A stretch of DNA of 64,000 nt from Chitinophaga sp. MM2321. Its GTDB lineage: Bacteria > Bacteroidota > Bacteroidia > Chitinophagales > Chitinophagaceae. The position numbers and the translations under genes were made by a program. Under the pieces are notes generated by a model. That model was not told the DNA's origin, made no database searches, and was given only the letters and a program-made list of their open reading frames with translations. The stretch covers positions 2,666,001-2,730,000 of the forward strand of contig NZ_OZ035533.1 of the NCBI RefSeq assembly GCF_964033635.1, given 5' to 3'. Shown in pieces: positions 1-64,000 of the stretch; position 1 is the first letter of the stretch; each line of letters begins with the position of its first letter.

Positions 1-1185
1 TTCCGCTCTAAAGTAGTAGGCGTATCCCTGAAAGACCGCGCCTCTATCCTCCCCGCAGGACATACGCCAAACGGCGCCTTCTGGTTTGATGATGCTAACG
101 CCAGCTTTATTACCAGTACCTATTACATGCAGGAGCTGCCGGATTGGGTAAAGCGTTTCAATTCCCGCAAAATGCCGGCAAAGCTGATGTCTAAATCCTG
201 GAAACCATTATATCCCATCAAAAGCTATGTACAAAGCACTGCGGATGATGTAAACTGGGAAGGTACCTATCCTGATGAGAAAGCCGCTGTATTCCCACAC
301 GATATGCCGGATATCTACAAAAAAGATCCTGGCAGCATCCGCTCCACACCATCCGGTAACACCCTGACCCTGGCCTTTGCACAGGCAGCAGTAGAAGGCT
401 ATGACCTGGGTGATGGTAACACGACCGATTTCCTTACGATCAACTGCGCCTCTACTGATTATGTAGGACACAAATACGGCCCTAACTCTATTGAAGTAGA
501 AGATACTTATCTCCGCCTGGATCAGGACCTGTCGGCCTTTTTCAGCTTCCTTGATAAAAAAGTAGGTAAAGGTAATTACCTGGTATTCTTAACAGCAGAT
601 CATGGTGCCGCCCATTCTGTAGGCTTTATGGAGGAACATAATATTCCTGCCGGTTTTGTAAAAGACAAACAAATGATGGCTGACCTGGACGCTTTGCTGG
701 CAAATCGTTTTGGTGTAAAAGGATTGGTGCGTAACGCGATGAACTACCACGTTAATTACGATGTAGCGAAGATCGATGCGGCCAAACTGGACTACGATGC
801 CATCAAAAAAGAAACCGTGAAATTCCTGCAAAAACAACCAGGAATCCAGTTTGCGGTGGATATTGACAACATCGGCAACAGCCCTGTTCCTGAGCCTATC
901 AAAAGTATGATCAGCAACGGCTACAATCCGAAACGTACCGGCTCCGTGATGATCATACCTGAACCAGGCTGGTACCAGGGTTTTTCGAAAGGTACCACAC
1001 ATGGCAACTGGAACCCGTATGATGTACACATACCGCTGGTATTTATGGGATGGCATGTTAAACAGGGTGCTACTACAGAAACAGTACACATGACGGATAT
1101 TGCCGCTACGCTGGCAGCCATGTTACATATTCAGATGCCTAATGGTTGTGTAGGTAAACCAGTGAAAGAAGTAGTAAAACAATAA
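1..1185 (+). CDS. PafA-like alkaline phosphatase family protein, 3' part (5' end outside window)
   Basis: The reading frame is already open at base 1 and runs 394 codons to TAA, so the start, the signal peptide and the expected nucleophile Thr lie upstream of the window. The visible part has the hallmarks of the nucleotide pyrophosphatase/alkaline phosphatase superfamily of PafA type: an early SLKDRASILPAG segment (the Lys and Arg that contact phosphate in PafA), then a metal site with STDYVGHKYGP (Asp and His), TADHGAAH (Asp-His) and THGNWNPYDVHIP (His). From the family it should be a periplasmic, zinc-dependent phosphomonoesterase that releases phosphate from organic esters. The neighbouring gene is convergent, so nothing indicates an operon partner. 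Which monoester or diester it prefers cannot be told from this fragment. Confidence 0.93.
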   Translation, partial: FRSKVVGVSLKDRASILPAGHTPNGAFWFDDANASFITSTYYMQELPDWVKRFNSRKMPAKLMSKSWKPLYPIKSYVQSTADDVNWEGTYPDEKAAVFPHDMPDIYKKDPGSIRSTPSGNTLTLAFAQAAVEGYDLGDGNTTDFLTINCASTDYVGHKYGPNSIEVEDTYLRLDQDLSAFFSFLDKKVGKGNYLVFLTADHGAAHSVGFMEEHNIPAGFVKDKQMMADLDALLANRFGVKGLVRNAMNYHVNYDVAKIDAAKLDYDAIKKETVKFLQKQPGIQFAVDIDNIGNSPVPEPIKSMISNGYNPKRTGSVMIIPEPGWYQGFSKGTTHGNWNPYDVHIPLVFMGWHVKQGATTETVHMTDIAATLAAMLHIQMPNGCVGKPVKEVVKQ

Positions 1186-1203
1186 AGCATAAAAATTACG
1201 CAT

Positions 1204-1270
1204 GACGGAGTTGTAGAGAGATAGATGCGATGCTCCATCGCTTTTATCTCTCTACAACTCCGTCTTTTTT
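1204..1270. terminator. Bidirectional terminator between convergent genes
   Basis: A perfect 20-bp inverted repeat (1204-1223 with 1245-1264) has a second small hairpin in its loop and is followed by six T on the plus strand. It lies exactly between the phosphatase stop and the stop of the convergent regulator gene, and the last T bases overlap that stop codon. Confidence 0.9.
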
Positions 1271-2252
1271 ATTCCTGTGGTATTGCTACCCTGGAGTATT
1301 TTTTCCGGTAATCCTGTGGGGTCAGTCCCGTGATCCTTTTGAATACCTGCCGGAACGTCTTTACATCATTATAACCCACGTTATACATCAGTGAGCTGAT
1401 ATTTTCCGTACTCTTTTCCAGTTCCTTTTTAGCAGATTCAATCTTTACCCGTTGCAGGTATTCCAATGGTGTATTTTTTGTAGCACTTTTAAACCGCCGG
1501 ATAAAACTTCGTTTACTCATGCTCGTTTGTCCTGCAATTTCTTCAATAGAGATCTGAAGATGGTAGTGCTTTTCTATATAGGTTTGTGCTTTGAGGATCT
1601 CTTCATCTTCATGTTGGCGTTGCCCCTGAAATACTGCAAAGTAAGCCTGGTTCACCCTATCCATATCAATAGAGAACATTTTGCTCGCCCAGATTTCTAC
1701 TTCCCTGCCACAGAATTTTTCAATCAGGTACAATACTAAATTCAGGGAGGAAAAGGCCCCACCACTGGTGTACACACCGTCTTCATCCGTCATCACAATA
1801 TCTGATAATACTTTTATCTCCGGATACCTGTTGCGCATGTCTGCAATTGCCATCCAGTGGGAGGTACAGGACTTTCCTGCGAGTACGCCCGCTTCTGCGA
1901 GGAAGTAACTGCCCAAACAAAGGCTGCCCACTTCTGTGCCTTGTGCACGCATCTCTTTTATCCATTCCACCAGCGCCTGGTTCTTACTTAAAACAACGTC
2001 CGGGCTACCATAAAATGCAGGCGCCAGGATGAGGTCTGTAGCCGTTACATCTTCCAGTGTTTTATAGCAGATAAACTGCGCCGGTACCGACAACTGGATG
2101 TTCTTTATTTTTTCACTCACCAGGTCTACCTGGAAAGCAGGCGGCTTGCCAGACTGCTCCAGGAATTGGTTGGCTCCCATGAGAATGTCGAGCACGCCCG
2201 ACACACAGGACAAAACTACATCTTCATAAATAAGCAAAGATATTTTAAGCAT
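1269..2252 (-). CDS. GlxA-family AraC-type transcriptional regulator (DJ-1/PfpI-like N-domain)
   Basis: The protein has about 327 residues. The N-terminal ~190 residues form a DJ-1/PfpI (class I glutamine amidotransferase-like) domain with the nucleophile-elbow motif GSLCLGSYFLAEAG (Cys near residue 112). The C-terminal ~100 residues are a two-helix-turn-helix AraC/XylS domain (ISIEEIAGQTSMSKRSFIRR and the end motif GLTPQDYRKKYS). GlxA-type proteins are DNA-binding regulators in which the amidotransferase-like domain senses an unknown ligand. I use the ATG at 2252: a longer form would need a TTG at 2276 that lies inside a good -7 promoter box. No target gene is evident; it is transcribed alone toward the phosphatase. 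Confidence 0.9.
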   Translation of the reverse strand: MLKISLLIYEDVVLSCVSGVLDILMGANQFLEQSGKPPAFQVDLVSEKIKNIQLSVPAQFICYKTLEDVTATDLILAPAFYGSPDVVLSKNQALVEWIKEMRAQGTEVGSLCLGSYFLAEAGVLAGKSCTSHWMAIADMRNRYPEIKVLSDIVMTDEDGVYTSGGAFSSLNLVLYLIEKFCGREVEIWASKMFSIDMDRVNQAYFAVFQGQRQHEDEEILKAQTYIEKHYHLQISIEEIAGQTSMSKRSFIRRFKSATKNTPLEYLQRVKIESAKKELEKSTENISSLMYNVGYNDVKTFRQVFKRITGLTPQDYRKKYSRVAIPQE

Positions 2253-2273
2253 GGCATTTTGTGTTGAGTTAAC

Positions 2274-2300
2274 CAAATTTAATACTTATTTCTGGCACAA
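2274..2300 (-). promoter_or_regulatory. Putative Bacteroidota promoter for the GlxA-like regulator
   Basis: On the minus strand TAAATTTG (2281-2274) matches the Bacteroidota -7 consensus TAnnTTTG. A TTG (2300-2298) lies 16 bases upstream, slightly closer than the usual spacing. Transcription would begin about 2268, giving a short leader to the ATG at 2252. Confidence 0.45.
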
Positions 2301-2389
2301 AAACACCGCTAAGATGACATATACACCCTTTACAGGATCCGCTTTTCTTGTATAGATTTGATTGCAGCAAATAAAGCATTGGTACCTAC

Positions 2390-2410
2390 GGGCCGCTTCG
2401 GGCGCGGCCC
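2390..2410. other. GC-rich hairpin in the regulator/dipeptidase gap
   Basis: GGGCCGC (2390-2396) pairs with GCGGCCC (2404-2410) around a 7-base loop. It stands out in an otherwise AT-rich 260-bp gap. It lies downstream of the dipeptidase gene on the minus strand and might end that transcript, but no T tract follows, so this is uncertain. Confidence 0.25.
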
Positions 2411-2514
2411 TGGTGCTTTTGCTATGCGTTTGTATGAGACCAGGAAGCAGACTGTAACGCTTCCCCATATCTCTCACCGGCAGCAACTACAACCGTAGCA
2501 CCGGCTTTCTTTTT

Positions 2515-3588
2515 TTACTTACTCCAGGCATTCCTTAAAAAGCGTACCCAGTTTCCGTGCATAATATTTTCGATATCTGTAGCAGTATAACCTCTTTTTG
2601 TCAATAAGCCGGGTATAGTTTGCAGGTCGGCAATCGTGTCCAGATCAGCGGGACTTTGTTCTCTTCCATAAGCACCATCGAGGTCTGAACCAATGCCTAT
2701 ATGTAAGGTGTTACCAGCCAGCTGACAAATATGATCCATATGATCCACCATCCTGTCAAGCGTGCAATTCATTTCTGCCGGTAAGGATTTCCCCCGGATC
2801 CAGCCCGGCACCATCATCCAGGCATCCAATGCGCCGCCTATTACGGCTCCCTTTTCAATCAGCACTTTAATCATGTCGTCACTGAACTGGCGGTTATGAT
2901 CCACCAGCGCCCTGCAATTATTATGACTGGCCCATATGTGGCCGTTGAAAAGATCCATGGCATCCCAGAAAGCATCATCACATAAGTGGGTGGCATCGAG
3001 GATGATGTTCAGCCGCTCCATTTCTTTCAGTAACAAACGCCCTTGTTCATTTAAATGTCCGGTTGCATCCGTGCCGTTGGCATAACGTCCCGGCCCGTAG
3101 TGTGCGGGTCCTACAGCACGCAAACCATTATTGTATGCCCGTTCCAGGTGTTGTACCGTAACGAGGGAATCAGCGCCTTCCAGGCTTGAAATATAACCAA
3201 TAGGCTTATGATCGTTGGGGGTTCCATTATTCCACAGTAAAAGATGTTTATCCAGACCAGCTTTATCTTTGATCATTACCATCTCTCCGGCATCTTCCAT
3301 CGCTTTATACCAGGCCAGCTGTCCCTGTGTTTGCGCCCAGGCCTGTTCCGGCGAATGCCATCCCGGCAATTTATTATCCGGCGCTACAAAGCGCGCGATC
3401 TGCGTAGCTACGACCAAACCAATATTTCCTTTCCTCAGTTCAGGGAAGGCAACGGTGCCCTTGGCACGATCCGGTTTATCATTCATACCTGCTTCCCTGT
3501 TACGGATCGCCATTACTGATTGCTGTAGATCCCGGTTCCATTCCAGTGCGTTCATGCTAAGATCGAGATGCGCATCTATTGTAAACAT
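2515..3588 (-). CDS. Membrane dipeptidase, peptidase family M19 (renal dipeptidase-like)
   Basis: The protein has 357 residues. It carries the binuclear-zinc ligands of family M19: the N-terminal HxD in IDAHLDL (His7, Asp9), a bridging Glu in YISSLEGAD, His in LDATHLCDDAFWD, His in WASHNNC, and the late Asp in GIGSDLDG. These enzymes hydrolyse dipeptides, including some with D-residues. There is no obvious signal peptide, so this copy is probably cytoplasmic. The ABC ATPase gene lies 100 bp upstream on the same strand and may or may not be co-transcribed. Family assignment is firm; substrate range is not visible. Confidence 0.93.
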   Translation of the reverse strand: MFTIDAHLDLSMNALEWNRDLQQSVMAIRNREAGMNDKPDRAKGTVAFPELRKGNIGLVVATQIARFVAPDNKLPGWHSPEQAWAQTQGQLAWYKAMEDAGEMVMIKDKAGLDKHLLLWNNGTPNDHKPIGYISSLEGADSLVTVQHLERAYNNGLRAVGPAHYGPGRYANGTDATGHLNEQGRLLLKEMERLNIILDATHLCDDAFWDAMDLFNGHIWASHNNCRALVDHNRQFSDDMIKVLIEKGAVIGGALDAWMMVPGWIRGKSLPAEMNCTLDRMVDHMDHICQLAGNTLHIGIGSDLDGAYGREQSPADLDTIADLQTIPGLLTKRGYTATDIENIMHGNWVRFLRNAWSK

Positions 3589-3688
3589 ATTGGTAATTTA
3601 TTAACGTAGTTTTTCATTGTGTTGTGGTAAAATAAATATTTTCCGGGAGATCCTATACATTTGAACCTTTATATCGAAAACGAGGGTG

Positions 3689-4672
3689 CTAAAAATACCA
3701 GGCACCATTCTTTGCTAAAGAAACATACACGGTATCACCTTTCACCACATTACATGTTCCTGCATCCACTATGACCGGATGAGTGCCCAGTAACACTTCC
3801 ACTTCGTAATAACTGCCAAAATAATCTATCTTATTCACCGTTCCTTTCAGTCCTTTCCCGGCTGTTTTTGTTATTTTAAAATTCTCGGGGCGGATGAAGA
3901 TATTTTTTCCATTGATCTCCACTCCTTTTAATCCGGCAAAAGCAGCCGCGTTGGCCGGTGTGATCAGGTTGTAGTTACCCAGCAAAGCAGCGGTGTATTC
4001 ATTAACAGGCTGGCTATAAACTTCCTGCGGTGATCCTTTCTGAATGATCTCTCCATCTTTCATTACAAAAACATCATCCGCCCAGGGAAGTATATCCTGT
4101 GGATCATGCGACACCAGCATACAGGTGATATCCAGGCGTTCGCCGATATCATTGATCACAGATTTCAGGATATTTTTATGGATCATATCCAGGTTGGAGA
4201 AGGGTTCATCCAGTAATAATAGTCTGGGAGAAGAAATCAGTAATCTCGCCAAAGCAATCCGTTGTTTCTCTCCCCCGGATAACTGGTCGGTCTTACGTTT
4301 CAATAAATGACTGATCCGGCATACGGCATATAGGTCTGCCGCTTCTTCCTCTGAAAGCTTATTTGCATAGGACAGGATTTCTTCTACCCGGTAATTGTTG
4401 CGTAATTCAAAATGCTGGGATAGATATGCAATACCCGGATGCCCTGGTATCAATACTTCCAGCGGGCCTTCCACTTTTTTATTTTCAAATAAAACTTCGC
4501 CGGTATCCGTTTGTGTTAATCCTCCGATGATCTTTACCAGCGTACTTTTACCGGAACCCGTTTCACCGGCGATAGCAATTTTCTGAAATTGTTTCAGTGT
4601 AAAGTTGATATCCTTTAGTATATAAGCCCCCTGTAGTTGTTTGCTGATTTTTGATACCTGTAATAGATCCAT
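3689..4672 (-). CDS. ABC transporter ATP-binding protein (PotA/CysA/FbpC type, with TOBE-like C-domain)
   Basis: The protein has 327 residues with a full set of nucleotide-binding motifs: Walker A GETGSGKST (36-44), ABC signature LSGGEKQRIALARLL, Walker B LLLLDEPFSNLD, and the switch His in LVSHDP. The C-terminal ~90 residues (IRPENFKI then GTVNKIDYFGSYYEVEV) look like the TOBE substrate-sensing domain of importers for small ions or polyamines. No permease or binding protein is encoded nearby, so it is either an orphan ATPase that works with a distant permease or has another role. The substrate cannot be named. Confidence 0.9.
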   Translation of the reverse strand: MDLLQVSKISKQLQGAYILKDINFTLKQFQKIAIAGETGSGKSTLVKIIGGLTQTDTGEVLFENKKVEGPLEVLIPGHPGIAYLSQHFELRNNYRVEEILSYANKLSEEEAADLYAVCRISHLLKRKTDQLSGGEKQRIALARLLISSPRLLLLDEPFSNLDMIHKNILKSVINDIGERLDITCMLVSHDPQDILPWADDVFVMKDGEIIQKGSPQEVYSQPVNEYTAALLGNYNLITPANAAAFAGLKGVEINGKNIFIRPENFKITKTAGKGLKGTVNKIDYFGSYYEVEVLLGTHPVIVDAGTCNVVKGDTVYVSLAKNGAWYF

Positions 4673-4724
4673 ATCTTCCGGAGAAATTTTTATTCAGCAA
4701 TTAATTTTGTAACGCTGGCAGATT

Positions 4725-4756
4725 AAAAAAAACCTCCTGCATAAAAGCAGAAGGTT
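4725..4756 (-). terminator. Rho-independent terminator of the FtsX permease gene
   Basis: Read on the minus strand, a 10-bp stem with one G-U pair (4756-4747 with 4740-4731) and a 6-base loop is followed by a T tract (4730-4725). It lies 59 bp after the permease stop codon. Confidence 0.85.
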
Positions 4757-4814
4757 AAAATATTGCTGCAAAGATAAGGAATCCGGAATTGTTGTTATAT
4801 GGGTATCTCCTGGC

Positions 4815-7160
4815 TTATTCCGCCCTTAACGATTTAACCGGGTTGGCCAGGGCCGTTTTCATCCCATGAAAGCTGATCGTGAGTACGGCCACTACAATGG
4901 CCAATACACCGCCTGCCACAAACATCCACCACGACAACTGAATATGATAATCCATTTTCAGCAACATCTTTTGCATCACCCAACCAGCCAGTGGAGCGGC
5001 GAATAAAAAGGCAATGAAAACGGGTTTCAGAAAATCTTTTGACAATGAAAACCACAGGCTGCCAAGGCTGGCGCCAAATACTTTCCGGATACTTACTTCC
5101 TTGTTGCGCCGCTCTGCCAGGAAGGCGGACAGCCCAAACAGTCCGAGACAGGAAATAAAAATAGCCATGCCCCCAAATACGTTTGCCATTTGCCCTACGG
5201 CCCGGAAATCCTCAAAACTTTTCTGGTATTCATCTTTGGTAAAGTGAAAAACAAATGGGAACCCGGGATTATTTTTCTTCACCACTTCTTCCATGCGGGC
5301 GATACATTCCTGCCAGTTTCCATTATTGACAATGCGTACAAAAAAATGGCTCATGTCCTTTTTTTGCAGGTTCACAATCATTGGTTGTGGTGCGGAAGCA
5401 GGATTATTGAAAACAAAATCCTGTAGCACGCCAATAACTGTTCTATCGCCCAACCTGGTCCCTACTATTGGTGCTTTGAGCCCCATTTTCTTTACGGCTG
5501 TCTGATTAATGAGGCAAGCCGAGTCGTCAGCACCATACGCAGGGCTGAAATCGCGGCCTTCCACTAGTTTGAATCCAACCGTTTTTACCCAGTTGTATTG
5601 TACATTGGCCACTGTTATACCAAAATCCTGATCCGGTGTTTTGCCTGGCCATTCCAGTCCGTTCATACCGGAACCAAAAGAAACCAGGTCGTCACTACCG
5701 GCTGATACACTTGTTACGCCCGGTATTTCCTGTAAATAATTTTTGACGATGTCAAATTTATCCCGCATATCGCCATCGGCCTGTATTTCAACCAGGTTTT
5801 CCTGGTCATAACCCATTGGCCGTTGCTCCACATAATGGATCTGTTTTATCGTAACGATGGTGACGATGATCAGGAAAATAGAAATGATAAACTGAAAAGT
5901 TACCAGTCCTTTTCGCAGCAGGCTATCCCCTTTCCCACCCGACTGTAGCCGTTTCAAGACCTTTACCGGCTGAAAATTGCTGAGAAAGAAGGCAGGGTAA
6001 CTTCCTGCCACCAATCCGGTAAACAGCCCCATTCCGACTACCAGCAATATTACCTGCCAATTGAAAAAAGAAGGTGAAAATGTTTTTCCAATAAGCTGCA
6101 TAGCAGCCGGCAAACTAATCCAGGCCAGCAGGAATCCAATAATCATTGCCACCAGGGAAAGCAACATGGCTTCACTCAGGAATTGAAAAATGAGCCGGCG
6201 CCGGGATGCCCCCATCACTTTTCTTACGCCTACTTCACGGGCGCGGCGTTCAGACCGGGCAGTAGCCAGGTTCATAAAATTTATGCAGGCGATCAGCAGT
6301 ACAAACAATCCTATGAAACTAAGGATTCTGACCGTTTCAATGCTGCCGCCATTTTCATGGCCGTTTCTGAATCGTCCATGCAGCCGAAGGTCTGCCAGCG
6401 GATACGCGAACAAAGTAATATTCTTCTCTTCCTGTTTTTCTATAAAAAACTTTTTCAATTTCTCATTCAGAACAGCCAGATTAGCGTTAGGACTCATTTG
6501 TATCCAGGTAAAGATGCGGTTGTCATCCCATTTGTTCAGCCAGTTATTTTCTCTTTCATAAAGTGTAAAGGGAAGCACCATATCAAACCTGGTGTAACTG
6601 TTCTGCGGTATATCCCGGATCACCGCCCCTACTTTTAGGGAGGTTACATTGTTGCGTAGCAACATTTTCCCCATGGCATTTTCGGTTCCGAATAATCTTT
6701 TTGCGGTGCTTTCTGTGAGCACCACCGCACCGGGATCGCGCAATGCCGCTACAGGGTCGCCTTCCAGGGCAGGAAAGGTCATCATATTGAAATAATCCGG
6801 CTCGGCATAGATGCCGTTCTGATAGAGGCTTTTGTCTCCTGCACCGATCAGCTCCCTGGAGCGTTGACTGGTGCGGACCACATATTTTAATTCGGGTATT
6901 TCGCTACGAAGACTGGCAGCCAGCGGGCCGGGCATTGTTCTGCCGGTAGACGTTTCGCCGGCCAGTGCATGATGTTTCATCAGGATACAGATATCCTTCA
7001 GGTTGACATTAAACTTATCAAAACTCAACTCATCCATCACTACCAGCATGATAATGATGCTTGTTGCCAGGCCTACAGATAATCCACCAATATTGATGAC
7101 AGCAGCGATTTTGTTTTTAGCGAGACTTCGCCAGGCCATTTTGAAGTAACTCTTTATCAT
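4815..7160 (-). CDS. ABC transporter permease of the MacB/FtsX family
   Basis: The protein has 781 residues and the layout of Bacteroidota MacB-like permeases: an N-terminal membrane helix (about 20-42) and a periplasmic MacB_PCD domain, an FtsX block with three helices near 280-430, a second periplasmic domain, and a second FtsX block near 660-775. The motifs RSERRAREVGVRKVMGASRRRL and AERRNKEVSIRKVFGASLGSL are the cytoplasmic coupling loops repeated in each half. Such proteins usually export peptides, lipids or drugs, or transmit force to the envelope, with a separate MacB-like ATPase. The ATPase gene downstream is of the importer type, so it is unlikely to be the partner. Confidence 0.93.
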   Translation of the reverse strand: MIKSYFKMAWRSLAKNKIAAVINIGGLSVGLATSIIIMLVVMDELSFDKFNVNLKDICILMKHHALAGETSTGRTMPGPLAASLRSEIPELKYVVRTSQRSRELIGAGDKSLYQNGIYAEPDYFNMMTFPALEGDPVAALRDPGAVVLTESTAKRLFGTENAMGKMLLRNNVTSLKVGAVIRDIPQNSYTRFDMVLPFTLYERENNWLNKWDDNRIFTWIQMSPNANLAVLNEKLKKFFIEKQEEKNITLFAYPLADLRLHGRFRNGHENGGSIETVRILSFIGLFVLLIACINFMNLATARSERRAREVGVRKVMGASRRRLIFQFLSEAMLLSLVAMIIGFLLAWISLPAAMQLIGKTFSPSFFNWQVILLVVGMGLFTGLVAGSYPAFFLSNFQPVKVLKRLQSGGKGDSLLRKGLVTFQFIISIFLIIVTIVTIKQIHYVEQRPMGYDQENLVEIQADGDMRDKFDIVKNYLQEIPGVTSVSAGSDDLVSFGSGMNGLEWPGKTPDQDFGITVANVQYNWVKTVGFKLVEGRDFSPAYGADDSACLINQTAVKKMGLKAPIVGTRLGDRTVIGVLQDFVFNNPASAPQPMIVNLQKKDMSHFFVRIVNNGNWQECIARMEEVVKKNNPGFPFVFHFTKDEYQKSFEDFRAVGQMANVFGGMAIFISCLGLFGLSAFLAERRNKEVSIRKVFGASLGSLWFSLSKDFLKPVFIAFLFAAPLAGWVMQKMLLKMDYHIQLSWWMFVAGGVLAIVVAVLTISFHGMKTALANPVKSLRAE

Positions 7161-7179
7161 AAATAATTTTGATACCCTG

Positions 7180-7207
7180 TTAGAGATAGACTTCCATCTA
7201 TCTCTAA
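7180..7207. promoter_or_regulatory. 11-bp perfect inverted repeat in the permease gene leader
   Basis: An 11-bp stem (7180-7190 with 7197-7207) and 6-base loop lie 20 bp upstream of the permease start codon. No T tract follows on the minus strand, so an operator or an mRNA leader hairpin is more likely than a terminator. Confidence 0.4.
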
Positions 7208-7293
7208 TAAAATACCAGAATGATATCTCCTTGTTAATCTATTATTTATGATTTCTAAAACAATTTAAAATGATCGGTATTGCACATGCACTG

Positions 7294-7370
7294 TTCATTT
7301 ACGAACGCTGCATCGATTATCCCACATGTAAATGAAAAATAATATTGCGCATACATTTATTAGCAATATT
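7294..7370. promoter_or_regulatory. Two inverted repeats in a divergent promoter region
   Basis: A 9-bp pair (7294-7302 with 7328-7336) and an 8-bp pair (7341-7348 with 7363-7370) sit side by side between the divergent permease and molybdopterin-domain genes. They could be binding sites for a dimeric regulator. No consensus was recognised. Confidence 0.35.
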
Positions 7371-7391
7371 TTTATCCTATAAACAAGTACT

Positions 7392-7973
7392 ATGTATCCA
7401 GCGAATTTCCCCCATACAGATTTCCGGTTACCAGCTATTGCGCCCGGTATTCACAAGATTCTCTTCATGCCACTCCTCCTGTTATTTACCATGACGTCAT
7501 GGGCCACCACAAACCAGGACACCACTCAGCGTATAACCACCACCGTGGTTGTCAAAGGACTGGTGGCACATCCGCTTGTACTCGATATTAATAACATCAA
7601 CCAGCTAAAAGTAGTAACAGGTCATCATCTCAACATCGTTGGTGCAACTGGGGACATCAAAAAAACATTTGATTCCTACAAAGGGATATCACTCAAAAGT
7701 ATCCTGGACAGTGCAGTGATCACTATCGGTCATCCAAAAGAAAAAGGGAAATATTACATCATCGTAAAAGGAAGCGATGGTTACACCTCCCTTTATTCCT
7801 GGAATGATATTTACAACAACCCTACCGGGGAACATGTATTTTTATTATTTGAAGAAAATGGGAAACCCATTATGAAAGATGGACGTTTTGTAATGATATG
7901 CAGCAATGATAAAATTACCGGTCCAAGACATGTAAAATGGGTAGAGAGCATAGAAGTGGCGAAGCTGCCGTAG
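7392..7973 (+). CDS. Secreted protein with a molybdopterin-oxidoreductase-like domain
   Basis: The protein has 193 residues. A long N-terminal segment ends in a hydrophobic stretch (about 26-38, LLLLFTMTSWA) typical of a signal peptide; an in-frame ATG at 7467 is an alternative start but would lack the basic n-region. The mature part resembles the fold of small proteins annotated as sulfite-oxidase/YedY-type molybdopterin domains: VKGLVAHPLVLDINNI, a central YKGISLKSILDSA, SDGYTSLYSWNDI, and the end motif SNDKITGPRHVKWVESIEV. It is much shorter than true sulfite oxidases, and I see no clear cofactor-binding Cys in the position expected of YedY. It may be a cofactor-free derivative. Confidence 0.7.
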   Translation: MYPANFPHTDFRLPAIAPGIHKILFMPLLLLFTMTSWATTNQDTTQRITTTVVVKGLVAHPLVLDINNINQLKVVTGHHLNIVGATGDIKKTFDSYKGISLKSILDSAVITIGHPKEKGKYYIIVKGSDGYTSLYSWNDIYNNPTGEHVFLLFEENGKPIMKDGRFVMICSNDKITGPRHVKWVESIEVAKLP

Positions 7974-7982
7974 TAGCGGGGC

Positions 7983-8017
7983 TTAACGACTATTCCGAAA
8001 AATCGTATAGGCGTTAA
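7983..8017. terminator. Possible bidirectional terminator (imperfect hairpin)
   Basis: An 11-bp stem with one mismatch (7983-7993 with 8007-8017) lies between the converging stop codons at 7973 and 8050. No T tract follows on either strand, so the call rests on its position and symmetry. Confidence 0.35.
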
Positions 8018-8049
8018 CGGTACAATGCTTCGTCCTTATCTAAGCCCAC

Positions 8050-9750
8050 TTATAACTCCTGCCGCTTCAGTTCTTTCACCGCATGATCTGCTGCCCTTGC
8101 CGTGAGTGCCATATAGGTCAGGGACGGGTTTTGACAAGCAGAGGAAGTCATACAGGCGCCATCGGTTACAAATACATTCTTTGCCGTATGCACCTGGTTC
8201 CATTCATTGAGGATGGAAGTGCGTGGATCTTTACCCATGCGTGCTGTCCCCATTTCATGTATAGCCATTCCCGGATAGGAATTCCGGTTAAAGGGTTTTA
8301 CATTTTTTAATCCGGCGGCTTCCAGCATGGCTACTGCGTCCTGGTCCATATCTTTGCGCATCTGTAATTCATTCTCTTTAAACTCACAGTTAAAATGAAG
8401 AACGGGTTGCCCCCATGCATCCTGTATACTATGATCCAGGCTTACCTGGTTTTCATGATAAGGCAGGCATTCACCAAAGCCCATCAATCCCATTTGCCAG
8501 GGTCCTGGCTCTGTCAGATAGTCCTTAAAGGCGCCGCCTATCCCCAGCTCTGCAATGCCACGTGCCCAACCGCTACGACTGCTGTAGCCCGTATAACCGA
8601 AGCCTCTGAGGTATGATCGTTTATCTGTTCCCAGGTTTCTGAAACGTGGAATATAGAATCCGGCAGGACGCTGCCCATAATAATATTTATCCTGGAATTC
8701 ATCTGATGTACCACTGGCGCCTGCATGAAAGTGATGGTCCATCAGGTAATGCCCCAATATGCCGTTGTCGTTGCCCATTCCCTGCGGGAAGCGATCGGAG
8801 GTGGAGTTGAGCAGGAGAAAAGTACTGCCCAGTGTAGAAGCGTTCAGGAATATAATGCGTGCATAATATTCGGTTACTTCTTTGGTATGTTTGTCGATCA
8901 CCCTGACACCGGTGGCCTTACTTTTACTTTCATCATAAATTATTGAATTTACAATGGAGTCGGGCCGCAGGGTAAGGTTGCCGGTTTTTACGGCTGCCGG
9001 CAGTGTAGATGATTGTGTGCTGAAGTAGGCGCCGAAAGGGCATCCCCGGCTACAGCGATCCCGGTACTGGCATTTGCCTCTGTCGCCGATAGGTTGTGTG
9101 AGATTGGCCGTGCGGAAGATAGTCATCTTACGCCCGGGGAAAGTGCCTTCTATTCTGCCTTTCACCTGTTTTTCGAAACAATTCATTTCCATCGGCGGTT
9201 GGAAGATGCCATCCGGTAAATGTGGCAATCCTTCTGCCTGTCCGCTGATACCTGCAAAGGCTTCCACATGATCATACCAGGGTGCAATATCTTTATACCG
9301 GATCGGCCAGTCGATGCCGATACCTTCTTTTGCATTAGCTTCGAAATCCATATCGCTGAGCCGTAGCGACCCGCGTCCCCACATAATCGAACGGCCACCG
9401 ACAATGTCTGCACGCGCCCAATCAAAGCGTTTCTGCTCTGTATATGGACTATCCACATCTTTCATCCAGTAGCTTTGATTGAATCCGTTGTAAATACCTT
9501 CCCGTCTGAGATAAGGATGCTCTTCTTTATTGGTGGGGGTAAGTTTACCGCGAAGTGGTATTTCCCAAGGGGCCTCTGTAGCGTTTACATAATCCTTAAT
9601 ATGCTCCAGCTGTTTGCCGCGTTCCAGCATCAATACTTTAAGTCCCTTCTCGCACAGTTCTTTGGCAGCCCAGCCACCGCTGATACCAGAGCCTACAACA
9701 ATAGCATCATAAGTGTTAGCTGCTTTCGCCTTGAGATTTAAATTTATCAT
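8050..9750 (-). CDS. GMC-family FAD-dependent oxidoreductase
   Basis: The protein has 566 residues. The N-terminal ADP-binding motif GSGISGGWAAKELCEKGLK followed by LMLERGK marks a Rossmann FAD site (about 21-46). The C-terminus has the GMC_oxred_C pattern FVTDGACMTSSACQNPSLTYM followed by AADHAV. A Cys-containing segment RGKCQYRDRCSRGCPFGAY is typical of the gluconate/sorbose-dehydrogenase-like GMC branch of Bacteroidota. Members oxidise alcohol groups of sugars or polyols. The usual small Tat-exported partner subunit is not next to it, and no Tat signal is visible. Substrate unknown. Confidence 0.9.
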   Translation of the reverse strand: MINLNLKAKAANTYDAIVVGSGISGGWAAKELCEKGLKVLMLERGKQLEHIKDYVNATEAPWEIPLRGKLTPTNKEEHPYLRREGIYNGFNQSYWMKDVDSPYTEQKRFDWARADIVGGRSIMWGRGSLRLSDMDFEANAKEGIGIDWPIRYKDIAPWYDHVEAFAGISGQAEGLPHLPDGIFQPPMEMNCFEKQVKGRIEGTFPGRKMTIFRTANLTQPIGDRGKCQYRDRCSRGCPFGAYFSTQSSTLPAAVKTGNLTLRPDSIVNSIIYDESKSKATGVRVIDKHTKEVTEYYARIIFLNASTLGSTFLLLNSTSDRFPQGMGNDNGILGHYLMDHHFHAGASGTSDEFQDKYYYGQRPAGFYIPRFRNLGTDKRSYLRGFGYTGYSSRSGWARGIAELGIGGAFKDYLTEPGPWQMGLMGFGECLPYHENQVSLDHSIQDAWGQPVLHFNCEFKENELQMRKDMDQDAVAMLEAAGLKNVKPFNRNSYPGMAIHEMGTARMGKDPRTSILNEWNQVHTAKNVFVTDGACMTSSACQNPSLTYMALTARAADHAVKELKRQEL

Positions 9751-9850
9751 GTATTAAGTATATCTTCCTAGAAAAGTAGCAAAATATTTATAGAAAGATG
9801 AAAATATTGTGCGACCGGGATAAAAACAAAGTGCTGTACCTGCAGTGAAG

Positions 9851-9903
9851 TACTATAAAACAAAAAGCCCTGCGAAGGTCGCAGGGCTTTTTGTTTTATA
9901 GTA
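9851..9903. terminator. Strong terminator after the sulfatase operon, 25-bp perfect stem
   Basis: The arms 9851-9875 and 9879-9903 are perfectly complementary with a 3-base loop. The GC core is flanked by A/T tracts on both sides, so it can end transcription in either direction. It lies 16 bp beyond the sulfatase stop codon at the end of the minus-strand operon. Confidence 0.92.
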
Positions 9904-9918
9904 CCGGTTTCATTCGTT

Positions 9919-11343
9919 TTATTGCGCACTACCCTTCCCTAACAAAGGAAATACATCGCTTTCAATATGTGCTGCTTTTATATAGCCACTCATCTTTTTT
10001 ACGATGGCGGCATGCGAGGCAGCAACATTGTTTTGTTCACCGGGATCTGTATCAAGGTTGTACAGTTCCAATGGCGCATTGCTGTCTTGCACATTCAGCC
10101 GTACAGCTTTCCATTTACCCATACGCAAAGCCTGTCTTCCGCCATCTTCGTGGAATTCCCAGTACAGGTAAGTATGTTGAGCCTGTTTTCTTTTGCCCAG
10201 TAAAGTAGGCAGAAAAGAAATCCCATCGGTATACTTTGGTTTGGGCGCTCCGGTGATGTCAGTGAATGTAGGCATGAGGTCCCAGAAGGCGCCGGTAAAG
10301 TTGCTTTTACTGCCTTCCTTTACTTTGCCGGGCCACTTCACGATGAAGGGAGTTTTAATACCGCCTTCATAGAGATCACGCTTGTAACCACGCAAACCAG
10401 CGGAACTGTTGAAGAATACCGGGTCAGCGCCACCTTCCTTATGCGCGCCATTATCACTGCTGAAAATAACGATGGTTTTTTCCGTGAGCCCCAGTGCATC
10501 CAACTTGTCGAGAATCTGTCCTACATAAGCATCCATGCGGCTTACCATGGCGGCGTAGGTAGCGTGTGGTTTTGCTACGGAAGCATAACCTGCTACTTTG
10601 GCATTGGGGCCGTAATCATTGCCTTTATAAGGACGTTCTTCAAAGCTGTTTTCATATTGTTTATAATATTCATCATCGGGTCCCTGTAATTCTGCATGCG
10701 GCAATGTGGTAGGCGCAAACAGGAAGAAGGGTTTGTCTTTGTTGTCCTGGATGAAAGCCAGTGTTTTTTCCTGGATCAGTGCAGGTGCATAGATCTTTTG
10801 CTGTGTGAGGTGGTTGCCGGTCAGCTCCACTTTTTCATTATTACTCCAGAGATGTGTGGGATAATAACGGTGCGATTGCCGCTGGCAATTATAACCGAAG
10901 AAAACATCAAAGCCTTTTTTATCAGGGGCGCCGGTAGTACCTACCATGCCCAGTCCCCACTTGCCGAACGCGCCGGTGGTATAGCCGGCCTGTTGCAGCA
11001 GCTTCGCGTAGCTCTGCACCGTGTCTGCCAGTGGCTCCTGTCCTTCGGGTTCTATTTCCTTGTTACCGCGCACAAAAGTATGCCCTGTATGTTGTCCTGT
11101 AAGCAGGGATGAACGGGAAGGCGCACACACAGTAGTACCTGCATAGAACTGGGTGAAGCACATGCCTTGTTTTGCAAGCCGGTCGATGTTAGGCGTTTTG
11201 ATCTTTGTTTGTCCATATGCACCCAGGTCGCCGTAACCCAGGTCATCAGCCAGGATAAAAACAATGTTCGGACGATCCTGCGCTTTCAGGGCGGTAGCTG
11301 CGAGCAGCATACCTGTCAGCGCAAGAAGTGTAATCTTTTTCAT
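9919..11343 (-). CDS. Sulfatase (formylglycine-dependent, S1-type arylsulfatase family)
   Basis: The protein has about 474 residues with a signal peptide (MKKITLLALTGMLLAATALKAQ). The maturation motif CAPSRSSLLTG (Cys73) is the C-x-P-S-R signature converted to formylglycine, and NIVFILADDLGYGD supplies the paired Asp metal ligands. Later motifs IFSSDNGAHKEG and KRDLYEGGIKTPFIVKWPG are typical of the family. An earlier in-frame ATG at 11379 would overlap the upstream susD stop and delay the signal peptide, so I use 11343. Standing at the end of the SusC/SusD operon, it probably removes sulfate esters from the imported or surface-bound glycan in the periplasm. The exact substrate subfamily is not clear by eye. 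Confidence 0.93.
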   Translation of the reverse strand: MKKITLLALTGMLLAATALKAQDRPNIVFILADDLGYGDLGAYGQTKIKTPNIDRLAKQGMCFTQFYAGTTVCAPSRSSLLTGQHTGHTFVRGNKEIEPEGQEPLADTVQSYAKLLQQAGYTTGAFGKWGLGMVGTTGAPDKKGFDVFFGYNCQRQSHRYYPTHLWSNNEKVELTGNHLTQQKIYAPALIQEKTLAFIQDNKDKPFFLFAPTTLPHAELQGPDDEYYKQYENSFEERPYKGNDYGPNAKVAGYASVAKPHATYAAMVSRMDAYVGQILDKLDALGLTEKTIVIFSSDNGAHKEGGADPVFFNSSAGLRGYKRDLYEGGIKTPFIVKWPGKVKEGSKSNFTGAFWDLMPTFTDITGAPKPKYTDGISFLPTLLGKRKQAQHTYLYWEFHEDGGRQALRMGKWKAVRLNVQDSNAPLELYNLDTDPGEQNNVAASHAAIVKKMSGYIKAAHIESDVFPLLGKGSAQ

Positions 11344-11369
11344 AATCATTACATTCGGTTTAATGTTGC

Positions 11370-13148
11370 TTATTTCCATTGCGGGTTCTGTGTCAGATTC
11401 GGATTCAATACCGTTTGATTAGACGGGATCGGATACAAATAATAATAGTCCGGGAATGGTGAAGGTGGCACTTTTTCGTAGGCAATATAACCTTCTGTTG
11501 CGCCATTTTCAATAGGAATTATACTGTTGGCAGATACGTCTGTTCCTTTTTTGATCCATCTACCCATTTTACGTTGAAGGGCATACTCCATTTTTTTCCA
11601 GCGACGGAGATCATCGAAGCGGAAAGACTCACCCATTAATTCTATTGCGCGCTCCCTGCGGATTTCCCAGAGTATAGGCGTTACAGTTGGATCGCGGGTA
11701 GGATCATTGGGGATGGCAGCTATCTGCAAAGCGGCCACGCCGCCGCGTGCACGCAGCTTATTGATGGTCTGGTCTGCAATGCCCTGATCAAATTCACCCA
11801 GTTCATATTTGGCTTCTGCATAGTTTACCAGCACTTCCGCCATGCGGAAGATGGGTGCATCATTCACATCCAGGTTCTGAATATACTGGATCTTGTTGCT
11901 GAATTTATAAAAGCGGTAACCGGTATAAGTGACGTTGAATGGTTGTCCATTGTTATCATCCACAAAATGAGGTTCCTGCCGCACCACCAGCCCCTGCCAG
12001 TTGAGGGTTGGCAACGTTTTATTTTTGGGGCCTGAAATAGCTGCCATGATGGAAAAATATTCCTGGTCTGCTGCATTACCGGTTGGCTGCCATTCCATGC
12101 TGGGATGGTTTACCAGTACTTTAAACGGCGGAGGTACGGTATAGTATAAACGTTTATCGCGGTTCCTGAATTCTGTGTAGGGAGATTTATCACCGGCAAA
12201 CAAAGTACTTGTCCAGCGGGTTTGTCCATCTGTCATCAGGTACATATCGGCCGCCCTTTTGGTGAGGTCCCATCTGCCGGCGGAGTTCCTGGCCCTGGAT
12301 GCAAGTACATGTGATACCTGTGTTTGCTCATATTGTTTGTACAACAGGATACCCGGAATATTAGCCAGTGATTCGCTGTTGAATTCTTCATCATAGTTAG
12401 GATGCAGTGCCGGAAAATCCGCTATCAGCTTGGCGGCAGCATCTGCACTTGCACGAAGGTAAGGTTGAGGATCACCCAGGTTATGGTATTTGCGCCAGGT
12501 ACCTTCTACCAGGCCAAACCTGACGATCATCGCGCGTACTACATTTACATCGATCGTATTGGGTCCGTCGCCATCCGGTTTGATATGTTGTTCTGCCCAT
12601 TGCAACTGTTCCAGTATTTTCTGTGTTACTTCTGCCCTGGGTGTTCTTTTGGCATAGAGGGCATCCACATCACTGTCTGTGAGGGCGTTTTCCACCCAGG
12701 TGATATCACCGTATTTATTGACCAGGTTAGCATAACTATATGCACGGAAGAAGTACCCCACACTGCGCCAGTGGTCTTTATCTGCATCGGAGATCGCCGC
12801 ATTGCTAAGGTTGTCGAGCATAATATTCACTGCCCTGATTTTTGCATAAGGGTCTGTGTAATCAGCTGAGCTGGAAGGAATCACTATCCGTTGCCAAATC
12901 CAGTCGGCCTCGCCGTTGGGGTTGGCATTGAGAAACAGGTCACCATTGAATTCCTTGTCCACATTTGCAGGATCATAGCCGGGGAACACTTCGTAAAACT
13001 GCCAGGCATATGCTTTGATATTATCGTATTTGGTAAAAGTAGTTTTCTCTGTGAGCTGGTCTTTCGGCTGCAGATCGAGTTTGTTGCTGCATCCCTGCAT
13101 CAGCAGTGCGGCAGTAACTATGATAAGTATATTTTTTAAACTGGTCAT
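11370..13148 (-). CDS. SusD/RagB-family nutrient-binding lipoprotein
   Basis: The protein has 592 residues. The signal peptide ends in a lipobox (LLMQGCSNK), so it should be anchored in the outer membrane. The SusD fold is indicated by a TPR-like helical core (WRSVGYFFRAYSYANLVNKYGDI), RMAEVLVNYAEAKYELGEF, IRRERAIELMGESFRFDDLRRW, and the C-terminal YPIPSNQTVLNPNLTQNP. It caps the SusC channel and binds glycan. The stop lies 17 bp from the upstream susC stop, which fits a co-transcribed pair. Confidence 0.95.
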   Translation of the reverse strand: MTSLKNILIIVTAALLMQGCSNKLDLQPKDQLTEKTTFTKYDNIKAYAWQFYEVFPGYDPANVDKEFNGDLFLNANPNGEADWIWQRIVIPSSSADYTDPYAKIRAVNIMLDNLSNAAISDADKDHWRSVGYFFRAYSYANLVNKYGDITWVENALTDSDVDALYAKRTPRAEVTQKILEQLQWAEQHIKPDGDGPNTIDVNVVRAMIVRFGLVEGTWRKYHNLGDPQPYLRASADAAAKLIADFPALHPNYDEEFNSESLANIPGILLYKQYEQTQVSHVLASRARNSAGRWDLTKRAADMYLMTDGQTRWTSTLFAGDKSPYTEFRNRDKRLYYTVPPPFKVLVNHPSMEWQPTGNAADQEYFSIMAAISGPKNKTLPTLNWQGLVVRQEPHFVDDNNGQPFNVTYTGYRFYKFSNKIQYIQNLDVNDAPIFRMAEVLVNYAEAKYELGEFDQGIADQTINKLRARGGVAALQIAAIPNDPTRDPTVTPILWEIRRERAIELMGESFRFDDLRRWKKMEYALQRKMGRWIKKGTDVSANSIIPIENGATEGYIAYEKVPPSPFPDYYYLYPIPSNQTVLNPNLTQNPQWK

Positions 13149-13165
13149 GTTCCTTGTTTTGCTGG

Positions 13166-16100
13166 TTAGAAGTTTACATTAACACCAAAACTATATTTCT
13201 TCATAAACGGGTAAATACCGCCATCGCTCACAATATCAGCTTCGGGGTCCATTCCGGCCGGCAGGTGATCGAAGGTGAAGAGATTTTCACCGGAAACGAA
13301 TACACGGATATTATCAATGAAGATGCGTTTCAGCAAATGTTTGGGTACAGCATATCCCAGTGTAATATTTTTCACACGCAGGTAAGCGCCGTCAGACATA
13401 TATTTTGTTTGCACATTCCTGCTGCTGGTGGTATTACCTGCTGCATCGGGATAACTTCTCGGATAGAAACCATCCGGATTTTCCGGCGTCCAGTAATTGA
13501 GGTTGTGTTTATAAAGTGTACCAAATTGGTTCAGATAAGGCCAGTAGAGCTGATCGCTCAACCACATATCTCTTTTACCAACTCCCTGTAAGAAAAAGGA
13601 GAAATCGAAATTTTTATAAGAGGCGTTCCCAAATACCCCGAACTGGAACCTGCGGCGGGCATTGCCAATCACTTTACGGTCACCGGAATTAGCCAGGGTA
13701 TTGTTGCCTGTAAAAATCACGCCGTCGCCATTAAGGTCCTCATAGCGCACATCACCGGGATTCTGCTGCACGCCTTTGCTACCGGCTACGCCAGACAGCA
13801 ACGTACCTTTTTGCAGGTTGGCATTCAGGGTACCTTTTTCAAAATCATCTATCGTAAAATATCCTTTGGTAACATATCCCCAGATCTCTCCGATTTCCTC
13901 TCCTACGTAATAGTTATCCAATTGACCGCTGGCATTGATGGTGAGCAATCCTGCGGGATTATTATAGCGGGTAATATAGGCGCGGCTGTCAGACAAATTG
14001 AAACCAATTGAATAACTGACTTCTTTAATTTTATCTTTCCACGACATTTCCCATTCCCATCCTTTTGATTGCAGATCGGCCACATTCTGCAATGGTGCAG
14101 CAGCGCCAAGAATAGCGGGCAAGTCAGCACCGGGCGCCAACATATTCAACGTGCTACGCTGGAACCAGTCGAAGCTGGTATTGAGCCGGCCTCTCAGCAA
14201 ACTGATATCTGTACCAAAGTTTAGTGTACGCACGGTTTCCCAGGTAAAGCTGGAGCTTACCAGTGCGGGCATATGCAGGGATAAATATTTGAGATTGGTG
14301 GCAGGGTCCGTCCAGGCTGCATTGTAGGTAGCCAGCCCCGGTACATATGGATAGTAATTGGGTGTACCATCCGTATTATTAACGACCTGGTTCCCTATTT
14401 CACCGAAAGAGCCCCTCAATTTAAACTGCGGTATTACATCTGCAAGTGGCTTCATAAATGATTCCTCACTTACATTCCAGCCGGCAGATACAGAAGGGAA
14501 GAAACCAAACCGCTGTGTAGCAGGAAACCTGCTTGATCCATCAAACCTGCCATTTACTTCCAGCAGGTATTTATTTTTATAGTCGTAGTTGATACGGCCA
14601 AAGTATCCGGAAATAGCATATTCCCCGAAGCTGTCATCGCCATCGATGGTGCCGGTGCTGGTTGAAAGCGACGGTACCTGGGAACTGAGCATGTCCAGCC
14701 TGTTGATCGTAAAGCTTTCCTGTTTACTGAGTTCCTGGTTGGTCCCCACCAGGAAGTTGAGGTGGTGATTGCCCAGCTCTTTGGTATAGTTGGCGTACAC
14801 ATTCAGCGCCTGATAAGTAGTTTGATTATTGGCGCGGGTGTAGCGGGTGTTGTTGTTCAGGAATTGCCTGTCGTAGGTAGCAGCGTTGATATATTCATTT
14901 TTATCCTGAATTTTGCGATCATCGCTGTTGCTCTTATTAAACGTATACTCGGCGGTTACTTTAAAACCGTTGAGCGGATTATATTCCAGCTTACCAAACA
15001 AACGCAGGTCATCTCCGAAGGTAGTATTTATGGGCTCTGTTTTCACCACATTATTGGGTGTGTTGTAAGGCAGTACATCTCCATTGGGAGCTGTACCAAA
15101 GCCGGTTGGCATGTAAGAGCTGTAGGTGATAGCATTATAAAACAAGCCGCTGTAATTGGCGGGTGTAGTGCGGTTACTGTTTTTATAAAAGAGATTTACA
15201 CTCGCATTCAGGTTTTTAGTCAGTTCAGTGCTCACATAGGTATTCAGATTATAGCGGGTGTATTTATCTTTGTTGGTCACCAGGATGCCATCTTCACCAG
15301 TATAACCACCTGATACGCGGAAGGTTGTTTTCTCTGAACCACCGCCGAAAGAGAAATTATGCAGCTGTTCAAATCCGCGGGTGAAAAGGTCGCCATACAG
15401 ATCCGTTTCTGCCAACGGATACATCAAACCGTTTACGGTGGTGCTACCATTCGGATATTTGCTATGATCCTGGTTGTATTCTTTCAGTAGGCCCAGCCAG
15501 GTATCTACATTCTGTCCTGTCCAGTACGAAGTAGTACCGAAGTCTTTCAGGGCGCTTACCAGTTCTATAGGTGTTGCTTTCTGCGGTAATGAAATGGGTG
15601 TGCTGGAAGTAAGGTTAGTGGAATAGTTGAATTTGATGGGCTGATTCTTTTTTCCTTTTTTTGTGGTAATGAGAATTACGCCAAAAGCAGCCCTGGCGCC
15701 ATAAATAGAGGCTGCAGCTGCATCTTTCAGAACCGTTACATTATCAATATCTTTTGGATTTACATCATCAATATCCATCGGCACATTGTCTACCAGTACC
15801 AGCGGAGCGCCTCCGTTGATAGAAGTAAATCCGCGGATATTGAGTGCTGTAGACGTACCTGGCTGACCAGATCCGAAAGTTACCTGTAAGCCAGGAACAG
15901 CACCCTGCAGGGCTTGTGATGCGGAGCTAACAGGTCTGTCGCCTAATACTTCATCCATTTTTACGGAGCTGACAGCACCGGTCAGATTAGCCTTTCTTTG
16001 GGAGCCATACCCTACTACCACCACTTCACTCATGGCGGAGAGGTCTTCCTGTAATACTACTTTTATTTCCTGCGAACCGGCTTTTATTTCCTGTTGTACA

Positions 16101-16681
16101 TACCCGATAGAACGGATGATCAATATCGATGCATCGCTTTGTACGTTGAGTGAAAATTCTCCCTGGTCATTGGTGATGGTACCATTGGAGGTTCCTTTTT
16201 CGAGGATACTTACACCGGGTACAGGCAAGCCTTTGCTGTCGGTTACTTTTCCTTTTACGGGCAGTTTTACCAGCGCTGGTTCACTGGCAGCCGGTATCGG
16301 TTTGCTGCCAATAAGAATAAGCCTATTTTCAATCCTGTAGGTCAATGGTTGTTTATTGAGTACAGTTGCCAATACTTCCTGGATGGAAGCATCTTTTACG
16401 TGAATGGTTACGGGAGATGCTTTCTCCAGCAATTCTGTACTGAACAACACATCGTAACCTGTCTGCCTTTTGATCTCCGCAAATACCTTCTTCAGTGAAG
16501 CCTGTTCAAGCTTCATCGTGATTTGCTGAGAAAATGCTGTTGCTGATACCTGGAGGCATGCAACAGTCAGTAAAAGGAAAGTCAGTTTCATGACATTCAT
16601 TAATTTAATTAGACGAGGATTCCCGGGAGTTTTGCTGTTGACCGGGCAAAACTCTCCCTTGTATGGATTTCTGAAATGCAT
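13166..16681 (-). CDS. SusC/RagA TonB-dependent transporter with N-terminal STN signalling domain
   Basis: The protein has 1171 residues. After a leader (FLLLTVACLQVSATAFSQ) comes an STN domain (about 50-115, with ASLKKVFAEIKRQTGYDVLF), then a carboxypeptidase-regulatory-like domain (VKGKVTDSKGLPVPGVSILEKG), the SusC box MSEVVVVGYGSQRKANLTGAV, the plug, and a 22-strand barrel ending in YSFGVNVNF. The STN domain is the part that contacts a FecR anti-sigma factor, and fecR and an ECF sigma gene lie directly upstream. This transporter is therefore likely both importer and sensor: ligand entry should trigger the sigma factor to transcribe this operon. Confidence 0.96.
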   Translation of the reverse strand: MHFRNPYKGEFCPVNSKTPGNPRLIKLMNVMKLTFLLLTVACLQVSATAFSQQITMKLEQASLKKVFAEIKRQTGYDVLFSTELLEKASPVTIHVKDASIQEVLATVLNKQPLTYRIENRLILIGSKPIPAASEPALVKLPVKGKVTDSKGLPVPGVSILEKGTSNGTITNDQGEFSLNVQSDASILIIRSIGYVQQEIKAGSQEIKVVLQEDLSAMSEVVVVGYGSQRKANLTGAVSSVKMDEVLGDRPVSSASQALQGAVPGLQVTFGSGQPGTSTALNIRGFTSINGGAPLVLVDNVPMDIDDVNPKDIDNVTVLKDAAAASIYGARAAFGVILITTKKGKKNQPIKFNYSTNLTSSTPISLPQKATPIELVSALKDFGTTSYWTGQNVDTWLGLLKEYNQDHSKYPNGSTTVNGLMYPLAETDLYGDLFTRGFEQLHNFSFGGGSEKTTFRVSGGYTGEDGILVTNKDKYTRYNLNTYVSTELTKNLNASVNLFYKNSNRTTPANYSGLFYNAITYSSYMPTGFGTAPNGDVLPYNTPNNVVKTEPINTTFGDDLRLFGKLEYNPLNGFKVTAEYTFNKSNSDDRKIQDKNEYINAATYDRQFLNNNTRYTRANNQTTYQALNVYANYTKELGNHHLNFLVGTNQELSKQESFTINRLDMLSSQVPSLSTSTGTIDGDDSFGEYAISGYFGRINYDYKNKYLLEVNGRFDGSSRFPATQRFGFFPSVSAGWNVSEESFMKPLADVIPQFKLRGSFGEIGNQVVNNTDGTPNYYPYVPGLATYNAAWTDPATNLKYLSLHMPALVSSSFTWETVRTLNFGTDISLLRGRLNTSFDWFQRSTLNMLAPGADLPAILGAAAPLQNVADLQSKGWEWEMSWKDKIKEVSYSIGFNLSDSRAYITRYNNPAGLLTINASGQLDNYYVGEEIGEIWGYVTKGYFTIDDFEKGTLNANLQKGTLLSGVAGSKGVQQNPGDVRYEDLNGDGVIFTGNNTLANSGDRKVIGNARRRFQFGVFGNASYKNFDFSFFLQGVGKRDMWLSDQLYWPYLNQFGTLYKHNLNYWTPENPDGFYPRSYPDAAGNTTSSRNVQTKYMSDGAYLRVKNITLGYAVPKHLLKRIFIDNIRVFVSGENLFTFDHLPAGMDPEADIVSDGGIYPFMKKYSFGVNVNF

Positions 16682-16756
16682 ACATTTGCTTGATTAGGTG
16701 AAAAGATTAGTTTACTGAATAACGCGTTTGGTAACTGTTTTTTACCTTGTTTTACG

Positions 16757-16782
16757 ACCGGTTATGTTGACGCATAACCGGT
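16757..16782. promoter_or_regulatory. 10-bp perfect inverted repeat between fecR-like and susC-like genes
   Basis: Arms 16757-16766 and 16773-16782 flank a 6-base loop. A T-rich run follows only on the plus strand, opposite to the genes. It may reduce read-through from the regulatory genes into susC, or lie in the susC promoter region controlled by the ECF sigma factor. Confidence 0.4.
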
Positions 16783-16836
16783 TATTTTTTGGTTGATTTA
16801 AAAAAATTATAAGATCCCTCCTTGTTTTTTGGTTTG

Positions 16837-17967
16837 CTATTTTACTTTTATTGTTCTTTCATCAATATAGAATTTCAGGCCACCGGTAAATTCGAGCATC
16901 TCTAATACCTTTGACAGTGGCTCATTCCGGGGTATGATCCCGTTATACCTGATCTTTGGAATGGTAGCCGGATCTACCCGGACATCGTACCAGCGGGACA
17001 GTTGTAACATGACCTCTGAAAGGTATGTGTCATTAAAAACGAAGTAGCCGTTTTTCCAGGCTATCGTTTCTTCCGCATTGGCCTTGCTTTTTTGCTGGGC
17101 GCCGGTTTGGTTGTTGATGCTGCATTGTTCACCTGGTTGCAGCAGGCTTCGTGCAGCGGCTGCGGTGGTGATGCTTACGCTGCCTTCCAGTAGTGTAGTG
17201 CGCTCCTGCGCATTATCATTATATGCATTTATATTAAAATGTGTACCCAGTACTTCCACGGTTTGCGTGGTGGTGCTCACTTTGAAAGGTCTGTTGGCAT
17301 CTTTTGCAATTTCAAAATAGGCTTCCCCGTCGAGTTGCACTTTACGCTCCCCTGCTGCAAAGGTGGCCGGGTAACTGAGGGAGGAAGCGGCATTGAGCCA
17401 AACCTTGCTGCCGTCCTGTAATACAATGCGGTATTGCCCTCCGCGGGGAGTGGCTATTTTATTGAAACCCGTATCAGCTTTATTGGTGCCGCCGGTAGCT
17501 TCATATACAATTTCACCTGTGGCTGTTTTATAAATCCGGAGGCCGGTCTGCCGGGCAATATCCCCGGAAGCGGCATCGCTGAGAGAAATCTGTTGTCCAT
17601 TGGACAGGGTAAGAACGGCCTTGTCGCCACCGGCAGGGATGTCGTGTGCCACATGCTTTGCTGCTGCCATAAACTTATGGGTGGCAGGTTTGTAAAGTGA
17701 AAAGCAGGTAATGATAATACCCGTGAGTGCAGCGGCGCTCAGGTACCAATACCTGATCAGGAACGGTTGTTGCTTCCCGGCAATACGGCGACGGATGTTG
17801 TCGTGCATTTGCTTTTCCACGCTTTCTTCATCCGGTAAGACCGTACCAGCCGCTATGGCAGCTTTTTCGGCTGCGATGCAGTAGTTGTTGTATATGGCTA
17901 TTTCCCGGTCAGTGGCTGTACCGTCGCTTATTTTCTCCAATAATTGCTGTAATGCTTCCTGTTCCAT
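16837..17967 (-). CDS. FecR-family anti-sigma factor
   Basis: The protein has about 376 residues. An N-terminal cytoplasmic anti-sigma region precedes one membrane helix (about 75-95, YWYLSAAALTGIIITCFSLY). The periplasmic part holds the FecR domain (TPRGGQYRIVLQDGSKVWLNA, then GEAYFEIAKDANRPFKV and VEVLGTHFNINAY) and the C-terminal DUF4974 region (WYDVRVDPATIPKIRYNG). I use ATG 17967; the upstream in-frame ATG at 18024 would add 19 atypical residues. It should hold the ECF sigma factor inactive until the STN domain of the downstream SusC signals. Confidence 0.93.
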   Translation of the reverse strand: MEQEALQQLLEKISDGTATDREIAIYNNYCIAAEKAAIAAGTVLPDEESVEKQMHDNIRRRIAGKQQPFLIRYWYLSAAALTGIIITCFSLYKPATHKFMAAAKHVAHDIPAGGDKAVLTLSNGQQISLSDAASGDIARQTGLRIYKTATGEIVYEATGGTNKADTGFNKIATPRGGQYRIVLQDGSKVWLNAASSLSYPATFAAGERKVQLDGEAYFEIAKDANRPFKVSTTTQTVEVLGTHFNINAYNDNAQERTTLLEGSVSITTAAAARSLLQPGEQCSINNQTGAQQKSKANAEETIAWKNGYFVFNDTYLSEVMLQLSRWYDVRVDPATIPKIRYNGIIPRNEPLSKVLEMLEFTGGLKFYIDERTIKVK

Positions 17968-18070
17968 TTTGGGTCTTATACCAGCAGGGCACTTCAAAGG
18001 AACACATCCCCTATACCGCAGCAAAAAAAAATGAGTAAATAACCAAATAAGTAAATAATACGTGGAGAAA

Positions 18071-18628
18071 TCACATTAGGACGGACATGCTGCCCAGTCT
18101 CACCCGCAATTTTTTCAGCGCGGTGGTAAGCTGGTTTTCTACGGTTTTCTCTGAAATTCCCAACCGGTGGGCGATTTCCCGGTTAGATAAATGCTCCTGC
18201 CTGCTGAGGTAAAACACTTCCTTACAACGGGATGGTAATGCTTCTGTAAAATGAGCAATGATAGCTTTCAGTTCTTTTAGTTCCAAGATCCACTCTTCAC
18301 TGGTGTCGGTGATTTCCTGCAGTTGCTGTGCTGCTATAAAAGCAGTGCGCACTTTGCTGTTGCGGACATAATTAGCCACCTTATAACGTACAGCCATGAT
18401 GAGATAGCCCCTGAGCGTGGTGAGCACCAGGTGATCCCGGTGTTCCCACAGCCACACGAATACATCCTGCACAATGTCCATACTGGCCGCCTTGTCCTGC
18501 AACAAATAGTAAGCAGATTTAAAAAGCACATTCCAATGCCGCTGGTACACCTCATCGAATGCAGCCTTGTCGCCTGATTTTACGAAATCGAGCAGTTCAC
18601 TGTCTGAGTATAAAGAATAGGCTGACAT
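18071..18628 (-). CDS. ECF-type RNA polymerase sigma factor (Bacteroidota sigma-70 family)
   Basis: The protein has 185 residues. Region 2 spans about 25-95 (DEVYQRHWNVLFKSAYYLL, DIVQDVFVWLWEHRD, GYLIMAVRYKVANYVR). Region 4 spans about 125-178 (LPSRCKEVFYLSRQEHLSNR then EIAHRLGISEKTVENQLTTAL). This is the usual form found beside FecR genes, and it begins the minus-strand operon sigma-FecR-SusC-SusD-sulfatase. Its likely target is the susC promoter of the same locus. Confidence 0.95.
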   Translation of the reverse strand: MSAYSLYSDSELLDFVKSGDKAAFDEVYQRHWNVLFKSAYYLLQDKAASMDIVQDVFVWLWEHRDHLVLTTLRGYLIMAVRYKVANYVRNSKVRTAFIAAQQLQEITDTSEEWILELKELKAIIAHFTEALPSRCKEVFYLSRQEHLSNREIAHRLGISEKTVENQLTTALKKLRVRLGSMSVLM

Positions 18629-18659
18629 CTATCTGATTAATATAAACTTATCCAGGGAG

Positions 18660-18667
18660 CAAAACTA
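18660..18667 (-). promoter_or_regulatory. Putative -7 box of the ECF sigma gene
   Basis: TAGTTTTG on the minus strand fits the Bacteroidota -7 consensus TAnnTTTG and lies 31 bp before the start codon. No good TTG was found at the -33 position. The same gap contains a near-direct repeat (about 18672-18683 and 18701-18713) that could bind a regulator. Confidence 0.4.
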
Positions 18668-18881
18668 TGAAAATGCCATCAATCTGAATTAAAAATCTAA
18701 AATGGCCATCAATGCCGGGAAATTAACGTGGCAGCCGATTTTCCCGAATGCGTAAAAACTTTTCCTGATCCGACTATATATTTTTTTAATCCCGGTGCAA
18801 CTTTGCGCCGTGAATATCCCGCAATAATATATCTCCGGCGGGAAGCAATCTGTGTCACACAAAGTAGATCAAACCAAAAAG

Positions 18882-21320
18882 ATGACGAAAAAAGTATCAA
18901 TATTCATTTTAATATTATTATCTGTTACATCCGGCATCATGGCTCAGACCAATACCGGCAGCATTAAAGGAAACATCACCACCAGTGAAGGAGAAGCCGC
19001 CGCTTATGTAAGCGTACAGATTAAACGCAACAGCAGAGGTACAGTAACAGATGCTAAAGGAGACTTTACTTTCCGCCGTGTGGAACCGGGGCAATATACG
19101 CTGCTGGTATCTCTCATTGGTTATGAATCTACAGAAGAAACCGTGATGGTAACCGCCAACCAGGCCACTACTGTAAAGCTGCACTTACAGCTATCAAAAA
19201 CACAATTGGCAGAAGTAACGATTACCGGTGGAAAGAATAAACTGGCCAACAAAGAAAGCGACTACATCGCCCGCTTACCTATTAAGAACCTGGAAAACCC
19301 CCAGGTATATAACGTAGTAGGTAAAGAGCTGATGAAAGAACAGGTAGTGACCAGCTTTGATGATGCACTCAAAAATGCGCCAGGTGTTTCCAGGTTGTGG
19401 TCATCTACCGGCCGCCCTAACGATGGCGCCGGCTACTTCTCCATGCGTGGTTTCAGCGTACAACCTTCTATGGTGAATGGTATTGCAGGAATATCCAACG
19501 GCGGCATTGACCCCGCAGATATTGAGCGTATCGAAACTATTAAAGGCCCTTCCGGTACCTTGTTTGGTAGCAGCCTGATTTCTTTCGGCGGACTCATCAA
19601 CATCGTGACCAAAAAACCATATGACGTTTTTGGTGGAGAAATCAGTTATACCGGTGGCGGATTTGGTCTGAACCGTATCACTGCTGATCTTAATACCCCG
19701 CTGAATGAAGATAAATCTGTTGTGCTGCGTACCAATGCCGCCTATCATTATGAAGGCAGCTTTCAGGATGCCGGTTTTAAAAAATCGTTCTTCCTGGCTC
19801 CCAGCCTGTCTTACAAAGTAAATGACCGCCTGTCTTTCCTGATAAATACGGAATTTTATAATGGTGAAAGCACCAATGCACTGATGGTTTTTCTGAACCG
19901 CAGCCGCCAGCTGATTGCCAGAACACCGGAAGAACTGGGCATCGACTTTAACCGCTCTTTTACAGCCAATGATATTGCTTACAAAACACCCACGATGAAC
20001 CTCTCCGGTCAGGCTACCTACAAACTGTCTGATAAATGGGTGTCACAAACCAATGTTTCCAGGGGTGTACGTAACAGTAACGGATATTATTCCTACGTGA
20101 TGTTCCTGGATCAGGGCGATGCTACCGTACAAAAGCCGAATGACACTTTGTTGAGCCGCTTTGCCTATCATCAGAATTCTACTACCACCGCTACAGATAT
20201 ACAACAGAACTTCATCGGTGATTTTAAAATAGGACAGTTGCGTAACCGCGTTGTTGCCGGGCTGGACTTCCTCAGTATCAAAACCAGTAACGACAATTCA
20301 CCCTACCTCCTTTTTGATATGGTGAATGCCGTTAACACACAGGATCCCCGGTATGCAGAGTTGAACAGGCCCGCTCTTGATGCTAAACTGGCGCAAACAA
20401 CTGCCGGTCAAACTAAAAATGCGGTCAGCAATTATACCTACAGTGCTTATATTTCAGATGTATTAAATATCACTGATGAATTGATAGCGATGGCCAGTGT
20501 GCGGATCGATTATTTTGATAACAAGGGAACCATCAACTACCTGACCCGCAAAACCAGCGGCGACTATAACCAGGTGTCCGTGTCTCCGAAATTCGGGCTG
20601 GTATACCAGGTAGTAAAAAATAAAGTGAGTCTCTTTGCCAACTACATGAATGGATTCCGTAACACACCACCCGTAACACAACCACTCCCTGAACTGGAAG
20701 GCACCTTCAAACCTCAGCAGGCCAACCAGCTTGAAGGAGGCGTGAAACTGGATGCATTCAAAAACAGGTTGAGCCTCAGCGCCAGCTATTATAACATCCT
20801 TGTAAAAGATATGACACGTGCGGCCTCTATTGTAAAAGACGGTCAGACTTATAACTACACCATCCAGGACGGCTCACAGAGAAGTAAAGGCGTGGAAATA
20901 GATCTCGTTGCCAACCCGTTACCAGGCTTGAATGTTGTAGCCGGTTATGGTTACAACGACAGTAAAATGGTGGAATCAGATATTAATGTCATCAACCGCA
21001 GACCTACTACAGCAGGCCCTGAGCACCTGGTGAACTGGTGGATCAGCTATACAGCCAACAGCGGTGCATTACATGGCTTAGGCGCCGGATTTGGCGGCAA
21101 CTATGCCAGTGATAATATGATCACCAACGATCTCAGAACAGGTGTCTTCACCTTGCCTGCCTATACCGTTTTAAATGCCAGTATCTTCTACCAGGTAAAA
21201 GCATACCGCCTGGCATTAAAACTTGACAATATTGCTGACAAAGTATATTATGGTGGATGGACAACCGTAGAAAAACAGCTGCCCAGACGTCTTTCCGCTA
21301 ACGTGACTTTTAAATTCTGA
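18882..21320 (+). CDS. TonB-dependent siderophore-type receptor
   Basis: The protein has 812 residues from the ATG at 18882, where a basic n-region and hydrophobic core form a signal peptide ending at GIMAQ; an earlier ATG at 18852 is less likely. A carboxypeptidase-regulatory-like domain (about 22-105) precedes the plug (VVTSFDDALKNAPGVSRLW, SMRGFSV, IERIETIKGPSGTLFG, GGLINIVTKKP) and a barrel ending in RRLSANVTFKF. The plug pattern and length fit ferric-siderophore receptors rather than SusC. It stands alone, divergent from the ECF sigma gene. Its ligand is not visible in the sequence; iron-chelate uptake is inferred from the family. Confidence 0.92.
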   Translation: MTKKVSIFILILLSVTSGIMAQTNTGSIKGNITTSEGEAAAYVSVQIKRNSRGTVTDAKGDFTFRRVEPGQYTLLVSLIGYESTEETVMVTANQATTVKLHLQLSKTQLAEVTITGGKNKLANKESDYIARLPIKNLENPQVYNVVGKELMKEQVVTSFDDALKNAPGVSRLWSSTGRPNDGAGYFSMRGFSVQPSMVNGIAGISNGGIDPADIERIETIKGPSGTLFGSSLISFGGLINIVTKKPYDVFGGEISYTGGGFGLNRITADLNTPLNEDKSVVLRTNAAYHYEGSFQDAGFKKSFFLAPSLSYKVNDRLSFLINTEFYNGESTNALMVFLNRSRQLIARTPEELGIDFNRSFTANDIAYKTPTMNLSGQATYKLSDKWVSQTNVSRGVRNSNGYYSYVMFLDQGDATVQKPNDTLLSRFAYHQNSTTTATDIQQNFIGDFKIGQLRNRVVAGLDFLSIKTSNDNSPYLLFDMVNAVNTQDPRYAELNRPALDAKLAQTTAGQTKNAVSNYTYSAYISDVLNITDELIAMASVRIDYFDNKGTINYLTRKTSGDYNQVSVSPKFGLVYQVVKNKVSLFANYMNGFRNTPPVTQPLPELEGTFKPQQANQLEGGVKLDAFKNRLSLSASYYNILVKDMTRAASIVKDGQTYNYTIQDGSQRSKGVEIDLVANPLPGLNVVAGYGYNDSKMVESDINVINRRPTTAGPEHLVNWWISYTANSGALHGLGAGFGGNYASDNMITNDLRTGVFTLPAYTVLNASIFYQVKAYRLALKLDNIADKVYYGGWTTVEKQLPRRLSANVTFKF

Positions 21321-21342
21321 TCGGGGTATCAGTGAGATTTTA

Positions 21343-21375
21343 AAAGGGCCGGTCTGCATCGCAGGCCGGCCCTTT
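21343..21375. terminator. Bidirectional terminator between receptor and PorP/SprF genes
   Basis: A GC-rich 15-bp stem with one G-U pair (21343-21357 with 21361-21375) and a 3-base loop lies between the convergent stop codons, with short A and T runs at its ends. Confidence 0.85.
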
Positions 21376-21396
21376 GTAACTATATTAAACCGGTTA

Positions 21397-22311
21397 CTAG
21401 TTGAATAAATTGATCGTTAGCGCCAGTGTGAAATTATTATCCAGGTAACTCCGCAAGCCTGCTGTCTGTGAAGTATAGATCAGCTGTACACCCACTGCGG
21501 AGCGAAAATTAAATCCGGCACCTAACGTATAGTTTTTAGAAGTATGATAGAGTCCGAAGAGGTTTACCCAATTATCCAGGAATACTACATTTGCGCCGAA
21601 ATCAAATATATTATCGTATCCACGCACGCCTCTGAAACAGGCTTTCGGTTCAATAGAAGTGAACTCATTGCCGATGTAAAACCTGTAACTGGCAGCCGCA
21701 TAAAAGGTGGCGCTGTTGGCAATCTCCCGGTTTTCTTTACTGAAATATCCCACCACATTCGGTAAGGCTGCCTGCAGATTAAGATGGCCATCCGTATAAG
21801 CCATCCCAAAATCACCATCAAAATAATTATCTCTCCGGTTATACATACCAATGGAAGGATCATTTATATCTCCATTGATATTTTTTATATCCAGGCGGTC
21901 GTTGCGAAGCCCGGCAGACAAACCGAAATGAAGTTGCTGCTGCCCCGTTTGCGATAATGGCATGTGGTAGGCATAGGTCAGCGATACACGGGTCCTGGAA
22001 ATCAGGCCGGCTACATCCCGGTATACATTTAAGCCGGCTCCTACCCTGTTACCCACAAGGTAATCCGCCGTAAATGACATCGTTACGGGTACGCCGGGAT
22101 CGTTCTTCAACTGCCTGCGATAAGCGCCATTGATGTACAGCCCTGAATCTATTCCTGCAAAAGATGGATTACCTATATACTGATTCTGAAAATACTGTGT
22201 TGCTGGTGGGTCTACCAGTGTACTGGTATTACCCAGGGATTGGGCACCGGCCTGCTGTATCGTGATGCTGAACATCAAACATCCGATTCCGGCTACGATA
22301 TAACTTTTCAT
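21397..22311 (-). CDS. PorP/SprF-family type IX secretion-associated outer-membrane protein
   Basis: The protein has 304 residues from the ATG at 22311 (signal peptide MKSYIVAGIGCLMFSITIQQAGAQ). It has the PorP/SprF pattern: QYFQNQYIGNPSFAGIDSG, then alternating beta strands (VTMSFTADYLVGNRVGAGLN, VSLTYAYHMPLS) to the C-terminal ANVVFLDNWVNLFGLYHTSK and SLTINLFN-like end. These 8-10-strand barrel proteins act with individual CHU_C (type B) cargo of the type IX secretion system. The gene begins 29 bp after the CHU_C cargo gene on the same strand, which is the usual cargo-partner arrangement. Confidence 0.93.
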   Translation of the reverse strand: MKSYIVAGIGCLMFSITIQQAGAQSLGNTSTLVDPPATQYFQNQYIGNPSFAGIDSGLYINGAYRRQLKNDPGVPVTMSFTADYLVGNRVGAGLNVYRDVAGLISRTRVSLTYAYHMPLSQTGQQQLHFGLSAGLRNDRLDIKNINGDINDPSIGMYNRRDNYFDGDFGMAYTDGHLNLQAALPNVVGYFSKENREIANSATFYAAASYRFYIGNEFTSIEPKACFRGVRGYDNIFDFGANVVFLDNWVNLFGLYHTSKNYTLGAGFNFRSAVGVQLIYTSQTAGLRSYLDNNFTLALTINLFN

Positions 22312-22340
22312 CGTTTTAATTATTTGCAAGATCATTATAA

Positions 22341-25300
22341 TTATTTGTCGCGAATGATTGTAATGAAACCCTTTACCTTAGGGAGTCCTGTGCCGAAGTC
22401 CAGTATATAATAATAGGTTCCTTCTTCCAGGGCTGTACCATTTAACGTTCCACCCCATTCGTTTTGATAACCACGTTTGGTATAGATCATACGGCCGGAA
22501 CGGTCAAAGATCTTCACTTCATTATTGGGATAGCTATCGATATTCTTAATGATAAACCGGTCGTTGATACCATCTCCGTTTGGCGTAATCAGGTTCACAC
22601 CATCCACTTTATAATCATCTATCACTTCAATGTCTATCTGCCCTGTAGCAGTGCATCCTGCGGCATTGGAAGCGGTAACGCGGTAGGTGGCATTTGCTTG
22701 CGGACGGATCACCACGGTGGCACTGTTTTGCCCGCTGACGATATCCGGTGCATTATCCCAGGCGTATGTCACACCGCCAGCTGCTGTTAATTCTACGGGA
22801 AGTCCTTTCGATACTTTTGTTCCCATATTGCTGGTAATGGTTGGTTCGGCAACGGAGGTGACAGCGAGCTTAAATGTCTGGCTGCTTTGATTTACCCCGC
22901 CATTGTCAGTGCCGCCACCATCTTTTACAGTTACCGTGATATTGGCGGTACCGGTTGCACCTGCTGCAAAACGGAACTGCACCCCCTCGTCGTCTGCTGT
23001 CAGCGTTGTAAAGAGTGCGGCGTTATCGGAGGTTGCGGTAACGGTAGTTGTTTGCGCCGTTTCAGGACCAGCTGTAATGCCCGACAGGGCTATCGTCTGC
23101 GTGGTTGTAACAACACAGAAAGATTGATCTGCAATGGCGTTAATAGTAGGTGCTTCATTTACATCCCGGACTGTGATCACAAACGCTTTTTCAAAAAATT
23201 CACCTGCCGGTGCAGTGGCACGTATGCGGATATTATAAGTAGTCTGTGTTTCAAAGTTGAAAGCCTGCGTCGCCCTGAGATTACTGCCAGCTATGTTGAA
23301 GGCGGTGTTGTCAGTACTGCCTGCGCCGGCTGCCAACGTATAAGTAATTGCTTCCCCGGGTTCAACGGAGGTCGCAGACAAAGCGCCTATCACTGCATTC
23401 ACCGCATTATTTTCAAAGACAGCATTATTGCTCAAAGTGATATCCGTAGGTGCTTCGGGTACGTTCGTCAGGGTGATGTGTACGGTCTGGACAGCGGACG
23501 TATTTACCCCGTCACTCACGGTAACGGATATATCAAAAGATGGATTGGCTTCGTAGTTCAGATCTCCGGCATCATTCACGGTGAGTGCTCCCGTTACCGG
23601 ATTAATACTAAAGGCAGGATCTGCATCTCCGTCCGGATTTACATTGGTGGTGATGGTATACTGCTGCAATGGCAATACAGCGCCGGCATCCGTAGCGGCT
23701 ACTGTGCCTGCTACTGTTGCCACCGGGCTGTTCTCCGCAATGGTGAACACCTGACCTGCTGTAACTACCGGCAAAACAGCATCCACTTTTATATTCGTTT
23801 GTGCGCCCACGTTATTCAGGGTGAGTGTTGCAGGATTGCCGGCTGCATCCTTAATAGTGCTGCCATTCAATACCATTGCGGCGCCACATTGTACACCATC
23901 CGCATCCAGGTCGCCGGATTGTACGGTGTAGCGGAAAAGCAGGACTGTAGTACCGGTACCGGATACATAATTCAAAGTACGGGTGGTACTGCCTACTACC
24001 AGGGTTATTGAAGGATCACCACCGGTTGCATCCACATCTACATTTTCGTTAAGGCTGACCGTATAATCCAGTTGATCACCAGCTTTGTGCACACCATCGG
24101 CTGGTACGGCAACACTTGTTACTACCGGCGCCACTGCATCTACCAGCACAGCGGATGTTGGAGCAACATCTACCAGCGCAGGTACTGCATCATTTTCAAC
24201 CGCATCGCGGATAGTGCCGCCATTAAGATTCAACGAAGCTGCCAATGCAATACCATCTGTATCCAGCTCACCATCTTTCACGGTATAGCGGAAAGTAAGG
24301 GTATTACTTCCGGTACCGGCCTGGTAGCTGGCCGATACAACCGTAGCGCCAATGGTCACCGGAATAAACGGTACATCGGTTACATCCACCGATTCGCTGA
24401 ACAGTACGTTGAATTCAAGGTTTTCATTAGCCTTGTATGTTTTATTAGCAGGGACCGTTACTTTGGTAATAACTGGTACCACGCCATCAATCACGAGATC
24501 TTTGTTGCCTGCAAGGGCCTTGGCGCTGCCGGCAGCGGGCAAGGTAACCGTTGCATCTTTCACCCAGGTACTCTGAATAGTACCGCCATTCAAAGTAAGC
24601 GAACCGGTATTTACATAGTCCAGATCGGCGGCTACATCGCCCGCCTGTACGGTATAAGAGAAGGTGATGGTATTTGTATTTGATCCTGAACTATAAACAG
24701 CTGTTCTGTCTGTGGCGCCTGTTTCCAGTAACAATGCGGGCGTACCACCTGTTGTATTCACAACAACGGGCTGGTCGAAAGTAACCGTAACAGGAATCAC
24801 TTTTCCGATACCGTAAGCACCATTTGCGGAAGTCGCCGATACATTTGTAATCAGTGGCGACGATGCGCTAACGGTAACAGGGATTGTCAGATCATCCGAC
24901 ATAGGAGGTGCAGGTGTATTTCCCTGGTCGTTTACAGCTATCTTCAGTGTGGCCGCTCCTGCAAAATTAGGATCCGGGGTAAAGACAAAATCCGCTAAAG
25001 CGGTATTTATATCTGCCAGTTTACCCCTGACGGTTACGGATCGATCCAGTGTGCCGGATCCGGAGACGAAGGTCAGGTTAGCAGTTGTAATTAATGTGAT
25101 CTTACCGTTTGTTGCTGTCAGGGTAATGCTGATGGTACCCGTGCCGGCATCCACATCACTGATACTTATCAGGTTACTATTTGCCGTATTAAAATGTAAC
25201 GGTACATCCTGTCCGGTGGATTGAGCCGGTATGTTACCGATCGCAGGGGCATCATTTACCGGGCTTACCACAAGCGCAATGGAGGCTGTGGCCGTCTTAG

Positions 25301-25511
25301 GCGTATCGTTTGCAGGACCGCCGTTGTCGTTGAGCAGCACATTCAACGGCAGGGTGCCGCTGGTATCTGCTACCGGCAAATACATCAGATTGCCGGCAGT
25401 AATAAATGTATTCATATCTGCAATGGGACCGGTTAGGATAAGATGGCTGGTACCACTGCCACTTGCCGTTATTTGCGGTGTAGCCGTTGCCGTGAGTGTA
25501 CCGGCGGCCAC
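22341..25511 (-). CDS. Giant T9SS adhesin, C-terminal half after a frameshift (Ig-like/cadherin-like repeats, CHU_C sorting domain)
   Basis: The protein has 1056 codons from the first in-frame Met, but the frame is open back to about 25576, where it continues the upstream half. It has tandem cadherin/Ig-like domains (several with VNDAPAIGNIPAQS-like joints), bacterial Ig-like blocks repeated about every 110 residues (VVTSVAVPADGVHKAGDQL and relatives), then a PKD-like region, and ends in a T9SS type B sorting domain (VNLITPNGDGINDRF, KIFDRSGRMIYTK, EEGTYYYILDFG). There is no signal peptide, confirming that it is not an independent gene. The PorP/SprF gene follows after 29 bp. If expressed as one protein with the upstream half it would be a surface adhesin of about 1,915 residues. 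Confidence 0.85.
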   Translation of the reverse strand: MAAGTLTATATPQITASGSGTSHLILTGPIADMNTFITAGNLMYLPVADTSGTLPLNVLLNDNGGPANDTPKTATASIALVVSPVNDAPAIGNIPAQSTGQDVPLHFNTANSNLISISDVDAGTGTISITLTATNGKITLITTANLTFVSGSGTLDRSVTVRGKLADINTALADFVFTPDPNFAGAATLKIAVNDQGNTPAPPMSDDLTIPVTVSASSPLITNVSATSANGAYGIGKVIPVTVTFDQPVVVNTTGGTPALLLETGATDRTAVYSSGSNTNTITFSYTVQAGDVAADLDYVNTGSLTLNGGTIQSTWVKDATVTLPAAGSAKALAGNKDLVIDGVVPVITKVTVPANKTYKANENLEFNVLFSESVDVTDVPFIPVTIGATVVSASYQAGTGSNTLTFRYTVKDGELDTDGIALAASLNLNGGTIRDAVENDAVPALVDVAPTSAVLVDAVAPVVTSVAVPADGVHKAGDQLDYTVSLNENVDVDATGGDPSITLVVGSTTRTLNYVSGTGTTVLLFRYTVQSGDLDADGVQCGAAMVLNGSTIKDAAGNPATLTLNNVGAQTNIKVDAVLPVVTAGQVFTIAENSPVATVAGTVAATDAGAVLPLQQYTITTNVNPDGDADPAFSINPVTGALTVNDAGDLNYEANPSFDISVTVSDGVNTSAVQTVHITLTNVPEAPTDITLSNNAVFENNAVNAVIGALSATSVEPGEAITYTLAAGAGSTDNTAFNIAGSNLRATQAFNFETQTTYNIRIRATAPAGEFFEKAFVITVRDVNEAPTINAIADQSFCVVTTTQTIALSGITAGPETAQTTTVTATSDNAALFTTLTADDEGVQFRFAAGATGTANITVTVKDGGGTDNGGVNQSSQTFKLAVTSVAEPTITSNMGTKVSKGLPVELTAAGGVTYAWDNAPDIVSGQNSATVVIRPQANATYRVTASNAAGCTATGQIDIEVIDDYKVDGVNLITPNGDGINDRFIIKNIDSYPNNEVKIFDRSGRMIYTKRGYQNEWGGTLNGTALEEGTYYYILDFGTGLPKVKGFITIIRDK

Positions 25512-26395
25512 GATGAAGGTAGCAGTAACCGGGCTGGTTCCTGCATCTACATCATTAAAAGATATATTTTGAATGGCTGTGGACCATCTTCCACAACCGC
25601 TATAGTGGGTGGTGCGGTGACGGTGGGACTATCATTGATAGCGGCAAACAGCAGGTTGGTGCTGGTAGTTGCTGTAGCTGCCGGTCCACCCGTATGCCCG
25701 TTATCATTAATAAGGGTATTTAATACTACCGTTCCGTTAGCATTTGGTACGGGTAAATATCTTACACTGTTGGCTGTAATAAAACTATTGAGATCTGTAA
25801 TAGCGCCCGTCAACGTAATGGTATTGGTTCCGGAGCCGGTTATAGTGACCTGCGGTGTAGCCGTTGCCGTGAGTGTTCCCGTAGCAGCGGAAAAAGTAAC
25901 TGTAACGGGATTGTTCCCTGCATCTACATCGCTGAAAGAAATACCGCTGATGGTTACCGATGCATCTTCAATGGCACTGATACTGGCAGGTGCTGTTATA
26001 GTGGGGGCATCATTCACGGCAGTGATCACCAGATTGGAGCTATCGCTCGCTGTCTCCGCCGGGCCGCCGGTGTGGCCATTATCGTTGATCATTATCGCTA
26101 ATGGAACCGTATTGGTGGCATTTGGCAAAGGTAGGTATAAAACACTGCTGTCGGTTATGAAACTGTTGATTTCATCTATTGCACCTGTGAGTGTGAGGGC
26201 GCCTGTACCGGAGCCACTTACGGTTACCTGGGGTGTAGCCGTTGCCGTGAGCGTACCTTCCGGCACGGTCAACGTAACGGTAACCGGATCAGTACCTGCG
26301 TCCTGGTCAAAGAATGAAATACCGGTGACCGCTGATGCAGTGTCTTCCGTTACCACAATACTAGCTGGTGCGGTAACACTTGGCGGATTATTCAC
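25260..26395 (-). repeat. Tandem 378-bp coding repeats (126-residue cadherin-like units)
   Basis: Three units share segments such as GTLTATATPQV and LPVPNANGTV with LINDNGHTGGPA. The same DNA landmark (plus-strand tagccgttgccgtgag) begins at 25481, 25858 and 26236. The spacing is 378 bp between the second and third landmarks but 377 bp between the first and second. The single missing base is the frameshift that splits the gene. Edges of the repeat block are approximate. Confidence 0.85.
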
Positions 26396-28093
26396 CATCA
26401 GCATAAGGGTTAAGGTACTGGTATCACAGGTACTCGGTCTACCATTATCACAAACCTGGTAGATCAAACTATCTGTTTGAGGTGAATTGGCGTCTGGAGT
26501 GTTCATTGTATAAGTAAAGCTGCCGTCCGCATTCAGCACCACGGTGCCGTTTACCGGGGCGGTAACAAGCGAAGCGGTCAATGCATCCCCTTCTGCATCA
26601 GAATCATTGGTCAATACATTTCCGTTTTGGGGAGGACCTGTTACAATAACCGTGTCTCTTAAAGCAACGGGTGGAGTATTTGCCCCGATAGCAGTAAAAG
26701 TGAAAGAGGTAATATCAGAGATGCCCATAAAACTGACATTGGAAAGATCTTTAAAAGTACCGGGAAGAATCTGAACGGCATAGCTACCTGTTGGTAAAGG
26801 CGACGGTAACCGGATAGCGCATGTCATGCCTCCTGGTAATACAGATACATCTAGCATATCTATTTCCTGCACTGCCAGTGTGGCGATGTTCATAATAGTG
26901 ATCTTCCCCGTACTTTTAACAACCGGCTCGCTGAGAGTGATTTCTATATTGCTGAGTGCAGACACGTTCGTGGCATTGTTTGCCGGGACTGTATTAATAA
27001 TACGGGGTGGCGCCCCATTCTGTGAATAATAATATCCGTAGGTGTTATTCCGTGGATACCAGAGATCTATATCCGTATCACCATCAAAATCACCCAGCTG
27101 AAAATTATTATAATCAGGAAATTGGTTAGGCCCGGCTATTGTGGCAAAAGGAGATAAAACCAAAGGGCTTACCTGAAGATAAAACCCGCCCAGATTCTTC
27201 GCGAAATGATAATTTGGGAATCCTACGCTTGTCTGGTATAATACATCCGGGAGTCCATCACTGTCAAAATCGGCCACCACAGCATTTCTTGTATCTGTCA
27301 AGGATGGAAAACCCGTGGCATTCTCTGCTACAAAAACATTTCCGTAATTCACCAAAAGGGAACCGGGCGCATTTATAGCAGGCATCCATATGTCAATATC
27401 ACCGTCATTGTCATAGTCTGCCAGGAAAAAGCCGGTGCTTAAACCTGATATTGACAGGCCACCAAAAGGAGACGCAGCAATCGGTATTTCTATAAAGAAA
27501 GCGGTTCCTTTTGTTCTGTTATTTTTATAGTATCCAAAAACGCCGAGAGATTTTTCACAGAAAATATCCGGAAAACCATCATTGTCAAAATCGGCGACCC
27601 CAATCCTGTTCAGGAAATCAGGCACCGGGAAAACGGCCGCATTCCCCAATGAGAAAGTGCCTCCGTTATTTTGCAGATAGATGCCCGGCTGGTTTTGCAG
27701 GGCAAACCATACATCCATATCACCATCCGAATCAAAATCGGCAATATGCACCTCACTACCATTGCCAAGGTTAGCCGGCAGCTGTGCTTCTACACCTGCA
27801 AAAGGAGAAGCCGATATAGGCATCCACGTGAAAGAACCACCTCCGATTGATTTTGCATAACCATAAGGTGAACCATCTCCATTGGTCTGGTACAACACAT
27901 CATCCCTTCCATCTCCATCAAAATCGCCTATACAAACATCATCGGATTGCAATGTCTGTGGGAAATTTAAAAAAGGTGTATTCGTCGAATTCGCGGTATA
28001 GGTAACCGTTTGTGCCTGTGCAACGGTGCCCATTGCCAAGCATAAAACGACCCATCCAATTATTTTTTTCTTACTAAAGTAAAATTTTTGCAT
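25547..28093 (-). CDS. Giant T9SS adhesin, N-terminal half before a frameshift (FG-GAP/VCBS repeats)
   Basis: The protein has 848 codons. A signal peptide (IIGWVVLCLAMGTVAQAQ) is followed by six Asp-rich FG-GAP/VCBS calcium loops of the form IGDFDGDGRDDVLY over about residues 50-330, an Ig-like domain (PPRIINTVPANNATNV), a cadherin-like VLTNDSDAEGDAL domain, and two and a half near-identical 126-residue repeats. The last ten codons after VVEDG do not match the repeat and hit a stop; the correct repeat resumes in another frame downstream. This half alone would lack a sorting signal and should not be displayed. The domain set fits a calcium-dependent surface adhesin or matrix protein. Confidence 0.85.
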   Translation of the reverse strand: MQKFYFSKKKIIGWVVLCLAMGTVAQAQTVTYTANSTNTPFLNFPQTLQSDDVCIGDFDGDGRDDVLYQTNGDGSPYGYAKSIGGGSFTWMPISASPFAGVEAQLPANLGNGSEVHIADFDSDGDMDVWFALQNQPGIYLQNNGGTFSLGNAAVFPVPDFLNRIGVADFDNDGFPDIFCEKSLGVFGYYKNNRTKGTAFFIEIPIAASPFGGLSISGLSTGFFLADYDNDGDIDIWMPAINAPGSLLVNYGNVFVAENATGFPSLTDTRNAVVADFDSDGLPDVLYQTSVGFPNYHFAKNLGGFYLQVSPLVLSPFATIAGPNQFPDYNNFQLGDFDGDTDIDLWYPRNNTYGYYYSQNGAPPRIINTVPANNATNVSALSNIEITLSEPVVKSTGKITIMNIATLAVQEIDMLDVSVLPGGMTCAIRLPSPLPTGSYAVQILPGTFKDLSNVSFMGISDITSFTFTAIGANTPPVALRDTVIVTGPPQNGNVLTNDSDAEGDALTASLVTAPVNGTVVLNADGSFTYTMNTPDANSPQTDSLIYQVCDNGRPSTCDTSTLTLMLMVNNPPSVTAPASIVVTEDTASAVTGISFFDQDAGTDPVTVTLTVPEGTLTATATPQVTVSGSGTGALTLTGAIDEINSFITDSSVLYLPLPNATNTVPLAIMINDNGHTGGPAETASDSSNLVITAVNDAPTITAPASISAIEDASVTISGISFSDVDAGNNPVTVTFSAATGTLTATATPQVTITGSGTNTITLTGAITDLNSFITANSVRYLPVPNANGTVVLNTLINDNGHTGGPAATATTSTNLLFAAINDSPTVTAPPTIAVVEDGPQPFKIYLLMM

Positions 28094-28122
28094 ACTATCA
28101 GATTAACAATTTTCTTAAATGC

Positions 28123-28542
28123 TTATACACAGAGATATGGGTTCTTCCATCGTGAAACGGCCATGGCCGATCCTGACGTTAATATGAGATCAGCCCCGGT
28201 AATATTATCTTCGCGGCTGATTACAAAATTGGTTACCGCCTGTGGTGTATGGGTATATCTTCCTGCAAATTCAATATTGGCTGGTGTATCAAGATCTGCA
28301 CCCCAGGTGGCGGCACTCTACATATTTTCAATCAAAGAAGCATTAGGGATCAGATCATTTTCCACCATAAACGGGCTAACGGAAAGGGACATACGCTCCT
28401 GCCAAACTGCGGACATGCGGGTGTGCAGGCATCTGCCTAGCAAAGCAAATAAGGCTGTATGCTGAGCAATGGGCAAAATTGACCGGCACAAAACAGCCTG
28501 CCGCGTGGTGGGTAGTTCGCAGGCCACAGAAGAATAGTACAA
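28123..28542 (-). pseudogene. Decayed reading frame with an internal stop
   Basis: One minus-strand frame reads 74 codons from 28542 to a TAG at 28318, then 64 more sense codons to TAA at 28123. The part around the TAG looks like real protein (LIPNASLIENM, stop, SAATWGADLDTPANIEFAG, then TNFVISREDNITGADLIL). The family was not recognised. It could be a gene remnant, possibly of a secreted repeat protein like its neighbour. No frame on the plus strand reads convincingly. Confidence 0.4.
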
Positions 28543-29241
28543 AGGAATGGGTCCATGACAATTTGTGGTTTAAGGAGGATATAGTAAAGAAAAAGATAAA
28601 TTGATTTATTAGGAATCCGGTTGAAATACTGATGAGATAAAACGATAGGAATACTATCTAAATGGGAGTCCAAGATAATAAAATATTTAATTCAAGCTAT
28701 TTATTTTCATTCATTTTCTATGTACACTTGACGGGAACGGCTATACGTTGATAATAATGAAGTAAATTATTATGGGAAAAGTATCGCCTGCTGTACTGCG
28801 AACCGGTGTTGAACAATTTTATATGATGGATTTTTTTATTTTAAGATGCAGGCTTTTTGTTACAGAGAAGACTACTAACTGAAACAAAACAGCTACATCT
28901 CAACATCAAAAAATCACTACCTGTTAAGCGGTTTGTTTTCTTACCGGGCTATCATCATGATAAAAATACCCGTACATTAATTGTAAATAAACATAATACA
29001 TAGAATCATTCATTTACATCCCTTCCCTCCCCACTTTCCTGCTTTAACGCCACAAAAAGGATCGGAAAAGTATTAATCTGCTGATAATCAATATAATATA
29101 TAAATATTCTTAGAATAACCCATCTTTACCCCTACTCAATTCATTATATTTTCGTCACTATTATTAGAGATAATGTGAAAAAAAATAAGATTATATGGAT
29201 ATATTTTAAGAATTTAGCAGTTACTTTTAAAATTATAAAAA
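28543..29241. other. AT-rich non-coding stretch upstream of leuC
   Basis: About 700 bp with no convincing gene. It must contain the leu operon promoter, but I found no exact TAnnTTTG box, T-box or leader peptide rich in Leu codons. Nearest to the gene it is strongly A/T-rich. Confidence 0.5.
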
Positions 29242-30651
29242 ATGAGCAAAATACCCACTACATTATTTGACAAAGTATGGGATTCGCATGTGGTCAGGAA
29301 AATTGAAGACGGTCCTGATGTGTTTTTTATAGACCGCCACTTTATTCATGAAGTAACGAGCCCGGTTGCATTCCTTGGCCTGGAAAGCCGGAACCTTCAG
29401 GTAATGTTCGCTGAAAAAACATTCGCTACTGCCGATCATAACACCCCTACCATTAACCAGCATTTACCGGTAGGTGATCCGCTTTCTGCCAATCAGCTGA
29501 AAGCATTGGAAACCAATTCGGCCAAATACGGTATTTCACATTGGGGTTTAGGTAATCCAAAGAACGGCATCGTCCATGTAGTAGGGCCTGAAAACGGTAT
29601 CACACTGCCGGGCATGACGATTGTTTGTGGTGACTCACATACCTCTACGCATGGTGCATTTGGCGCCATCGCATTTGGTATCGGTACATCGGAAGTAGAA
29701 ATGGTGCTTTCTTCACAGTGCATCATGCAGCCCAAGCCAAAGAAAATGCGCATTAAAGTAAATGGCAAGCTGGGTAAAGGTATTACACCAAAAGATGTGA
29801 CACTCTATATCATTTCCAAACTGACCGCAGCCGGCGCCACCGGTTATTTCGTGGAATATGCAGGTGATGTATTTGAGAAGATGAGCATGGAAGGCCGTAT
29901 GACGGTTTGTAATATGAGTATTGAAATGGGCGCACGCGGCGGCATCATTGCCCCCGATGAAACGACCTTCTCTTATATCAACGGCAGAGAAAAAGCACCA
30001 AAAGGAGCAGCATGGGATACAGCCCTGGCTTACTGGAAGACATTAAAAACAGATGAAGATGCCCTGTTTGACCTGGAACATCAATTCGATGCAGCAGATA
30101 TAGAACCCATGATCACATACGGTACCAATCCGGGTATGGGGATGGGCATTACCAACCGTATTCCACTTGCAGCGGCAACTGATGGCAGCAAAGCCAGCTA
30201 TGAAAAATCACTCGACTACATGGGCTTCCATGAAGAAGAAGCCATGCTGGGTAAAAAAGTGGATTACGTATTTATCGGCAGTTGCACCAACGGACGTATT
30301 GAAGATTTCCGTGCATTTGCCTCTATCGTAAAAGGTCGTAAAAAAGCAGATCATATCACCGCCTGGATCGTTCCCGGTTCACACATCGTGGAACAACAGA
30401 TCAAAGATGAAGGTATCCTGGATATCCTGACAGCAGCAGGATTTCAACTGCGTCAACCCGGATGTTCCGCTTGCCTGGCGATGAATGATGACAAAATTCC
30501 AGCCGGCAAATATGCGGTGAGTACCAGTAACCGTAACTTCGAAGGAAGACAGGGACCCGGTTCCAGAACTATGCTGGCCAGCCCGTTAGTGGCAGCAGCT
30601 GCAGCAGTAACAGGTGTGGTAACAGACCCCAGAGAGCTGATCGCTGATTAA
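29242..30651 (+). CDS. leuC: 3-isopropylmalate dehydratase large subunit
   Basis: The protein has 469 residues, the usual length. It is an aconitase-family enzyme that, with LeuD, isomerises 2- to 3-isopropylmalate in leucine synthesis (cytoplasm). The [4Fe-4S] ligands are visible: Cys348 in [12 protein letters not shown], and Cys408 and Cys411 in [10 protein letters not shown]. Other family motifs are [20 protein letters not shown] and [12 protein letters not shown]. The gene heads a leuC-leuD-leuA/cimA-like-leuB operon with gaps of 52, 21 and 42 bp. Confidence 0.98.
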
Positions 30652-30703
30652 TACTTACTTTTTGACATCCGAAACAAGCAACTTTAAACGATACAATTAA
30701 AAA

Positions 30704-31300
30704 ATGGCTTACGATAAATTCACCATATTGAGGAGTTCAGCGGTGCCAATGCCGATAGAAAATGTGGACACCGACCAGATCATTCCTGCCCGTTTTTTAA
30801 AAGCAACCGAGCGTAAAGGATTTGGCGATAACCTGTTCCGTGACTGGCGCTATGATACAGACGGTACACCAAAAAAAGATTTTGTCTTAAATAACCCGAT
30901 TTATTCAGGCAAAATACTGGTTGGCGGTAAAAACTTTGGAAGTGGCAGCAGCCGCGAACACGCAGCCTGGGCGATATACGACTATGGCTTCCGTTGTGTA
31001 GTATCCAGTTTCTTCGCAGACATCTTCAAGAACAATGCTATCAATGTTGGTATCTTACCCGTACAGGTAAGCGCCGAATTTTTAGACCGGATATTTACGG
31101 CGATTGAAGCAGATCCCCATGCCGAACTGGAAGTAAACCTCCCGGCACAAACGATCACCATCCTGGCAACAGGCGAAAGTGAATCCTTTGCTATCAATAC
31201 CTATAAGAAGCACAACCTGACAAATGGCTTTGATGATATTGATTATCTGCAAGCCATGAAAAATGAAATTCAATTGTTCGCTGCCAAGAGCATGTACTAA
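30704..31300 (+). CDS. leuD: 3-isopropylmalate dehydratase small subunit
   Basis: The protein has 198 residues. It forms the swivel domain that completes the LeuCD dehydratase. Signature segments are [20 protein letters not shown] and [15 protein letters not shown], plus ALYDYGF-like [19 protein letters not shown]. Length and position directly after leuC leave little doubt. Confidence 0.98.
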
Positions 31301-31321
31301 AAAAAACAGCCAATAATTATT

Positions 31322-32845
31322 ATGTCAGTTGCCCAGCGTTATGTTGAAATAATGGATACCACGCTCCGCGATGGTGAGCAAACCAGTGGTGTTTCTTTTT
31401 CACCATCGGAGAAGTTAACCATTGCCCGGCTTTTATTAACCGAAGTAAAAGTAGACAGGATCGAAATTGCCTCTGCCCGTGTGTCTGAAGGTGAATTTAC
31501 TGCGGTAAAAGCAATTACCAAATGGGCGAAGGCGAATGGTTTATTGAACAAGGTGGAAGTGCTGACATTTGTTGATGGAGCGGTTTCCGTAGAATGGATG
31601 GTGCGGGCAGGTGCTAAAGTAATGAACCTGCTGACAAAAGGTTCCCTGAACCATTTAACACATCAGTTAAAGAAAAAACCGGAAGAACATTTTGCAGATG
31701 TAGCAGCTGTTATTGCACTGGCAAAGAAAAAAGGGCTTGCATGTAATGTGTACCTGGAAGACTGGAGCAATGGCATGCGGCATTCAAAAGCATATGTTTT
31801 TCAATACCTGGATTTTTTGCAACGTCAGCCGGTAAAAAGGATCATGTTGCCGGATACTTTAGGTGTACTGACACCATCGGAAGTAAGCGTATTCATAACA
31901 GAAATTGTACAGCGATATCCCAAGCTCCATTTCGATTTTCATGCACACAATGATTACGACCTGGGCACCGCCAATGTATTGGAAGGTGTAAAAGCCGGTG
32001 CGCACGGTATTCACCTCACCATTAATGGTATGGGTGAAAGAGCGGGCAACGCCCCGTTGGCCAGTGCCATCGCTGTATTGAATGATTTCATGCCTTCCAT
32101 AAAAACAGCCGTAGCTGAAGAGTCGTTATACAGTGCAAGTAAGCTGGTAGAAACATTTTCGGGTTTCCGTATCCCGGCCAACAAACCGGTAGTGGGAGAA
32201 AATGTATTTACACAAACAGCCGGTATTCACGCGGATGGCGATAAAAAGAATAAACTATATTTCAGTGACCTGATGCCGGAACGTTTTGGCCGGCAACGCA
32301 TGTATGCCCTGGGCAAAACAAGCGGAAAGGCCAACATCGAAAATAATTTACAGCAACTCGGTATACAACTGTCTGAACCGGATCTGAAAAAAGTAACACA
32401 GCGTATCATTGAACTGGGCGATAAGAAAGAAGTGCTTACACAGGCCGATCTTCCTTACATCATTTCTGATATACTGGATAGCAGCAGGATCGAGGAAAAG
32501 GTATGCATAGAAAACTATGTACTCACCCATTCCAAAAACCTTAACCCGTCTGTAACCCTGAGAATCCTTATCGATGGCGAACTCTTTGAAGAACACTCAC
32601 AGGGCGACGGGCAATACGATGCATTTATGAATGCATTGAAAAAAGTGTACAAAAAGAAAAAACAGGAATTGCCCGCATTAACAGACTACACCGTACACAT
32701 ACCGCCAGGTGGTAAAAGTGATGCGTTATGCGAAACAATCATTACCTGGAGCTTTAACAATAAAGAATTCAAAACGAGGGGGCTCGACAGCGATCAAACG
32801 GTATCTGCGATCAAGGCAACACAAAAAATGTTGAACTTAATATAA
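31322..32845 (+). CDS. 2-isopropylmalate/citramalate synthase family protein (LeuA/CimA-like)
   Basis: The protein has 507 residues. The N-terminal TIM barrel has DTTLRDGEQTSGVSFSPSEK, the HAHNDYDLGTANVLEGVKAGA metal motif, and INGMGERAGNAPL. An accessory region and a C-terminal regulatory domain (about 380-507) of the kind that binds leucine or isoleucine follow. The enzyme condenses acetyl-CoA with a 2-oxo acid: 2-oxoisovalerate for leucine, or pyruvate if it is a citramalate synthase. Sequence by eye does not decide between these; its place inside the leu operon favours leucine synthesis, while its overall form resembles CimA-like members. Confidence 0.9.
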   Translation: MSVAQRYVEIMDTTLRDGEQTSGVSFSPSEKLTIARLLLTEVKVDRIEIASARVSEGEFTAVKAITKWAKANGLLNKVEVLTFVDGAVSVEWMVRAGAKVMNLLTKGSLNHLTHQLKKKPEEHFADVAAVIALAKKKGLACNVYLEDWSNGMRHSKAYVFQYLDFLQRQPVKRIMLPDTLGVLTPSEVSVFITEIVQRYPKLHFDFHAHNDYDLGTANVLEGVKAGAHGIHLTINGMGERAGNAPLASAIAVLNDFMPSIKTAVAEESLYSASKLVETFSGFRIPANKPVVGENVFTQTAGIHADGDKKNKLYFSDLMPERFGRQRMYALGKTSGKANIENNLQQLGIQLSEPDLKKVTQRIIELGDKKEVLTQADLPYIISDILDSSRIEEKVCIENYVLTHSKNLNPSVTLRILIDGELFEEHSQGDGQYDAFMNALKKVYKKKKQELPALTDYTVHIPPGGKSDALCETIITWSFNNKEFKTRGLDSDQTVSAIKATQKMLNLI

Positions 32846-32887
32846 GCCCGGCGTACAAAATATTTTATTATCTCAATAAACAACCGA

Positions 32888-33961
32888 ATGGCAACCAAAC
32901 ATATTTTAATTGTTCCAGGCGATGGAATTGGACAGGAAGTAACAGCAGTTGGTAAAAAAGTGTTAGATAAAATAGCTGCAAAGTTCGGGCATACATTTAC
33001 CTATGATGAAGCATTGATCGGGCATGTGGCGATTGAAGCAACCGGTAATCCTTTGCCGGATGAAACACTCGAAAAAATGCGTAATTCAGATGCGGTATTG
33101 TTTGGTGCTGTAGGCCATCCGAAATATGATAACGACCCCTCTGCCAAAGTAAGACCGGAACAAGGCTTACTGAAGATGCGCAAAGAACTGGGTCTGTACG
33201 CCAATCTGCGTCCCATCAAATTGTTTGACGAATTGCTCAATGCTTCCAGTATCAAACCGGAAATATTAAAGGGCGCTGATATTTTATTCTTCCGTGAACT
33301 GACAGGTGATATTTACTTTGGTGAAAAAGGAAGAAAAAATAATGGCGATACTGCCTATGATGTTGCTGAGTACAGCCGCTACGAGGTAGAACGTATTGCC
33401 AGGAAAGCCTTTGATGCGGCAAGAACCCGGAGAAAGAAATTATGCTCTGTAGATAAAGCCAATGTTATTGAAACTTCCAGGCTGTGGAGAGAAGTGGTAC
33501 AGAAAGTAGCACTGGAATATCCTGACGTGGAAGTGGAACACCAGTTTGTAGATGCTACGGCTATGATGCTGATAAAGGACCCACGCCGTTTTGATGTGGT
33601 GGTTACCGCCAACCTCTTTGGTGATATCCTGACCGATGAAGCATCACAGATTGCGGGTTCTATGGGTATGCTGGCATCCGCCTCTATAGGCGATGGTACC
33701 GGTGTGTACGAACCCATTCATGGTTCCGCGCATGATATTACCGGCAAAGGCGTTGCTAATCCGTTAGCCTCTATCCTGTCTGCTGCCCTGCTGCTGGACA
33801 TTTCCTTTGGTATGAAAGCAGAATCAGATGCCGTGATCAATGCGGTAGACAGTGTGTTAAAAGCTGGCTTCCGTACCGGTGATATTGCCGATGCACAGAC
33901 CCCACAAGATAAAATATTAGGTACTGCTGCCATCGGTGAAGAAGTGCTTAAATTTATTTAA
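32888..33961 (+). CDS. leuB: 3-isopropylmalate dehydrogenase
   Basis: The protein has 357 residues. It oxidatively decarboxylates 3-isopropylmalate with NAD. Evidence: IVPGDGIGQEVT at the N-terminus, FRELTGDIYFGEKG, the metal/substrate motif TANLFGDILTDEASQIAGSM, and the NAD-site YEPIHGSAHDITGKGVANP. It closes the leu operon and is followed by a clear terminator. Confidence 0.98.
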   Translation: MATKHILIVPGDGIGQEVTAVGKKVLDKIAAKFGHTFTYDEALIGHVAIEATGNPLPDETLEKMRNSDAVLFGAVGHPKYDNDPSAKVRPEQGLLKMRKELGLYANLRPIKLFDELLNASSIKPEILKGADILFFRELTGDIYFGEKGRKNNGDTAYDVAEYSRYEVERIARKAFDAARTRRKKLCSVDKANVIETSRLWREVVQKVALEYPDVEVEHQFVDATAMMLIKDPRRFDVVVTANLFGDILTDEASQIAGSMGMLASASIGDGTGVYEPIHGSAHDITGKGVANPLASILSAALLLDISFGMKAESDAVINAVDSVLKAGFRTGDIADAQTPQDKILGTAAIGEEVLKFI

Positions 33962-33987
33962 GAAGATGAACGAATGATGATATATAG

Positions 33988-34026
33988 AGACCAAAAGCCT
34001 TACTAATCAAGGTTTTTGGTCTTTTG
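33988..34026 (+). terminator. Terminator of the leu operon
   Basis: A 14-bp stem with one G-U pair (33988-34001 with 34009-34022) and a 7-base loop is followed by a T-rich run, 26 bp after the leuB stop codon. Confidence 0.88.
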
Positions 34027-34358
34027 TATATTTTACCCCGCAGGTTAATTCCCCCTTACTTTTCAGCCATATCACCTGTATTACAAAGCAGGTAGAAATT
34101 GTCTGAATCTCATCAAAAATTGGGTTGACGGGTGCAACTATATTAAAATTGAGTATCATTGATATGGCATTAAGCTGATCAGTTTACCAGTGACGAAAGA
34201 AAATCCGTAGCAATATATAAGTATTCAGCCTACCAACGAAAGAGCAACAATCAGCCAATCAGGACCGGAATTAACAACTATAGAGCCATTCAGAAGATGT
34301 ATGCAGGAAATGCAGGCATCTCCTTAAATAATTATTGCTGATCAAATCTATACCCAAC
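34027..34358. other. Intergenic region upstream of the second susC-like gene
   Basis: About 330 bp with no gene seen. It should hold the promoter of the SusC/SusD pair, but no TAnnTTTG box or clear operator was found. No regulator gene is adjacent. Confidence 0.5.
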
Positions 34359-37300
34359 ATGAAAAAAAAGTTACTATTTTTTCTGACATTCCTTATCTAT
34401 TACTGTGCGGGAGTTTCAGCTCAATCCAGAACGGTATCAGGTACTGTAGTGGATGCCAACAACGGGATGCCGGTTCCGGGTGTAGCAGTAAGAGAAACCG
34501 GTACCGCAAAAGCTGTTCCTACTGACAACAAAGGCCATTTCAGCATCAGCGTAAGCAACGACGCCACGCTGCTATTTAACTATATTGGGTATGAGCCGCA
34601 GCAAATAAATGTCAGCAATCAGGATAACATTACCGTAAGGTTGCAGAATAAAGACAAGCAACTGAATGAGGTTGTGATCACCGCTTATGGCAACACCAAA
34701 AAGGAGGCGTTCACCGGAACGGCGGCCGTCATTTCCAATGAAAAATTCAAGGATCTCCAGGTGTCTACCATTACAGGCGTTTTACAGGGCAATGCCAGCG
34801 GCGTACTGGCGGTTAGTTCCACCGGTCAACCTGGTGAGAGTCCTACCATCCGGATACGGGGTATCGGCTCTTATAATGCCAGCAACGATCCGTTGATCCT
34901 CCTGGATGGCACCCCATACACCGGTGATATAAACAGTATCAATCCCGGTGATGTAGAAACGGTTACTATTTTAAAAGATGCCTCCTCCACCTCTATCTAT
35001 GGCTCCAGAGCTGCGAATGGTATTATTCAGATCACTACCAAAAAAGGCAGTGGCAAAAGTAAGTTTGAATTTTCCGGGTTAACCGGTTTTTCAAAACGTG
35101 CTGTGAAAGAATATAAGACACTCAACGCTTCCCAATATTATGAACTCGCCTGGGAAGCCCTGCGCAATGATGCGGTGGACAACCCGGCGTTACTGACCCA
35201 GTTTAACCTTCCTACCGCAGAAGCATATGCCACCAACCAGGTGGTACCGCGCCTGGTGTATAATCCATTCAATGTGGCGCAGCCGGTTGGCCTGGACGGC
35301 AAGCTGGATGCGGGTGCAAAACTGCTATGGAATGATAACTGGATGGATGAAATGACCCACACAGGAATCCGGAACGATTTAAACATGAATGTATCCGGCA
35401 GCGATGCCGCTAATACTATCCGTTATTACTTATCCGGTGGGTATATTCACGACCAGGGTATTCTGAAAGAATCCGATTTCAAAAGATATTCCGGCCGGGT
35501 AAAAGTAGATGCTACCCCTGCCAGATGGTTACAGCTGGGTATTAATTCCAGTCTCGCCTATTCCAATCAGAATTATCCTTACCAGGGTAATGGCGCTGGT
35601 TCCAGTGGAATAGCCTTTGCCAGATCCATCGCTCCTATTTATCCTGTCTACCTGAGAAACTGGACAAACGGCAACTATGTACTGGATGGTACAGGCAATA
35701 AAATATTCGATTACGGCAACAACAGTGCTGAACAAGGTGTACTGCGGCCCGCAGCCGAAAACCGGCTTTTTAACCAGGGACAGAACCCGGCAGGTACAAA
35801 CAGTATTAACCCGGTCACCTATGAGCGGTTAACCGCTAACGGTATCGCCTATGCGGGGCTGAATCTGTTCGACGGGCTGACTTTCCGTTCACAGTACTCG
35901 ATGGATTATAACCAGGTTGATAATAACTTATTCTGGAATCCTTTTTATGGCGATGGTACTACCAGCGGCGGCTATAGCTTCCGGGGTATTACCCTGCTGT
36001 ATGCGCAGAATTTCAGTAATGCTTTCACGTACGACAAAAAACTGGGAAGCATTCACCATATCAATGTGGTAGCCGGTATGGAAGCATTCAAACAGGTAAG
36101 TGAGTTGACATCAGCAGAAAGATCAGGCTTTACCTATCCTTCTCCTACCCAACCCAGCTATGGTACTACATCCAAAGCGGGAGGCACCAAAGATATTTTC
36201 AGGTTACAGAGTTATTTTGGCCGTGCAGGTTATGACATCGCTGACAAATATCACCTGAGTCTTTCATTGCGTACAGACGGCTCCACACGGTTTGCCAAAG
36301 ATGCCAGATGGGGCGTATTCTATGCAGCAGGTGCTTCCTGGAACCTGGACAAAGAGAAATTCATGGAGAATGTGGATTTCCTGAGCCAGCTGAAATTAAA
36401 AGCCAGTTACGGTACCAGTGGTAACCAGTCATTAACGGGCAGCTTTCCTTACCTGGGTACTTACACAGCAGGCGCCAATGTAGGAGGTGCCAGCGGGTCT
36501 ATTATTAATACCATTGCCAATCCGGATCTTAGCTGGGAAACACAGAAACAGCTGGACATGGGTGTTGAATTTGGTGTGCTGAAAGACAAGATAACCGGTT
36601 CATTCGTATACTTTGACCGCAGATCGGCCAGCTTGTTGTTTGAGCGGCCACTCCCGGGTTCTACCGGTATTAACTCCATCAGCGATAATGTGGGCGGTGT
36701 AAAAAACTATGGATTTGAAATAGAATTAAATACCGTTAATATCCGGCGTAAAAACCTGGAATGGCGTACATCCTTCAACGTTACCAAACTCAAAAACGTC
36801 ATCACAGATGTAGCTCCCGGAACCAATCAGAAATTGGGTGGTAGCTGGTATGAATGGTACATGCAGGAATATGCCGGTGTAGATCCTACCGATGGAAAAC
36901 CAACCTGGTATATGGATGATGCAGCCAATGCAGGGAGCAAAATAACCACGAAAAAATATAGTGAAGCCACCCGTTATTATTTGGGTAGCCAGCTGTCTGA
37001 CTATACCGGTGGAATCACCAATTTTGTGAAGTATAAAAATTTTGATCTGACTGTGCTGGCTTCATTCGCCATAGGCGGAAATTTTTATAATGCTGATTAT
37101 GGCGGATTGATGGGAGGAATGGTTAGTCTGGGCAGCAATTCAAGCACCGACCTTTTAAACAGGTGGCAAAGCGCATCTAATCCAGGGAATGGCATGGTGC
37201 CCAAGCTGATCACAACGGTTGATAACGGTAATTATAGTTCCACCCGTTTTCTATACGATCAAACGTATATGCGTGTACGTAATATCACACTGGGGTACCG

Positions 37301-37490
37301 GCTTCCGGAAGCGATGTTGAAAAGGGCTTCGCTCACTAATGTCAGGATTTTCCTGGATGTACAGAATGGGTTTACCTTCTTCGGCGGACCGAAAGGTGCT
37401 GATCCGGAAGCGGGTATTAGTGCCCAGGCACAAAATAACAACACCAGCACCAGTAAAATATTTTCCATTGGCATTAACGTGGGCCTGTAA
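34359..37490 (+). CDS. SusC/RagA TonB-dependent outer-membrane transporter
   Basis: The protein has 1043 residues from the ATG at 34359 (MKKKLLFFLTFLIYYC signal); an earlier ATG at 34335 is possible. It has a carboxypeptidase-regulatory-like domain (SGTVVDANNGMPVPGVAVRE), the SusC box LNEVVITAYGNTKKEAFTGTA, plug motifs (IRIRGIGSYNASNDPLILLD, ILKDASSTSIYGSRAANGII) and a barrel ending IFSIGINVGL. It lacks an STN domain, so it is not a sensor for an ECF/FecR pair. The susD gene follows after 22 bp. No glycoside hydrolase is nearby, so the ligand (glycan, peptide or other) is unknown. Confidence 0.95.
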   Translation: MKKKLLFFLTFLIYYCAGVSAQSRTVSGTVVDANNGMPVPGVAVRETGTAKAVPTDNKGHFSISVSNDATLLFNYIGYEPQQINVSNQDNITVRLQNKDKQLNEVVITAYGNTKKEAFTGTAAVISNEKFKDLQVSTITGVLQGNASGVLAVSSTGQPGESPTIRIRGIGSYNASNDPLILLDGTPYTGDINSINPGDVETVTILKDASSTSIYGSRAANGIIQITTKKGSGKSKFEFSGLTGFSKRAVKEYKTLNASQYYELAWEALRNDAVDNPALLTQFNLPTAEAYATNQVVPRLVYNPFNVAQPVGLDGKLDAGAKLLWNDNWMDEMTHTGIRNDLNMNVSGSDAANTIRYYLSGGYIHDQGILKESDFKRYSGRVKVDATPARWLQLGINSSLAYSNQNYPYQGNGAGSSGIAFARSIAPIYPVYLRNWTNGNYVLDGTGNKIFDYGNNSAEQGVLRPAAENRLFNQGQNPAGTNSINPVTYERLTANGIAYAGLNLFDGLTFRSQYSMDYNQVDNNLFWNPFYGDGTTSGGYSFRGITLLYAQNFSNAFTYDKKLGSIHHINVVAGMEAFKQVSELTSAERSGFTYPSPTQPSYGTTSKAGGTKDIFRLQSYFGRAGYDIADKYHLSLSLRTDGSTRFAKDARWGVFYAAGASWNLDKEKFMENVDFLSQLKLKASYGTSGNQSLTGSFPYLGTYTAGANVGGASGSIINTIANPDLSWETQKQLDMGVEFGVLKDKITGSFVYFDRRSASLLFERPLPGSTGINSISDNVGGVKNYGFEIELNTVNIRRKNLEWRTSFNVTKLKNVITDVAPGTNQKLGGSWYEWYMQEYAGVDPTDGKPTWYMDDAANAGSKITTKKYSEATRYYLGSQLSDYTGGITNFVKYKNFDLTVLASFAIGGNFYNADYGGLMGGMVSLGSNSSTDLLNRWQSASNPGNGMVPKLITTVDNGNYSSTRFLYDQTYMRVRNITLGYRLPEAMLKRASLTNVRIFLDVQNGFTFFGGPKGADPEAGISAQAQNNNTSTSKIFSIGINVGL

Positions 37491-37512
37491 AACTTTTAAA
37501 TGCTGATTAATC

Positions 37513-39015
37513 ATGAAACTATATAAAGTTATTGCGCTTATAGGTGTGAGTCTCGTTATGCTGACATCCTGCAAAAAGGAGTTCCTGGATGCCCCCAAAC
37601 CTGAGAACGGGACCTTAACGGATAATATCATTTTTTCTACCAAAGCGGGTGCTGAGAATGCGTTGACAGGGATCTACTGGATCTTCCGTTCAGAAAATTA
37701 TAATGGCTATTATGGTTATCCGAATAATTCCGGTAACCTGACCAACAGAGGGCTGCAAACAAGCATGTTCTTTTTTGAAGTGCGGGGTAATGATCTGTTT
37801 GATGGATATGGCAGCTGGTGGGAATCTGAAGGCGCCTGGGAAGAAAGTTCTTATGGACGCATTCAAACCGGCAGCCGCACCCAACAGATCTGGGATATGT
37901 TTTACAAAGCGATCAACAATGCCAATGCAGTTATAAAATATGCCCCTGAAGTTGCGGGTACTTCCGATGCAGAAAAAGAAGCACTGATAGCCGAAGCAAA
38001 AGCGATCAGGGCATATTCTTATTTTTGGTTGGCAAGGGCTTATCAGTTTACCTATGCAAAAAATCCTGATGCACCGGGTGTTCCTCTTTATACAGAACCG
38101 GCTTCCAAGCAAAGTGAGGGTAATCCGAGGGCGTCGTTAAAAGAAATTTACGCACTCATTGTGGCAGACCTGGATGAAGCGGTTGCCAAACTACCAGTTA
38201 CCAGTGTAGATAAATACCGTATCAATAAAAACGTGGCAGCAGGCATCCTGGCGGAAGTATACCAGGAACTGGCCATGGCAGACAATACACTTTGGCAGAA
38301 GGCGATAGATAATGCAAAAGCCGCGCGTGCAGGCAATCCATTAATGAGCAATGCCAGTTATGCAGCAGGTTTTAATGATATCAGCAACCAGGAATGGTTA
38401 TGGGGATTTCCGGTTCCTGAAGATCAAAGCCTGACGTATTATTCTCAGTTTGGGTATATGGATCAGCAAGGCGGTTATTACCGGAATATATTCGTGAACA
38501 GCGACTTTGTAGACCAGTTCAGTGCAACGGATACCAGGAAGTCCTTATTCACCTTTAACGGGGTGAATCCCGCAGCGCCGGCCCGCACCTATGCTACCCG
38601 GAAATACAGGTCGAGACTCGCTACTTCCATTACCGGCGATATTCTTGTGATGCGCTCGGCAGAAATGTATTTAATTGAAGCAGAAGCACTGGCACAGCAA
38701 AAGAAAATACCTGAATCGATTGACGTATTATTTGAACTACAAAGTTTTCGTGACCCGGCTGCTGTTAAACCAGCCGCCAACATTACACAGGCTGACCTGA
38801 TCAAAATCATCCTGCTGGAACGCCGCAAAGAAATGTATGGAGAAATTGGTGTGCAGTTTTTTGATCTGAAACGCTACCAGCTGCCGTTGGAGAGAACAGG
38901 TAACCACCCCTATTTATTGACCATTCCGGCAAATGACCCCAGGTGGTTAATACAACTTCCTATCAGCGAAATAGATGCTAATAAAAACATTGCTCCGGCT
39001 GATCAGAATCCATAA
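37513..39015 (+). CDS. SusD/RagB-family nutrient-binding lipoprotein
   Basis: The protein has 500 residues. The lipobox (LVMLTSCKKE) predicts outer-membrane anchoring. SusD features are the helical core AEAKAIRAYSYFWLARAYQF, RSAEMYLIEAEALAQQ, and LLERRKEMYGEIGVQFFDLKRYQ followed by a proline-rich end (LPISEIDANKNIAPADQNP). It is the binding partner of the preceding SusC-like channel. A terminator follows at once, so the pair is a two-gene unit. Confidence 0.95.
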   Translation: MKLYKVIALIGVSLVMLTSCKKEFLDAPKPENGTLTDNIIFSTKAGAENALTGIYWIFRSENYNGYYGYPNNSGNLTNRGLQTSMFFFEVRGNDLFDGYGSWWESEGAWEESSYGRIQTGSRTQQIWDMFYKAINNANAVIKYAPEVAGTSDAEKEALIAEAKAIRAYSYFWLARAYQFTYAKNPDAPGVPLYTEPASKQSEGNPRASLKEIYALIVADLDEAVAKLPVTSVDKYRINKNVAAGILAEVYQELAMADNTLWQKAIDNAKAARAGNPLMSNASYAAGFNDISNQEWLWGFPVPEDQSLTYYSQFGYMDQQGGYYRNIFVNSDFVDQFSATDTRKSLFTFNGVNPAAPARTYATRKYRSRLATSITGDILVMRSAEMYLIEAEALAQQKKIPESIDVLFELQSFRDPAAVKPAANITQADLIKIILLERRKEMYGEIGVQFFDLKRYQLPLERTGNHPYLLTIPANDPRWLIQLPISEIDANKNIAPADQNP

Positions 39016-39040
39016 AAGCGTATTTCATTAACCAGCAATA

Positions 39041-39076
39041 AAAAAAACAGGCATCATAAAAATGCCTGTTTTTTTT
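39041..39076. terminator. Terminator after the second SusC/SusD pair
   Basis: A 14-bp stem (39041-39054 with 39062-39075) has an A tract on one arm and at least eight T on the other, so it would work on either strand. Confidence 0.88.
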
Positions 39077-39223
39077 ATGTCACTTTTTACTTTATCGTTT
39101 TCAGTATTTCCTGTGATTCGCTGATCATAACAGGAACGGCTATATTATGTGACCCACTTATAAGGGCGCAATTAACCCGTATAAATGTCGCGTTTACACC
39201 GCTTCCAGATAAATTTTGCAAAG

Positions 39224-39231
39224 TATGTTTG
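39224..39231 (+). promoter_or_regulatory. Putative -7 box upstream of the DUF1801 gene
   Basis: TATGTTTG fits TAnnTTTG and lies 38 bp before the ATG at 39270. The -33 region is not a good match, so the site is tentative. It supports the internal ATG over the ATG at 39216, which lies upstream of this box. Confidence 0.4.
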
Positions 39232-39269
39232 TACTGTTGAAAACAAGTATCATCATAAATACAAAAAAC

Positions 39270-39614
39270 ATGAACCAGGAAGTTACACAGTACATTCAAT
39301 CAAAGCAGGACTGGCAGATAAAAGTATGCGAATTGCTTCGAAAAATGATCCTCAAAACCATTCCGGGTGTTGAAGAGCGGATACAATATGGCAAGCCCCA
39401 TTACCTGAAGAACGGGCACTATGCATGTGTGATCAGCGTGGCAAAGGATAAGGTATCTTTTATGATCTTTAACGCCACCGCCCTGGAAGAGATCAAAGGG
39501 TTTTTCAAATCTATGTCTGGTCCGGAAAGAAAGACAGCTACTATCCTCCAGGATCAAAAGGTGGATTATGATTTGCTGTCATCGCTTTTAAAGCAGGCCA
39601 CAGCAGCATTGTAG
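39270..39614 (+). CDS. DUF1801-domain protein
   Basis: The protein has 114 residues and is soluble with no signal peptide. It has the DUF1801/YdhG-like pattern: a helical start (KVCELLRKMILKTIPGVEE), then IQYGKPHYLKNGHYACVISVAKDKVSFMIF and a C-terminal helical part. The family has a small alpha-beta fold of unknown biochemical role. I use the ATG at 39270 because residues before it do not belong to the family and a likely promoter box lies between the two ATGs. The gene appears to be transcribed alone. Confidence 0.8.
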   Translation: MNQEVTQYIQSKQDWQIKVCELLRKMILKTIPGVEERIQYGKPHYLKNGHYACVISVAKDKVSFMIFNATALEEIKGFFKSMSGPERKTATILQDQKVDYDLLSSLLKQATAAL

Positions 39615-39783
39615 TAGCATATTGGCCGGATGGGTGTTCTTCGCTCCGGGACCTACCGTAGCGAAGTCCTCCCTTTAAAACCCTGGCCTTCTTTTTTTAT
39701 TCCCGATAATTAACCTAAACTTGTTCTGAGAAAGTTGACTACTTCCTGGAAGATATCAGTTCATGCTTATAAAGAACACCAAA

Positions 39784-40743
39784 ATGAAAAAGGCGCTGCT
39801 GCTTTTCATCTGCTTCATTTTAACTTTCTTTGCCGCCACTGCCCGGCAGGCGCCTCCGGATACCGTTAAAACCGGCATCTACATTACCAGTATACATGAT
39901 ATTGATTTCAAGCAAAGTGAGTATATGGTCAACATGTGGTTGTGGCTGACCTATAAAAATAAAGACTTCGATTTTTTACAGAACCTGGAAATCCCTTCGG
40001 CCAAAACATTCACCAGGTCCTATTCCACCATAGATACTTCCAATGGCCACACCTATATCCTGATGAAGCTGCAATGCACGATGAAAGATTCCTGGAAGAT
40101 AAATAACTTCCCTTTCGACCGTCAGAAGTTAAGGCTCTCCATTGAAAACTCACAATTTGATTCAAAGGCCCTCGTTTTTTCAACGGATACGCTTGGGATA
40201 CATTATGATCCCCGCTTCACTTTAAGGGGATGGAATATTGATAGCTTTGTTGTATCAACCGGTGTAAAAGCCTATGAGACTACGTTTGGCGATCCCGGTC
40301 TGGATCAGCCGCATACGGAGTATAGCTCATTCAGGGTAAGAATAGATATTGGGAGAGATGCCGGCCAGTTATTCTGGAAGATGTTCCTGGGCATGTATGT
40401 TTCCTTCCTGATCTCCTACATTTGTTTTTATATTCATGCAGATAATATTGACTCCCGGTTCGGCCTCGGTGTAGGCTCCCTGTTTGCCGCCATCGGTAAT
40501 AAATACATTATTGATTCTTCGCTGCCGGATTCTACTTCTTTCACGCTGGTGGATACCCTGCATGGTATTACCCTGTTTTTCATTTTTGCGGTGATTACCT
40601 CTTCCGCCTATTCTCTTAAACTCATTAAAGATAATAAGGTGCAGCAAGCTAAAAAGATGGACATGGTACTTGCACAGGTAGTGCTGATAATTTATGTTTT
40701 GCTGAATGTCTACTTTATAACCCAGGCAAAAAATGGTGGATGA
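39784..40743 (+). CDS. Prokaryotic pentameric ligand-gated ion channel homologue (Cys-loop superfamily)
   Basis: The protein has 319 residues from the ATG at 39784 (signal peptide KKALLLFICFILTFFAATA); an ATG at 39763 is possible. The periplasmic beta-sandwich ligand domain (about 25-200) contains KINNFPFDRQKLRLSIEN, the counterpart of the Cys-loop FPFD motif without its cysteines, as in other bacterial members. Four membrane helices follow: M1 LFWKMFLGMYVSFLISYICF, M2 around FGLGVGSLFAAIGNKYII, M3 ITLFFIFAVITSSAYSL, and M4 near the C-terminus (VLAQVVLIIYVLLNVYFI). By family it is an inner-membrane channel opened by a ligand or protons. Ligand and ion selectivity cannot be read here. Confidence 0.88.
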   Translation: MKKALLLFICFILTFFAATARQAPPDTVKTGIYITSIHDIDFKQSEYMVNMWLWLTYKNKDFDFLQNLEIPSAKTFTRSYSTIDTSNGHTYILMKLQCTMKDSWKINNFPFDRQKLRLSIENSQFDSKALVFSTDTLGIHYDPRFTLRGWNIDSFVVSTGVKAYETTFGDPGLDQPHTEYSSFRVRIDIGRDAGQLFWKMFLGMYVSFLISYICFYIHADNIDSRFGLGVGSLFAAIGNKYIIDSSLPDSTSFTLVDTLHGITLFFIFAVITSSAYSLKLIKDNKVQQAKKMDMVLAQVVLIIYVLLNVYFITQAKNGG

Positions 40744-40808
40744 TCTCCCCTATCCTCTTCTTAAAATAAAAAATTTCTTCAATAGCAGCATAATGATCAC
40801 TTTATTAT

Positions 40809-40844
40809 AACTAAATTTTTAGTTTACAAACTAATTATTTAGTT
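40809..40844. promoter_or_regulatory. Four alternating half-sites upstream of the TPR gene
   Basis: AACTAAAT (40809-40816), TTAGTTT (40819-40825), AAACTAA (40828-40834) and ATTTAGTT (40837-40844) form an inner perfect palindrome nested in an outer one. The block ends 21 bp before the start codon of the TPR gene, a position suited to repression by a dimeric regulator (TetR, MarR or HxlR type by general shape). No such regulator gene is nearby. Confidence 0.5.
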
Positions 40845-40865
40845 TTATAGTAAATAATCCAGGTT

Positions 40866-41999
40866 ATGCGAAACATTATCGGACTTATCCTGCTACTGTT
40901 AGTATCATGTACAGCCTATACACAATCAACGGTAGACAGAAACAAGGTAATTGAATATTTGCAGGATCAACAGTATGAGGAGGCCATCGCCTACCTGCGT
41001 CCGGCGATAAATGATAAAGACGCGCGGGAAGTAGCTTTGCTCGCTTACACTTTTTACCTGTCCGGCAAAATAGCGGAAGCTGCCGACAACTATGAAAAAG
41101 TGTTGCAACTCGACAGTAACCATATACCGGCGCACCAGTACCTGGCCTCCATCAGGATGCAACAGAACGAATACCAGCCGGCACTGGTACATTATCAGCG
41201 CATAGTACAACTGCGTCCGCAAAATGCTGCTGCCTGGAAGCAACTCAGCTTTGCCGCATTTACAGCACAGCAGTCTGACTCCGGCTTCGCCTGGTTAAAT
41301 AAAACATACGCATTGAATCCCGCCGATCCGAAAGTAGTGTCCCGGCTGGCAGAAGAATGGCTGGAAAGGAAGAATTTCGCATTGGCAGACTCACTGGTCA
41401 AAGTCTATCTCGCTGTAGATTCCCTGCAAAAAGATGTACTGATGACTGCGGCCAGAACTTCCTTCTTTAAAAAGGAATATCCCCGTACGATGGCTATCGG
41501 GGAGCAACTGAAAGCGCAGGGAGTCGCCTCTCCTAACACCTTTATCTATATAGTGGCAGCCTGTTATACCCTGAAAAAATATACAGACTGTATCTCCTTT
41601 TATGAATACCTGCTTCTAAGCAATACAGCCTCCGAGAGTATCACCTATTATACCGCTCTCGCCTATACGGCGTTGAAGAAGTACACAGAAAGCAATGAAC
41701 TACTGCACATATGTATTGATCTGGCTAAATCCTCCAGCCTGGAGAACTACTATAGCAGTGCTTCCGTTAATTATGAAAACCTGCAACAATTCAAACCGGC
41801 AGTTGCTTGTCTTGATACCGCCTATTATCTTTCTCACCGGCCCATAAGACAGTATAGCATCGGCAGGATCTATGAAACCGGCTATAAAAATGAAGCGGCT
41901 GCCATGAAATATTACAAGCGGTACATGCGGTTGTATAAGCCTGGCTCGCCCGAAGAAAAGGATATCTATCAGTACCTGAAAACAAGAGTGAAAAAATAA
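40866..41999 (+). CDS. Tetratricopeptide-repeat lipoprotein
   Basis: The protein has 377 residues. The N-terminus has a signal sequence with a lipobox (LLLVSC, Cys15), so it is probably a lipid-anchored periplasmic or outer-membrane protein. The rest is a TPR solenoid: helix pairs such as DQQYEEAIAYLRPAI, GKIAEAADNYEKVLQLDSNH, NEYQPALVHYQRIVQLRPQN and QSDSGFAWLNKTYALNPADP, at about 34-residue steps. TPR proteins are scaffolds, so no reaction is implied. It lies 122 bp after the ion channel gene on the same strand, but the palindrome block between them suggests its own promoter. Confidence 0.82.
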   Translation: MRNIIGLILLLLVSCTAYTQSTVDRNKVIEYLQDQQYEEAIAYLRPAINDKDAREVALLAYTFYLSGKIAEAADNYEKVLQLDSNHIPAHQYLASIRMQQNEYQPALVHYQRIVQLRPQNAAAWKQLSFAAFTAQQSDSGFAWLNKTYALNPADPKVVSRLAEEWLERKNFALADSLVKVYLAVDSLQKDVLMTAARTSFFKKEYPRTMAIGEQLKAQGVASPNTFIYIVAACYTLKKYTDCISFYEYLLLSNTASESITYYTALAYTALKKYTESNELLHICIDLAKSSSLENYYSSASVNYENLQQFKPAVACLDTAYYLSHRPIRQYSIGRIYETGYKNEAAAMKYYKRYMRLYKPGSPEEKDIYQYLKTRVKK

Positions 42000-42702
42000 T
42001 CACGGCTAATAAATAACCACGCAACCCCTATCCCCATTCTCCTTCTCAACAATATTCCCAACTAATAAAGAAACGGGGGAGCAAAAAATCATGCCCCTAC
42101 AAAACCTAGAAATGGTTTTTATAACGTAGATTATGGAGCAGAAATAAAGATCAATCTGTGCAGGTTTTAAACTTGCCAAGTGAAAAGCTCCTTATCATCA
42201 GGAAATAAAATACCTATTCAGGCGCTTTAACTTTATTTTATCCAATCTGTTACCCATGTTATTAAAGCATTTTTTTTTGTTATTTTATCGGAAGTTTTTT
42301 CTTCCACGCGATAGTAATTTCACAGTAATGAATGATATTATTTCACTATTAGCATATGTGTAGAATTACTGATGCATCAAATTCATACAAGGGTATATTT
42401 AGCGAAATAAAATTTTAAGATTCCACTTATGGTCATATAACACCAGTAGCATTATCAATAATGGTCAGGGATTGTCATACCGTTACCAGGTGCGTTTTTG
42501 CCTGGATGGAAGAATAATGCCACCCGCCCAAAAAGATCAACCAAATCACAACAGGAATAAAGGGATAGCCGGAATCCGGACATGAGAAATGCGTGCTATT
42601 TCAAACATGCACCTCTTTCTTGCTCCGGTTCTTATGTCGTATTGCTCAACATTAATGAAGCGTCGAATTTCACGATTATTAAATTAAAACAAACCGCCTA
42701 CC
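42000..42702. other. Intergenic region upstream of the large PUL-like operon
   Basis: About 700 bp with no convincing gene. It should hold the promoter of the twelve-gene operon and the site for its regulator. I saw no exact TAnnTTTG box and no strong hairpin; the stretch is AT-rich with several T runs. Confidence 0.5.
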
Positions 42703-45700
42703 ATGTTAAAAGAAAGATTTGTTTTTTATCAACCAGGGATAAAAGTTTTCCTGATATCCTTTTTATTGTTCCTATCTTTTAATGTTTATGCACAGGAAAA
42801 AGTTACCATTACAGGTACCGTTATATCAGATACCAATGAACCACTACCGGGCGCCTCTGTAAAAGTAACAGGCGAGTCTACCGGTACTGTTACACAAGCC
42901 AATGGAACTTTTACACTTCAGGTAAATAAAGGAGCTACGATCGTATTCTCTATTGTTGGTTACGAAGAAAAACGGATTACAGCAGGTAGTGGTGGCTCAA
43001 AGTTAACGATACAGCTTAGCTCCAGAACTTCCGCTTTAGATGAAGTGACCGTAGTTGGTTATGGTACGCAGCGGAAAGTAAATCTTACCGGTGCCGTGGC
43101 TTCTGTATCCAGTAAAACCCTGGGTACAAGTTCCGTTCCCAATGCTGCAAACCTTCTCCAGGGAAGGATAGCCGGTCTGGAAGTTGTACAACCAACCGGT
43201 AAGCCTGGCAATGATAATCCACTCCTCCGGGTCAGGGGAATGGGCTCTTTCGGCGCTTCCTCAGCACCGCTGGTTTTGATAGACGGTGTTTTGGGATCGC
43301 TATCCAATATTGCACCCAGTGATGTTGAGAGCGTAACTGTGCTGAAAGACGCAGCCTCCGCTTCTATCTATGGAGCAAGGGCCGCCAATGGTGTGATACT
43401 CCTTACAACAAAACGAGCAAACCTGGGCGCAGCCTCGCTTGAATATAAACTGGATATAGGTGTTCAACAAGCAACCCGCACGCTTGATCTGATCTGGAAT
43501 TCCGCAGAATATATGACGATGTACAATGCTGCCCGGTTGAGATCAGGAAAGACGGAAGTGTATACGCAGGCACAGATAGATGCTTATGCAAATGCAACGG
43601 ACAGGATTCAGTATCCGAATTATAACTGGCCCGAACACCTCTTCCAAACAGCAATGGCCTATAATCACTCCCTAAGCTTTTCCAAAGCAACTGAAACGAG
43701 TAAGTTCCGGTTCTCCCTGAACTATTCAGACCAGGGCGGTATCCTACCGGTTTATGCGGCAAAAAGGTATACGGCTAATTTAAATTATGAAAACCAGGTA
43801 TTGAAGAGGGTCAAAGTAGGTACGATTATCAATTTTAATAATATCAGTGCTATTGAGCCACAGGGTGGCGGCGCCGTTGACCAGATGAGAGGTATTTATA
43901 ACCGTACACCTTTGGCGATGCCCTTTTTACCGGACGGCAGAAAGTCATCAGGACGCGCTTATGACTCAGAAGCATTCAGTGTGTGGGCGCCCATCACGTA
44001 TACCAACGGTGACAACAGGATGAATACCTATTCTGCCAAGGCACAGGCCTATGTAATTGTTGATCTCCTCAAAGGCCTGCAGTGGGAAACCAAGGGCGCT
44101 TTTGGTTACGATAACTACTTTAGTAAGCTGCATACTTTTAGTACTCCCGGTGAGTATTATTATTATCAAAAATTACCCGGTGCAACAGATTATGCGGTTG
44201 ACCAATCTGTAGGTACACCCATCACGTTGGGTGTATACGACTATAGCACTACCTCCATTACGCCTACCCTCTATTCAACACTGAAGTATAATACCAAAAT
44301 CGGTGACCACGAAATTAATGCGATGGCGGGGTATGAACAACAGTCTAATAATTTCAGGGTCTTGTCCGGCAGCAGGATAACATTCCCAACAGCGGACCTG
44401 GCAGAATTAAATGCAGGTAGCCCTACTGGTCAGAATCTTGGCGGCACATCCACTGCTTGGGGGCTTCAGTCCTTCTTCGGACGGATAGGCTATGATTTCC
44501 GTGGTAAATATTTACTGGAAACCAATCTTCGCTATGATGGTACGTCACGTGTATATAAAGATCATCGCTGGGGCGTATTCCCCGCCGTGTCGGCCGGATG
44601 GAGAATTTCCGAAGAACGATTTTTGAAAGACAGACTGAGCTGGCTGGATAACCTGAAATTCCGTGGATCTTATGGATTGCTGGGGAACCAGGAGATCGGC
44701 CTCTATCCTTATCAGGACATTTTCAGCAATGCCAATTATTCTTATGGCAGTTCTGTTAGCCAGGGCGTTGCAGTTACCCGTATGACGGATAAGAATCTGC
44801 ACTGGGAACAAACCAAAATCCTTGACTTTGGTGTGGATGTAAACGGTTTTAATGGCCTCATCGGAGTAGTTTTCGACTGGTATAAAAAAGATGCCTTCGA
44901 TATCCTGGCAACACTGCCGGTTCCCGGAAGCCTCGGTTTATCCGGCCCCACTACTAATGATGGCGCGGTTCGCAATACGGGTATGGAACTGGCTATAACA
45001 CATAGCAATAATATCCGCAAACTGCACTATGATGTCAATTTCCAGATCGCCAGTAATAAAAATAAGGTCATGTCTATATTGACCCCTACCAAAGGAGCGA
45101 TCGAAGTTGGCCTGCCTTATAATTCATACTACATCTACGAATGGGACGGCATTTTCCAGAGCCAGGAAGAAATAGATAAATCACCCAAACAAAATAATAA
45201 TCCGAGACCCGGCGATCTGAAAATAAAGGACCAGAACGGCGATGGCATTGTAGACGCCAATGACCGGAAAAGTTATACCCGCTTCCCCAAGTATAATTAT
45301 TCATTGAACCTGAATTTTGCCTGGAAAGGTTTTTCATTAGCAGTTTTCTTACAGGCGGTCGAAGGCTCAACGTCTTTTTTGAATGCTGGCAACTGGACAT
45401 CCTTTCCCTTCCGCGAAGGTATTCCCCCAAGTGTTGAATACCGGAATGCCTGGACACCCGAAAACCACAGCAACACAATGCCTGCGGTACATGATTTCTC
45501 TTATGCAGGCGTATATGGATACACTTCAAGTTTTCTGCTAAAGAACAGTTCTTACATACGATTAAAGAACACTTACTTGTCCTATGCTTTACCTCAGCGT
45601 CTGTTGAAACCAATCAAAGCAAAAGAGCTGTCTGTATATGTTTCCGGCAGCAATTTATTAACGTTTACCAAATTTAAAGATGGTGACCCTGAGGGCCCCG

Positions 45701-45768
45701 AAGGCGCGGACCTGAATCAATTTCCCCAGCTACGCAGTTTCAATTTTGGTTTAAACGTTAAATTTTAA
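42703..45768 (+). CDS. SusC/RagA TonB-dependent transporter, first gene of the PUL-like operon
   Basis: The protein has 1021 residues. A signal sequence (VFLISFLLFLSFNVYAQ) is followed by the carboxypeptidase-regulatory-like domain (TGTVISDTNEPLPGASVKVT), the SusC box LDEVTVVGYGTQRKVNLTGAV, plug motifs (LRVRGMGSFGASSAPLVLID, VLKDAASASIYGARAANGVI) and a barrel ending SFNFGLNVKF. There is no STN domain, so it is probably controlled by the AraC gene at the other end of the locus rather than by an anti-sigma system. It begins a run of twelve same-strand genes. From context it imports an oligosaccharide produced at the surface. Confidence 0.96.
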   Translation: MLKERFVFYQPGIKVFLISFLLFLSFNVYAQEKVTITGTVISDTNEPLPGASVKVTGESTGTVTQANGTFTLQVNKGATIVFSIVGYEEKRITAGSGGSKLTIQLSSRTSALDEVTVVGYGTQRKVNLTGAVASVSSKTLGTSSVPNAANLLQGRIAGLEVVQPTGKPGNDNPLLRVRGMGSFGASSAPLVLIDGVLGSLSNIAPSDVESVTVLKDAASASIYGARAANGVILLTTKRANLGAASLEYKLDIGVQQATRTLDLIWNSAEYMTMYNAARLRSGKTEVYTQAQIDAYANATDRIQYPNYNWPEHLFQTAMAYNHSLSFSKATETSKFRFSLNYSDQGGILPVYAAKRYTANLNYENQVLKRVKVGTIINFNNISAIEPQGGGAVDQMRGIYNRTPLAMPFLPDGRKSSGRAYDSEAFSVWAPITYTNGDNRMNTYSAKAQAYVIVDLLKGLQWETKGAFGYDNYFSKLHTFSTPGEYYYYQKLPGATDYAVDQSVGTPITLGVYDYSTTSITPTLYSTLKYNTKIGDHEINAMAGYEQQSNNFRVLSGSRITFPTADLAELNAGSPTGQNLGGTSTAWGLQSFFGRIGYDFRGKYLLETNLRYDGTSRVYKDHRWGVFPAVSAGWRISEERFLKDRLSWLDNLKFRGSYGLLGNQEIGLYPYQDIFSNANYSYGSSVSQGVAVTRMTDKNLHWEQTKILDFGVDVNGFNGLIGVVFDWYKKDAFDILATLPVPGSLGLSGPTTNDGAVRNTGMELAITHSNNIRKLHYDVNFQIASNKNKVMSILTPTKGAIEVGLPYNSYYIYEWDGIFQSQEEIDKSPKQNNNPRPGDLKIKDQNGDGIVDANDRKSYTRFPKYNYSLNLNFAWKGFSLAVFLQAVEGSTSFLNAGNWTSFPFREGIPPSVEYRNAWTPENHSNTMPAVHDFSYAGVYGYTSSFLLKNSSYIRLKNTYLSYALPQRLLKPIKAKELSVYVSGSNLLTFTKFKDGDPEGPEGADLNQFPQLRSFNFGLNVKF

Positions 45769-45779
45769 ATATACGAACC

Positions 45780-47291
45780 ATGAAAAACATACATTTTTAT
45801 ATACTTACTGCCATCGTTATAGCAGCTGCTTCCTGCTCAAAAATCCTGGATAAAAATCCAACAGACGCTATTTCAAGCGCCACCTTCTGGAATACAGATG
45901 CAGATGCACAAATGGCTTTGTCGGGCTGTTATAATAAGCTCTATGGCTGCTGGTCTTTAAATTTTAACCGGTGCTACCTGGATTGTCTCACCGATAACGC
46001 CTTCGGGCAATGGGGTGGTGCCAGCTACAATATGGACGTGATGTCTACAGGCAACCTGACACCAGCTACCAATGGTGTTAATTACAATGCTTATTACCGG
46101 GGGATTGCCGGCTTCAACTACTTTCTTGGCAATATCGACAAAGTACAAACCATAGATCCGGATAAAAAGAATACGTATATCGGTGAAGTCAAATTTCTGC
46201 GGGCGCTGGCTTATTTCGACCTGGTAAATTTTTATGGTGATGTGATCTATTATAAGGAAAGTCCTGCCACCGCCGAAGATGCCAAAATAGCCCAAAGTCC
46301 AAAGGAAGAAGTGCTGGCGGCCATTAAGGAAGATTTGGATTTTGGCATCGCCAACCTGCCCAATACACCCTATGCCGGACATGCGGTAAAGGGAAGCGCC
46401 ATGGCCTTAAAAGTAAGAGTATTGTTGTATGAAAAGAAGTGGCCGGAAGCTGCTGTTCTGGCAAAACAAATTATAGATGACGGAAAATTTAGCCTGGCAA
46501 ACAATTATGAAGGCCTGTTTCTGACACCGGGGCAAGCCAACAACCCGGAAATAATGTTTTCAACTGTTTACACCGCACCTGATCTGCCACAGCAGACCTC
46601 CGAAGGCAGGGCCTCCAACACCCAATTTGGCTGGGGCTCTCACATTGATCCCTACTACGATCTGGTAGATGCCTACGAATGCACCGATGGAAAATCTATC
46701 ACTGAATCTGCTTTGTATGACGCCGCCAAGCCATGGTTAAACCGTGACCCGAGACTTAAATTTACCATCCGTTTACCGAATGTAACCTGGCCCGCAGGCG
46801 AACCGGCAGGTGCGCCCAGTCTTACCGGCATAAATATGCAGAAGTATGTGGATCTTTCACAAGCGCCATTTAGCGGCGGATTTAATTCTTCCTACGACCA
46901 GGATTATGTGCACATCCGGTATGCTGATGTATTGCTGATGTACGCGGAAGCACAAAATGAAGCAGCAGGTCCTTCCGCTGGTGTATATGACGCATTGGAT
47001 AAAATAAGGGCAAGGGCAGGTGTAAATATGCCGCCGGTAGACAGAGTAAAATACAATGCTCAGGATGTGTTAAGAGATTACATCCGTCATGAAAGACGCA
47101 TTGAGCTGGCACTGGAAGGACAAAGGTATTTTGATCTTAAACGCTGGCATATCGCGGATGTGGTATTGCCGAAAATTAAAACACCGGGAGGATTACCGCT
47201 TGTTTTTATTGAAGATTATTATGTACTTCCCTTTCCTCAATCAGAGATAGATATCAATCCAAATCTGAAGCAAAACCCTGGCTATAGATAG
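45780..47291 (+). CDS. SusD/RagB-family glycan-binding lipoprotein
   Basis: The protein has 503 residues. The lipobox is AAASCSKILDK. SusD features include YIGEVKFLRALAYFDLVNFYGDV, IRYADVLLMYAEAQNEAAG, LRDYIRHERRIELALEGQRY and FDLKRWHIADVV, and the end DINPNLKQNPGYR. The start codon lies 11 bp after the susC stop. It pairs with the preceding channel. Confidence 0.96.
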   Translation: MKNIHFYILTAIVIAAASCSKILDKNPTDAISSATFWNTDADAQMALSGCYNKLYGCWSLNFNRCYLDCLTDNAFGQWGGASYNMDVMSTGNLTPATNGVNYNAYYRGIAGFNYFLGNIDKVQTIDPDKKNTYIGEVKFLRALAYFDLVNFYGDVIYYKESPATAEDAKIAQSPKEEVLAAIKEDLDFGIANLPNTPYAGHAVKGSAMALKVRVLLYEKKWPEAAVLAKQIIDDGKFSLANNYEGLFLTPGQANNPEIMFSTVYTAPDLPQQTSEGRASNTQFGWGSHIDPYYDLVDAYECTDGKSITESALYDAAKPWLNRDPRLKFTIRLPNVTWPAGEPAGAPSLTGINMQKYVDLSQAPFSGGFNSSYDQDYVHIRYADVLLMYAEAQNEAAGPSAGVYDALDKIRARAGVNMPPVDRVKYNAQDVLRDYIRHERRIELALEGQRYFDLKRWHIADVVLPKIKTPGGLPLVFIEDYYVLPFPQSEIDINPNLKQNPGYR

Positions 47292-47332
47292 TTTGAATTT
47301 TTTATTAAATCCTCTACTAAACAACATTGAAT

Positions 47333-49399
47333 ATGAATGTAGCAGCAAGAAAAACAATTAAAATGGGTAAGATAAAAATACTGTTCCTCTTCACCCTGCT
47401 TGCTTTTCAACACGAAGCATTTTCCCAGCAGGTAAAAGGTACAGCATCAAAAGCGGTTGACGGGCGCCAGTGGATCCGGCAGCATTTTGCAAAAGGTAAG
47501 GTGCCCCCATTTTCTTTTGTTTATGGGGGAAAAAACTCAGCCGATTTTATTAAGAGCTGGGGATATAAAGTAGAAAAAGGCACGCCATCGGGTTCAAATA
47601 CGGAAACGTCTGTTTACACTTATTCTGATAAGCAGAGCGGTCTTGTAGTAAAATGCCTGGTTACCTGCTTCAATGATTTCCAGGCGGTAGAATGGGAACT
47701 AAAATTCTCCAATACTTCCGAAAATAATACACCACTGATCGAGAAAGCAGCCGTGATTGACCAGACTTTTGGAACTACCGAAAAAGGTAGTTTCAATCTC
47801 TATCATGCAAAGGGAAGTAATGCGGAAAGAAGCGACTTTCAACCGATCGATGAAAAGTTGGAAGTGGGCAAAAATATTTATATGACGCCAACTGGTGGCC
47901 GCTCTTCCGACAACACGGCTTTCCCGTTTTTTAATATTGGTCTTCCCGGACAGCAGGGAATTGTGGTAGCAGTAGGATGGTCCGGAAAATGGTATGCCGA
48001 CATCAACCAGCTAAATGAAAAAACGATCTCCCTTAAATCGGGTATGGAAAAAATGAAGCTGGCCCTTTATCCGAAGGAAGAGATCCGCACACCCAAGATC
48101 TGCCTCCTTTTTTGGAAAGGAGAAGACAGGATGACCGGTCACAACCAGTTCCGTCAATTTGTGCTGGCTCATCATACGCAAAAAATGAATGGTAAGCATG
48201 TGGAGCTGCCTTTGGCCGCCTTTCTTGCCCGTGGTGGTCCGTCTCCCTGCAATGAACACGTTTGCGCCACAGAGGGTTTTGCGGTGGCAGAGATCCGCAG
48301 ACATCAGCAATTCAATATCGTTCCGGAAGTTTTTTGGTTGGATGCGGGCTGGTATTCCTGTAAAGGCCAATGGCCCAACACAGGAAACTGGACACCCAAT
48401 AAAGAAAATTTCCCCAACGGTTTAAAACCGGTTACTAACGCGGCACATACTGCGGGCGCTAAATTTATTCTATGGCTGGAGCCGGAACGTGTTACCGAAG
48501 GAACAGAATTTGCCAATAAGAATCCCGACTGGATCATAAAAATCGGTAACAATAAAAATTTCCTGTTTGACCTGGGGAACACCGAAGCACGCTTGTGGAT
48601 GACAGATTATGTTTCTAACCTGATCAAAAAAGAAGGGGTAGATTATTATCGCCAGGATTTTAATATGGATCCGATGCCCTACTGGACAGCAAACGACAAA
48701 CCCAACCGCACCGGTATTTCCGAGATCAGACATATCGAGGGTCTGTATGCTTATTGGGATAGCCTGCTCGTTCGCTTTCCTGACCTGCTGATAGACAACT
48801 GTGCCAGTGGAGGCCGGCGCATCGACCTGGAAACAACATCACGTAGCTCTCCTTTATGGAGAACGGATTATCAATATGGAGAGCCAAATGGTTCGCAGTG
48901 CCATGCCTATGGTCTTAATTTTTATCTACCGCTTTCCGGCACCGGTAATGTTGTAAGTACGCCGTATGCATTTCGCTCCAGCATGAGCAGTGCGGTGGCT
49001 TTAATGTGGGATATCAACAATTCCTCCAGGTCGCTCCCGCAAATGCAAAAATGCATGCAGGAATTTAAACAGTTGCGCCCTTTTTATTATTCTGATTATT
49101 ACCCGCTTACCCAAACAGATAACATGACGAAGGACAACGTTTGGCTGGCTTACCAGTTAAATCGTCCGGAAGCAAGTGATGGAATTATCATGGCCTTCAG
49201 GCGCGAGGACGCTCCGGAAGAATCTATCCAGGTTCAACTGAGAGGCATTGATAAAACTGCATCGTATGAATTGCTGGACGAAGACACGCAAAAAAAGATC
49301 ATTCAAAATGGGGAGCAACTGAGCAATGGGATCGCCCTATCACTGAAGGAAAAAAAGACATCCCTGTTGATCAGTTATAAGAAAGTAAACAACCAATAA
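47333..49399 (+). CDS. Secreted alpha-galactosidase-type glycoside hydrolase (GH36/melibiase-like)
   Basis: The protein has about 689 residues with a signal peptide (FLFTLLAFQHEAFSQ). ATG 47363 is an equally reasonable start. An N-terminal beta-sandwich (about 30-300) precedes the barrel: VFWLDAGWYSCKGQWPNTGN, FILWLEPERVTEGTEF, and the nucleophile motif DYYRQDFN (Asp442), with DNCASGGRRIDLET and the presumed acid/base Asp512 in SPLWRTDYQ. Family GH36 cleaves terminal alpha-galactosides with retention. The RQDFN form in place of the common KWDMN is a variant, so activity on another alpha-sugar is possible. It probably trims the polymer or oligomer in the periplasm or at the surface. Confidence 0.9.
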   Translation: MNVAARKTIKMGKIKILFLFTLLAFQHEAFSQQVKGTASKAVDGRQWIRQHFAKGKVPPFSFVYGGKNSADFIKSWGYKVEKGTPSGSNTETSVYTYSDKQSGLVVKCLVTCFNDFQAVEWELKFSNTSENNTPLIEKAAVIDQTFGTTEKGSFNLYHAKGSNAERSDFQPIDEKLEVGKNIYMTPTGGRSSDNTAFPFFNIGLPGQQGIVVAVGWSGKWYADINQLNEKTISLKSGMEKMKLALYPKEEIRTPKICLLFWKGEDRMTGHNQFRQFVLAHHTQKMNGKHVELPLAAFLARGGPSPCNEHVCATEGFAVAEIRRHQQFNIVPEVFWLDAGWYSCKGQWPNTGNWTPNKENFPNGLKPVTNAAHTAGAKFILWLEPERVTEGTEFANKNPDWIIKIGNNKNFLFDLGNTEARLWMTDYVSNLIKKEGVDYYRQDFNMDPMPYWTANDKPNRTGISEIRHIEGLYAYWDSLLVRFPDLLIDNCASGGRRIDLETTSRSSPLWRTDYQYGEPNGSQCHAYGLNFYLPLSGTGNVVSTPYAFRSSMSSAVALMWDINNSSRSLPQMQKCMQEFKQLRPFYYSDYYPLTQTDNMTKDNVWLAYQLNRPEASDGIIMAFRREDAPEESIQVQLRGIDKTASYELLDEDTQKKIIQNGEQLSNGIALSLKEKKTSLLISYKKVNNQ

Positions 49400-49531
49400 T
49401 TTTTAAGATAGCATAGATATAAGAGGAACGCACTATTTTAATAAAACGTAAAATGAATGGACAGGGCTCGCATCGTGACAAGAATTTTTTCAAAGTCCTT
49501 TGCGGCCCCATTCATAAATCTGATATCCAGC

Positions 49532-52351
49532 ATGTTCAAAACAATGATTAAAAGTTACAGCATCAAAAAAATATCGCCCATACTGGTGATTGTCTTTTTG
49601 TATACGGGTATTGCTAATGGACAGGCTATACTTCACGATCCGCCGGCGAAAGAAAATATCCAGTTAGACAAAATGGTCGGTCAACCGGTGGACATTGCTC
49701 CCTGGGCATATTCCTGGCGTGCCGACCAGGCCGTGCAGGACAAACCGGAAGCATATTTTATCCCGCGCCGCCTCGGGCGCATGGATAAAATTTACCGGAC
49801 CGCTTTTTATCAATTGCCGGAGGCGGAATTAAAAAGTATTTACTACAAGATGCCGGACTTGCTTAAACCGCTGCCACCTCAGCCCAAAAGTCCGTTACAG
49901 GCGGGATTGCTGTGGCGCGGAACCCTTTCGAAGTACCAGGTACAATTGAACTGGCCAGCCGATCGGGACATCCCTTCACCGGATGCAGTTGAAGTGCGGG
50001 TTTATCCTACCTCCTATGGATGGTTTGGCTGGACCGTTGATAAAATACTTGACCATCCGCAGGTTTCCGCCGACAAGCGCACCTGGACTTACAACGTGGA
50101 TTCCACCGCTAAGATGGACTGGGCATTTAGCTTGCAGGTAAATGCAGCTACAGAAATGGTTGCAGTATTTTATGAAGATAAAACCACCACCGTCGTACCC
50201 AACATACAACTGGTTAGCCCGCAGGTAGGTGTATGGAAAAGAATGGACCTGGAAATTGAATGGGGTTTTCAACAAGGAATAGCGCAGACAGATTTTGATG
50301 GAGTAATTGAATCCGATATGGCGATTGCGGGTACCGCATCTCCATTGCTAAACGATAAAGGAACAACCATCACTGGTGACCACGCCTGGCAATCCCGGTA
50401 TGTAAATGCCACCAGGCGGGGTATCACTTTGCCCATACTATATGCTTCCGGCGAATACCCGGCACTCGATAGCCGCATCACTATCCGGACCGGCAAGGGC
50501 GGTTTTTCGTTTCGCCCAGGCGATTTGGAAAATGGCCCGATATTAATTCCCGAACAGGGCATTTTTATTACAGCAGCAGGCAGCGGAAAAACAGCCCGTC
50601 AGTTTGCCGAAAGCTTAGCGGGCAAGCAATTGAAAAATAGCCGGCAGTTAACCCTTGATCACCGGGAAGCTGCCTCCTGGGAAGAGTTGATGCAGAACGT
50701 AAGGTTGTCAACCTGTCCCGTGGGAACTGTCATCCCATCGCTACCTGTGGTTCCCGAACCCCCTATGCAGGTACAACTACCGGATTCGAATTGGACCAAT
50801 GCCTGGCGTGCAGCTTCCTTTCAGTTAACCGGCCCGCATATGTGGGGCGGACTTGCCTTTGAAGTGGGCCGCGTGGCTCATCAGATGGACCTGGTGGGAT
50901 TGCACAAGGAAGCTGACAGAGTGTATACCCATTTTTTAAGAAGTCCGGGTGTGAAGGCAGATGGTGACTATGTAGATGCAAATGGTGCACTGGAGTGGGC
51001 CACCAGCATGCGGCATGATATGGGATACTCGCATGATGGCACACACGCTTCCACCGGCCGCCTGCTTTTTGCTATGGCCGATCATTATTTTCTGACCAAT
51101 AACAAAGAATGGTTCCGCACCAATAAAGTTCGGATGCAGGCTGCGGCAGATTGGATCATCCGTCAGCGGACACTTTATCTTAGTGACATTCCCAAACGGG
51201 AAGAGCTTTTGATGGCCGGACTTATGCCTCCGAGCATGGTGGGTGATTATGCCCTACCCGCTTCCGACTGGCACTGGTATTATGCCAATGATGCCATGGC
51301 ACTCCAGGGATTACAGCGGTTCGCCGATGCCCTGGTAAAGTTTGATTCGGAAGAAGGAAATAACTATCGCGATGAAGCATTGCAATACAACCAGGATATT
51401 CGCAAGGCCGTGGAAAAACAGGCTGCTAATTATCTTGACCAGGCCAATTCCTATAGAGCGGACATCCGTCGGGCGGTAAAGCAGGAGGCGATACTATCCC
51501 CGGTGCGCCGGCTGGGCAACGGCACTTACGGCAGTTTTATCCCGCTTGCGGCATATACCCGTGGCGAGATGTTAAGTGTTGATTTAAAGGCTCCGCAACG
51601 AAGCCTCGAAGATGTGATCATGGGATCGCTGCCACTGGCCGAGCCATTCAGCGCACTGGATGCCAAAGAAAGCAGCATGGTGAATACGCTGGATGTGATG
51701 GATGAAGCGATTGTTTATAATGAAGGCAGCCCCGCTGCTGATCAAAACCGGAAAGCGAAAGGCGCAATAACGAAAGATGCCTGGTTCTGGAACACTTATT
51801 CGGGCCTGCCAAAAGCTTCACACAATGCCAACATCTACCTGCTTCAGGATGATGTACCAAATTTTTTGCGGTTCTGGATGAATGCCTATGCAGCCATTGT
51901 GGCCGCTGACGGAAGGTTCTGGGAATGGGGACATTTGGGAGATTTCGCCAATTGTACCAGTCCTGATAACGGTACTGCAGGCTGGTTCATGGAAAATTTC
52001 CGCAACCTGTTGATTATGGAAGACAATCAGTCTCTTTGGATAGCCCGCGCCACGCCCCGTGCATGGCTGGAACAAGGTAAAAAGATCAGTGTGAAAAATG
52101 CACCCACCTATTTTGGCACAATGGCTTATGAAATTGAGTCCAACGTGAAAAAAAGGCAAATCAATGCAACCATCGAAATACCAGGTGCTCACCCGCCTAA
52201 GTCGGTATTGCTGCGGTTCCGTCATCCAAAAGCAGCACATATTAAAAGTGTGCTGGTTAATGGTAAGCCATGGACTGCCTTTAACAAAGAAAAAGAATTA
52301 ATCGAGATAACTGGTTTGTCCGGAAAAGTGACTGTAACCGCCAATTATTAA
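49532..52351 (+). CDS. Large secreted protein with a six-hairpin glycosidase-like domain, family not recognised
   Basis: The protein has about 939 residues from ATG 49532 (alternative 49544) with a signal peptide (ISPILVIVFLYTGIANGQ). The first ~380 residues are beta-rich. The next part (about 430-830) is helical with many Trp and acidic residues: SNWTNAWRAASFQLTGPHMWGG, YVDANGALEWATSMRHDMGY, PASDWHWYYANDAMALQGLQ, and GRFWEWGHLGDFANCTSPDN, resembling an (alpha/alpha)6 glycosidase or lyase. A small beta domain closes it (IPGAHPPKSVLLRFRHPKA, as in proteins that bind or cut sugars). It follows the galactosidase, so a glycan-cleaving role is likely, but I cannot name a CAZy family or catalytic pair. 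Confidence 0.72.
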   Translation: MFKTMIKSYSIKKISPILVIVFLYTGIANGQAILHDPPAKENIQLDKMVGQPVDIAPWAYSWRADQAVQDKPEAYFIPRRLGRMDKIYRTAFYQLPEAELKSIYYKMPDLLKPLPPQPKSPLQAGLLWRGTLSKYQVQLNWPADRDIPSPDAVEVRVYPTSYGWFGWTVDKILDHPQVSADKRTWTYNVDSTAKMDWAFSLQVNAATEMVAVFYEDKTTTVVPNIQLVSPQVGVWKRMDLEIEWGFQQGIAQTDFDGVIESDMAIAGTASPLLNDKGTTITGDHAWQSRYVNATRRGITLPILYASGEYPALDSRITIRTGKGGFSFRPGDLENGPILIPEQGIFITAAGSGKTARQFAESLAGKQLKNSRQLTLDHREAASWEELMQNVRLSTCPVGTVIPSLPVVPEPPMQVQLPDSNWTNAWRAASFQLTGPHMWGGLAFEVGRVAHQMDLVGLHKEADRVYTHFLRSPGVKADGDYVDANGALEWATSMRHDMGYSHDGTHASTGRLLFAMADHYFLTNNKEWFRTNKVRMQAAADWIIRQRTLYLSDIPKREELLMAGLMPPSMVGDYALPASDWHWYYANDAMALQGLQRFADALVKFDSEEGNNYRDEALQYNQDIRKAVEKQAANYLDQANSYRADIRRAVKQEAILSPVRRLGNGTYGSFIPLAAYTRGEMLSVDLKAPQRSLEDVIMGSLPLAEPFSALDAKESSMVNTLDVMDEAIVYNEGSPAADQNRKAKGAITKDAWFWNTYSGLPKASHNANIYLLQDDVPNFLRFWMNAYAAIVAADGRFWEWGHLGDFANCTSPDNGTAGWFMENFRNLLIMEDNQSLWIARATPRAWLEQGKKISVKNAPTYFGTMAYEIESNVKKRQINATIEIPGAHPPKSVLLRFRHPKAAHIKSVLVNGKPWTAFNKEKELIEITGLSGKVTVTANY

Positions 52352-52354
52352 AAA

Positions 52355-53281
52355 ATGATGCATTCGAAATATAAAAATAAAGACAGTATTGTAATGGAAA
52401 ACGCCGGCATCCGGGCGGAGTTTCTTCCCGATCCTGGTGGTAAAATGGTCTCTTTGATCAATAAAAAAACGGGGTATGAATATTTGTTACAGCGCGAAAA
52501 TGAACGCTACCGGGATCAACCCTTTGATGGTGTTTTCGTAGAAGGTGAATGCGCTGGTTTCGACGATATGTTCCCTACCATTGATGTATGCGAATATGAA
52601 AATGAACCCTGGAAAAACATTAAAATGGCGGATCATGGTGAAGTATGGTCGTTGCCATGGAATTACCAGTTTAAAGATGATTCATTGCATATGTCTGTAA
52701 ACGGTGCCCGCTTTCCGTACACGCTTGAAAAGAAGATCTGTTTCACCGGCGAAGATTCAATCCGGATGTACTATACGCTCACGAACAATAGTGCCTTCGA
52801 CTTTGAATTCCTTTGGGCCGGGCATTTAATGATCAACATAGAAGAAGGCACCAGGGTAATTGTACCCGATGACTGTAAACAAGCCATTACTATTTTAACG
52901 AATGGGAATGGAAAGTTTGGTGACCTGCGTGACTGGCCCAATTTCAGGGACATGGATGGCAACACCTACCGGGCAGATATCAGTCGCCCGGAAAATGTAA
53001 AAGGTTTTGAAAAATATTACTTCAATAACAAGTTGGCCGATGGCTGGTGCGGGTTGGAATATCCTGGCAATAAAAATAAATTAACAATTGCTTTTCCTGT
53101 CGACACGGTTCCCTACCTGGGAATACTGATGAATGAAAAGGGATGGGACAACCTTTATAATATTATCATCGAGCCCTGCACCATTTGCTACGATCGTCCT
53201 GATGTAGCAAAAAAACATGGACAGGTAAGCAAAGTGAAAGCTTTTGGTAAATACAACTGGTACATCAATTTAACAATTTAA
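52355..53281 (+). CDS. Galactose-mutarotase-fold protein (aldose 1-epimerase-like)
   Basis: The protein has 308 residues with no signal peptide, so it is probably cytoplasmic. It has the mutarotase beta-sandwich pattern: NAGIRAEFLPDPGGKMVSLI near the start, GECAGFDDMFPTIDVCEYEN, LWAGHLMINIEEGTRVIVP, and IIEPCTICYDRPDVAKKHGQ. True GalM has a defined His/Glu pair that I cannot place with confidence, so it may be an epimerase for a different sugar or a non-catalytic sugar-binding form. Its start lies 3 bp after the preceding stop, implying translational coupling. In context it may interconvert anomers of the imported sugar before oxidation. Confidence 0.78.
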   Translation: MMHSKYKNKDSIVMENAGIRAEFLPDPGGKMVSLINKKTGYEYLLQRENERYRDQPFDGVFVEGECAGFDDMFPTIDVCEYENEPWKNIKMADHGEVWSLPWNYQFKDDSLHMSVNGARFPYTLEKKICFTGEDSIRMYYTLTNNSAFDFEFLWAGHLMINIEEGTRVIVPDDCKQAITILTNGNGKFGDLRDWPNFRDMDGNTYRADISRPENVKGFEKYYFNNKLADGWCGLEYPGNKNKLTIAFPVDTVPYLGILMNEKGWDNLYNIIIEPCTICYDRPDVAKKHGQVSKVKAFGKYNWYINLTI

Positions 53282-53290
53282 TTTTTAGAT

Positions 53291-54112
53291 ATGTCAGGAA
53301 AAATGATTGGGAAAAAAGTATTGGTAACCGGTTCCGGTACAGGACTGGGCCGGGAAACAGCGTTGGAATTTGCCCGGCAGGGAGCTATGGTGGTGTTGCA
53401 TTATGCACATAGTAAAGATGGCGCTGCATCTGCCGTGAGTGAAATAACAGCCGCCGGCGGTAAAGCCACCGCTATTAAAGCGGATCTGCAGGATGCAAAA
53501 GAGGCCGTACGACTGGCTCGCGAAGCCATTGACTTTCTGGGCGGCATAGATGTACTGGTTAACAATGCCGGTATCTCCATGACACTTGAATTTGAGCAGG
53601 TTACTCCTGAACAGTATGATACCGTTTACAACGTGAATGTAAGGGCGCAGTTTTTTATTATGCAAACTGTTTTGCCGGTGATGGAAGCTGCCGGTGGCGG
53701 CGTCATTATCAACCTGTCTTCTGTACATGGTATCAGGGCTTGTAAGGGCCATTCCGTGTATGCCGGTACCAAAGGCGCTATCATTGCCCACACACGGGAG
53801 CTGGCTGTAGAACTGGCCCCTAAAGGCATCCGGATAAATGCCGTGGCACCGGGTGCTGTACCTGTAGAAAACCAGTTCAAAGCAGCGGGAACAGATGATT
53901 TCAGTGAACTGGGGAAAATGATTCCCTGTGGATTCCCGGGCACACCACTTGATATTGCCAAAACAATCATCTTTCTGGCATCAGACGATGCCAGGTATAT
54001 AGTCGGACAAACCATCGTAGTGGATGGTGGTACTACTTCCTGGATGTCTTTCAGTGATGGATTTAATAATACAGGACTACGGCTGGGCAAAGGTTATGTG
54101 CCAGGTCTGTAA
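53291..54112 (+). CDS. SDR-family oxidoreductase (complete catalytic residues)
   Basis: The protein has 273 residues. It is a classical short-chain dehydrogenase: cofactor motif VTGSGTGLGRE (about 13-22), VLVNNAGIS, and catalytic Ser144, Tyr157 and Lys161 in NLSSVHGIRACKGHSVYAGT followed by K. The tail has AVAPGAVPVENQF and DARYIVGQTIVVDGG. It oxidises or reduces a hydroxyl/keto group with NAD(P); relatives include glucose-1-dehydrogenase-like sugar enzymes. Within the operon a role in the first oxidation of the sugar is plausible. Confidence 0.92.
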   Translation: MSGKMIGKKVLVTGSGTGLGRETALEFARQGAMVVLHYAHSKDGAASAVSEITAAGGKATAIKADLQDAKEAVRLAREAIDFLGGIDVLVNNAGISMTLEFEQVTPEQYDTVYNVNVRAQFFIMQTVLPVMEAAGGGVIINLSSVHGIRACKGHSVYAGTKGAIIAHTRELAVELAPKGIRINAVAPGAVPVENQFKAAGTDDFSELGKMIPCGFPGTPLDIAKTIIFLASDDARYIVGQTIVVDGGTTSWMSFSDGFNNTGLRLGKGYVPGL

Positions 54113-54131
54113 TTCATTCAACTAAATTTTC

Positions 54132-55265
54132 ATGATGCTGTATACGCTGTTATTGAGCCTTCTTTTTAAAACATCTCCGGTTAACCTGCCGGAAAAGGAT
54201 AGCATTATATTTCCTGCGGCGGTTACTGTGTATGTCAGCAAGGATGGCAACGATAAAACCGCTGTTGCGGGCAGCAATAGCAAACCCTTTCTCACCCTCA
54301 CCGCAGCGTTGGCAGCTATTCCCGCAGCAGGTGGTTGCATCCTGATTGGTCCGGGCGAATTTGCATCACCGGAACACGCCGATCTGAAGTCGCATCTCAT
54401 GATAGCTGGCGCCGGAAAACCGGTGCCTGACTGGAACAGGGAATACGATAGGAAGACAGGGAAGCTCCGGTTTACTCCCCCGCAAAAACTGGTGGGAGGT
54501 ACCGTATTAAAAGGAACACTTGATTGCTCATTGCTGGAAAATATCATCGTTAAAGATCTGGGTGTGGACGCAGGCGCTACATGGTGTAAAGAGTATAATA
54601 ACGGCGCTCCGGCAGAAGCATTGATTTTTGCACAGCGTTATAACCTGAAAGGAGGTCTCTCCGGCGCGGATGGTATTCATGAACTACAAGTACTATCTCC
54701 ACCCAGACAAGGTATTGTTGTGGAAAATGTGGCGGCCTTGTGCAGGGATGCACGGGCACCTGTACATGCTATGTTATTTGAAAATTTATATTGCCCGCAA
54801 ATCAGTAACGTCTCTACTTATTTCGGGGTACATGGTGTTGTGCTTAAAACGCAGGGGGGATTACTAACCAACCTGGATGCGCATGGACATTTCTCGAACG
54901 GACTGATTCTGAAATCCAATGATTATGCTTTTGGCAACGGGATCAGTGTAAGCAACGTTTACATCACTTCCATTATGCCGGGTGATGGCGGCGGAATCAG
55001 ATTGGTAGCAGACATCGACACGCTGAAGCATATTACCGTCAGCAATTTCGTGGTAGAGGATGCCCGGTTTGGTATCACCAATAATGGTGATGTGGATGGA
55101 GCTATCATTGCAAACGGGCATCTGCTGAATTGTTCCGACTTCAGTATTTCAGTGGATTCACATCTCTCCCATTCTATATTTTCTAACATAATAGAACGCA
55201 GGTCGGGTCGCACAACGGTCATCTCCGGAGAGGCGCTTCATAAGCGTACACGCACCAATCAATAA
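54132..55265 (+). CDS. Right-handed beta-helix protein, pectate-lyase-like fold
   Basis: The protein has 377 residues. A short hydrophobic start (LYTLLLSLLF) may be a signal peptide. The opening VTVYVSKDGNDKTAVAG and SKPFLTLTAALAAIPAAGG are typical of the N-cap of secreted beta-helix proteins. Later there are regular coils with ISNVSTYFGVHGVVLK, GNGISVSNVYITSIMPGDGG, HITVSNFVVEDARFGITNNG. Polysaccharide lyases and GH28/GH110-like enzymes share this fold, but no catalytic residues could be identified. In this operon a role in glycan cleavage or binding is likely. Confidence 0.75.
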   Translation: MMLYTLLLSLLFKTSPVNLPEKDSIIFPAAVTVYVSKDGNDKTAVAGSNSKPFLTLTAALAAIPAAGGCILIGPGEFASPEHADLKSHLMIAGAGKPVPDWNREYDRKTGKLRFTPPQKLVGGTVLKGTLDCSLLENIIVKDLGVDAGATWCKEYNNGAPAEALIFAQRYNLKGGLSGADGIHELQVLSPPRQGIVVENVAALCRDARAPVHAMLFENLYCPQISNVSTYFGVHGVVLKTQGGLLTNLDAHGHFSNGLILKSNDYAFGNGISVSNVYITSIMPGDGGGIRLVADIDTLKHITVSNFVVEDARFGITNNGDVDGAIIANGHLLNCSDFSISVDSHLSHSIFSNIIERRSGRTTVISGEALHKRTRTNQ

Positions 55266-55278
55266 AATATGAAAAGCT

Positions 55279-56064
55279 ATGGAATTGCTTAAAAAGATAC
55301 AGGAAACTGTTGTTGACAAGGGTGAAATAGCCCTCTTTTATCTTGCCCAGGCAGGTTTCTGCATCCGGACGGCCAGTGGTAAAACAATCGTCATAGATGC
55401 CTATCTGTCGGATGCCTGCGAGCGGTTGTTCAATTTTAAACGGATGATACCTGCTGTCATCGGGGCACATGAATTAAACGCCGACCTGTATCTCTGTACG
55501 CACCATCATGCTGATCATTTCGACCCGGATACCATTCCGGTTGTTGCAAAGAATGAAACTACATTTTTTGTAACGGCACCTGATTGTGAAACATTATTGA
55601 ACGAATTGAATATTACGCCGCAACGCTATCATATTTTAAAGGAAGAACAACAATGGCAGGGAGCAGAAATACAGGTCAGGGCCATATTCGCAGATCATGG
55701 AGAGCTGGCTCCGGACGCCGTTGGTTTTTTAATTGAAGTGGAGGGTATAAAAATATACCATGTCGGCGACACTGCTTTCAGACCGGAAGAAATCATGCGC
55801 TCCTTACACACAAATGTAGATATCATGATAGCGCCCATAAACGGGCAATATGGTAATATGAATGCTTTTGAGGCCTGCCGGTTAGCAGCTGAGATAAAAC
55901 CGAACATACTGATTCCCTGTCATTTCTGGATGTTTCTTGAACATGTGAGTGAAGGTGGTAAAGGCGATCCTGCCACTTTTCTGCAGGAGGCTTCCCAGTT
56001 ACCGGAAACAGTAAAAGCCATGGTAATGGCGCCGGGTGAAGTTTTTATCTATGCTAAACAATGA
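55279..56064 (+). CDS. MBL-fold metallo-hydrolase, UlaG-like (possible sugar lactonase)
   Basis: The protein has 261 residues with no signal peptide. The metal motif HxHxDH is present in CTHHHADHFD (His75, His77, Asp79, His80). Downstream ligands are visible in VGDTAFRPEE and IPCHFWMFLEHVSEGG. The overall pattern resembles UlaG, the L-ascorbate-6-phosphate lactonase, and related hydrolases. In an operon with two SDRs and a 2-hydroxyacid dehydrogenase, a lactonase that opens a sugar lactone made by an aldose dehydrogenase fits well, but this is inference. Confidence 0.88.
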   Translation: MELLKKIQETVVDKGEIALFYLAQAGFCIRTASGKTIVIDAYLSDACERLFNFKRMIPAVIGAHELNADLYLCTHHHADHFDPDTIPVVAKNETTFFVTAPDCETLLNELNITPQRYHILKEEQQWQGAEIQVRAIFADHGELAPDAVGFLIEVEGIKIYHVGDTAFRPEEIMRSLHTNVDIMIAPINGQYGNMNAFEACRLAAEIKPNILIPCHFWMFLEHVSEGGKGDPATFLQEASQLPETVKAMVMAPGEVFIYAKQ

Positions 56065-56119
56065 TCCGGTCTTTCATACGTATTTGTCACCCCCAGTAAT
56101 AATTTAATCAACTAAGGAT

Positions 56120-58522
56120 ATGAATAATCTAACGAAGAAAAAAGACGCGCCTGCTATGGCAACCCAGGATAAGCAAAGCTTATTGCACCTGTATGAACAA
56201 ATGTTACGGATCAGGAAATTTGAGCTGGCCGTACAGGATAGCTACAAGAAAGGAGAGATACCTGGATTTATCCATTTATGTGTGGGACAGGAAGCGGTGG
56301 CCGTAGGCGTATGTGCAAACCTTAAACATACTGATTGGATTACAAGCACGCATCGTGGCCATGGGCATGGATTAGCGAAAGGTGTGGATTTAAAAGAGAT
56401 GCTGGCAGAATTGTATGGAAAGGCCACCGGTACCAATGGTGGTCGTGGCGGGTCGATGCATATTTACAGTGCAGCTGCGGGTCTGTTTGGCACCAATGGC
56501 CTGGTAGGCGGAGGAATACCGCTGGCCGTAGGATTGGGTATGAGTGCGCAGGTACAACATAGTGATGGCGTCGCAGTAGCGTTCTTTGGGGATGGTGCTA
56601 TTTGCCACGGCTCTTTTCATGAATCGATATGCCTCGCAGCTATAAAAAAGACGCCGGTAGTTTTTATCTGTGAGAATAATCTGTATGCGACCTGTACCCC
56701 TGTTACAAAAGCAAACCTGAATACAGATATTGCCGGTAAAGCGGCGGCCTATGGCATACCGGGTATCCGGGTGGATGGCAATGATGTGCTGGCAGTGCAG
56801 CAGGTGACGGCGCAGGCAGTAGCGCGCGCCCGTAAAGGCGAAGGTCCAACCCTGATTGAAGCGGTCACTTACCGCACTGTAGGTCATCATGAAGGTGACG
56901 TGCTGGTAGGTACCTACCGTACCAAAGAAGAACTGGAAGAATGGATCACCCGGTGCCCGATAAAAAACTTCGAAAACTATCTCACTACATCAGCTATAGC
57001 AACAGCAAAAGAAATAGCCGATATAACGACAAACGTTGACAAGGAAATAGCAGCGGCACTGGACTTTGCCCGTTCCTCTGCATATCCCGAAGCAGCTACC
57101 GTTACAGATCATTGCTGGATGAACCCGGTTAATCCGCTGGTGGCTTTACAACAATCATCTCAAACGGGAGAAACGGCCGTACAGGGCTGGCTCGCAGCGG
57201 TGCGTGATGGTATCGCGGAAGAAATGCGCCGGGATAAAAACGTTATTTATATGGGGGAAGGTATCGGTGAAAGAGGTGGAACATTTGGTCAGACGAAAAA
57301 CTTATGGGGCGAATTCGGTGATGAGCGGTTGATAGATACTCCTATTTGTGAGTTGGCATTTACCGGCGCCGCTGCTGCAACTTCGGCAACTGGGTGTCGC
57401 ACTATTGCCGACCTGATGTTTGCAGATTTTATTTTTGATGCTACGACGCAAATCATTAACCAGGCGAGCAAATTACGGTACATGAGCAACGGCCAGTTCG
57501 GTGTACCCATGATTATCCGTGCCGGCGCAGGGCAAATTAAACAGGCAGGTCCACAGCATAGCGGCACCTTCCACTCCCTTTGGGCAAACTGCCCTGGTTT
57601 GATTGTAGTAGTGCCCTCTACACCCGCTGATGCCAAAGGGCTCATGAAAACAGCATTACGTGCAGGCGATCCCGTTATCTTCCTGGAACCTAAATCACTT
57701 TTATCTTCAAAAGGCCCCGTTCCTGTTACAGAGGAATATATTCCATTTGGCAAAGCCAGGTTAGTGGAAGAAGGCAGTGATATAACGGTAGTAAGTTTCG
57801 GCCAACCCGTACACGCTTGTATAGAAGCCGCTAAACAGTTAAACAGCCAGGGTATTTCCTGCGAAATAATCGACCTCCGTACCATCATTCCTTTTGATGC
57901 AGACTGTATCATTAATAGCGTCACTAAAACAGGGCATTTACTCGTAGTGGATGAAGCTTACACCCCTTGTTCTGTAGGCGCCGAGATCACCACTATTGTG
58001 CAGGAAAATTGTTTTTACACATTAAAAGCGCCAGTGGGACGACTGAACAAACCATCCGTACCACAGCCTTTTAGTCCGCCATTGGAAGCAGCCGTCACCA
58101 TTACTGCTGAAAAAATTATGCAGGCGGTTAAATCAATCCTGGATGGTGTTGTTGTTAAAACCAGCTATCTGCCTGTAAGTGGTATCATATCTGAAACATC
58201 TTCCGGTAGCAGTACACAAAGTAATCCGGGAAAACAAAACGATGCTACGCCTGATCAGCCTTCGGAGGCCGCGCCCACCAGCAGCAACAGTATAGCAGTA
58301 ACAATCCCCAACCTGGGGCTTACCATCACCGAAGTATCGATAGCCCGGTGGTATAAAAAAGCAGGTGATCTTGTTAAAAAAGGAGAACCCTTATTAGACT
58401 TTGAAAGTGATAAATCGGTCATCGAACTTGAATCACCGGAAGATGGTCAGTTGAGTAGCATTGTTGCAGAAGAAGGCGTTACAGTACCTATCGGCGCAGT
58501 AGTAGCTTTTATTGATAAATAA
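56120..58522 (+). CDS. Fused TPP-dependent dehydrogenase: E1alpha-E1beta with C-terminal lipoyl domain
   Basis: The protein has 800 residues. E1alpha (about 15-320) has MLRIRKFELAVQDSYKKGEI, the THRGHGHGLAKG segment and the TPP-Mg motif from GDGAICHGSFHES to CENN (about 157-185). E1beta (about 355-690) has VIYMGEGIGERGGTFGQTKN, ICELAFTGAAAATSATGCR and VVDEAYTPCSVGAEITTI. After a Ser/Pro/Gln-rich linker (about 690-725) comes a lipoyl domain (TIPNLGLTITEVSIARWYKK) with the acceptor Lys765 in FESDKSVIELE. The protein thus unites the decarboxylating part and the lipoyl carrier of a 2-oxoacid or acetoin dehydrogenase complex. No E2 catalytic domain or E3 is encoded in the window. It lies 55 bp after the lactonase-like gene. 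Confidence 0.93.
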   Translation: MNNLTKKKDAPAMATQDKQSLLHLYEQMLRIRKFELAVQDSYKKGEIPGFIHLCVGQEAVAVGVCANLKHTDWITSTHRGHGHGLAKGVDLKEMLAELYGKATGTNGGRGGSMHIYSAAAGLFGTNGLVGGGIPLAVGLGMSAQVQHSDGVAVAFFGDGAICHGSFHESICLAAIKKTPVVFICENNLYATCTPVTKANLNTDIAGKAAAYGIPGIRVDGNDVLAVQQVTAQAVARARKGEGPTLIEAVTYRTVGHHEGDVLVGTYRTKEELEEWITRCPIKNFENYLTTSAIATAKEIADITTNVDKEIAAALDFARSSAYPEAATVTDHCWMNPVNPLVALQQSSQTGETAVQGWLAAVRDGIAEEMRRDKNVIYMGEGIGERGGTFGQTKNLWGEFGDERLIDTPICELAFTGAAAATSATGCRTIADLMFADFIFDATTQIINQASKLRYMSNGQFGVPMIIRAGAGQIKQAGPQHSGTFHSLWANCPGLIVVVPSTPADAKGLMKTALRAGDPVIFLEPKSLLSSKGPVPVTEEYIPFGKARLVEEGSDITVVSFGQPVHACIEAAKQLNSQGISCEIIDLRTIIPFDADCIINSVTKTGHLLVVDEAYTPCSVGAEITTIVQENCFYTLKAPVGRLNKPSVPQPFSPPLEAAVTITAEKIMQAVKSILDGVVVKTSYLPVSGIISETSSGSSTQSNPGKQNDATPDQPSEAAPTSSNSIAVTIPNLGLTITEVSIARWYKKAGDLVKKGEPLLDFESDKSVIELESPEDGQLSSIVAEEGVTVPIGAVVAFIDK

Positions 58523-58545
58523 ATAAGCAGATTAAATAAATAGAA

Positions 58546-59352
58546 ATGCAGACATGTAAGGCTAAGTATGATTTTACCGGTCAGGTGGCTTTAGTCACCG
58601 GCTCCGCTGGCGGCATCGGACAAGCAATCGCCGAAAAATTTTATCAGGATGGTGCTTATGTGGTTATAACAGATATACAGGAAGAAGCAGGAAAAAAGAT
58701 CGCCGCATCCCTGGGCAACAGGGCAATATTTATTCCATGTGATATCAGCCATCCGGAACAAGTGAATCAACTTGTAGAGAAAACAGTGCAGCATTTCGGC
58801 CGGCTGGATATCATGATCAACAATGCCGGCATTAATTCAACTGCCGCAGTTGACCGGGTTACTACAGACAAGTATCCGGATGAAACCTGGCAGAAGATGA
58901 TCGATGTGGATCTCAACGGTACATTTTATTGTTGTAAAGCAGCTGCCAGAATAATGAAAGAACAAAAGGGGGGCGCCATCGTAAATGTCGCTTCTGTTGC
59001 CGGTGTGGTGGCGCTGCGGCTACAGGTGGGCTTTGTGGCAGCCAAGGCCGCCATTCTGAAGATGACCGAAGCCATGGCTTGCGAACTGGCGCCACATGGC
59101 ATCCGGGTGAATGCGGTATCGCCGGGTTCAACGATAACTGAAACGACGCGACATCTTTTTTACAGCGACACTGGTAGTTTCAGTGAACTGGCAGACCGGC
59201 TTATTTCTTTTATTCCACAGGGACGCCCGGGGGAAGCAGCAGAAATCGCTGAAGCAGTTGTATTCCTGTCCTCCGGTTCGGCTTCCTATATCAATGGGCA
59301 TAATATCATAGTGGATGGCGGTTGGACCTGCGGGTTTAACAGGGATTTCTGA
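58546..59352 (+). CDS. SDR-family protein with Phe replacing the catalytic Tyr
   Basis: The protein has 268 residues. The Rossmann motif VTGSAGGIGQAIAEKF (about 17-32), MINNAGINST and the C-terminal SYINGHNIIVDGGWTC are standard for FabG-like SDRs. Ser150 and Lys167 are in place (NVASVAGVVALRLQVGFVAA then K), but the usual Tyr is Phe163 (codon ttt at 59032-59034). Without that hydroxyl the ordinary proton-transfer mechanism should fail. It may use another acid/base, serve as a binding protein, or be an inactive partner of the first SDR of the operon. Confidence 0.9.
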   Translation: MQTCKAKYDFTGQVALVTGSAGGIGQAIAEKFYQDGAYVVITDIQEEAGKKIAASLGNRAIFIPCDISHPEQVNQLVEKTVQHFGRLDIMINNAGINSTAAVDRVTTDKYPDETWQKMIDVDLNGTFYCCKAAARIMKEQKGGAIVNVASVAGVVALRLQVGFVAAKAAILKMTEAMACELAPHGIRVNAVSPGSTITETTRHLFYSDTGSFSELADRLISFIPQGRPGEAAEIAEAVVFLSSGSASYINGHNIIVDGGWTCGFNRDF

Positions 59353-59392
59353 CGGATGTCAGTAAAAATTTATCAACTATTAAACCTTAATT

Positions 59393-60436
59393 ATGGAAAT
59401 ATTACTTGGATTAGTACTCGTAGTGCTGGCGGGGTTAGGTACAGGTACGGTCGCGTGGCCGATGAAGAAGATCAACGAACTGCATTTCGAACAATACCTG
59501 TTTGTATTCATGTTGTCGGCTATTATCGTATATCCGTGGCTGGTAGTATTGATTAAGGTGCCTGATCTGGTACAACTGGTTAAAACAGTAGGGCTGAAAC
59601 CATTGCTTATTTCTAATCTTTTATCCATCAGCTGGGGCGTAGCCAATGTTCTTTACCTGGTTTGTGTGGTTCGTATCGGGGCTGCGCTGACGGGAGCCAT
59701 CCTTTCAGCTGCCGGGATGTCGATAGGCGTTATTATTCCTATGCTCTTTAAGGGGAGCGGATTATTCAGCAACGCACCGAACATCTTCTCTCCTGCCGGC
59801 GTGGTAATATTGGTTGGGCTGGTAGTCATTATTATCGGTATATCCCTGGTGAGTGTTGCCGGGTTTGGCCGGGAAAAAATTTTAAAGCAGGAAAGTGATG
59901 CATCAAAAAAACAACAGGGTTCAGGAAGCTTTGTAAAAGGATTGATATTGGTGATCATCGCCGGATTCCTTTCCAGTGGTATATCCCTGGCATTTGTATA
60001 TAGCCAGGGGCCTGTTATCGCAGCAGCGAAGCAACAGGGGGCGGGAGATATTACAGCAAATTTCTCTGTCTGGGCCTTGTGTATGTTTGGAGGAGGGTTA
60101 GTGAATGTGCTGTATGCCGTTTACCTCATGACGAAGAAAAATACCTGGCACCTGTTATTTGCAAGAAAAGATGAAATCGTATATGGCTCTATCATCGGTC
60201 TGCAATTTATTCTCTCCATTATACTTTTAGGTAAGGGCATGCTTTTGCTCGGCGCTTTGGGCGCATCCGTTGGCTTTGCTATTCAACAGTCATTACAGGT
60301 GATAGGTAATCAGCTGGTAGGCTTTATCGGCGGAGAATGGAAGGCGATAAAGGGCAGGCCCAGGAATACCATGTACCTGGCGATTGCAACGATTCTGGTT
60401 GCCGTCATTATTCTTGCTTTCAGCAATACGATGTAA
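59393..60436 (+). CDS. RhaT-like sugar/proton symporter (L-rhamnose transporter family)
   Basis: The protein has 347 residues with about ten membrane helices, for example LGLVLVVLAGLGTGTVAWPM, YLFVFMLSAIIVYPWLVVLI, and VILVGLVVIIIGISLVSVAG. The start GTGTVAWPMKKINELHFEQY and ISWGVANVLYLVCVVRIGAA match the RhaT branch of the drug/metabolite transporter superfamily. RhaT imports L-rhamnose with protons, but Bacteroidota have many relatives with other substrates. It places an inner-membrane uptake step for a monosaccharide or sugar acid at the middle of this pathway. Confidence 0.85.
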   Translation: MEILLGLVLVVLAGLGTGTVAWPMKKINELHFEQYLFVFMLSAIIVYPWLVVLIKVPDLVQLVKTVGLKPLLISNLLSISWGVANVLYLVCVVRIGAALTGAILSAAGMSIGVIIPMLFKGSGLFSNAPNIFSPAGVVILVGLVVIIIGISLVSVAGFGREKILKQESDASKKQQGSGSFVKGLILVIIAGFLSSGISLAFVYSQGPVIAAAKQQGAGDITANFSVWALCMFGGGLVNVLYAVYLMTKKNTWHLLFARKDEIVYGSIIGLQFILSIILLGKGMLLLGALGASVGFAIQQSLQVIGNQLVGFIGGEWKAIKGRPRNTMYLAIATILVAVIILAFSNTM

Positions 60437-60500
60437 AACCTATAACAGCATTTTATCCAGCAAACAAAACCTACTTTAATTATTATTATTGAAACAGTTT

Positions 60501-61454
60501 ATGAGTAAAGGAAAAGTATTTGTTACCGATTATGGGTTTCCTGGCCTGCAGCAGGAATGCGAGCTGCTGAACGCACTGGGATATGAAGTATATTCCACAG
60601 TAAGCAGTACAGAGGAGGAGATTATTGCCAATGCAGGAGATGCAGATGCTTTACTCGTTCAGTGGGCCCCGGTAACAGCCAAGGTAATAGCACATCTGCA
60701 TAAATGTAAAGTGATTGTGAGATATGGTATCGGTGTGGACAATATTGATCTTGAGGCAGCGAAAAAGAAGGCCATCCCGGTGTGTAATGTTCCCGACTAT
60801 TGTATTCACGAAGTAGCTGATCATACCATCTCCCTGGCATTGGCACTGGCAAGACAACTCACTGAAACCAATTACCGGATGAAAAAGGGAATATGGAAAA
60901 TTATCCCTCCACATCCGATGCCCGCCTTTCGTGATATGCTCTTTGCTACAGTAGGATACGGCCGGATTGCCAGCGAAGTATTAAAACGTAGCGCATCATT
61001 TGGATTTGCAGTCGGGGCATATGATCCCAACATAACAAATGAACAAATGGAGGCTTCCGGCGTACAGCCGTTAACGTTCGAGGAGTTGATTTCAACAGCT
61101 GATATCATTTCACTACATCTCCCATTGAATGAAAAGACACATCATTTAATCAATGCAGAGACAATTCAAAAAATGAAAAAAGGAACCATCCTTTTAAATA
61201 CATCCAGAGGCGGTCTTATTGATACAGCTGCACTCGCCACTGCACTGGAAGAACGTAGAATAGTAGCAGGACTGGATGTATTTGAATCCGAACCTTTACC
61301 GGAAACACATCCATTATGGAAATCCGAGCATGCCCTGCTCACCTCCCATACAGCATGGTACAGCTCCAGAAGCGTTCCGGCGTTGCAGTACCTGGCTGCC
61401 GAAGAAGTATGTAGGGGATTGCAGGGAGAAGCACTTAAAAACAGGGTGGCATAG
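60501..61454 (+). CDS. D-2-hydroxyacid dehydrogenase (CtBP/phosphoglycerate-dehydrogenase-like)
   Basis: The protein has 317 residues from the ATG at 60501 (a TTG at 60489 is less likely). The NAD-binding motif is FATVGYGRIASEVLKR (about 150), with catalytic Arg in LNTSRGGLIDTAAL, Glu in DVFESEPLPETHPL and His in LLTSHTAWYS. The substrate-side motif RYGIGVDNIDLEAAKKKAIP is standard. These enzymes reduce 2-oxo acids or oxidise D-2-hydroxy acids. As last catalytic gene of the operon it may act on the product of the sugar-acid steps. Confidence 0.92.
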   Translation: MSKGKVFVTDYGFPGLQQECELLNALGYEVYSTVSSTEEEIIANAGDADALLVQWAPVTAKVIAHLHKCKVIVRYGIGVDNIDLEAAKKKAIPVCNVPDYCIHEVADHTISLALALARQLTETNYRMKKGIWKIIPPHPMPAFRDMLFATVGYGRIASEVLKRSASFGFAVGAYDPNITNEQMEASGVQPLTFEELISTADIISLHLPLNEKTHHLINAETIQKMKKGTILLNTSRGGLIDTAALATALEERRIVAGLDVFESEPLPETHPLWKSEHALLTSHTAWYSSRSVPALQYLAAEEVCRGLQGEALKNRVA

Positions 61455-61508
61455 CTATCCGTATCAAGACAAGTTAAATAGCAGCCTGAACAAAAAAACG
61501 ATGGGGAT

Positions 61509-61560
61509 ATAGCAATTAACCATTTAAAGCTTTATCTTAAAGCTATAAAACAATTGCTAT
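61509..61560 (+). promoter_or_regulatory. Structured leader and direct repeat at the AraC regulator start
   Basis: A 9-bp inverted repeat (61509-61517 with 61552-61560) places the first two bases of the ATG at 61559 in the stem. Inside lie two copies of ttaaagct (61524-61531 and 61537-61544) 13 bp apart. The repeats could be half-sites for autoregulation; the hairpin could limit translation. Confidence 0.45.
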
Positions 61561-62425
61561 GCAACCATTGCTCATCAAAGTTAATGTACCACAAAAAGCG
61601 TCCTTCAGTGTCAACAGGTCGGTGTTTAGCAATGGGTTTCCGGGGATATGGCATTTTCATGACGAGTATGAGCTGACCCTCATACTTGAAAGCAGCGGCC
61701 GGCGCATGGTAGGGGATCATATTGACAGGTTCACCTCTGGCGACCTGATCTTTATAGGGAAAAATCTGCCCCATACCTGGCGCAATGATGAGCTACATAC
61801 CTATGATAAATCAGAAGTATTGGTACTTCATTTTCTGGATGACTTTTTAGGAAATACATTCTTTGGGATTCCTGAAATGGCAAAGGTGAGTGCTTTCCTG
61901 GAACGCTCTCACAGAGGCATTAAAATAATAGGAGAAACCCGGGATTATATTGCGGACCAGCTTATAAAAATGGAACAGGCAGCAGGTGCGGACAATATCA
62001 TACTACTGCTTTCTATGCTAAATACGCTTTCGAATTCAGATTCAAATGACCTCGTAGAGCTATCCAGTGAGGGCTTTGCCAATTCCATTGATGAATCAGG
62101 CTCCAACCGGCTGAATAAAGTATATGAATATATCATGAACAACTTCCAGGAAGGAATCAGTCTCGTAAAAGTTGCTGCTGTAGCTAATATGAGTCCCACC
62201 GCCTTCAGCAGGTATTTTAAAAGCAGAACCAGGAAGTCTTTTTCGCAATTTACGATTGAACTAAGAATAGGATACGCCTGTAAACTTTTAATGAGAGAGG
62301 ATATGAGTGTTACACAGGCATGTTATGAGAGTGGTTTCCAGAACCTGTCAAATTTCAATCAGCAGTTCAAGGAAATTACGCGGCTAACGCCCAAGAAATA
62401 TCAATTGATGCATGCTGCAAAATAA
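61559..62425 (+). CDS. AraC-family transcriptional regulator with cupin sensor domain
   Basis: The protein has 288 residues. The N-terminal cupin-like half (about 25-110) has IWHFHDEYELTLILESSGRR and SGDLIFIGKNLPHTWRN. The C-terminal AraC DNA-binding domain (about 185-285) has SLVKVAAVANMSPTAFSRYF, SVTQACYESGFQNLSNFNQQ and ITRLTPKKYQ. It lies 104 bp after the last operon gene on the same strand, with its own leader. Cupin/AraC proteins usually sense a sugar; it is the best candidate activator of the operon at 42.7-61.5 kb. Confidence 0.93.
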   Translation: MQPLLIKVNVPQKASFSVNRSVFSNGFPGIWHFHDEYELTLILESSGRRMVGDHIDRFTSGDLIFIGKNLPHTWRNDELHTYDKSEVLVLHFLDDFLGNTFFGIPEMAKVSAFLERSHRGIKIIGETRDYIADQLIKMEQAAGADNIILLLSMLNTLSNSDSNDLVELSSEGFANSIDESGSNRLNKVYEYIMNNFQEGISLVKVAAVANMSPTAFSRYFKSRTRKSFSQFTIELRIGYACKLLMREDMSVTQACYESGFQNLSNFNQQFKEITRLTPKKYQLMHAAK

Positions 62426-62451
62426 AACCTTCCGCTATTCATCACTATAAA

Positions 62452-62507
62452 AAAACATTCTTTGTGTTTCTTATCTATTATAAGTAAACGCAAAGAATGT
62501 TTTTTAT
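62452..62507. terminator. Bidirectional terminator after the AraC gene
   Basis: A 15-bp stem (62452-62466 with 62493-62507) carries A and T tracts at its ends and lies between the convergent AraC and nucleoside hydrolase genes. Confidence 0.85.
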
Positions 62508-62534
62508 CATATGGCAGTTAAAAGATGTGTTGTA

Positions 62535-63554
62535 TTATTTTGGCTGCTGCATCATTAACTGGTTAATAATTTCCTGTACTTTTTGCGGAGATTCTTTTTC
62601 AACCAGATAAAACTGCCCTTTCCCGTTCTCGTCCCAGGTATTGCTGCCATCTTCCGCTACTTTTATTTTCCCCTCCTTCAAAGTATAATAAGGTTCATAG
62701 CCCCGTACAGCTACCAGTACAGCGGTTTCATCCCAACTCATTCTTCCGGCGGAATCCTCCGGTGACTGGGGAATACTGATGCTGAAGCCATCTTTCACAG
62801 GGCTGTTTTGAATGCTATTGTTTTGTGTTATTGGCAATCCTGTTTTTATTTTCTCTCCTATTTCAAAGCCGGAGTAAATGACTTTTGTAGGCCAGTTCTC
62901 TAAGGCGATTACGGAAGCTGCGGCATCTTTGAACACATTAAATTCTTTCCCTTCGGGGAATTTACCCGCCATACTTACCAATAACTTTACCTTTTTCTCA
63001 ATTAATTCTTTGCCGGTAAGCGGTGAAATATCATCTCCAGGTGAATTTAATAAGTTAGCCAGGTTTGTCAGAAACCCTACGGTGACAATGGTTACACTAT
63101 GATCCGGCTCTTTTGCCAATACACTTCTGTATATGCTCACAGCATCCGGTACATCATCGTTACGCTGAATCTTATGCGGGTATTTTGCCAGCAGGGTATC
63201 TGTCCAATGCTGATTGTCGGGAAGGGTAACGCCGGCTCCTTTTGGCACACCGATTGGAATATCCGGCCGTTTGAAATAAGTATTGAATACATCCAGGATG
63301 CCAGCTATTCCTTCATATTTATTGCTGGCTACTGTTGCCAGTATCTTTGTTTCTCCCATATCCTCCAGCACGTGCAGTATGGCGATAGCGCCAACATCAT
63401 CGTAATCCGGACCGATATCAGAATCAAATATAATGGACGTCTTTTTATCATCTGTTTTTTCTGCACAACCCGACATTATACTTGAGGCGAAAAAGAAAAC
63501 GGATAACGCGGACGCGACAGGATGTTTCTTCAGGAATTTAATAAAGGTTATCAT
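62535..63554 (-). CDS. Nucleoside hydrolase-family lipoprotein (IunH-like)
   Basis: The protein has 339 residues from the ATG at 63554; an earlier start at 63659 would add a non-signal-like stretch. The signal sequence ends in a lipobox-like MSGC (Cys30), so it should be lipid-anchored. The metal motif is IIFDSDIGPDYDDVGAIAIL, followed by TVGFLTNLANLL and the central SMAGKFPEGKEFN. Nucleoside hydrolases cut N-glycosidic bonds of ribonucleosides; surface- or periplasm-located forms in Bacteroidota may act on nucleosides or other glycosides. Transcribed alone. Confidence 0.88.
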   Translation of the reverse strand: MITFIKFLKKHPVASALSVFFFASSIMSGCAEKTDDKKTSIIFDSDIGPDYDDVGAIAILHVLEDMGETKILATVASNKYEGIAGILDVFNTYFKRPDIPIGVPKGAGVTLPDNQHWTDTLLAKYPHKIQRNDDVPDAVSIYRSVLAKEPDHSVTIVTVGFLTNLANLLNSPGDDISPLTGKELIEKKVKLLVSMAGKFPEGKEFNVFKDAAASVIALENWPTKVIYSGFEIGEKIKTGLPITQNNSIQNSPVKDGFSISIPQSPEDSAGRMSWDETAVLVAVRGYEPYYTLKEGKIKVAEDGSNTWDENGKGQFYLVEKESPQKVQEIINQLMMQQPK

Positions 63555-63759
63555 GATAGAAAATTTGAATGGGTGAATATAACAATTCAATTGATGAATG
63601 AGAAGGATTTCGTGTATAACATTTCTACTTAAACAACTCCTGCGCCTGTTCAAATCCAAAAACGAGATGTTTATTTTTCGTTGTAATCAGGTTATGATAC
63701 ATCTTTATTCTTCCGTTATAATCCTTATCTTAGGAGTAAAACAATCAATCTTCTCCCCT

Positions 63760-64000
63760 ATGCCTGATAAATTAACACTGGCTGCCCTTTGTAGCCTTCT
63801 TTTGTTGCCTGTACTGCTATTTGCACAGTCTCCCAAGGTAGAACGCAGTAAACCCTTTGATGAACCCGAATTTGGTGCCAGCCGCCTGTTAATGCTAAAA
63901 AACGGGAATACCCTGTTTTTCAACTTTACCCGTAAGGAAGGTATCAACGTGGTGGTATACGATAAGAAGCACCACGCCAAACCCACGGCACATATACTTG
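63760..64000 (+). CDS. Secreted protein, 5' part only (runs off the window)
   Basis: From the ATG at 63760 the frame is open for 80 codons to the window end without a stop. It begins with a signal peptide (LAALCSLLLLPVLLFAQ) and continues with SKPFDEPEFGASRLLMLKNG and NTLFFNFTRKEGINVVVYD. A purine-rich taggag lies about 23 bases upstream. The family was not recognised from this fragment. Confidence 0.75.
   Translation, partial: MPDKLTLAALCSLLLLPVLLFAQSPKVERSKPFDEPEFGASRLLMLKNGNTLFFNFTRKEGINVVVYDKKHHAKPTAHIL

Follow-up and report, generated by a model that had tools for sequence, protein, structure and literature searches.

Gene content and layout of the locus

The window, as we call the whole 64,000-nucleotide stretch of Chitinophaga sp. 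MM2321 DNA analysed here, contains twelve genes followed by an AraC gene, all on the + strand and separated, in gene order, by gaps of 11, 35, 57, 3, 9, 19, 13, 55, 23, 40, 52 and 104 bp. An earlier sequence-only reading had described this arrangement as an operon with gaps mostly from 3 to about 60 bp, and its coordinates and spacing were borne out on remeasurement (3–57 bp, with 104 bp before AraC), while Pfam agreed with its assignments of SusC/SusD, GH36, two SDR folds, a metallo-beta-lactamase (MBL) fold, an E1-lipoyl fusion, RhaT, 2-Hacid_dh and AraC. The same-strand gene set may form an operon, but the counts of promoter-like sites (38 against 37.5 expected from a shuffle) and terminator-like sites (27 against 21.2) do not show one; a Bacteroidetes-type promoter pattern, in the form that we assume for it, had a single match in the window, where 2.6 were expected, and this match is not within the cluster. 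Base composition gave no signal of recent transfer, with a GC content of 46.0% in the cluster and 45.1% in the rest of the window.

The block opens with an adjacent susC/susD pair, encoding a SusC-like TonB-dependent transporter (42703..45768; Pfam Plug and CarbopepD_reg_2) and a SusD-like lipoprotein (45780..47291; SusD_RagB, 157.8 bits), and it also holds a carbohydrate-active enzyme and a regulator in conserved order, as is characteristic of PULs. The enzyme, a GH36-like glycosidase (47327..49399), matched Melibiase at 95.8 bits against a Pfam cut-off of 27 and has alpha-galactosidase structure matches, with a candidate nucleophile Asp in YRQDF and a candidate acid/base Asp in LWRTDY, roles that we presume for these motif residues. 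The following 964-aa protein (49457..52351) probably starts near 49532, and the 57-bp gap before it widens to about 132 bp with the start of the database copy (939 aa). It had been called six-hairpin-like and matches no Pfam family, but its predicted structure is an (alpha/alpha) barrel with glycosidase matches in a fold search, whose match list may miss other clans and is uninformative as to what is absent from it. GH78, GH95 and GH127 are candidate families for this protein. This fold evidence weakly favours an L-sugar as the predicted product. L-arabinose as the common sugar of GH36, GH127 and GH2 enzymes was considered and rejected, the NF053652 and aceric-acid-hydrolase matches lying far below cut-off.

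Downstream lies a mutarotase-like protein (52355..53281), a weak call in which DUF5107 passes narrowly (28 bits, cut-off 24.4) but Aldose_epim does not (18.3, cut-off 27). SDR1 (53291..54112), an ordinary SDR by its profile matches and its complete Asn-Ser-Tyr-Lys tetrad, is a proposed C1 sugar dehydrogenase, and the UlaG-like MBL hydrolase (55279..56064) a proposed lactonase; both match at the superfamily level only. MBL shares its fold and the metal-binding motifs HHHADH, GDT and PCH with the UlaG (L-ascorbate-6-phosphate lactonase) family but is a distant relative, scoring 49.9 bits against a UlaG cut-off of 306. The protein between them (54132..55265) was previously taken for a beta-helix protein, which we could not confirm: its sole match, DUF1565, is under its cut-off (E 0.0026), and its single-sequence model has a pLDDT of 35. 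As this model is unusable and no homologue was found in 118 other genomes of the class, nor a match in the orthologous loci, we give the protein no role.

The fused E1alpha-E1beta-lipoyl enzyme (E1lip; 56120..58522) and a variant SDR (SDR2; 58546..59352) are followed by a RhaT-like sugar symporter (59393..60436), a D-2-hydroxyacid dehydrogenase (HADH; 60489..61454; Pfam 2-Hacid_dh) and the AraC-type regulator (61559..62425; Pfam AraC). The symporter passes the Pfam RhaT cut-off at 56.4 bits but reaches only 176.3 bits against the 369 of the NF010022 equivalog model, and membership in this family does not fix the sugar, for which a 6-deoxyhexose had been suggested earlier as a possibility.

Conservation within and beyond Chitinophagaceae

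The order mutarotase-SDR1-MBL-E1lip-SDR2-RhaT-AraC, together with an orthologous SusC/SusD pair, recurs in Flavihumibacter (loci L148 and L149) and in a Chitinophagaceae MAG (L118), and a second MAG (L150) matches it from SusD through E1lip, up to its contig end, so that the conserved order spans three genera, the window's own included. Identities were 63% for SusC in L148, 65–67% for SusD in L148, L118 and L150, 59–67% for the mutarotase-like protein in L118 and L148–L150, 79–86% for SDR1 and 61–67% for MBL in three genomes, and, for RhaT and the AraC gene behind it, 71% and 64% in L118 and 75% and 76% in L149. This recurrence suggests that the genes are associated by more than chance. The sequence-only reading would have been contradicted had orthologues of the oxidative genes never occurred together with this SusC/SusD pair, but in these genomes they do.

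Other members of the block are less constant. The GH36-like protein has a 58% orthologue in L148 and no match in L118 or L150, and as the glycosidases vary among the orthologous loci, the glycan is not fixed. HADH had no match in L118 or L149; a GlcD-like FAD oxidase takes its place in L148, and no 2-hydroxyacid enzyme of any kind was seen in the L118 block.

SDR2 and E1lip also occur as neighbours in Alphaproteobacteria and in a Lentisphaerae MAG, where genes for 2-hydroxyacid oxidoreductases lie next to them. Across SDR2-E1lip clusters these oxidoreductases belong to three families: HADH in 17 of the 21 loci L040–L060, GlcD-like in L148 and Ldh_2 in L092. The genome scan covered the best 80 of 431 loci; L038 and L039 duplicate G123 and G1366 and were counted once. 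In Alphaproteobacteria, E1lip is surrounded by SDR2, HADH and an E2-like gene, with partly similar roles filled by other gene families, including a 36% SDR1 relative in Bosea and, by inspection of translations only, SMP-30-like and mutarotase-like proteins. Among the 21 loci L040–L060, nine have an SDR2 match of at least 44% within the examined DNA, and 17 have an HADH match (at least 33% over 40% of the length), which need not denote orthology to the window's HADH.

The E1-lipoyl fusion and the variant SDR

E1lip combines the Pfam domains E1_dh, Transket_pyr, Transketolase_C and Biotin_lipoyl, and its Glu411, His480, TPP motif and lipoyl Lys765 are conserved as in 2-oxoacid dehydrogenases, with catalytic roles that we assume for these residues. 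In the 120 best homologues listed of 7,551 proteins, scored only for candidates sharing most words, the Glu, the His and the TPP Asp/Asn were kept throughout, and the lipoyl Lys was kept in all 100 that have the lipoyl domain. E1lip thus resembles 2-oxoacid and acetoin dehydrogenase complexes in having E1alpha, E1beta and lipoyl domains with intact catalytic and lipoylated residues, but it is a single chain, and no E2 acyltransferase or E3 was found among the locus proteins.

SDR2 departs from the standard tetrad, reading Asp122-Ser150-Phe163-Lys167. Phe occupies the catalytic Tyr position in 115 of the 120 homologues listed (of 1,179 proteins), in which Ser and Lys are invariant, whereas three aligned PDB relatives have both Tyr and Asn. 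The view of both SDRs as dehydrogenases is therefore corrected for SDR2, which, judged by its residues, is not a standard dehydrogenase. Its second-best PDB match, 4dqx, is placed near type 2 L-KDFDH in the available part of one study (PMC11199699). We discarded a link between the Phe of SDR2 and the loss of E2, since an intact-looking E2 accompanies Phe in L092 (read from its translation) and Tyr in L051.

A proposed sugar-oxidation route and its alternatives

The reading that we favour, at a probability of about 0.56, is of a locus that captures a glycan and has its own non-phosphorylating module for sugar oxidation. The sequence itself shows the gene families and their shared order, the preserved catalytic residues of E1lip, SDR1 and MBL, and the changed active site of SDR2. 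SusC/SusD would import a glycan fragment, from which the two glycosidases would release a monosaccharide, perhaps an L-sugar, to be taken up by the RhaT-like symporter and set in its anomeric form by the mutarotase. SDR1 would oxidise C1 to give a lactone, which MBL would open to the acid, and SDR2 and E1lip would act on this sugar acid or a derivative. With TPP, E1lip may cleave a 2-oxoacid or an alpha-hydroxyketone, loading an acyl group onto its lipoyl arm or another carrier and also yielding a small 2-oxo or 2-hydroxy acid interconverted by HADH, while AraC may sense a pathway compound; were the reaction oxidative, acyl transfer would be completed by an E2 and E3 encoded at other places of the genome. 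In favour of this reading are the gene order shared with an orthologous SusC/SusD pair, the partly similar roles around E1lip in Alphaproteobacteria, the three families of 2-hydroxyacid oxidoreductases in SDR2-E1lip clusters, the preserved E1 and lipoyl residues, and the split E2 beside E1lip described below. Against it weigh the missing dehydratase, aldolase, E2 and E3, the Tyr-less SDR2, the L118 block in which no 2-hydroxyacid enzyme was seen, the lipoyl-less E1lip homologues and the varying glycosidases.

The dehydrogenase-lactonase-TPP pathway proposed earlier is partly supported, in that its oxidoreductase genes are linked to SusC/SusD in other genomes, but the route is incomplete within the locus, which has no dehydratase, aldolase, E2 or E3. 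By Pfam, the locus proteins include no sugar-acid dehydratase, and also no aldolase, FAH hydrolase or aldehyde dehydrogenase, as an Entner-Doudoroff or Weimberg pathway would require. The non-phosphorylating L-fucose pathway employs a dehydratase and an FAH-type hydrolase, both absent from the window locus. As far as the available part of the source goes, the likeness to that pathway lies in SDRs that act on sugar acids, among them L-2-keto-3-deoxyfuconate 4-dehydrogenase (PMC11199699), but SDR2 has Phe where its aligned relatives have Tyr.

For a glycan locus that carries an oxidative sugar pathway there is a precedent in the carrageenan regulon of Zobellia galactanivorans, as described in the accessible part of its report (PMC5698469), which corrects the contrast drawn earlier with typical PULs. 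That regulon is similar in that one locus unites glycosidases of the GH127 type, an NAD-dependent dehydrogenase acting on the sugar set free, additional enzymes for sugar acids, a DMT sugar/H+ symporter and an AraC regulator. It differs in that, in the same part of the report, its route continues with a cycloisomerase, a 2-keto-3-deoxygalactonate kinase and an aldolase, and its SusC/SusD lie elsewhere, whereas the window locus includes SusC/SusD and has as lower steps MBL, the Tyr-less SDR, the TPP-dependent E1-lipoyl fusion and a 2-hydroxyacid dehydrogenase (PMC5698469).

The new element looks to be this lower part, the TPP enzyme and the Tyr-less SDR, and we found no description of such a locus in the titles and abstract openings of the open-licence papers listed. 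Tentatively, and at somewhat less than even odds, it may represent an undescribed sugar route in which the chain is cut not by a dehydratase and aldolase but by a single-chain TPP E1-lipoyl enzyme with a re-tooled Asp-Ser-Phe-Lys SDR, present in glycan loci of Bacteroidota and, alongside different companion genes, in Alphaproteobacteria and Verrucomicrobiota/Lentisphaerae, several lineages lacking E2 or the lipoyl arm. Such a pathway would add to non-phosphorylating sugar routes a C-C cleaving step that, to our knowledge, none of the known ones contains. It would also assign a role to an E1-lipoyl group that has no name so far, the fusion being present in 100 of the 120 top homologues listed, and to an SDR group whose conserved active site lacks the catalytic Tyr (115 of 120), and would mean that a glycan locus can hold a private route for one sugar, a point relevant to genome-based prediction of glycan fate.

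Unlikely, though still deserving weight, is an Entner-Doudoroff-like route in which a dehydratase from elsewhere forms a 2-keto-3-deoxy acid and E1lip oxidatively decarboxylates this or a diketo acid to an acyl-CoA. Rhizobial E1lip clusters contain galactonate-dehydratase-like enolases (two each in L040, L044 and L052, one seen in L057; profiles were run on two proteins), and the window genome encodes 12 enolase-superfamily proteins over cut-off, not all of which need be dehydratases, and four IlvD/EDD proteins, with an MBL paralogue (L139) whose neighbours are a relative of enolase-type dehydratases and an RraA-like protein. SDR2 is also adjoined in L092 by a gene of the KDPG-aldolase family, truncated where the contig ends, and by a CoA-transferase/acetyl-CoA hydrolase relative in L147. 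However, the blocks of the window, L148/L149, L118 and L150 have no dehydratase gene among their ORFs, and a Tyr-less SDR2 is unlike the 2-keto-3-deoxyfuconate 4-dehydrogenase of the available part of PMC11199699.

We consider it improbable that E1lip works like acetoin dehydrogenase, cleaving the C-C bond of a sugar-derived alpha-hydroxyketone so that an acyl thioester and an aldehyde result. In an unrooted tree of E1 proteins, the E1lip clade (support 1.00) adjoins an Enterococcus E1 pair from an operon that reads lpdA-E1-E1-E2, has a sigma-54 regulator and is taken by us to encode acetoin dehydrogenase, and SDR2 scores 228 bits against a butanediol-dehydrogenase model, under its cut-off of 270; the placement depends on one reference, however, and the branch setting the remaining E1 proteins apart has a support of 0.72.

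Similarly improbable is a CoA-independent E1lip that acts as a TPP-dependent lyase or decarboxylase, with a lipoyl arm and an E2 that are vestiges in the course of disappearing. The E2 beside E1lip is intact, degenerate or absent across loci: no E2-like match was found in the window, L118 or L148–L150, and DHRxxDG is missing from all three rhizobial-type E2 sequences in the alignment (L044, L052 and L057), out of 21 loci, L040–L060, with an E2-like match. The lipoyl domain is absent from 20 of the 120 listed E1lip homologues, which keep the E1 site, and parsimony on the best tree counts three losses, with one placement supported at 0.46 and P0051 (602 aa, on a short contig) left out. Against this stand the invariant lipoyl Lys of the copies with the domain, the three other places in the window genome that encode E2 proteins, and the split E2 (E3_binding plus catalytic part, catalytic motif present) that adjoins E1lip in L092 and L051, which suggests that the lipoyl arm is able to serve a real acyltransferase; lipoyl-less copies may, moreover, have a separate lipoyl gene.

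A chance juxtaposition of a PUL and an unrelated oxoacid dehydrogenase gene is very improbable given the gene order shared by genomes of three genera, even though a close E1lip orthologue occurs in only 4 of 394 genomes from the family, and the nine other genomes listed for the genus have none. The sparse occurrence of E1lip also counts against the favoured reading of a built-in oxidation module: above 40% identity, it occurs among 395 genomes of the phylum in the window's own only, and of 288 genomes from the phylum to which L092 belongs, two have it, one of them being that of L092.

Gene content and conservation within Chitinophagaceae

The thirteen same-strand genes of the PUL-like locus (window 42703..62425) lie where a sequence-only reading of this DNA had placed them, and domain scans agree with that reading on SusC, SusD, a GH36-type domain, two SDRs (SDR1 and SDR2), a UlaG-like MBL-fold hydrolase, a RhaT-family protein, a 2-hydroxyacid dehydrogenase (HADH) and an AraC regulator. 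The fused E1alpha-E1beta-lipoyl enzyme, E1lip, is an 800-aa chain carrying E1_dh, Transket_pyr, Transketolase_C and Biotin_lipoyl domains. The mutarotase proposed in the same reading was backed by a DUF5107 match barely above the cut-off, and its beta-helix protein gained no confirmation. tRNA and Rfam scans of the whole window gave no matches.

A close E1lip orthologue (E <= 1e-200) was present in 4 of 394 family genomes, including the window's own. In Flavihumibacter fluvii (G1279), the order ran SusC (63%), SusD (65%), a 699-aa protein, GH2, a GlcD-like FAD oxidase, GH127, GH36 (58%), mutarotase (66%), SDR1 (86%), MBL (67%), E1lip (78%), SDR2 (75%), RhaT (75%) and AraC (76%). One MAG (G123, record JAHBTK010000006.1) held SusC, SusD, the 699-aa protein, GH2, GH127, mutarotase, SDR1, MBL, E1lip, SDR2, RhaT and AraC, and a second (G1366) kept the same order from SusD to E1lip, where its contig stops. 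These gene orders indicate that the metabolic block is constant, while the glycosidases and the 2-hydroxyacid enzyme are variable. The 699-aa protein followed SusD in all three of these other loci (L148 8478-10577 in Flavihumibacter; L118 13655-15754 in G123; L150 1513-3612 in G1366); Pfam scans of the L118 and L148 copies and an NCBIfam scan of the L148 copy returned no match.

Upstream on the same strand, both the window and G123 have genes that on inspection resemble leuC, D, A and B. In G123 they directly adjoin the orthologous SusC; in the window, a further SusC/SusD pair (34335-39015, SusD by Pfam) stands between them and the locus. The block is sporadic inside the genus: the nine further genomes listed for it all lacked E1lip at E <= 1e-200. 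E1lip at >40% identity among 395 phylum genomes, and MBL at E <= 1e-25 among 395 class genomes, were each found in the window's own genome only.

The locus is real and conserved, and a variant of a known theme. In the carrageenan regulon of Zobellia (PMC5698469), glycosidases already stand together with a sugar dehydrogenase of their own, enzymes acting on sugar acids, a DMT symporter and an AraC regulator, so the general idea of the locus is not new. Among titles and abstract openings of the open-licence papers listed, we found no E1-lipoyl enzyme in a glycan locus.

An altered SDR beside a distinct E1-lipoyl enzyme

The two SDRs of the sequence-only reading are not equivalent: SDR1, an internal control from the same block, has a normal tetrad, whereas that of SDR2 is altered. 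Phe stood in place of the YxxxK Tyr in 115 of the 120 SDR2 homologues listed, the other 5 having Tyr; Ser150 and Lys167 did not vary, and the tetrad Asn was replaced by Asp122 in 99%. Phe was found in 11 of 14 distinct loci (the window, L149, L118, L057, L044, L046, L052, L054, L058, L060 and L092) and Tyr in the other three (L047, L051 and L147). In three relatives of solved structure, the corresponding residues are Tyr and Asn. The closest SDR chemistry is that of the L-fucose route (PMC11199699), but its enzyme, L-KDFDH, has the Tyr. SDR2 may be an isomerase, a different type of oxidoreductase or a partner subunit.

E1lip formed a monophyletic clade among the rows tested (support 1.00), apart from the PDH-type and fused BCKDH-type E1 of the window's genome, both named by similarity. 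The catalytic residues Glu411 and His480, the TPP residues Asp158 and Asn186, and His256 were invariant in 120 of the 120 homologues listed. The lipoyl domain was missing from 20 of these 120, and the lipoyl Lys765 was kept in 100 of the 100 copies having it. Excluding P0051, parsimony on the best tree counted three losses of the domain, one of which depends on a placement with a support of 0.46. A search for E2 matches in the window, L118 and L148-L150 found none, and three E2 proteins are encoded elsewhere in the window's genome.

Relatives outside Bacteroidota

A named-genome scan for E1lip, from which the best 80 of 431 loci were kept, placed 21 alphaproteobacterial loci, L040-L060, at 51-53% identity and a single Lentisphaerae MAG (L092) at 53%. 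Most of the 21 belong to Mesorhizobium, the others to Bosea and to MAGs. The 21 loci carried an E2-like gene in every case, a D-2-hydroxyacid dehydrogenase in 17 and, inside the DNA examined, an SDR2 homologue (44-49%) in 9. The E2 catalytic motif was kept in L051 and L092 and degenerate in three rhizobial-type copies aligned. The four rhizobial clusters read gene by gene contained galactonate-dehydratase-like enolases (two each in L040, L044 and L052, one in L057; profiles were run on one protein each from L040 and L044) and a split transketolase, for which the L044 copy was profiled. Inspection of the translations suggested, in addition, ABC sugar transporters, regulators of the LacI and GntR types and an SMP-30-like protein. 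Another SDR-like protein, a shortened one, occurs at L044 2897-3487, adjoining SDR2, and at L057 9172-9864; the L057 copy has the same type of tail (GGWTAGYGRDF) and by eye misses the usual nucleotide-binding glycines. It is perhaps a partner subunit.

L092 had a gene of the KDPG-aldolase family, truncated where the contig ends, together with SDR2, E1lip, E2, Ldh_2 and malic enzyme. In its phylum, E1lip at E <= 1e-200 was found in 2 of 288 genomes, its own and that of L147, where SDR2 lies divergent from E1lip and a relative of acetyl-CoA hydrolase/CoA-transferase is present. Named E1lip homologues among the 120 listed include Planctomycetota, Verrucomicrobiota and Abditibacteriaceae. The (alpha/alpha)-barrel glycosidase-like 964-aa protein has named relatives in Ferruginibacter, Planctomycetota, Armatimonadota, Omnitrophica and Hydrogenedentes, a spread which suggests old exchange between those groups.

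Proposed pathway and neighbouring features

From the gene families, we infer a route in which glycan would be captured, trimmed and taken up, followed by anomer setting, C1 oxidation and opening of the lactone to the acid. We hypothesize that an SDR2/E1lip step would then cut the carbon chain, with the small product handled by a 2-hydroxyacid oxidoreductase. Three unrelated families of such oxidoreductases (HADH, GlcD-like and Ldh_2) accompany SDR2-E1lip in different lineages, and these companions provide the main hint to the product of the cut; none was seen in the L118 block or among the L147 genes read.

A 37% MBL paralogue elsewhere in the window's genome (L139, G000:C1 near 1885598) is flanked by enolase-superfamily and RraA-like proteins, perhaps marking a second sugar-acid cluster. 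Within the window, a nucleoside-hydrolase-family protein (IU_nuc_hydro; 62535-63659, minus strand) lies directly behind AraC on the opposite strand. Translations of 9919-18628 (minus strand) suggested a separate SusC/SusD pair and a sulfatase-like protein, with FecR-like and sigma-factor-like genes upstream. The protein at 39763-40743 matched a neurotransmitter-gated ion channel ligand-binding domain at 28.6 bits against a cut-off of 26, and is possibly a bacterial pentameric channel relative.
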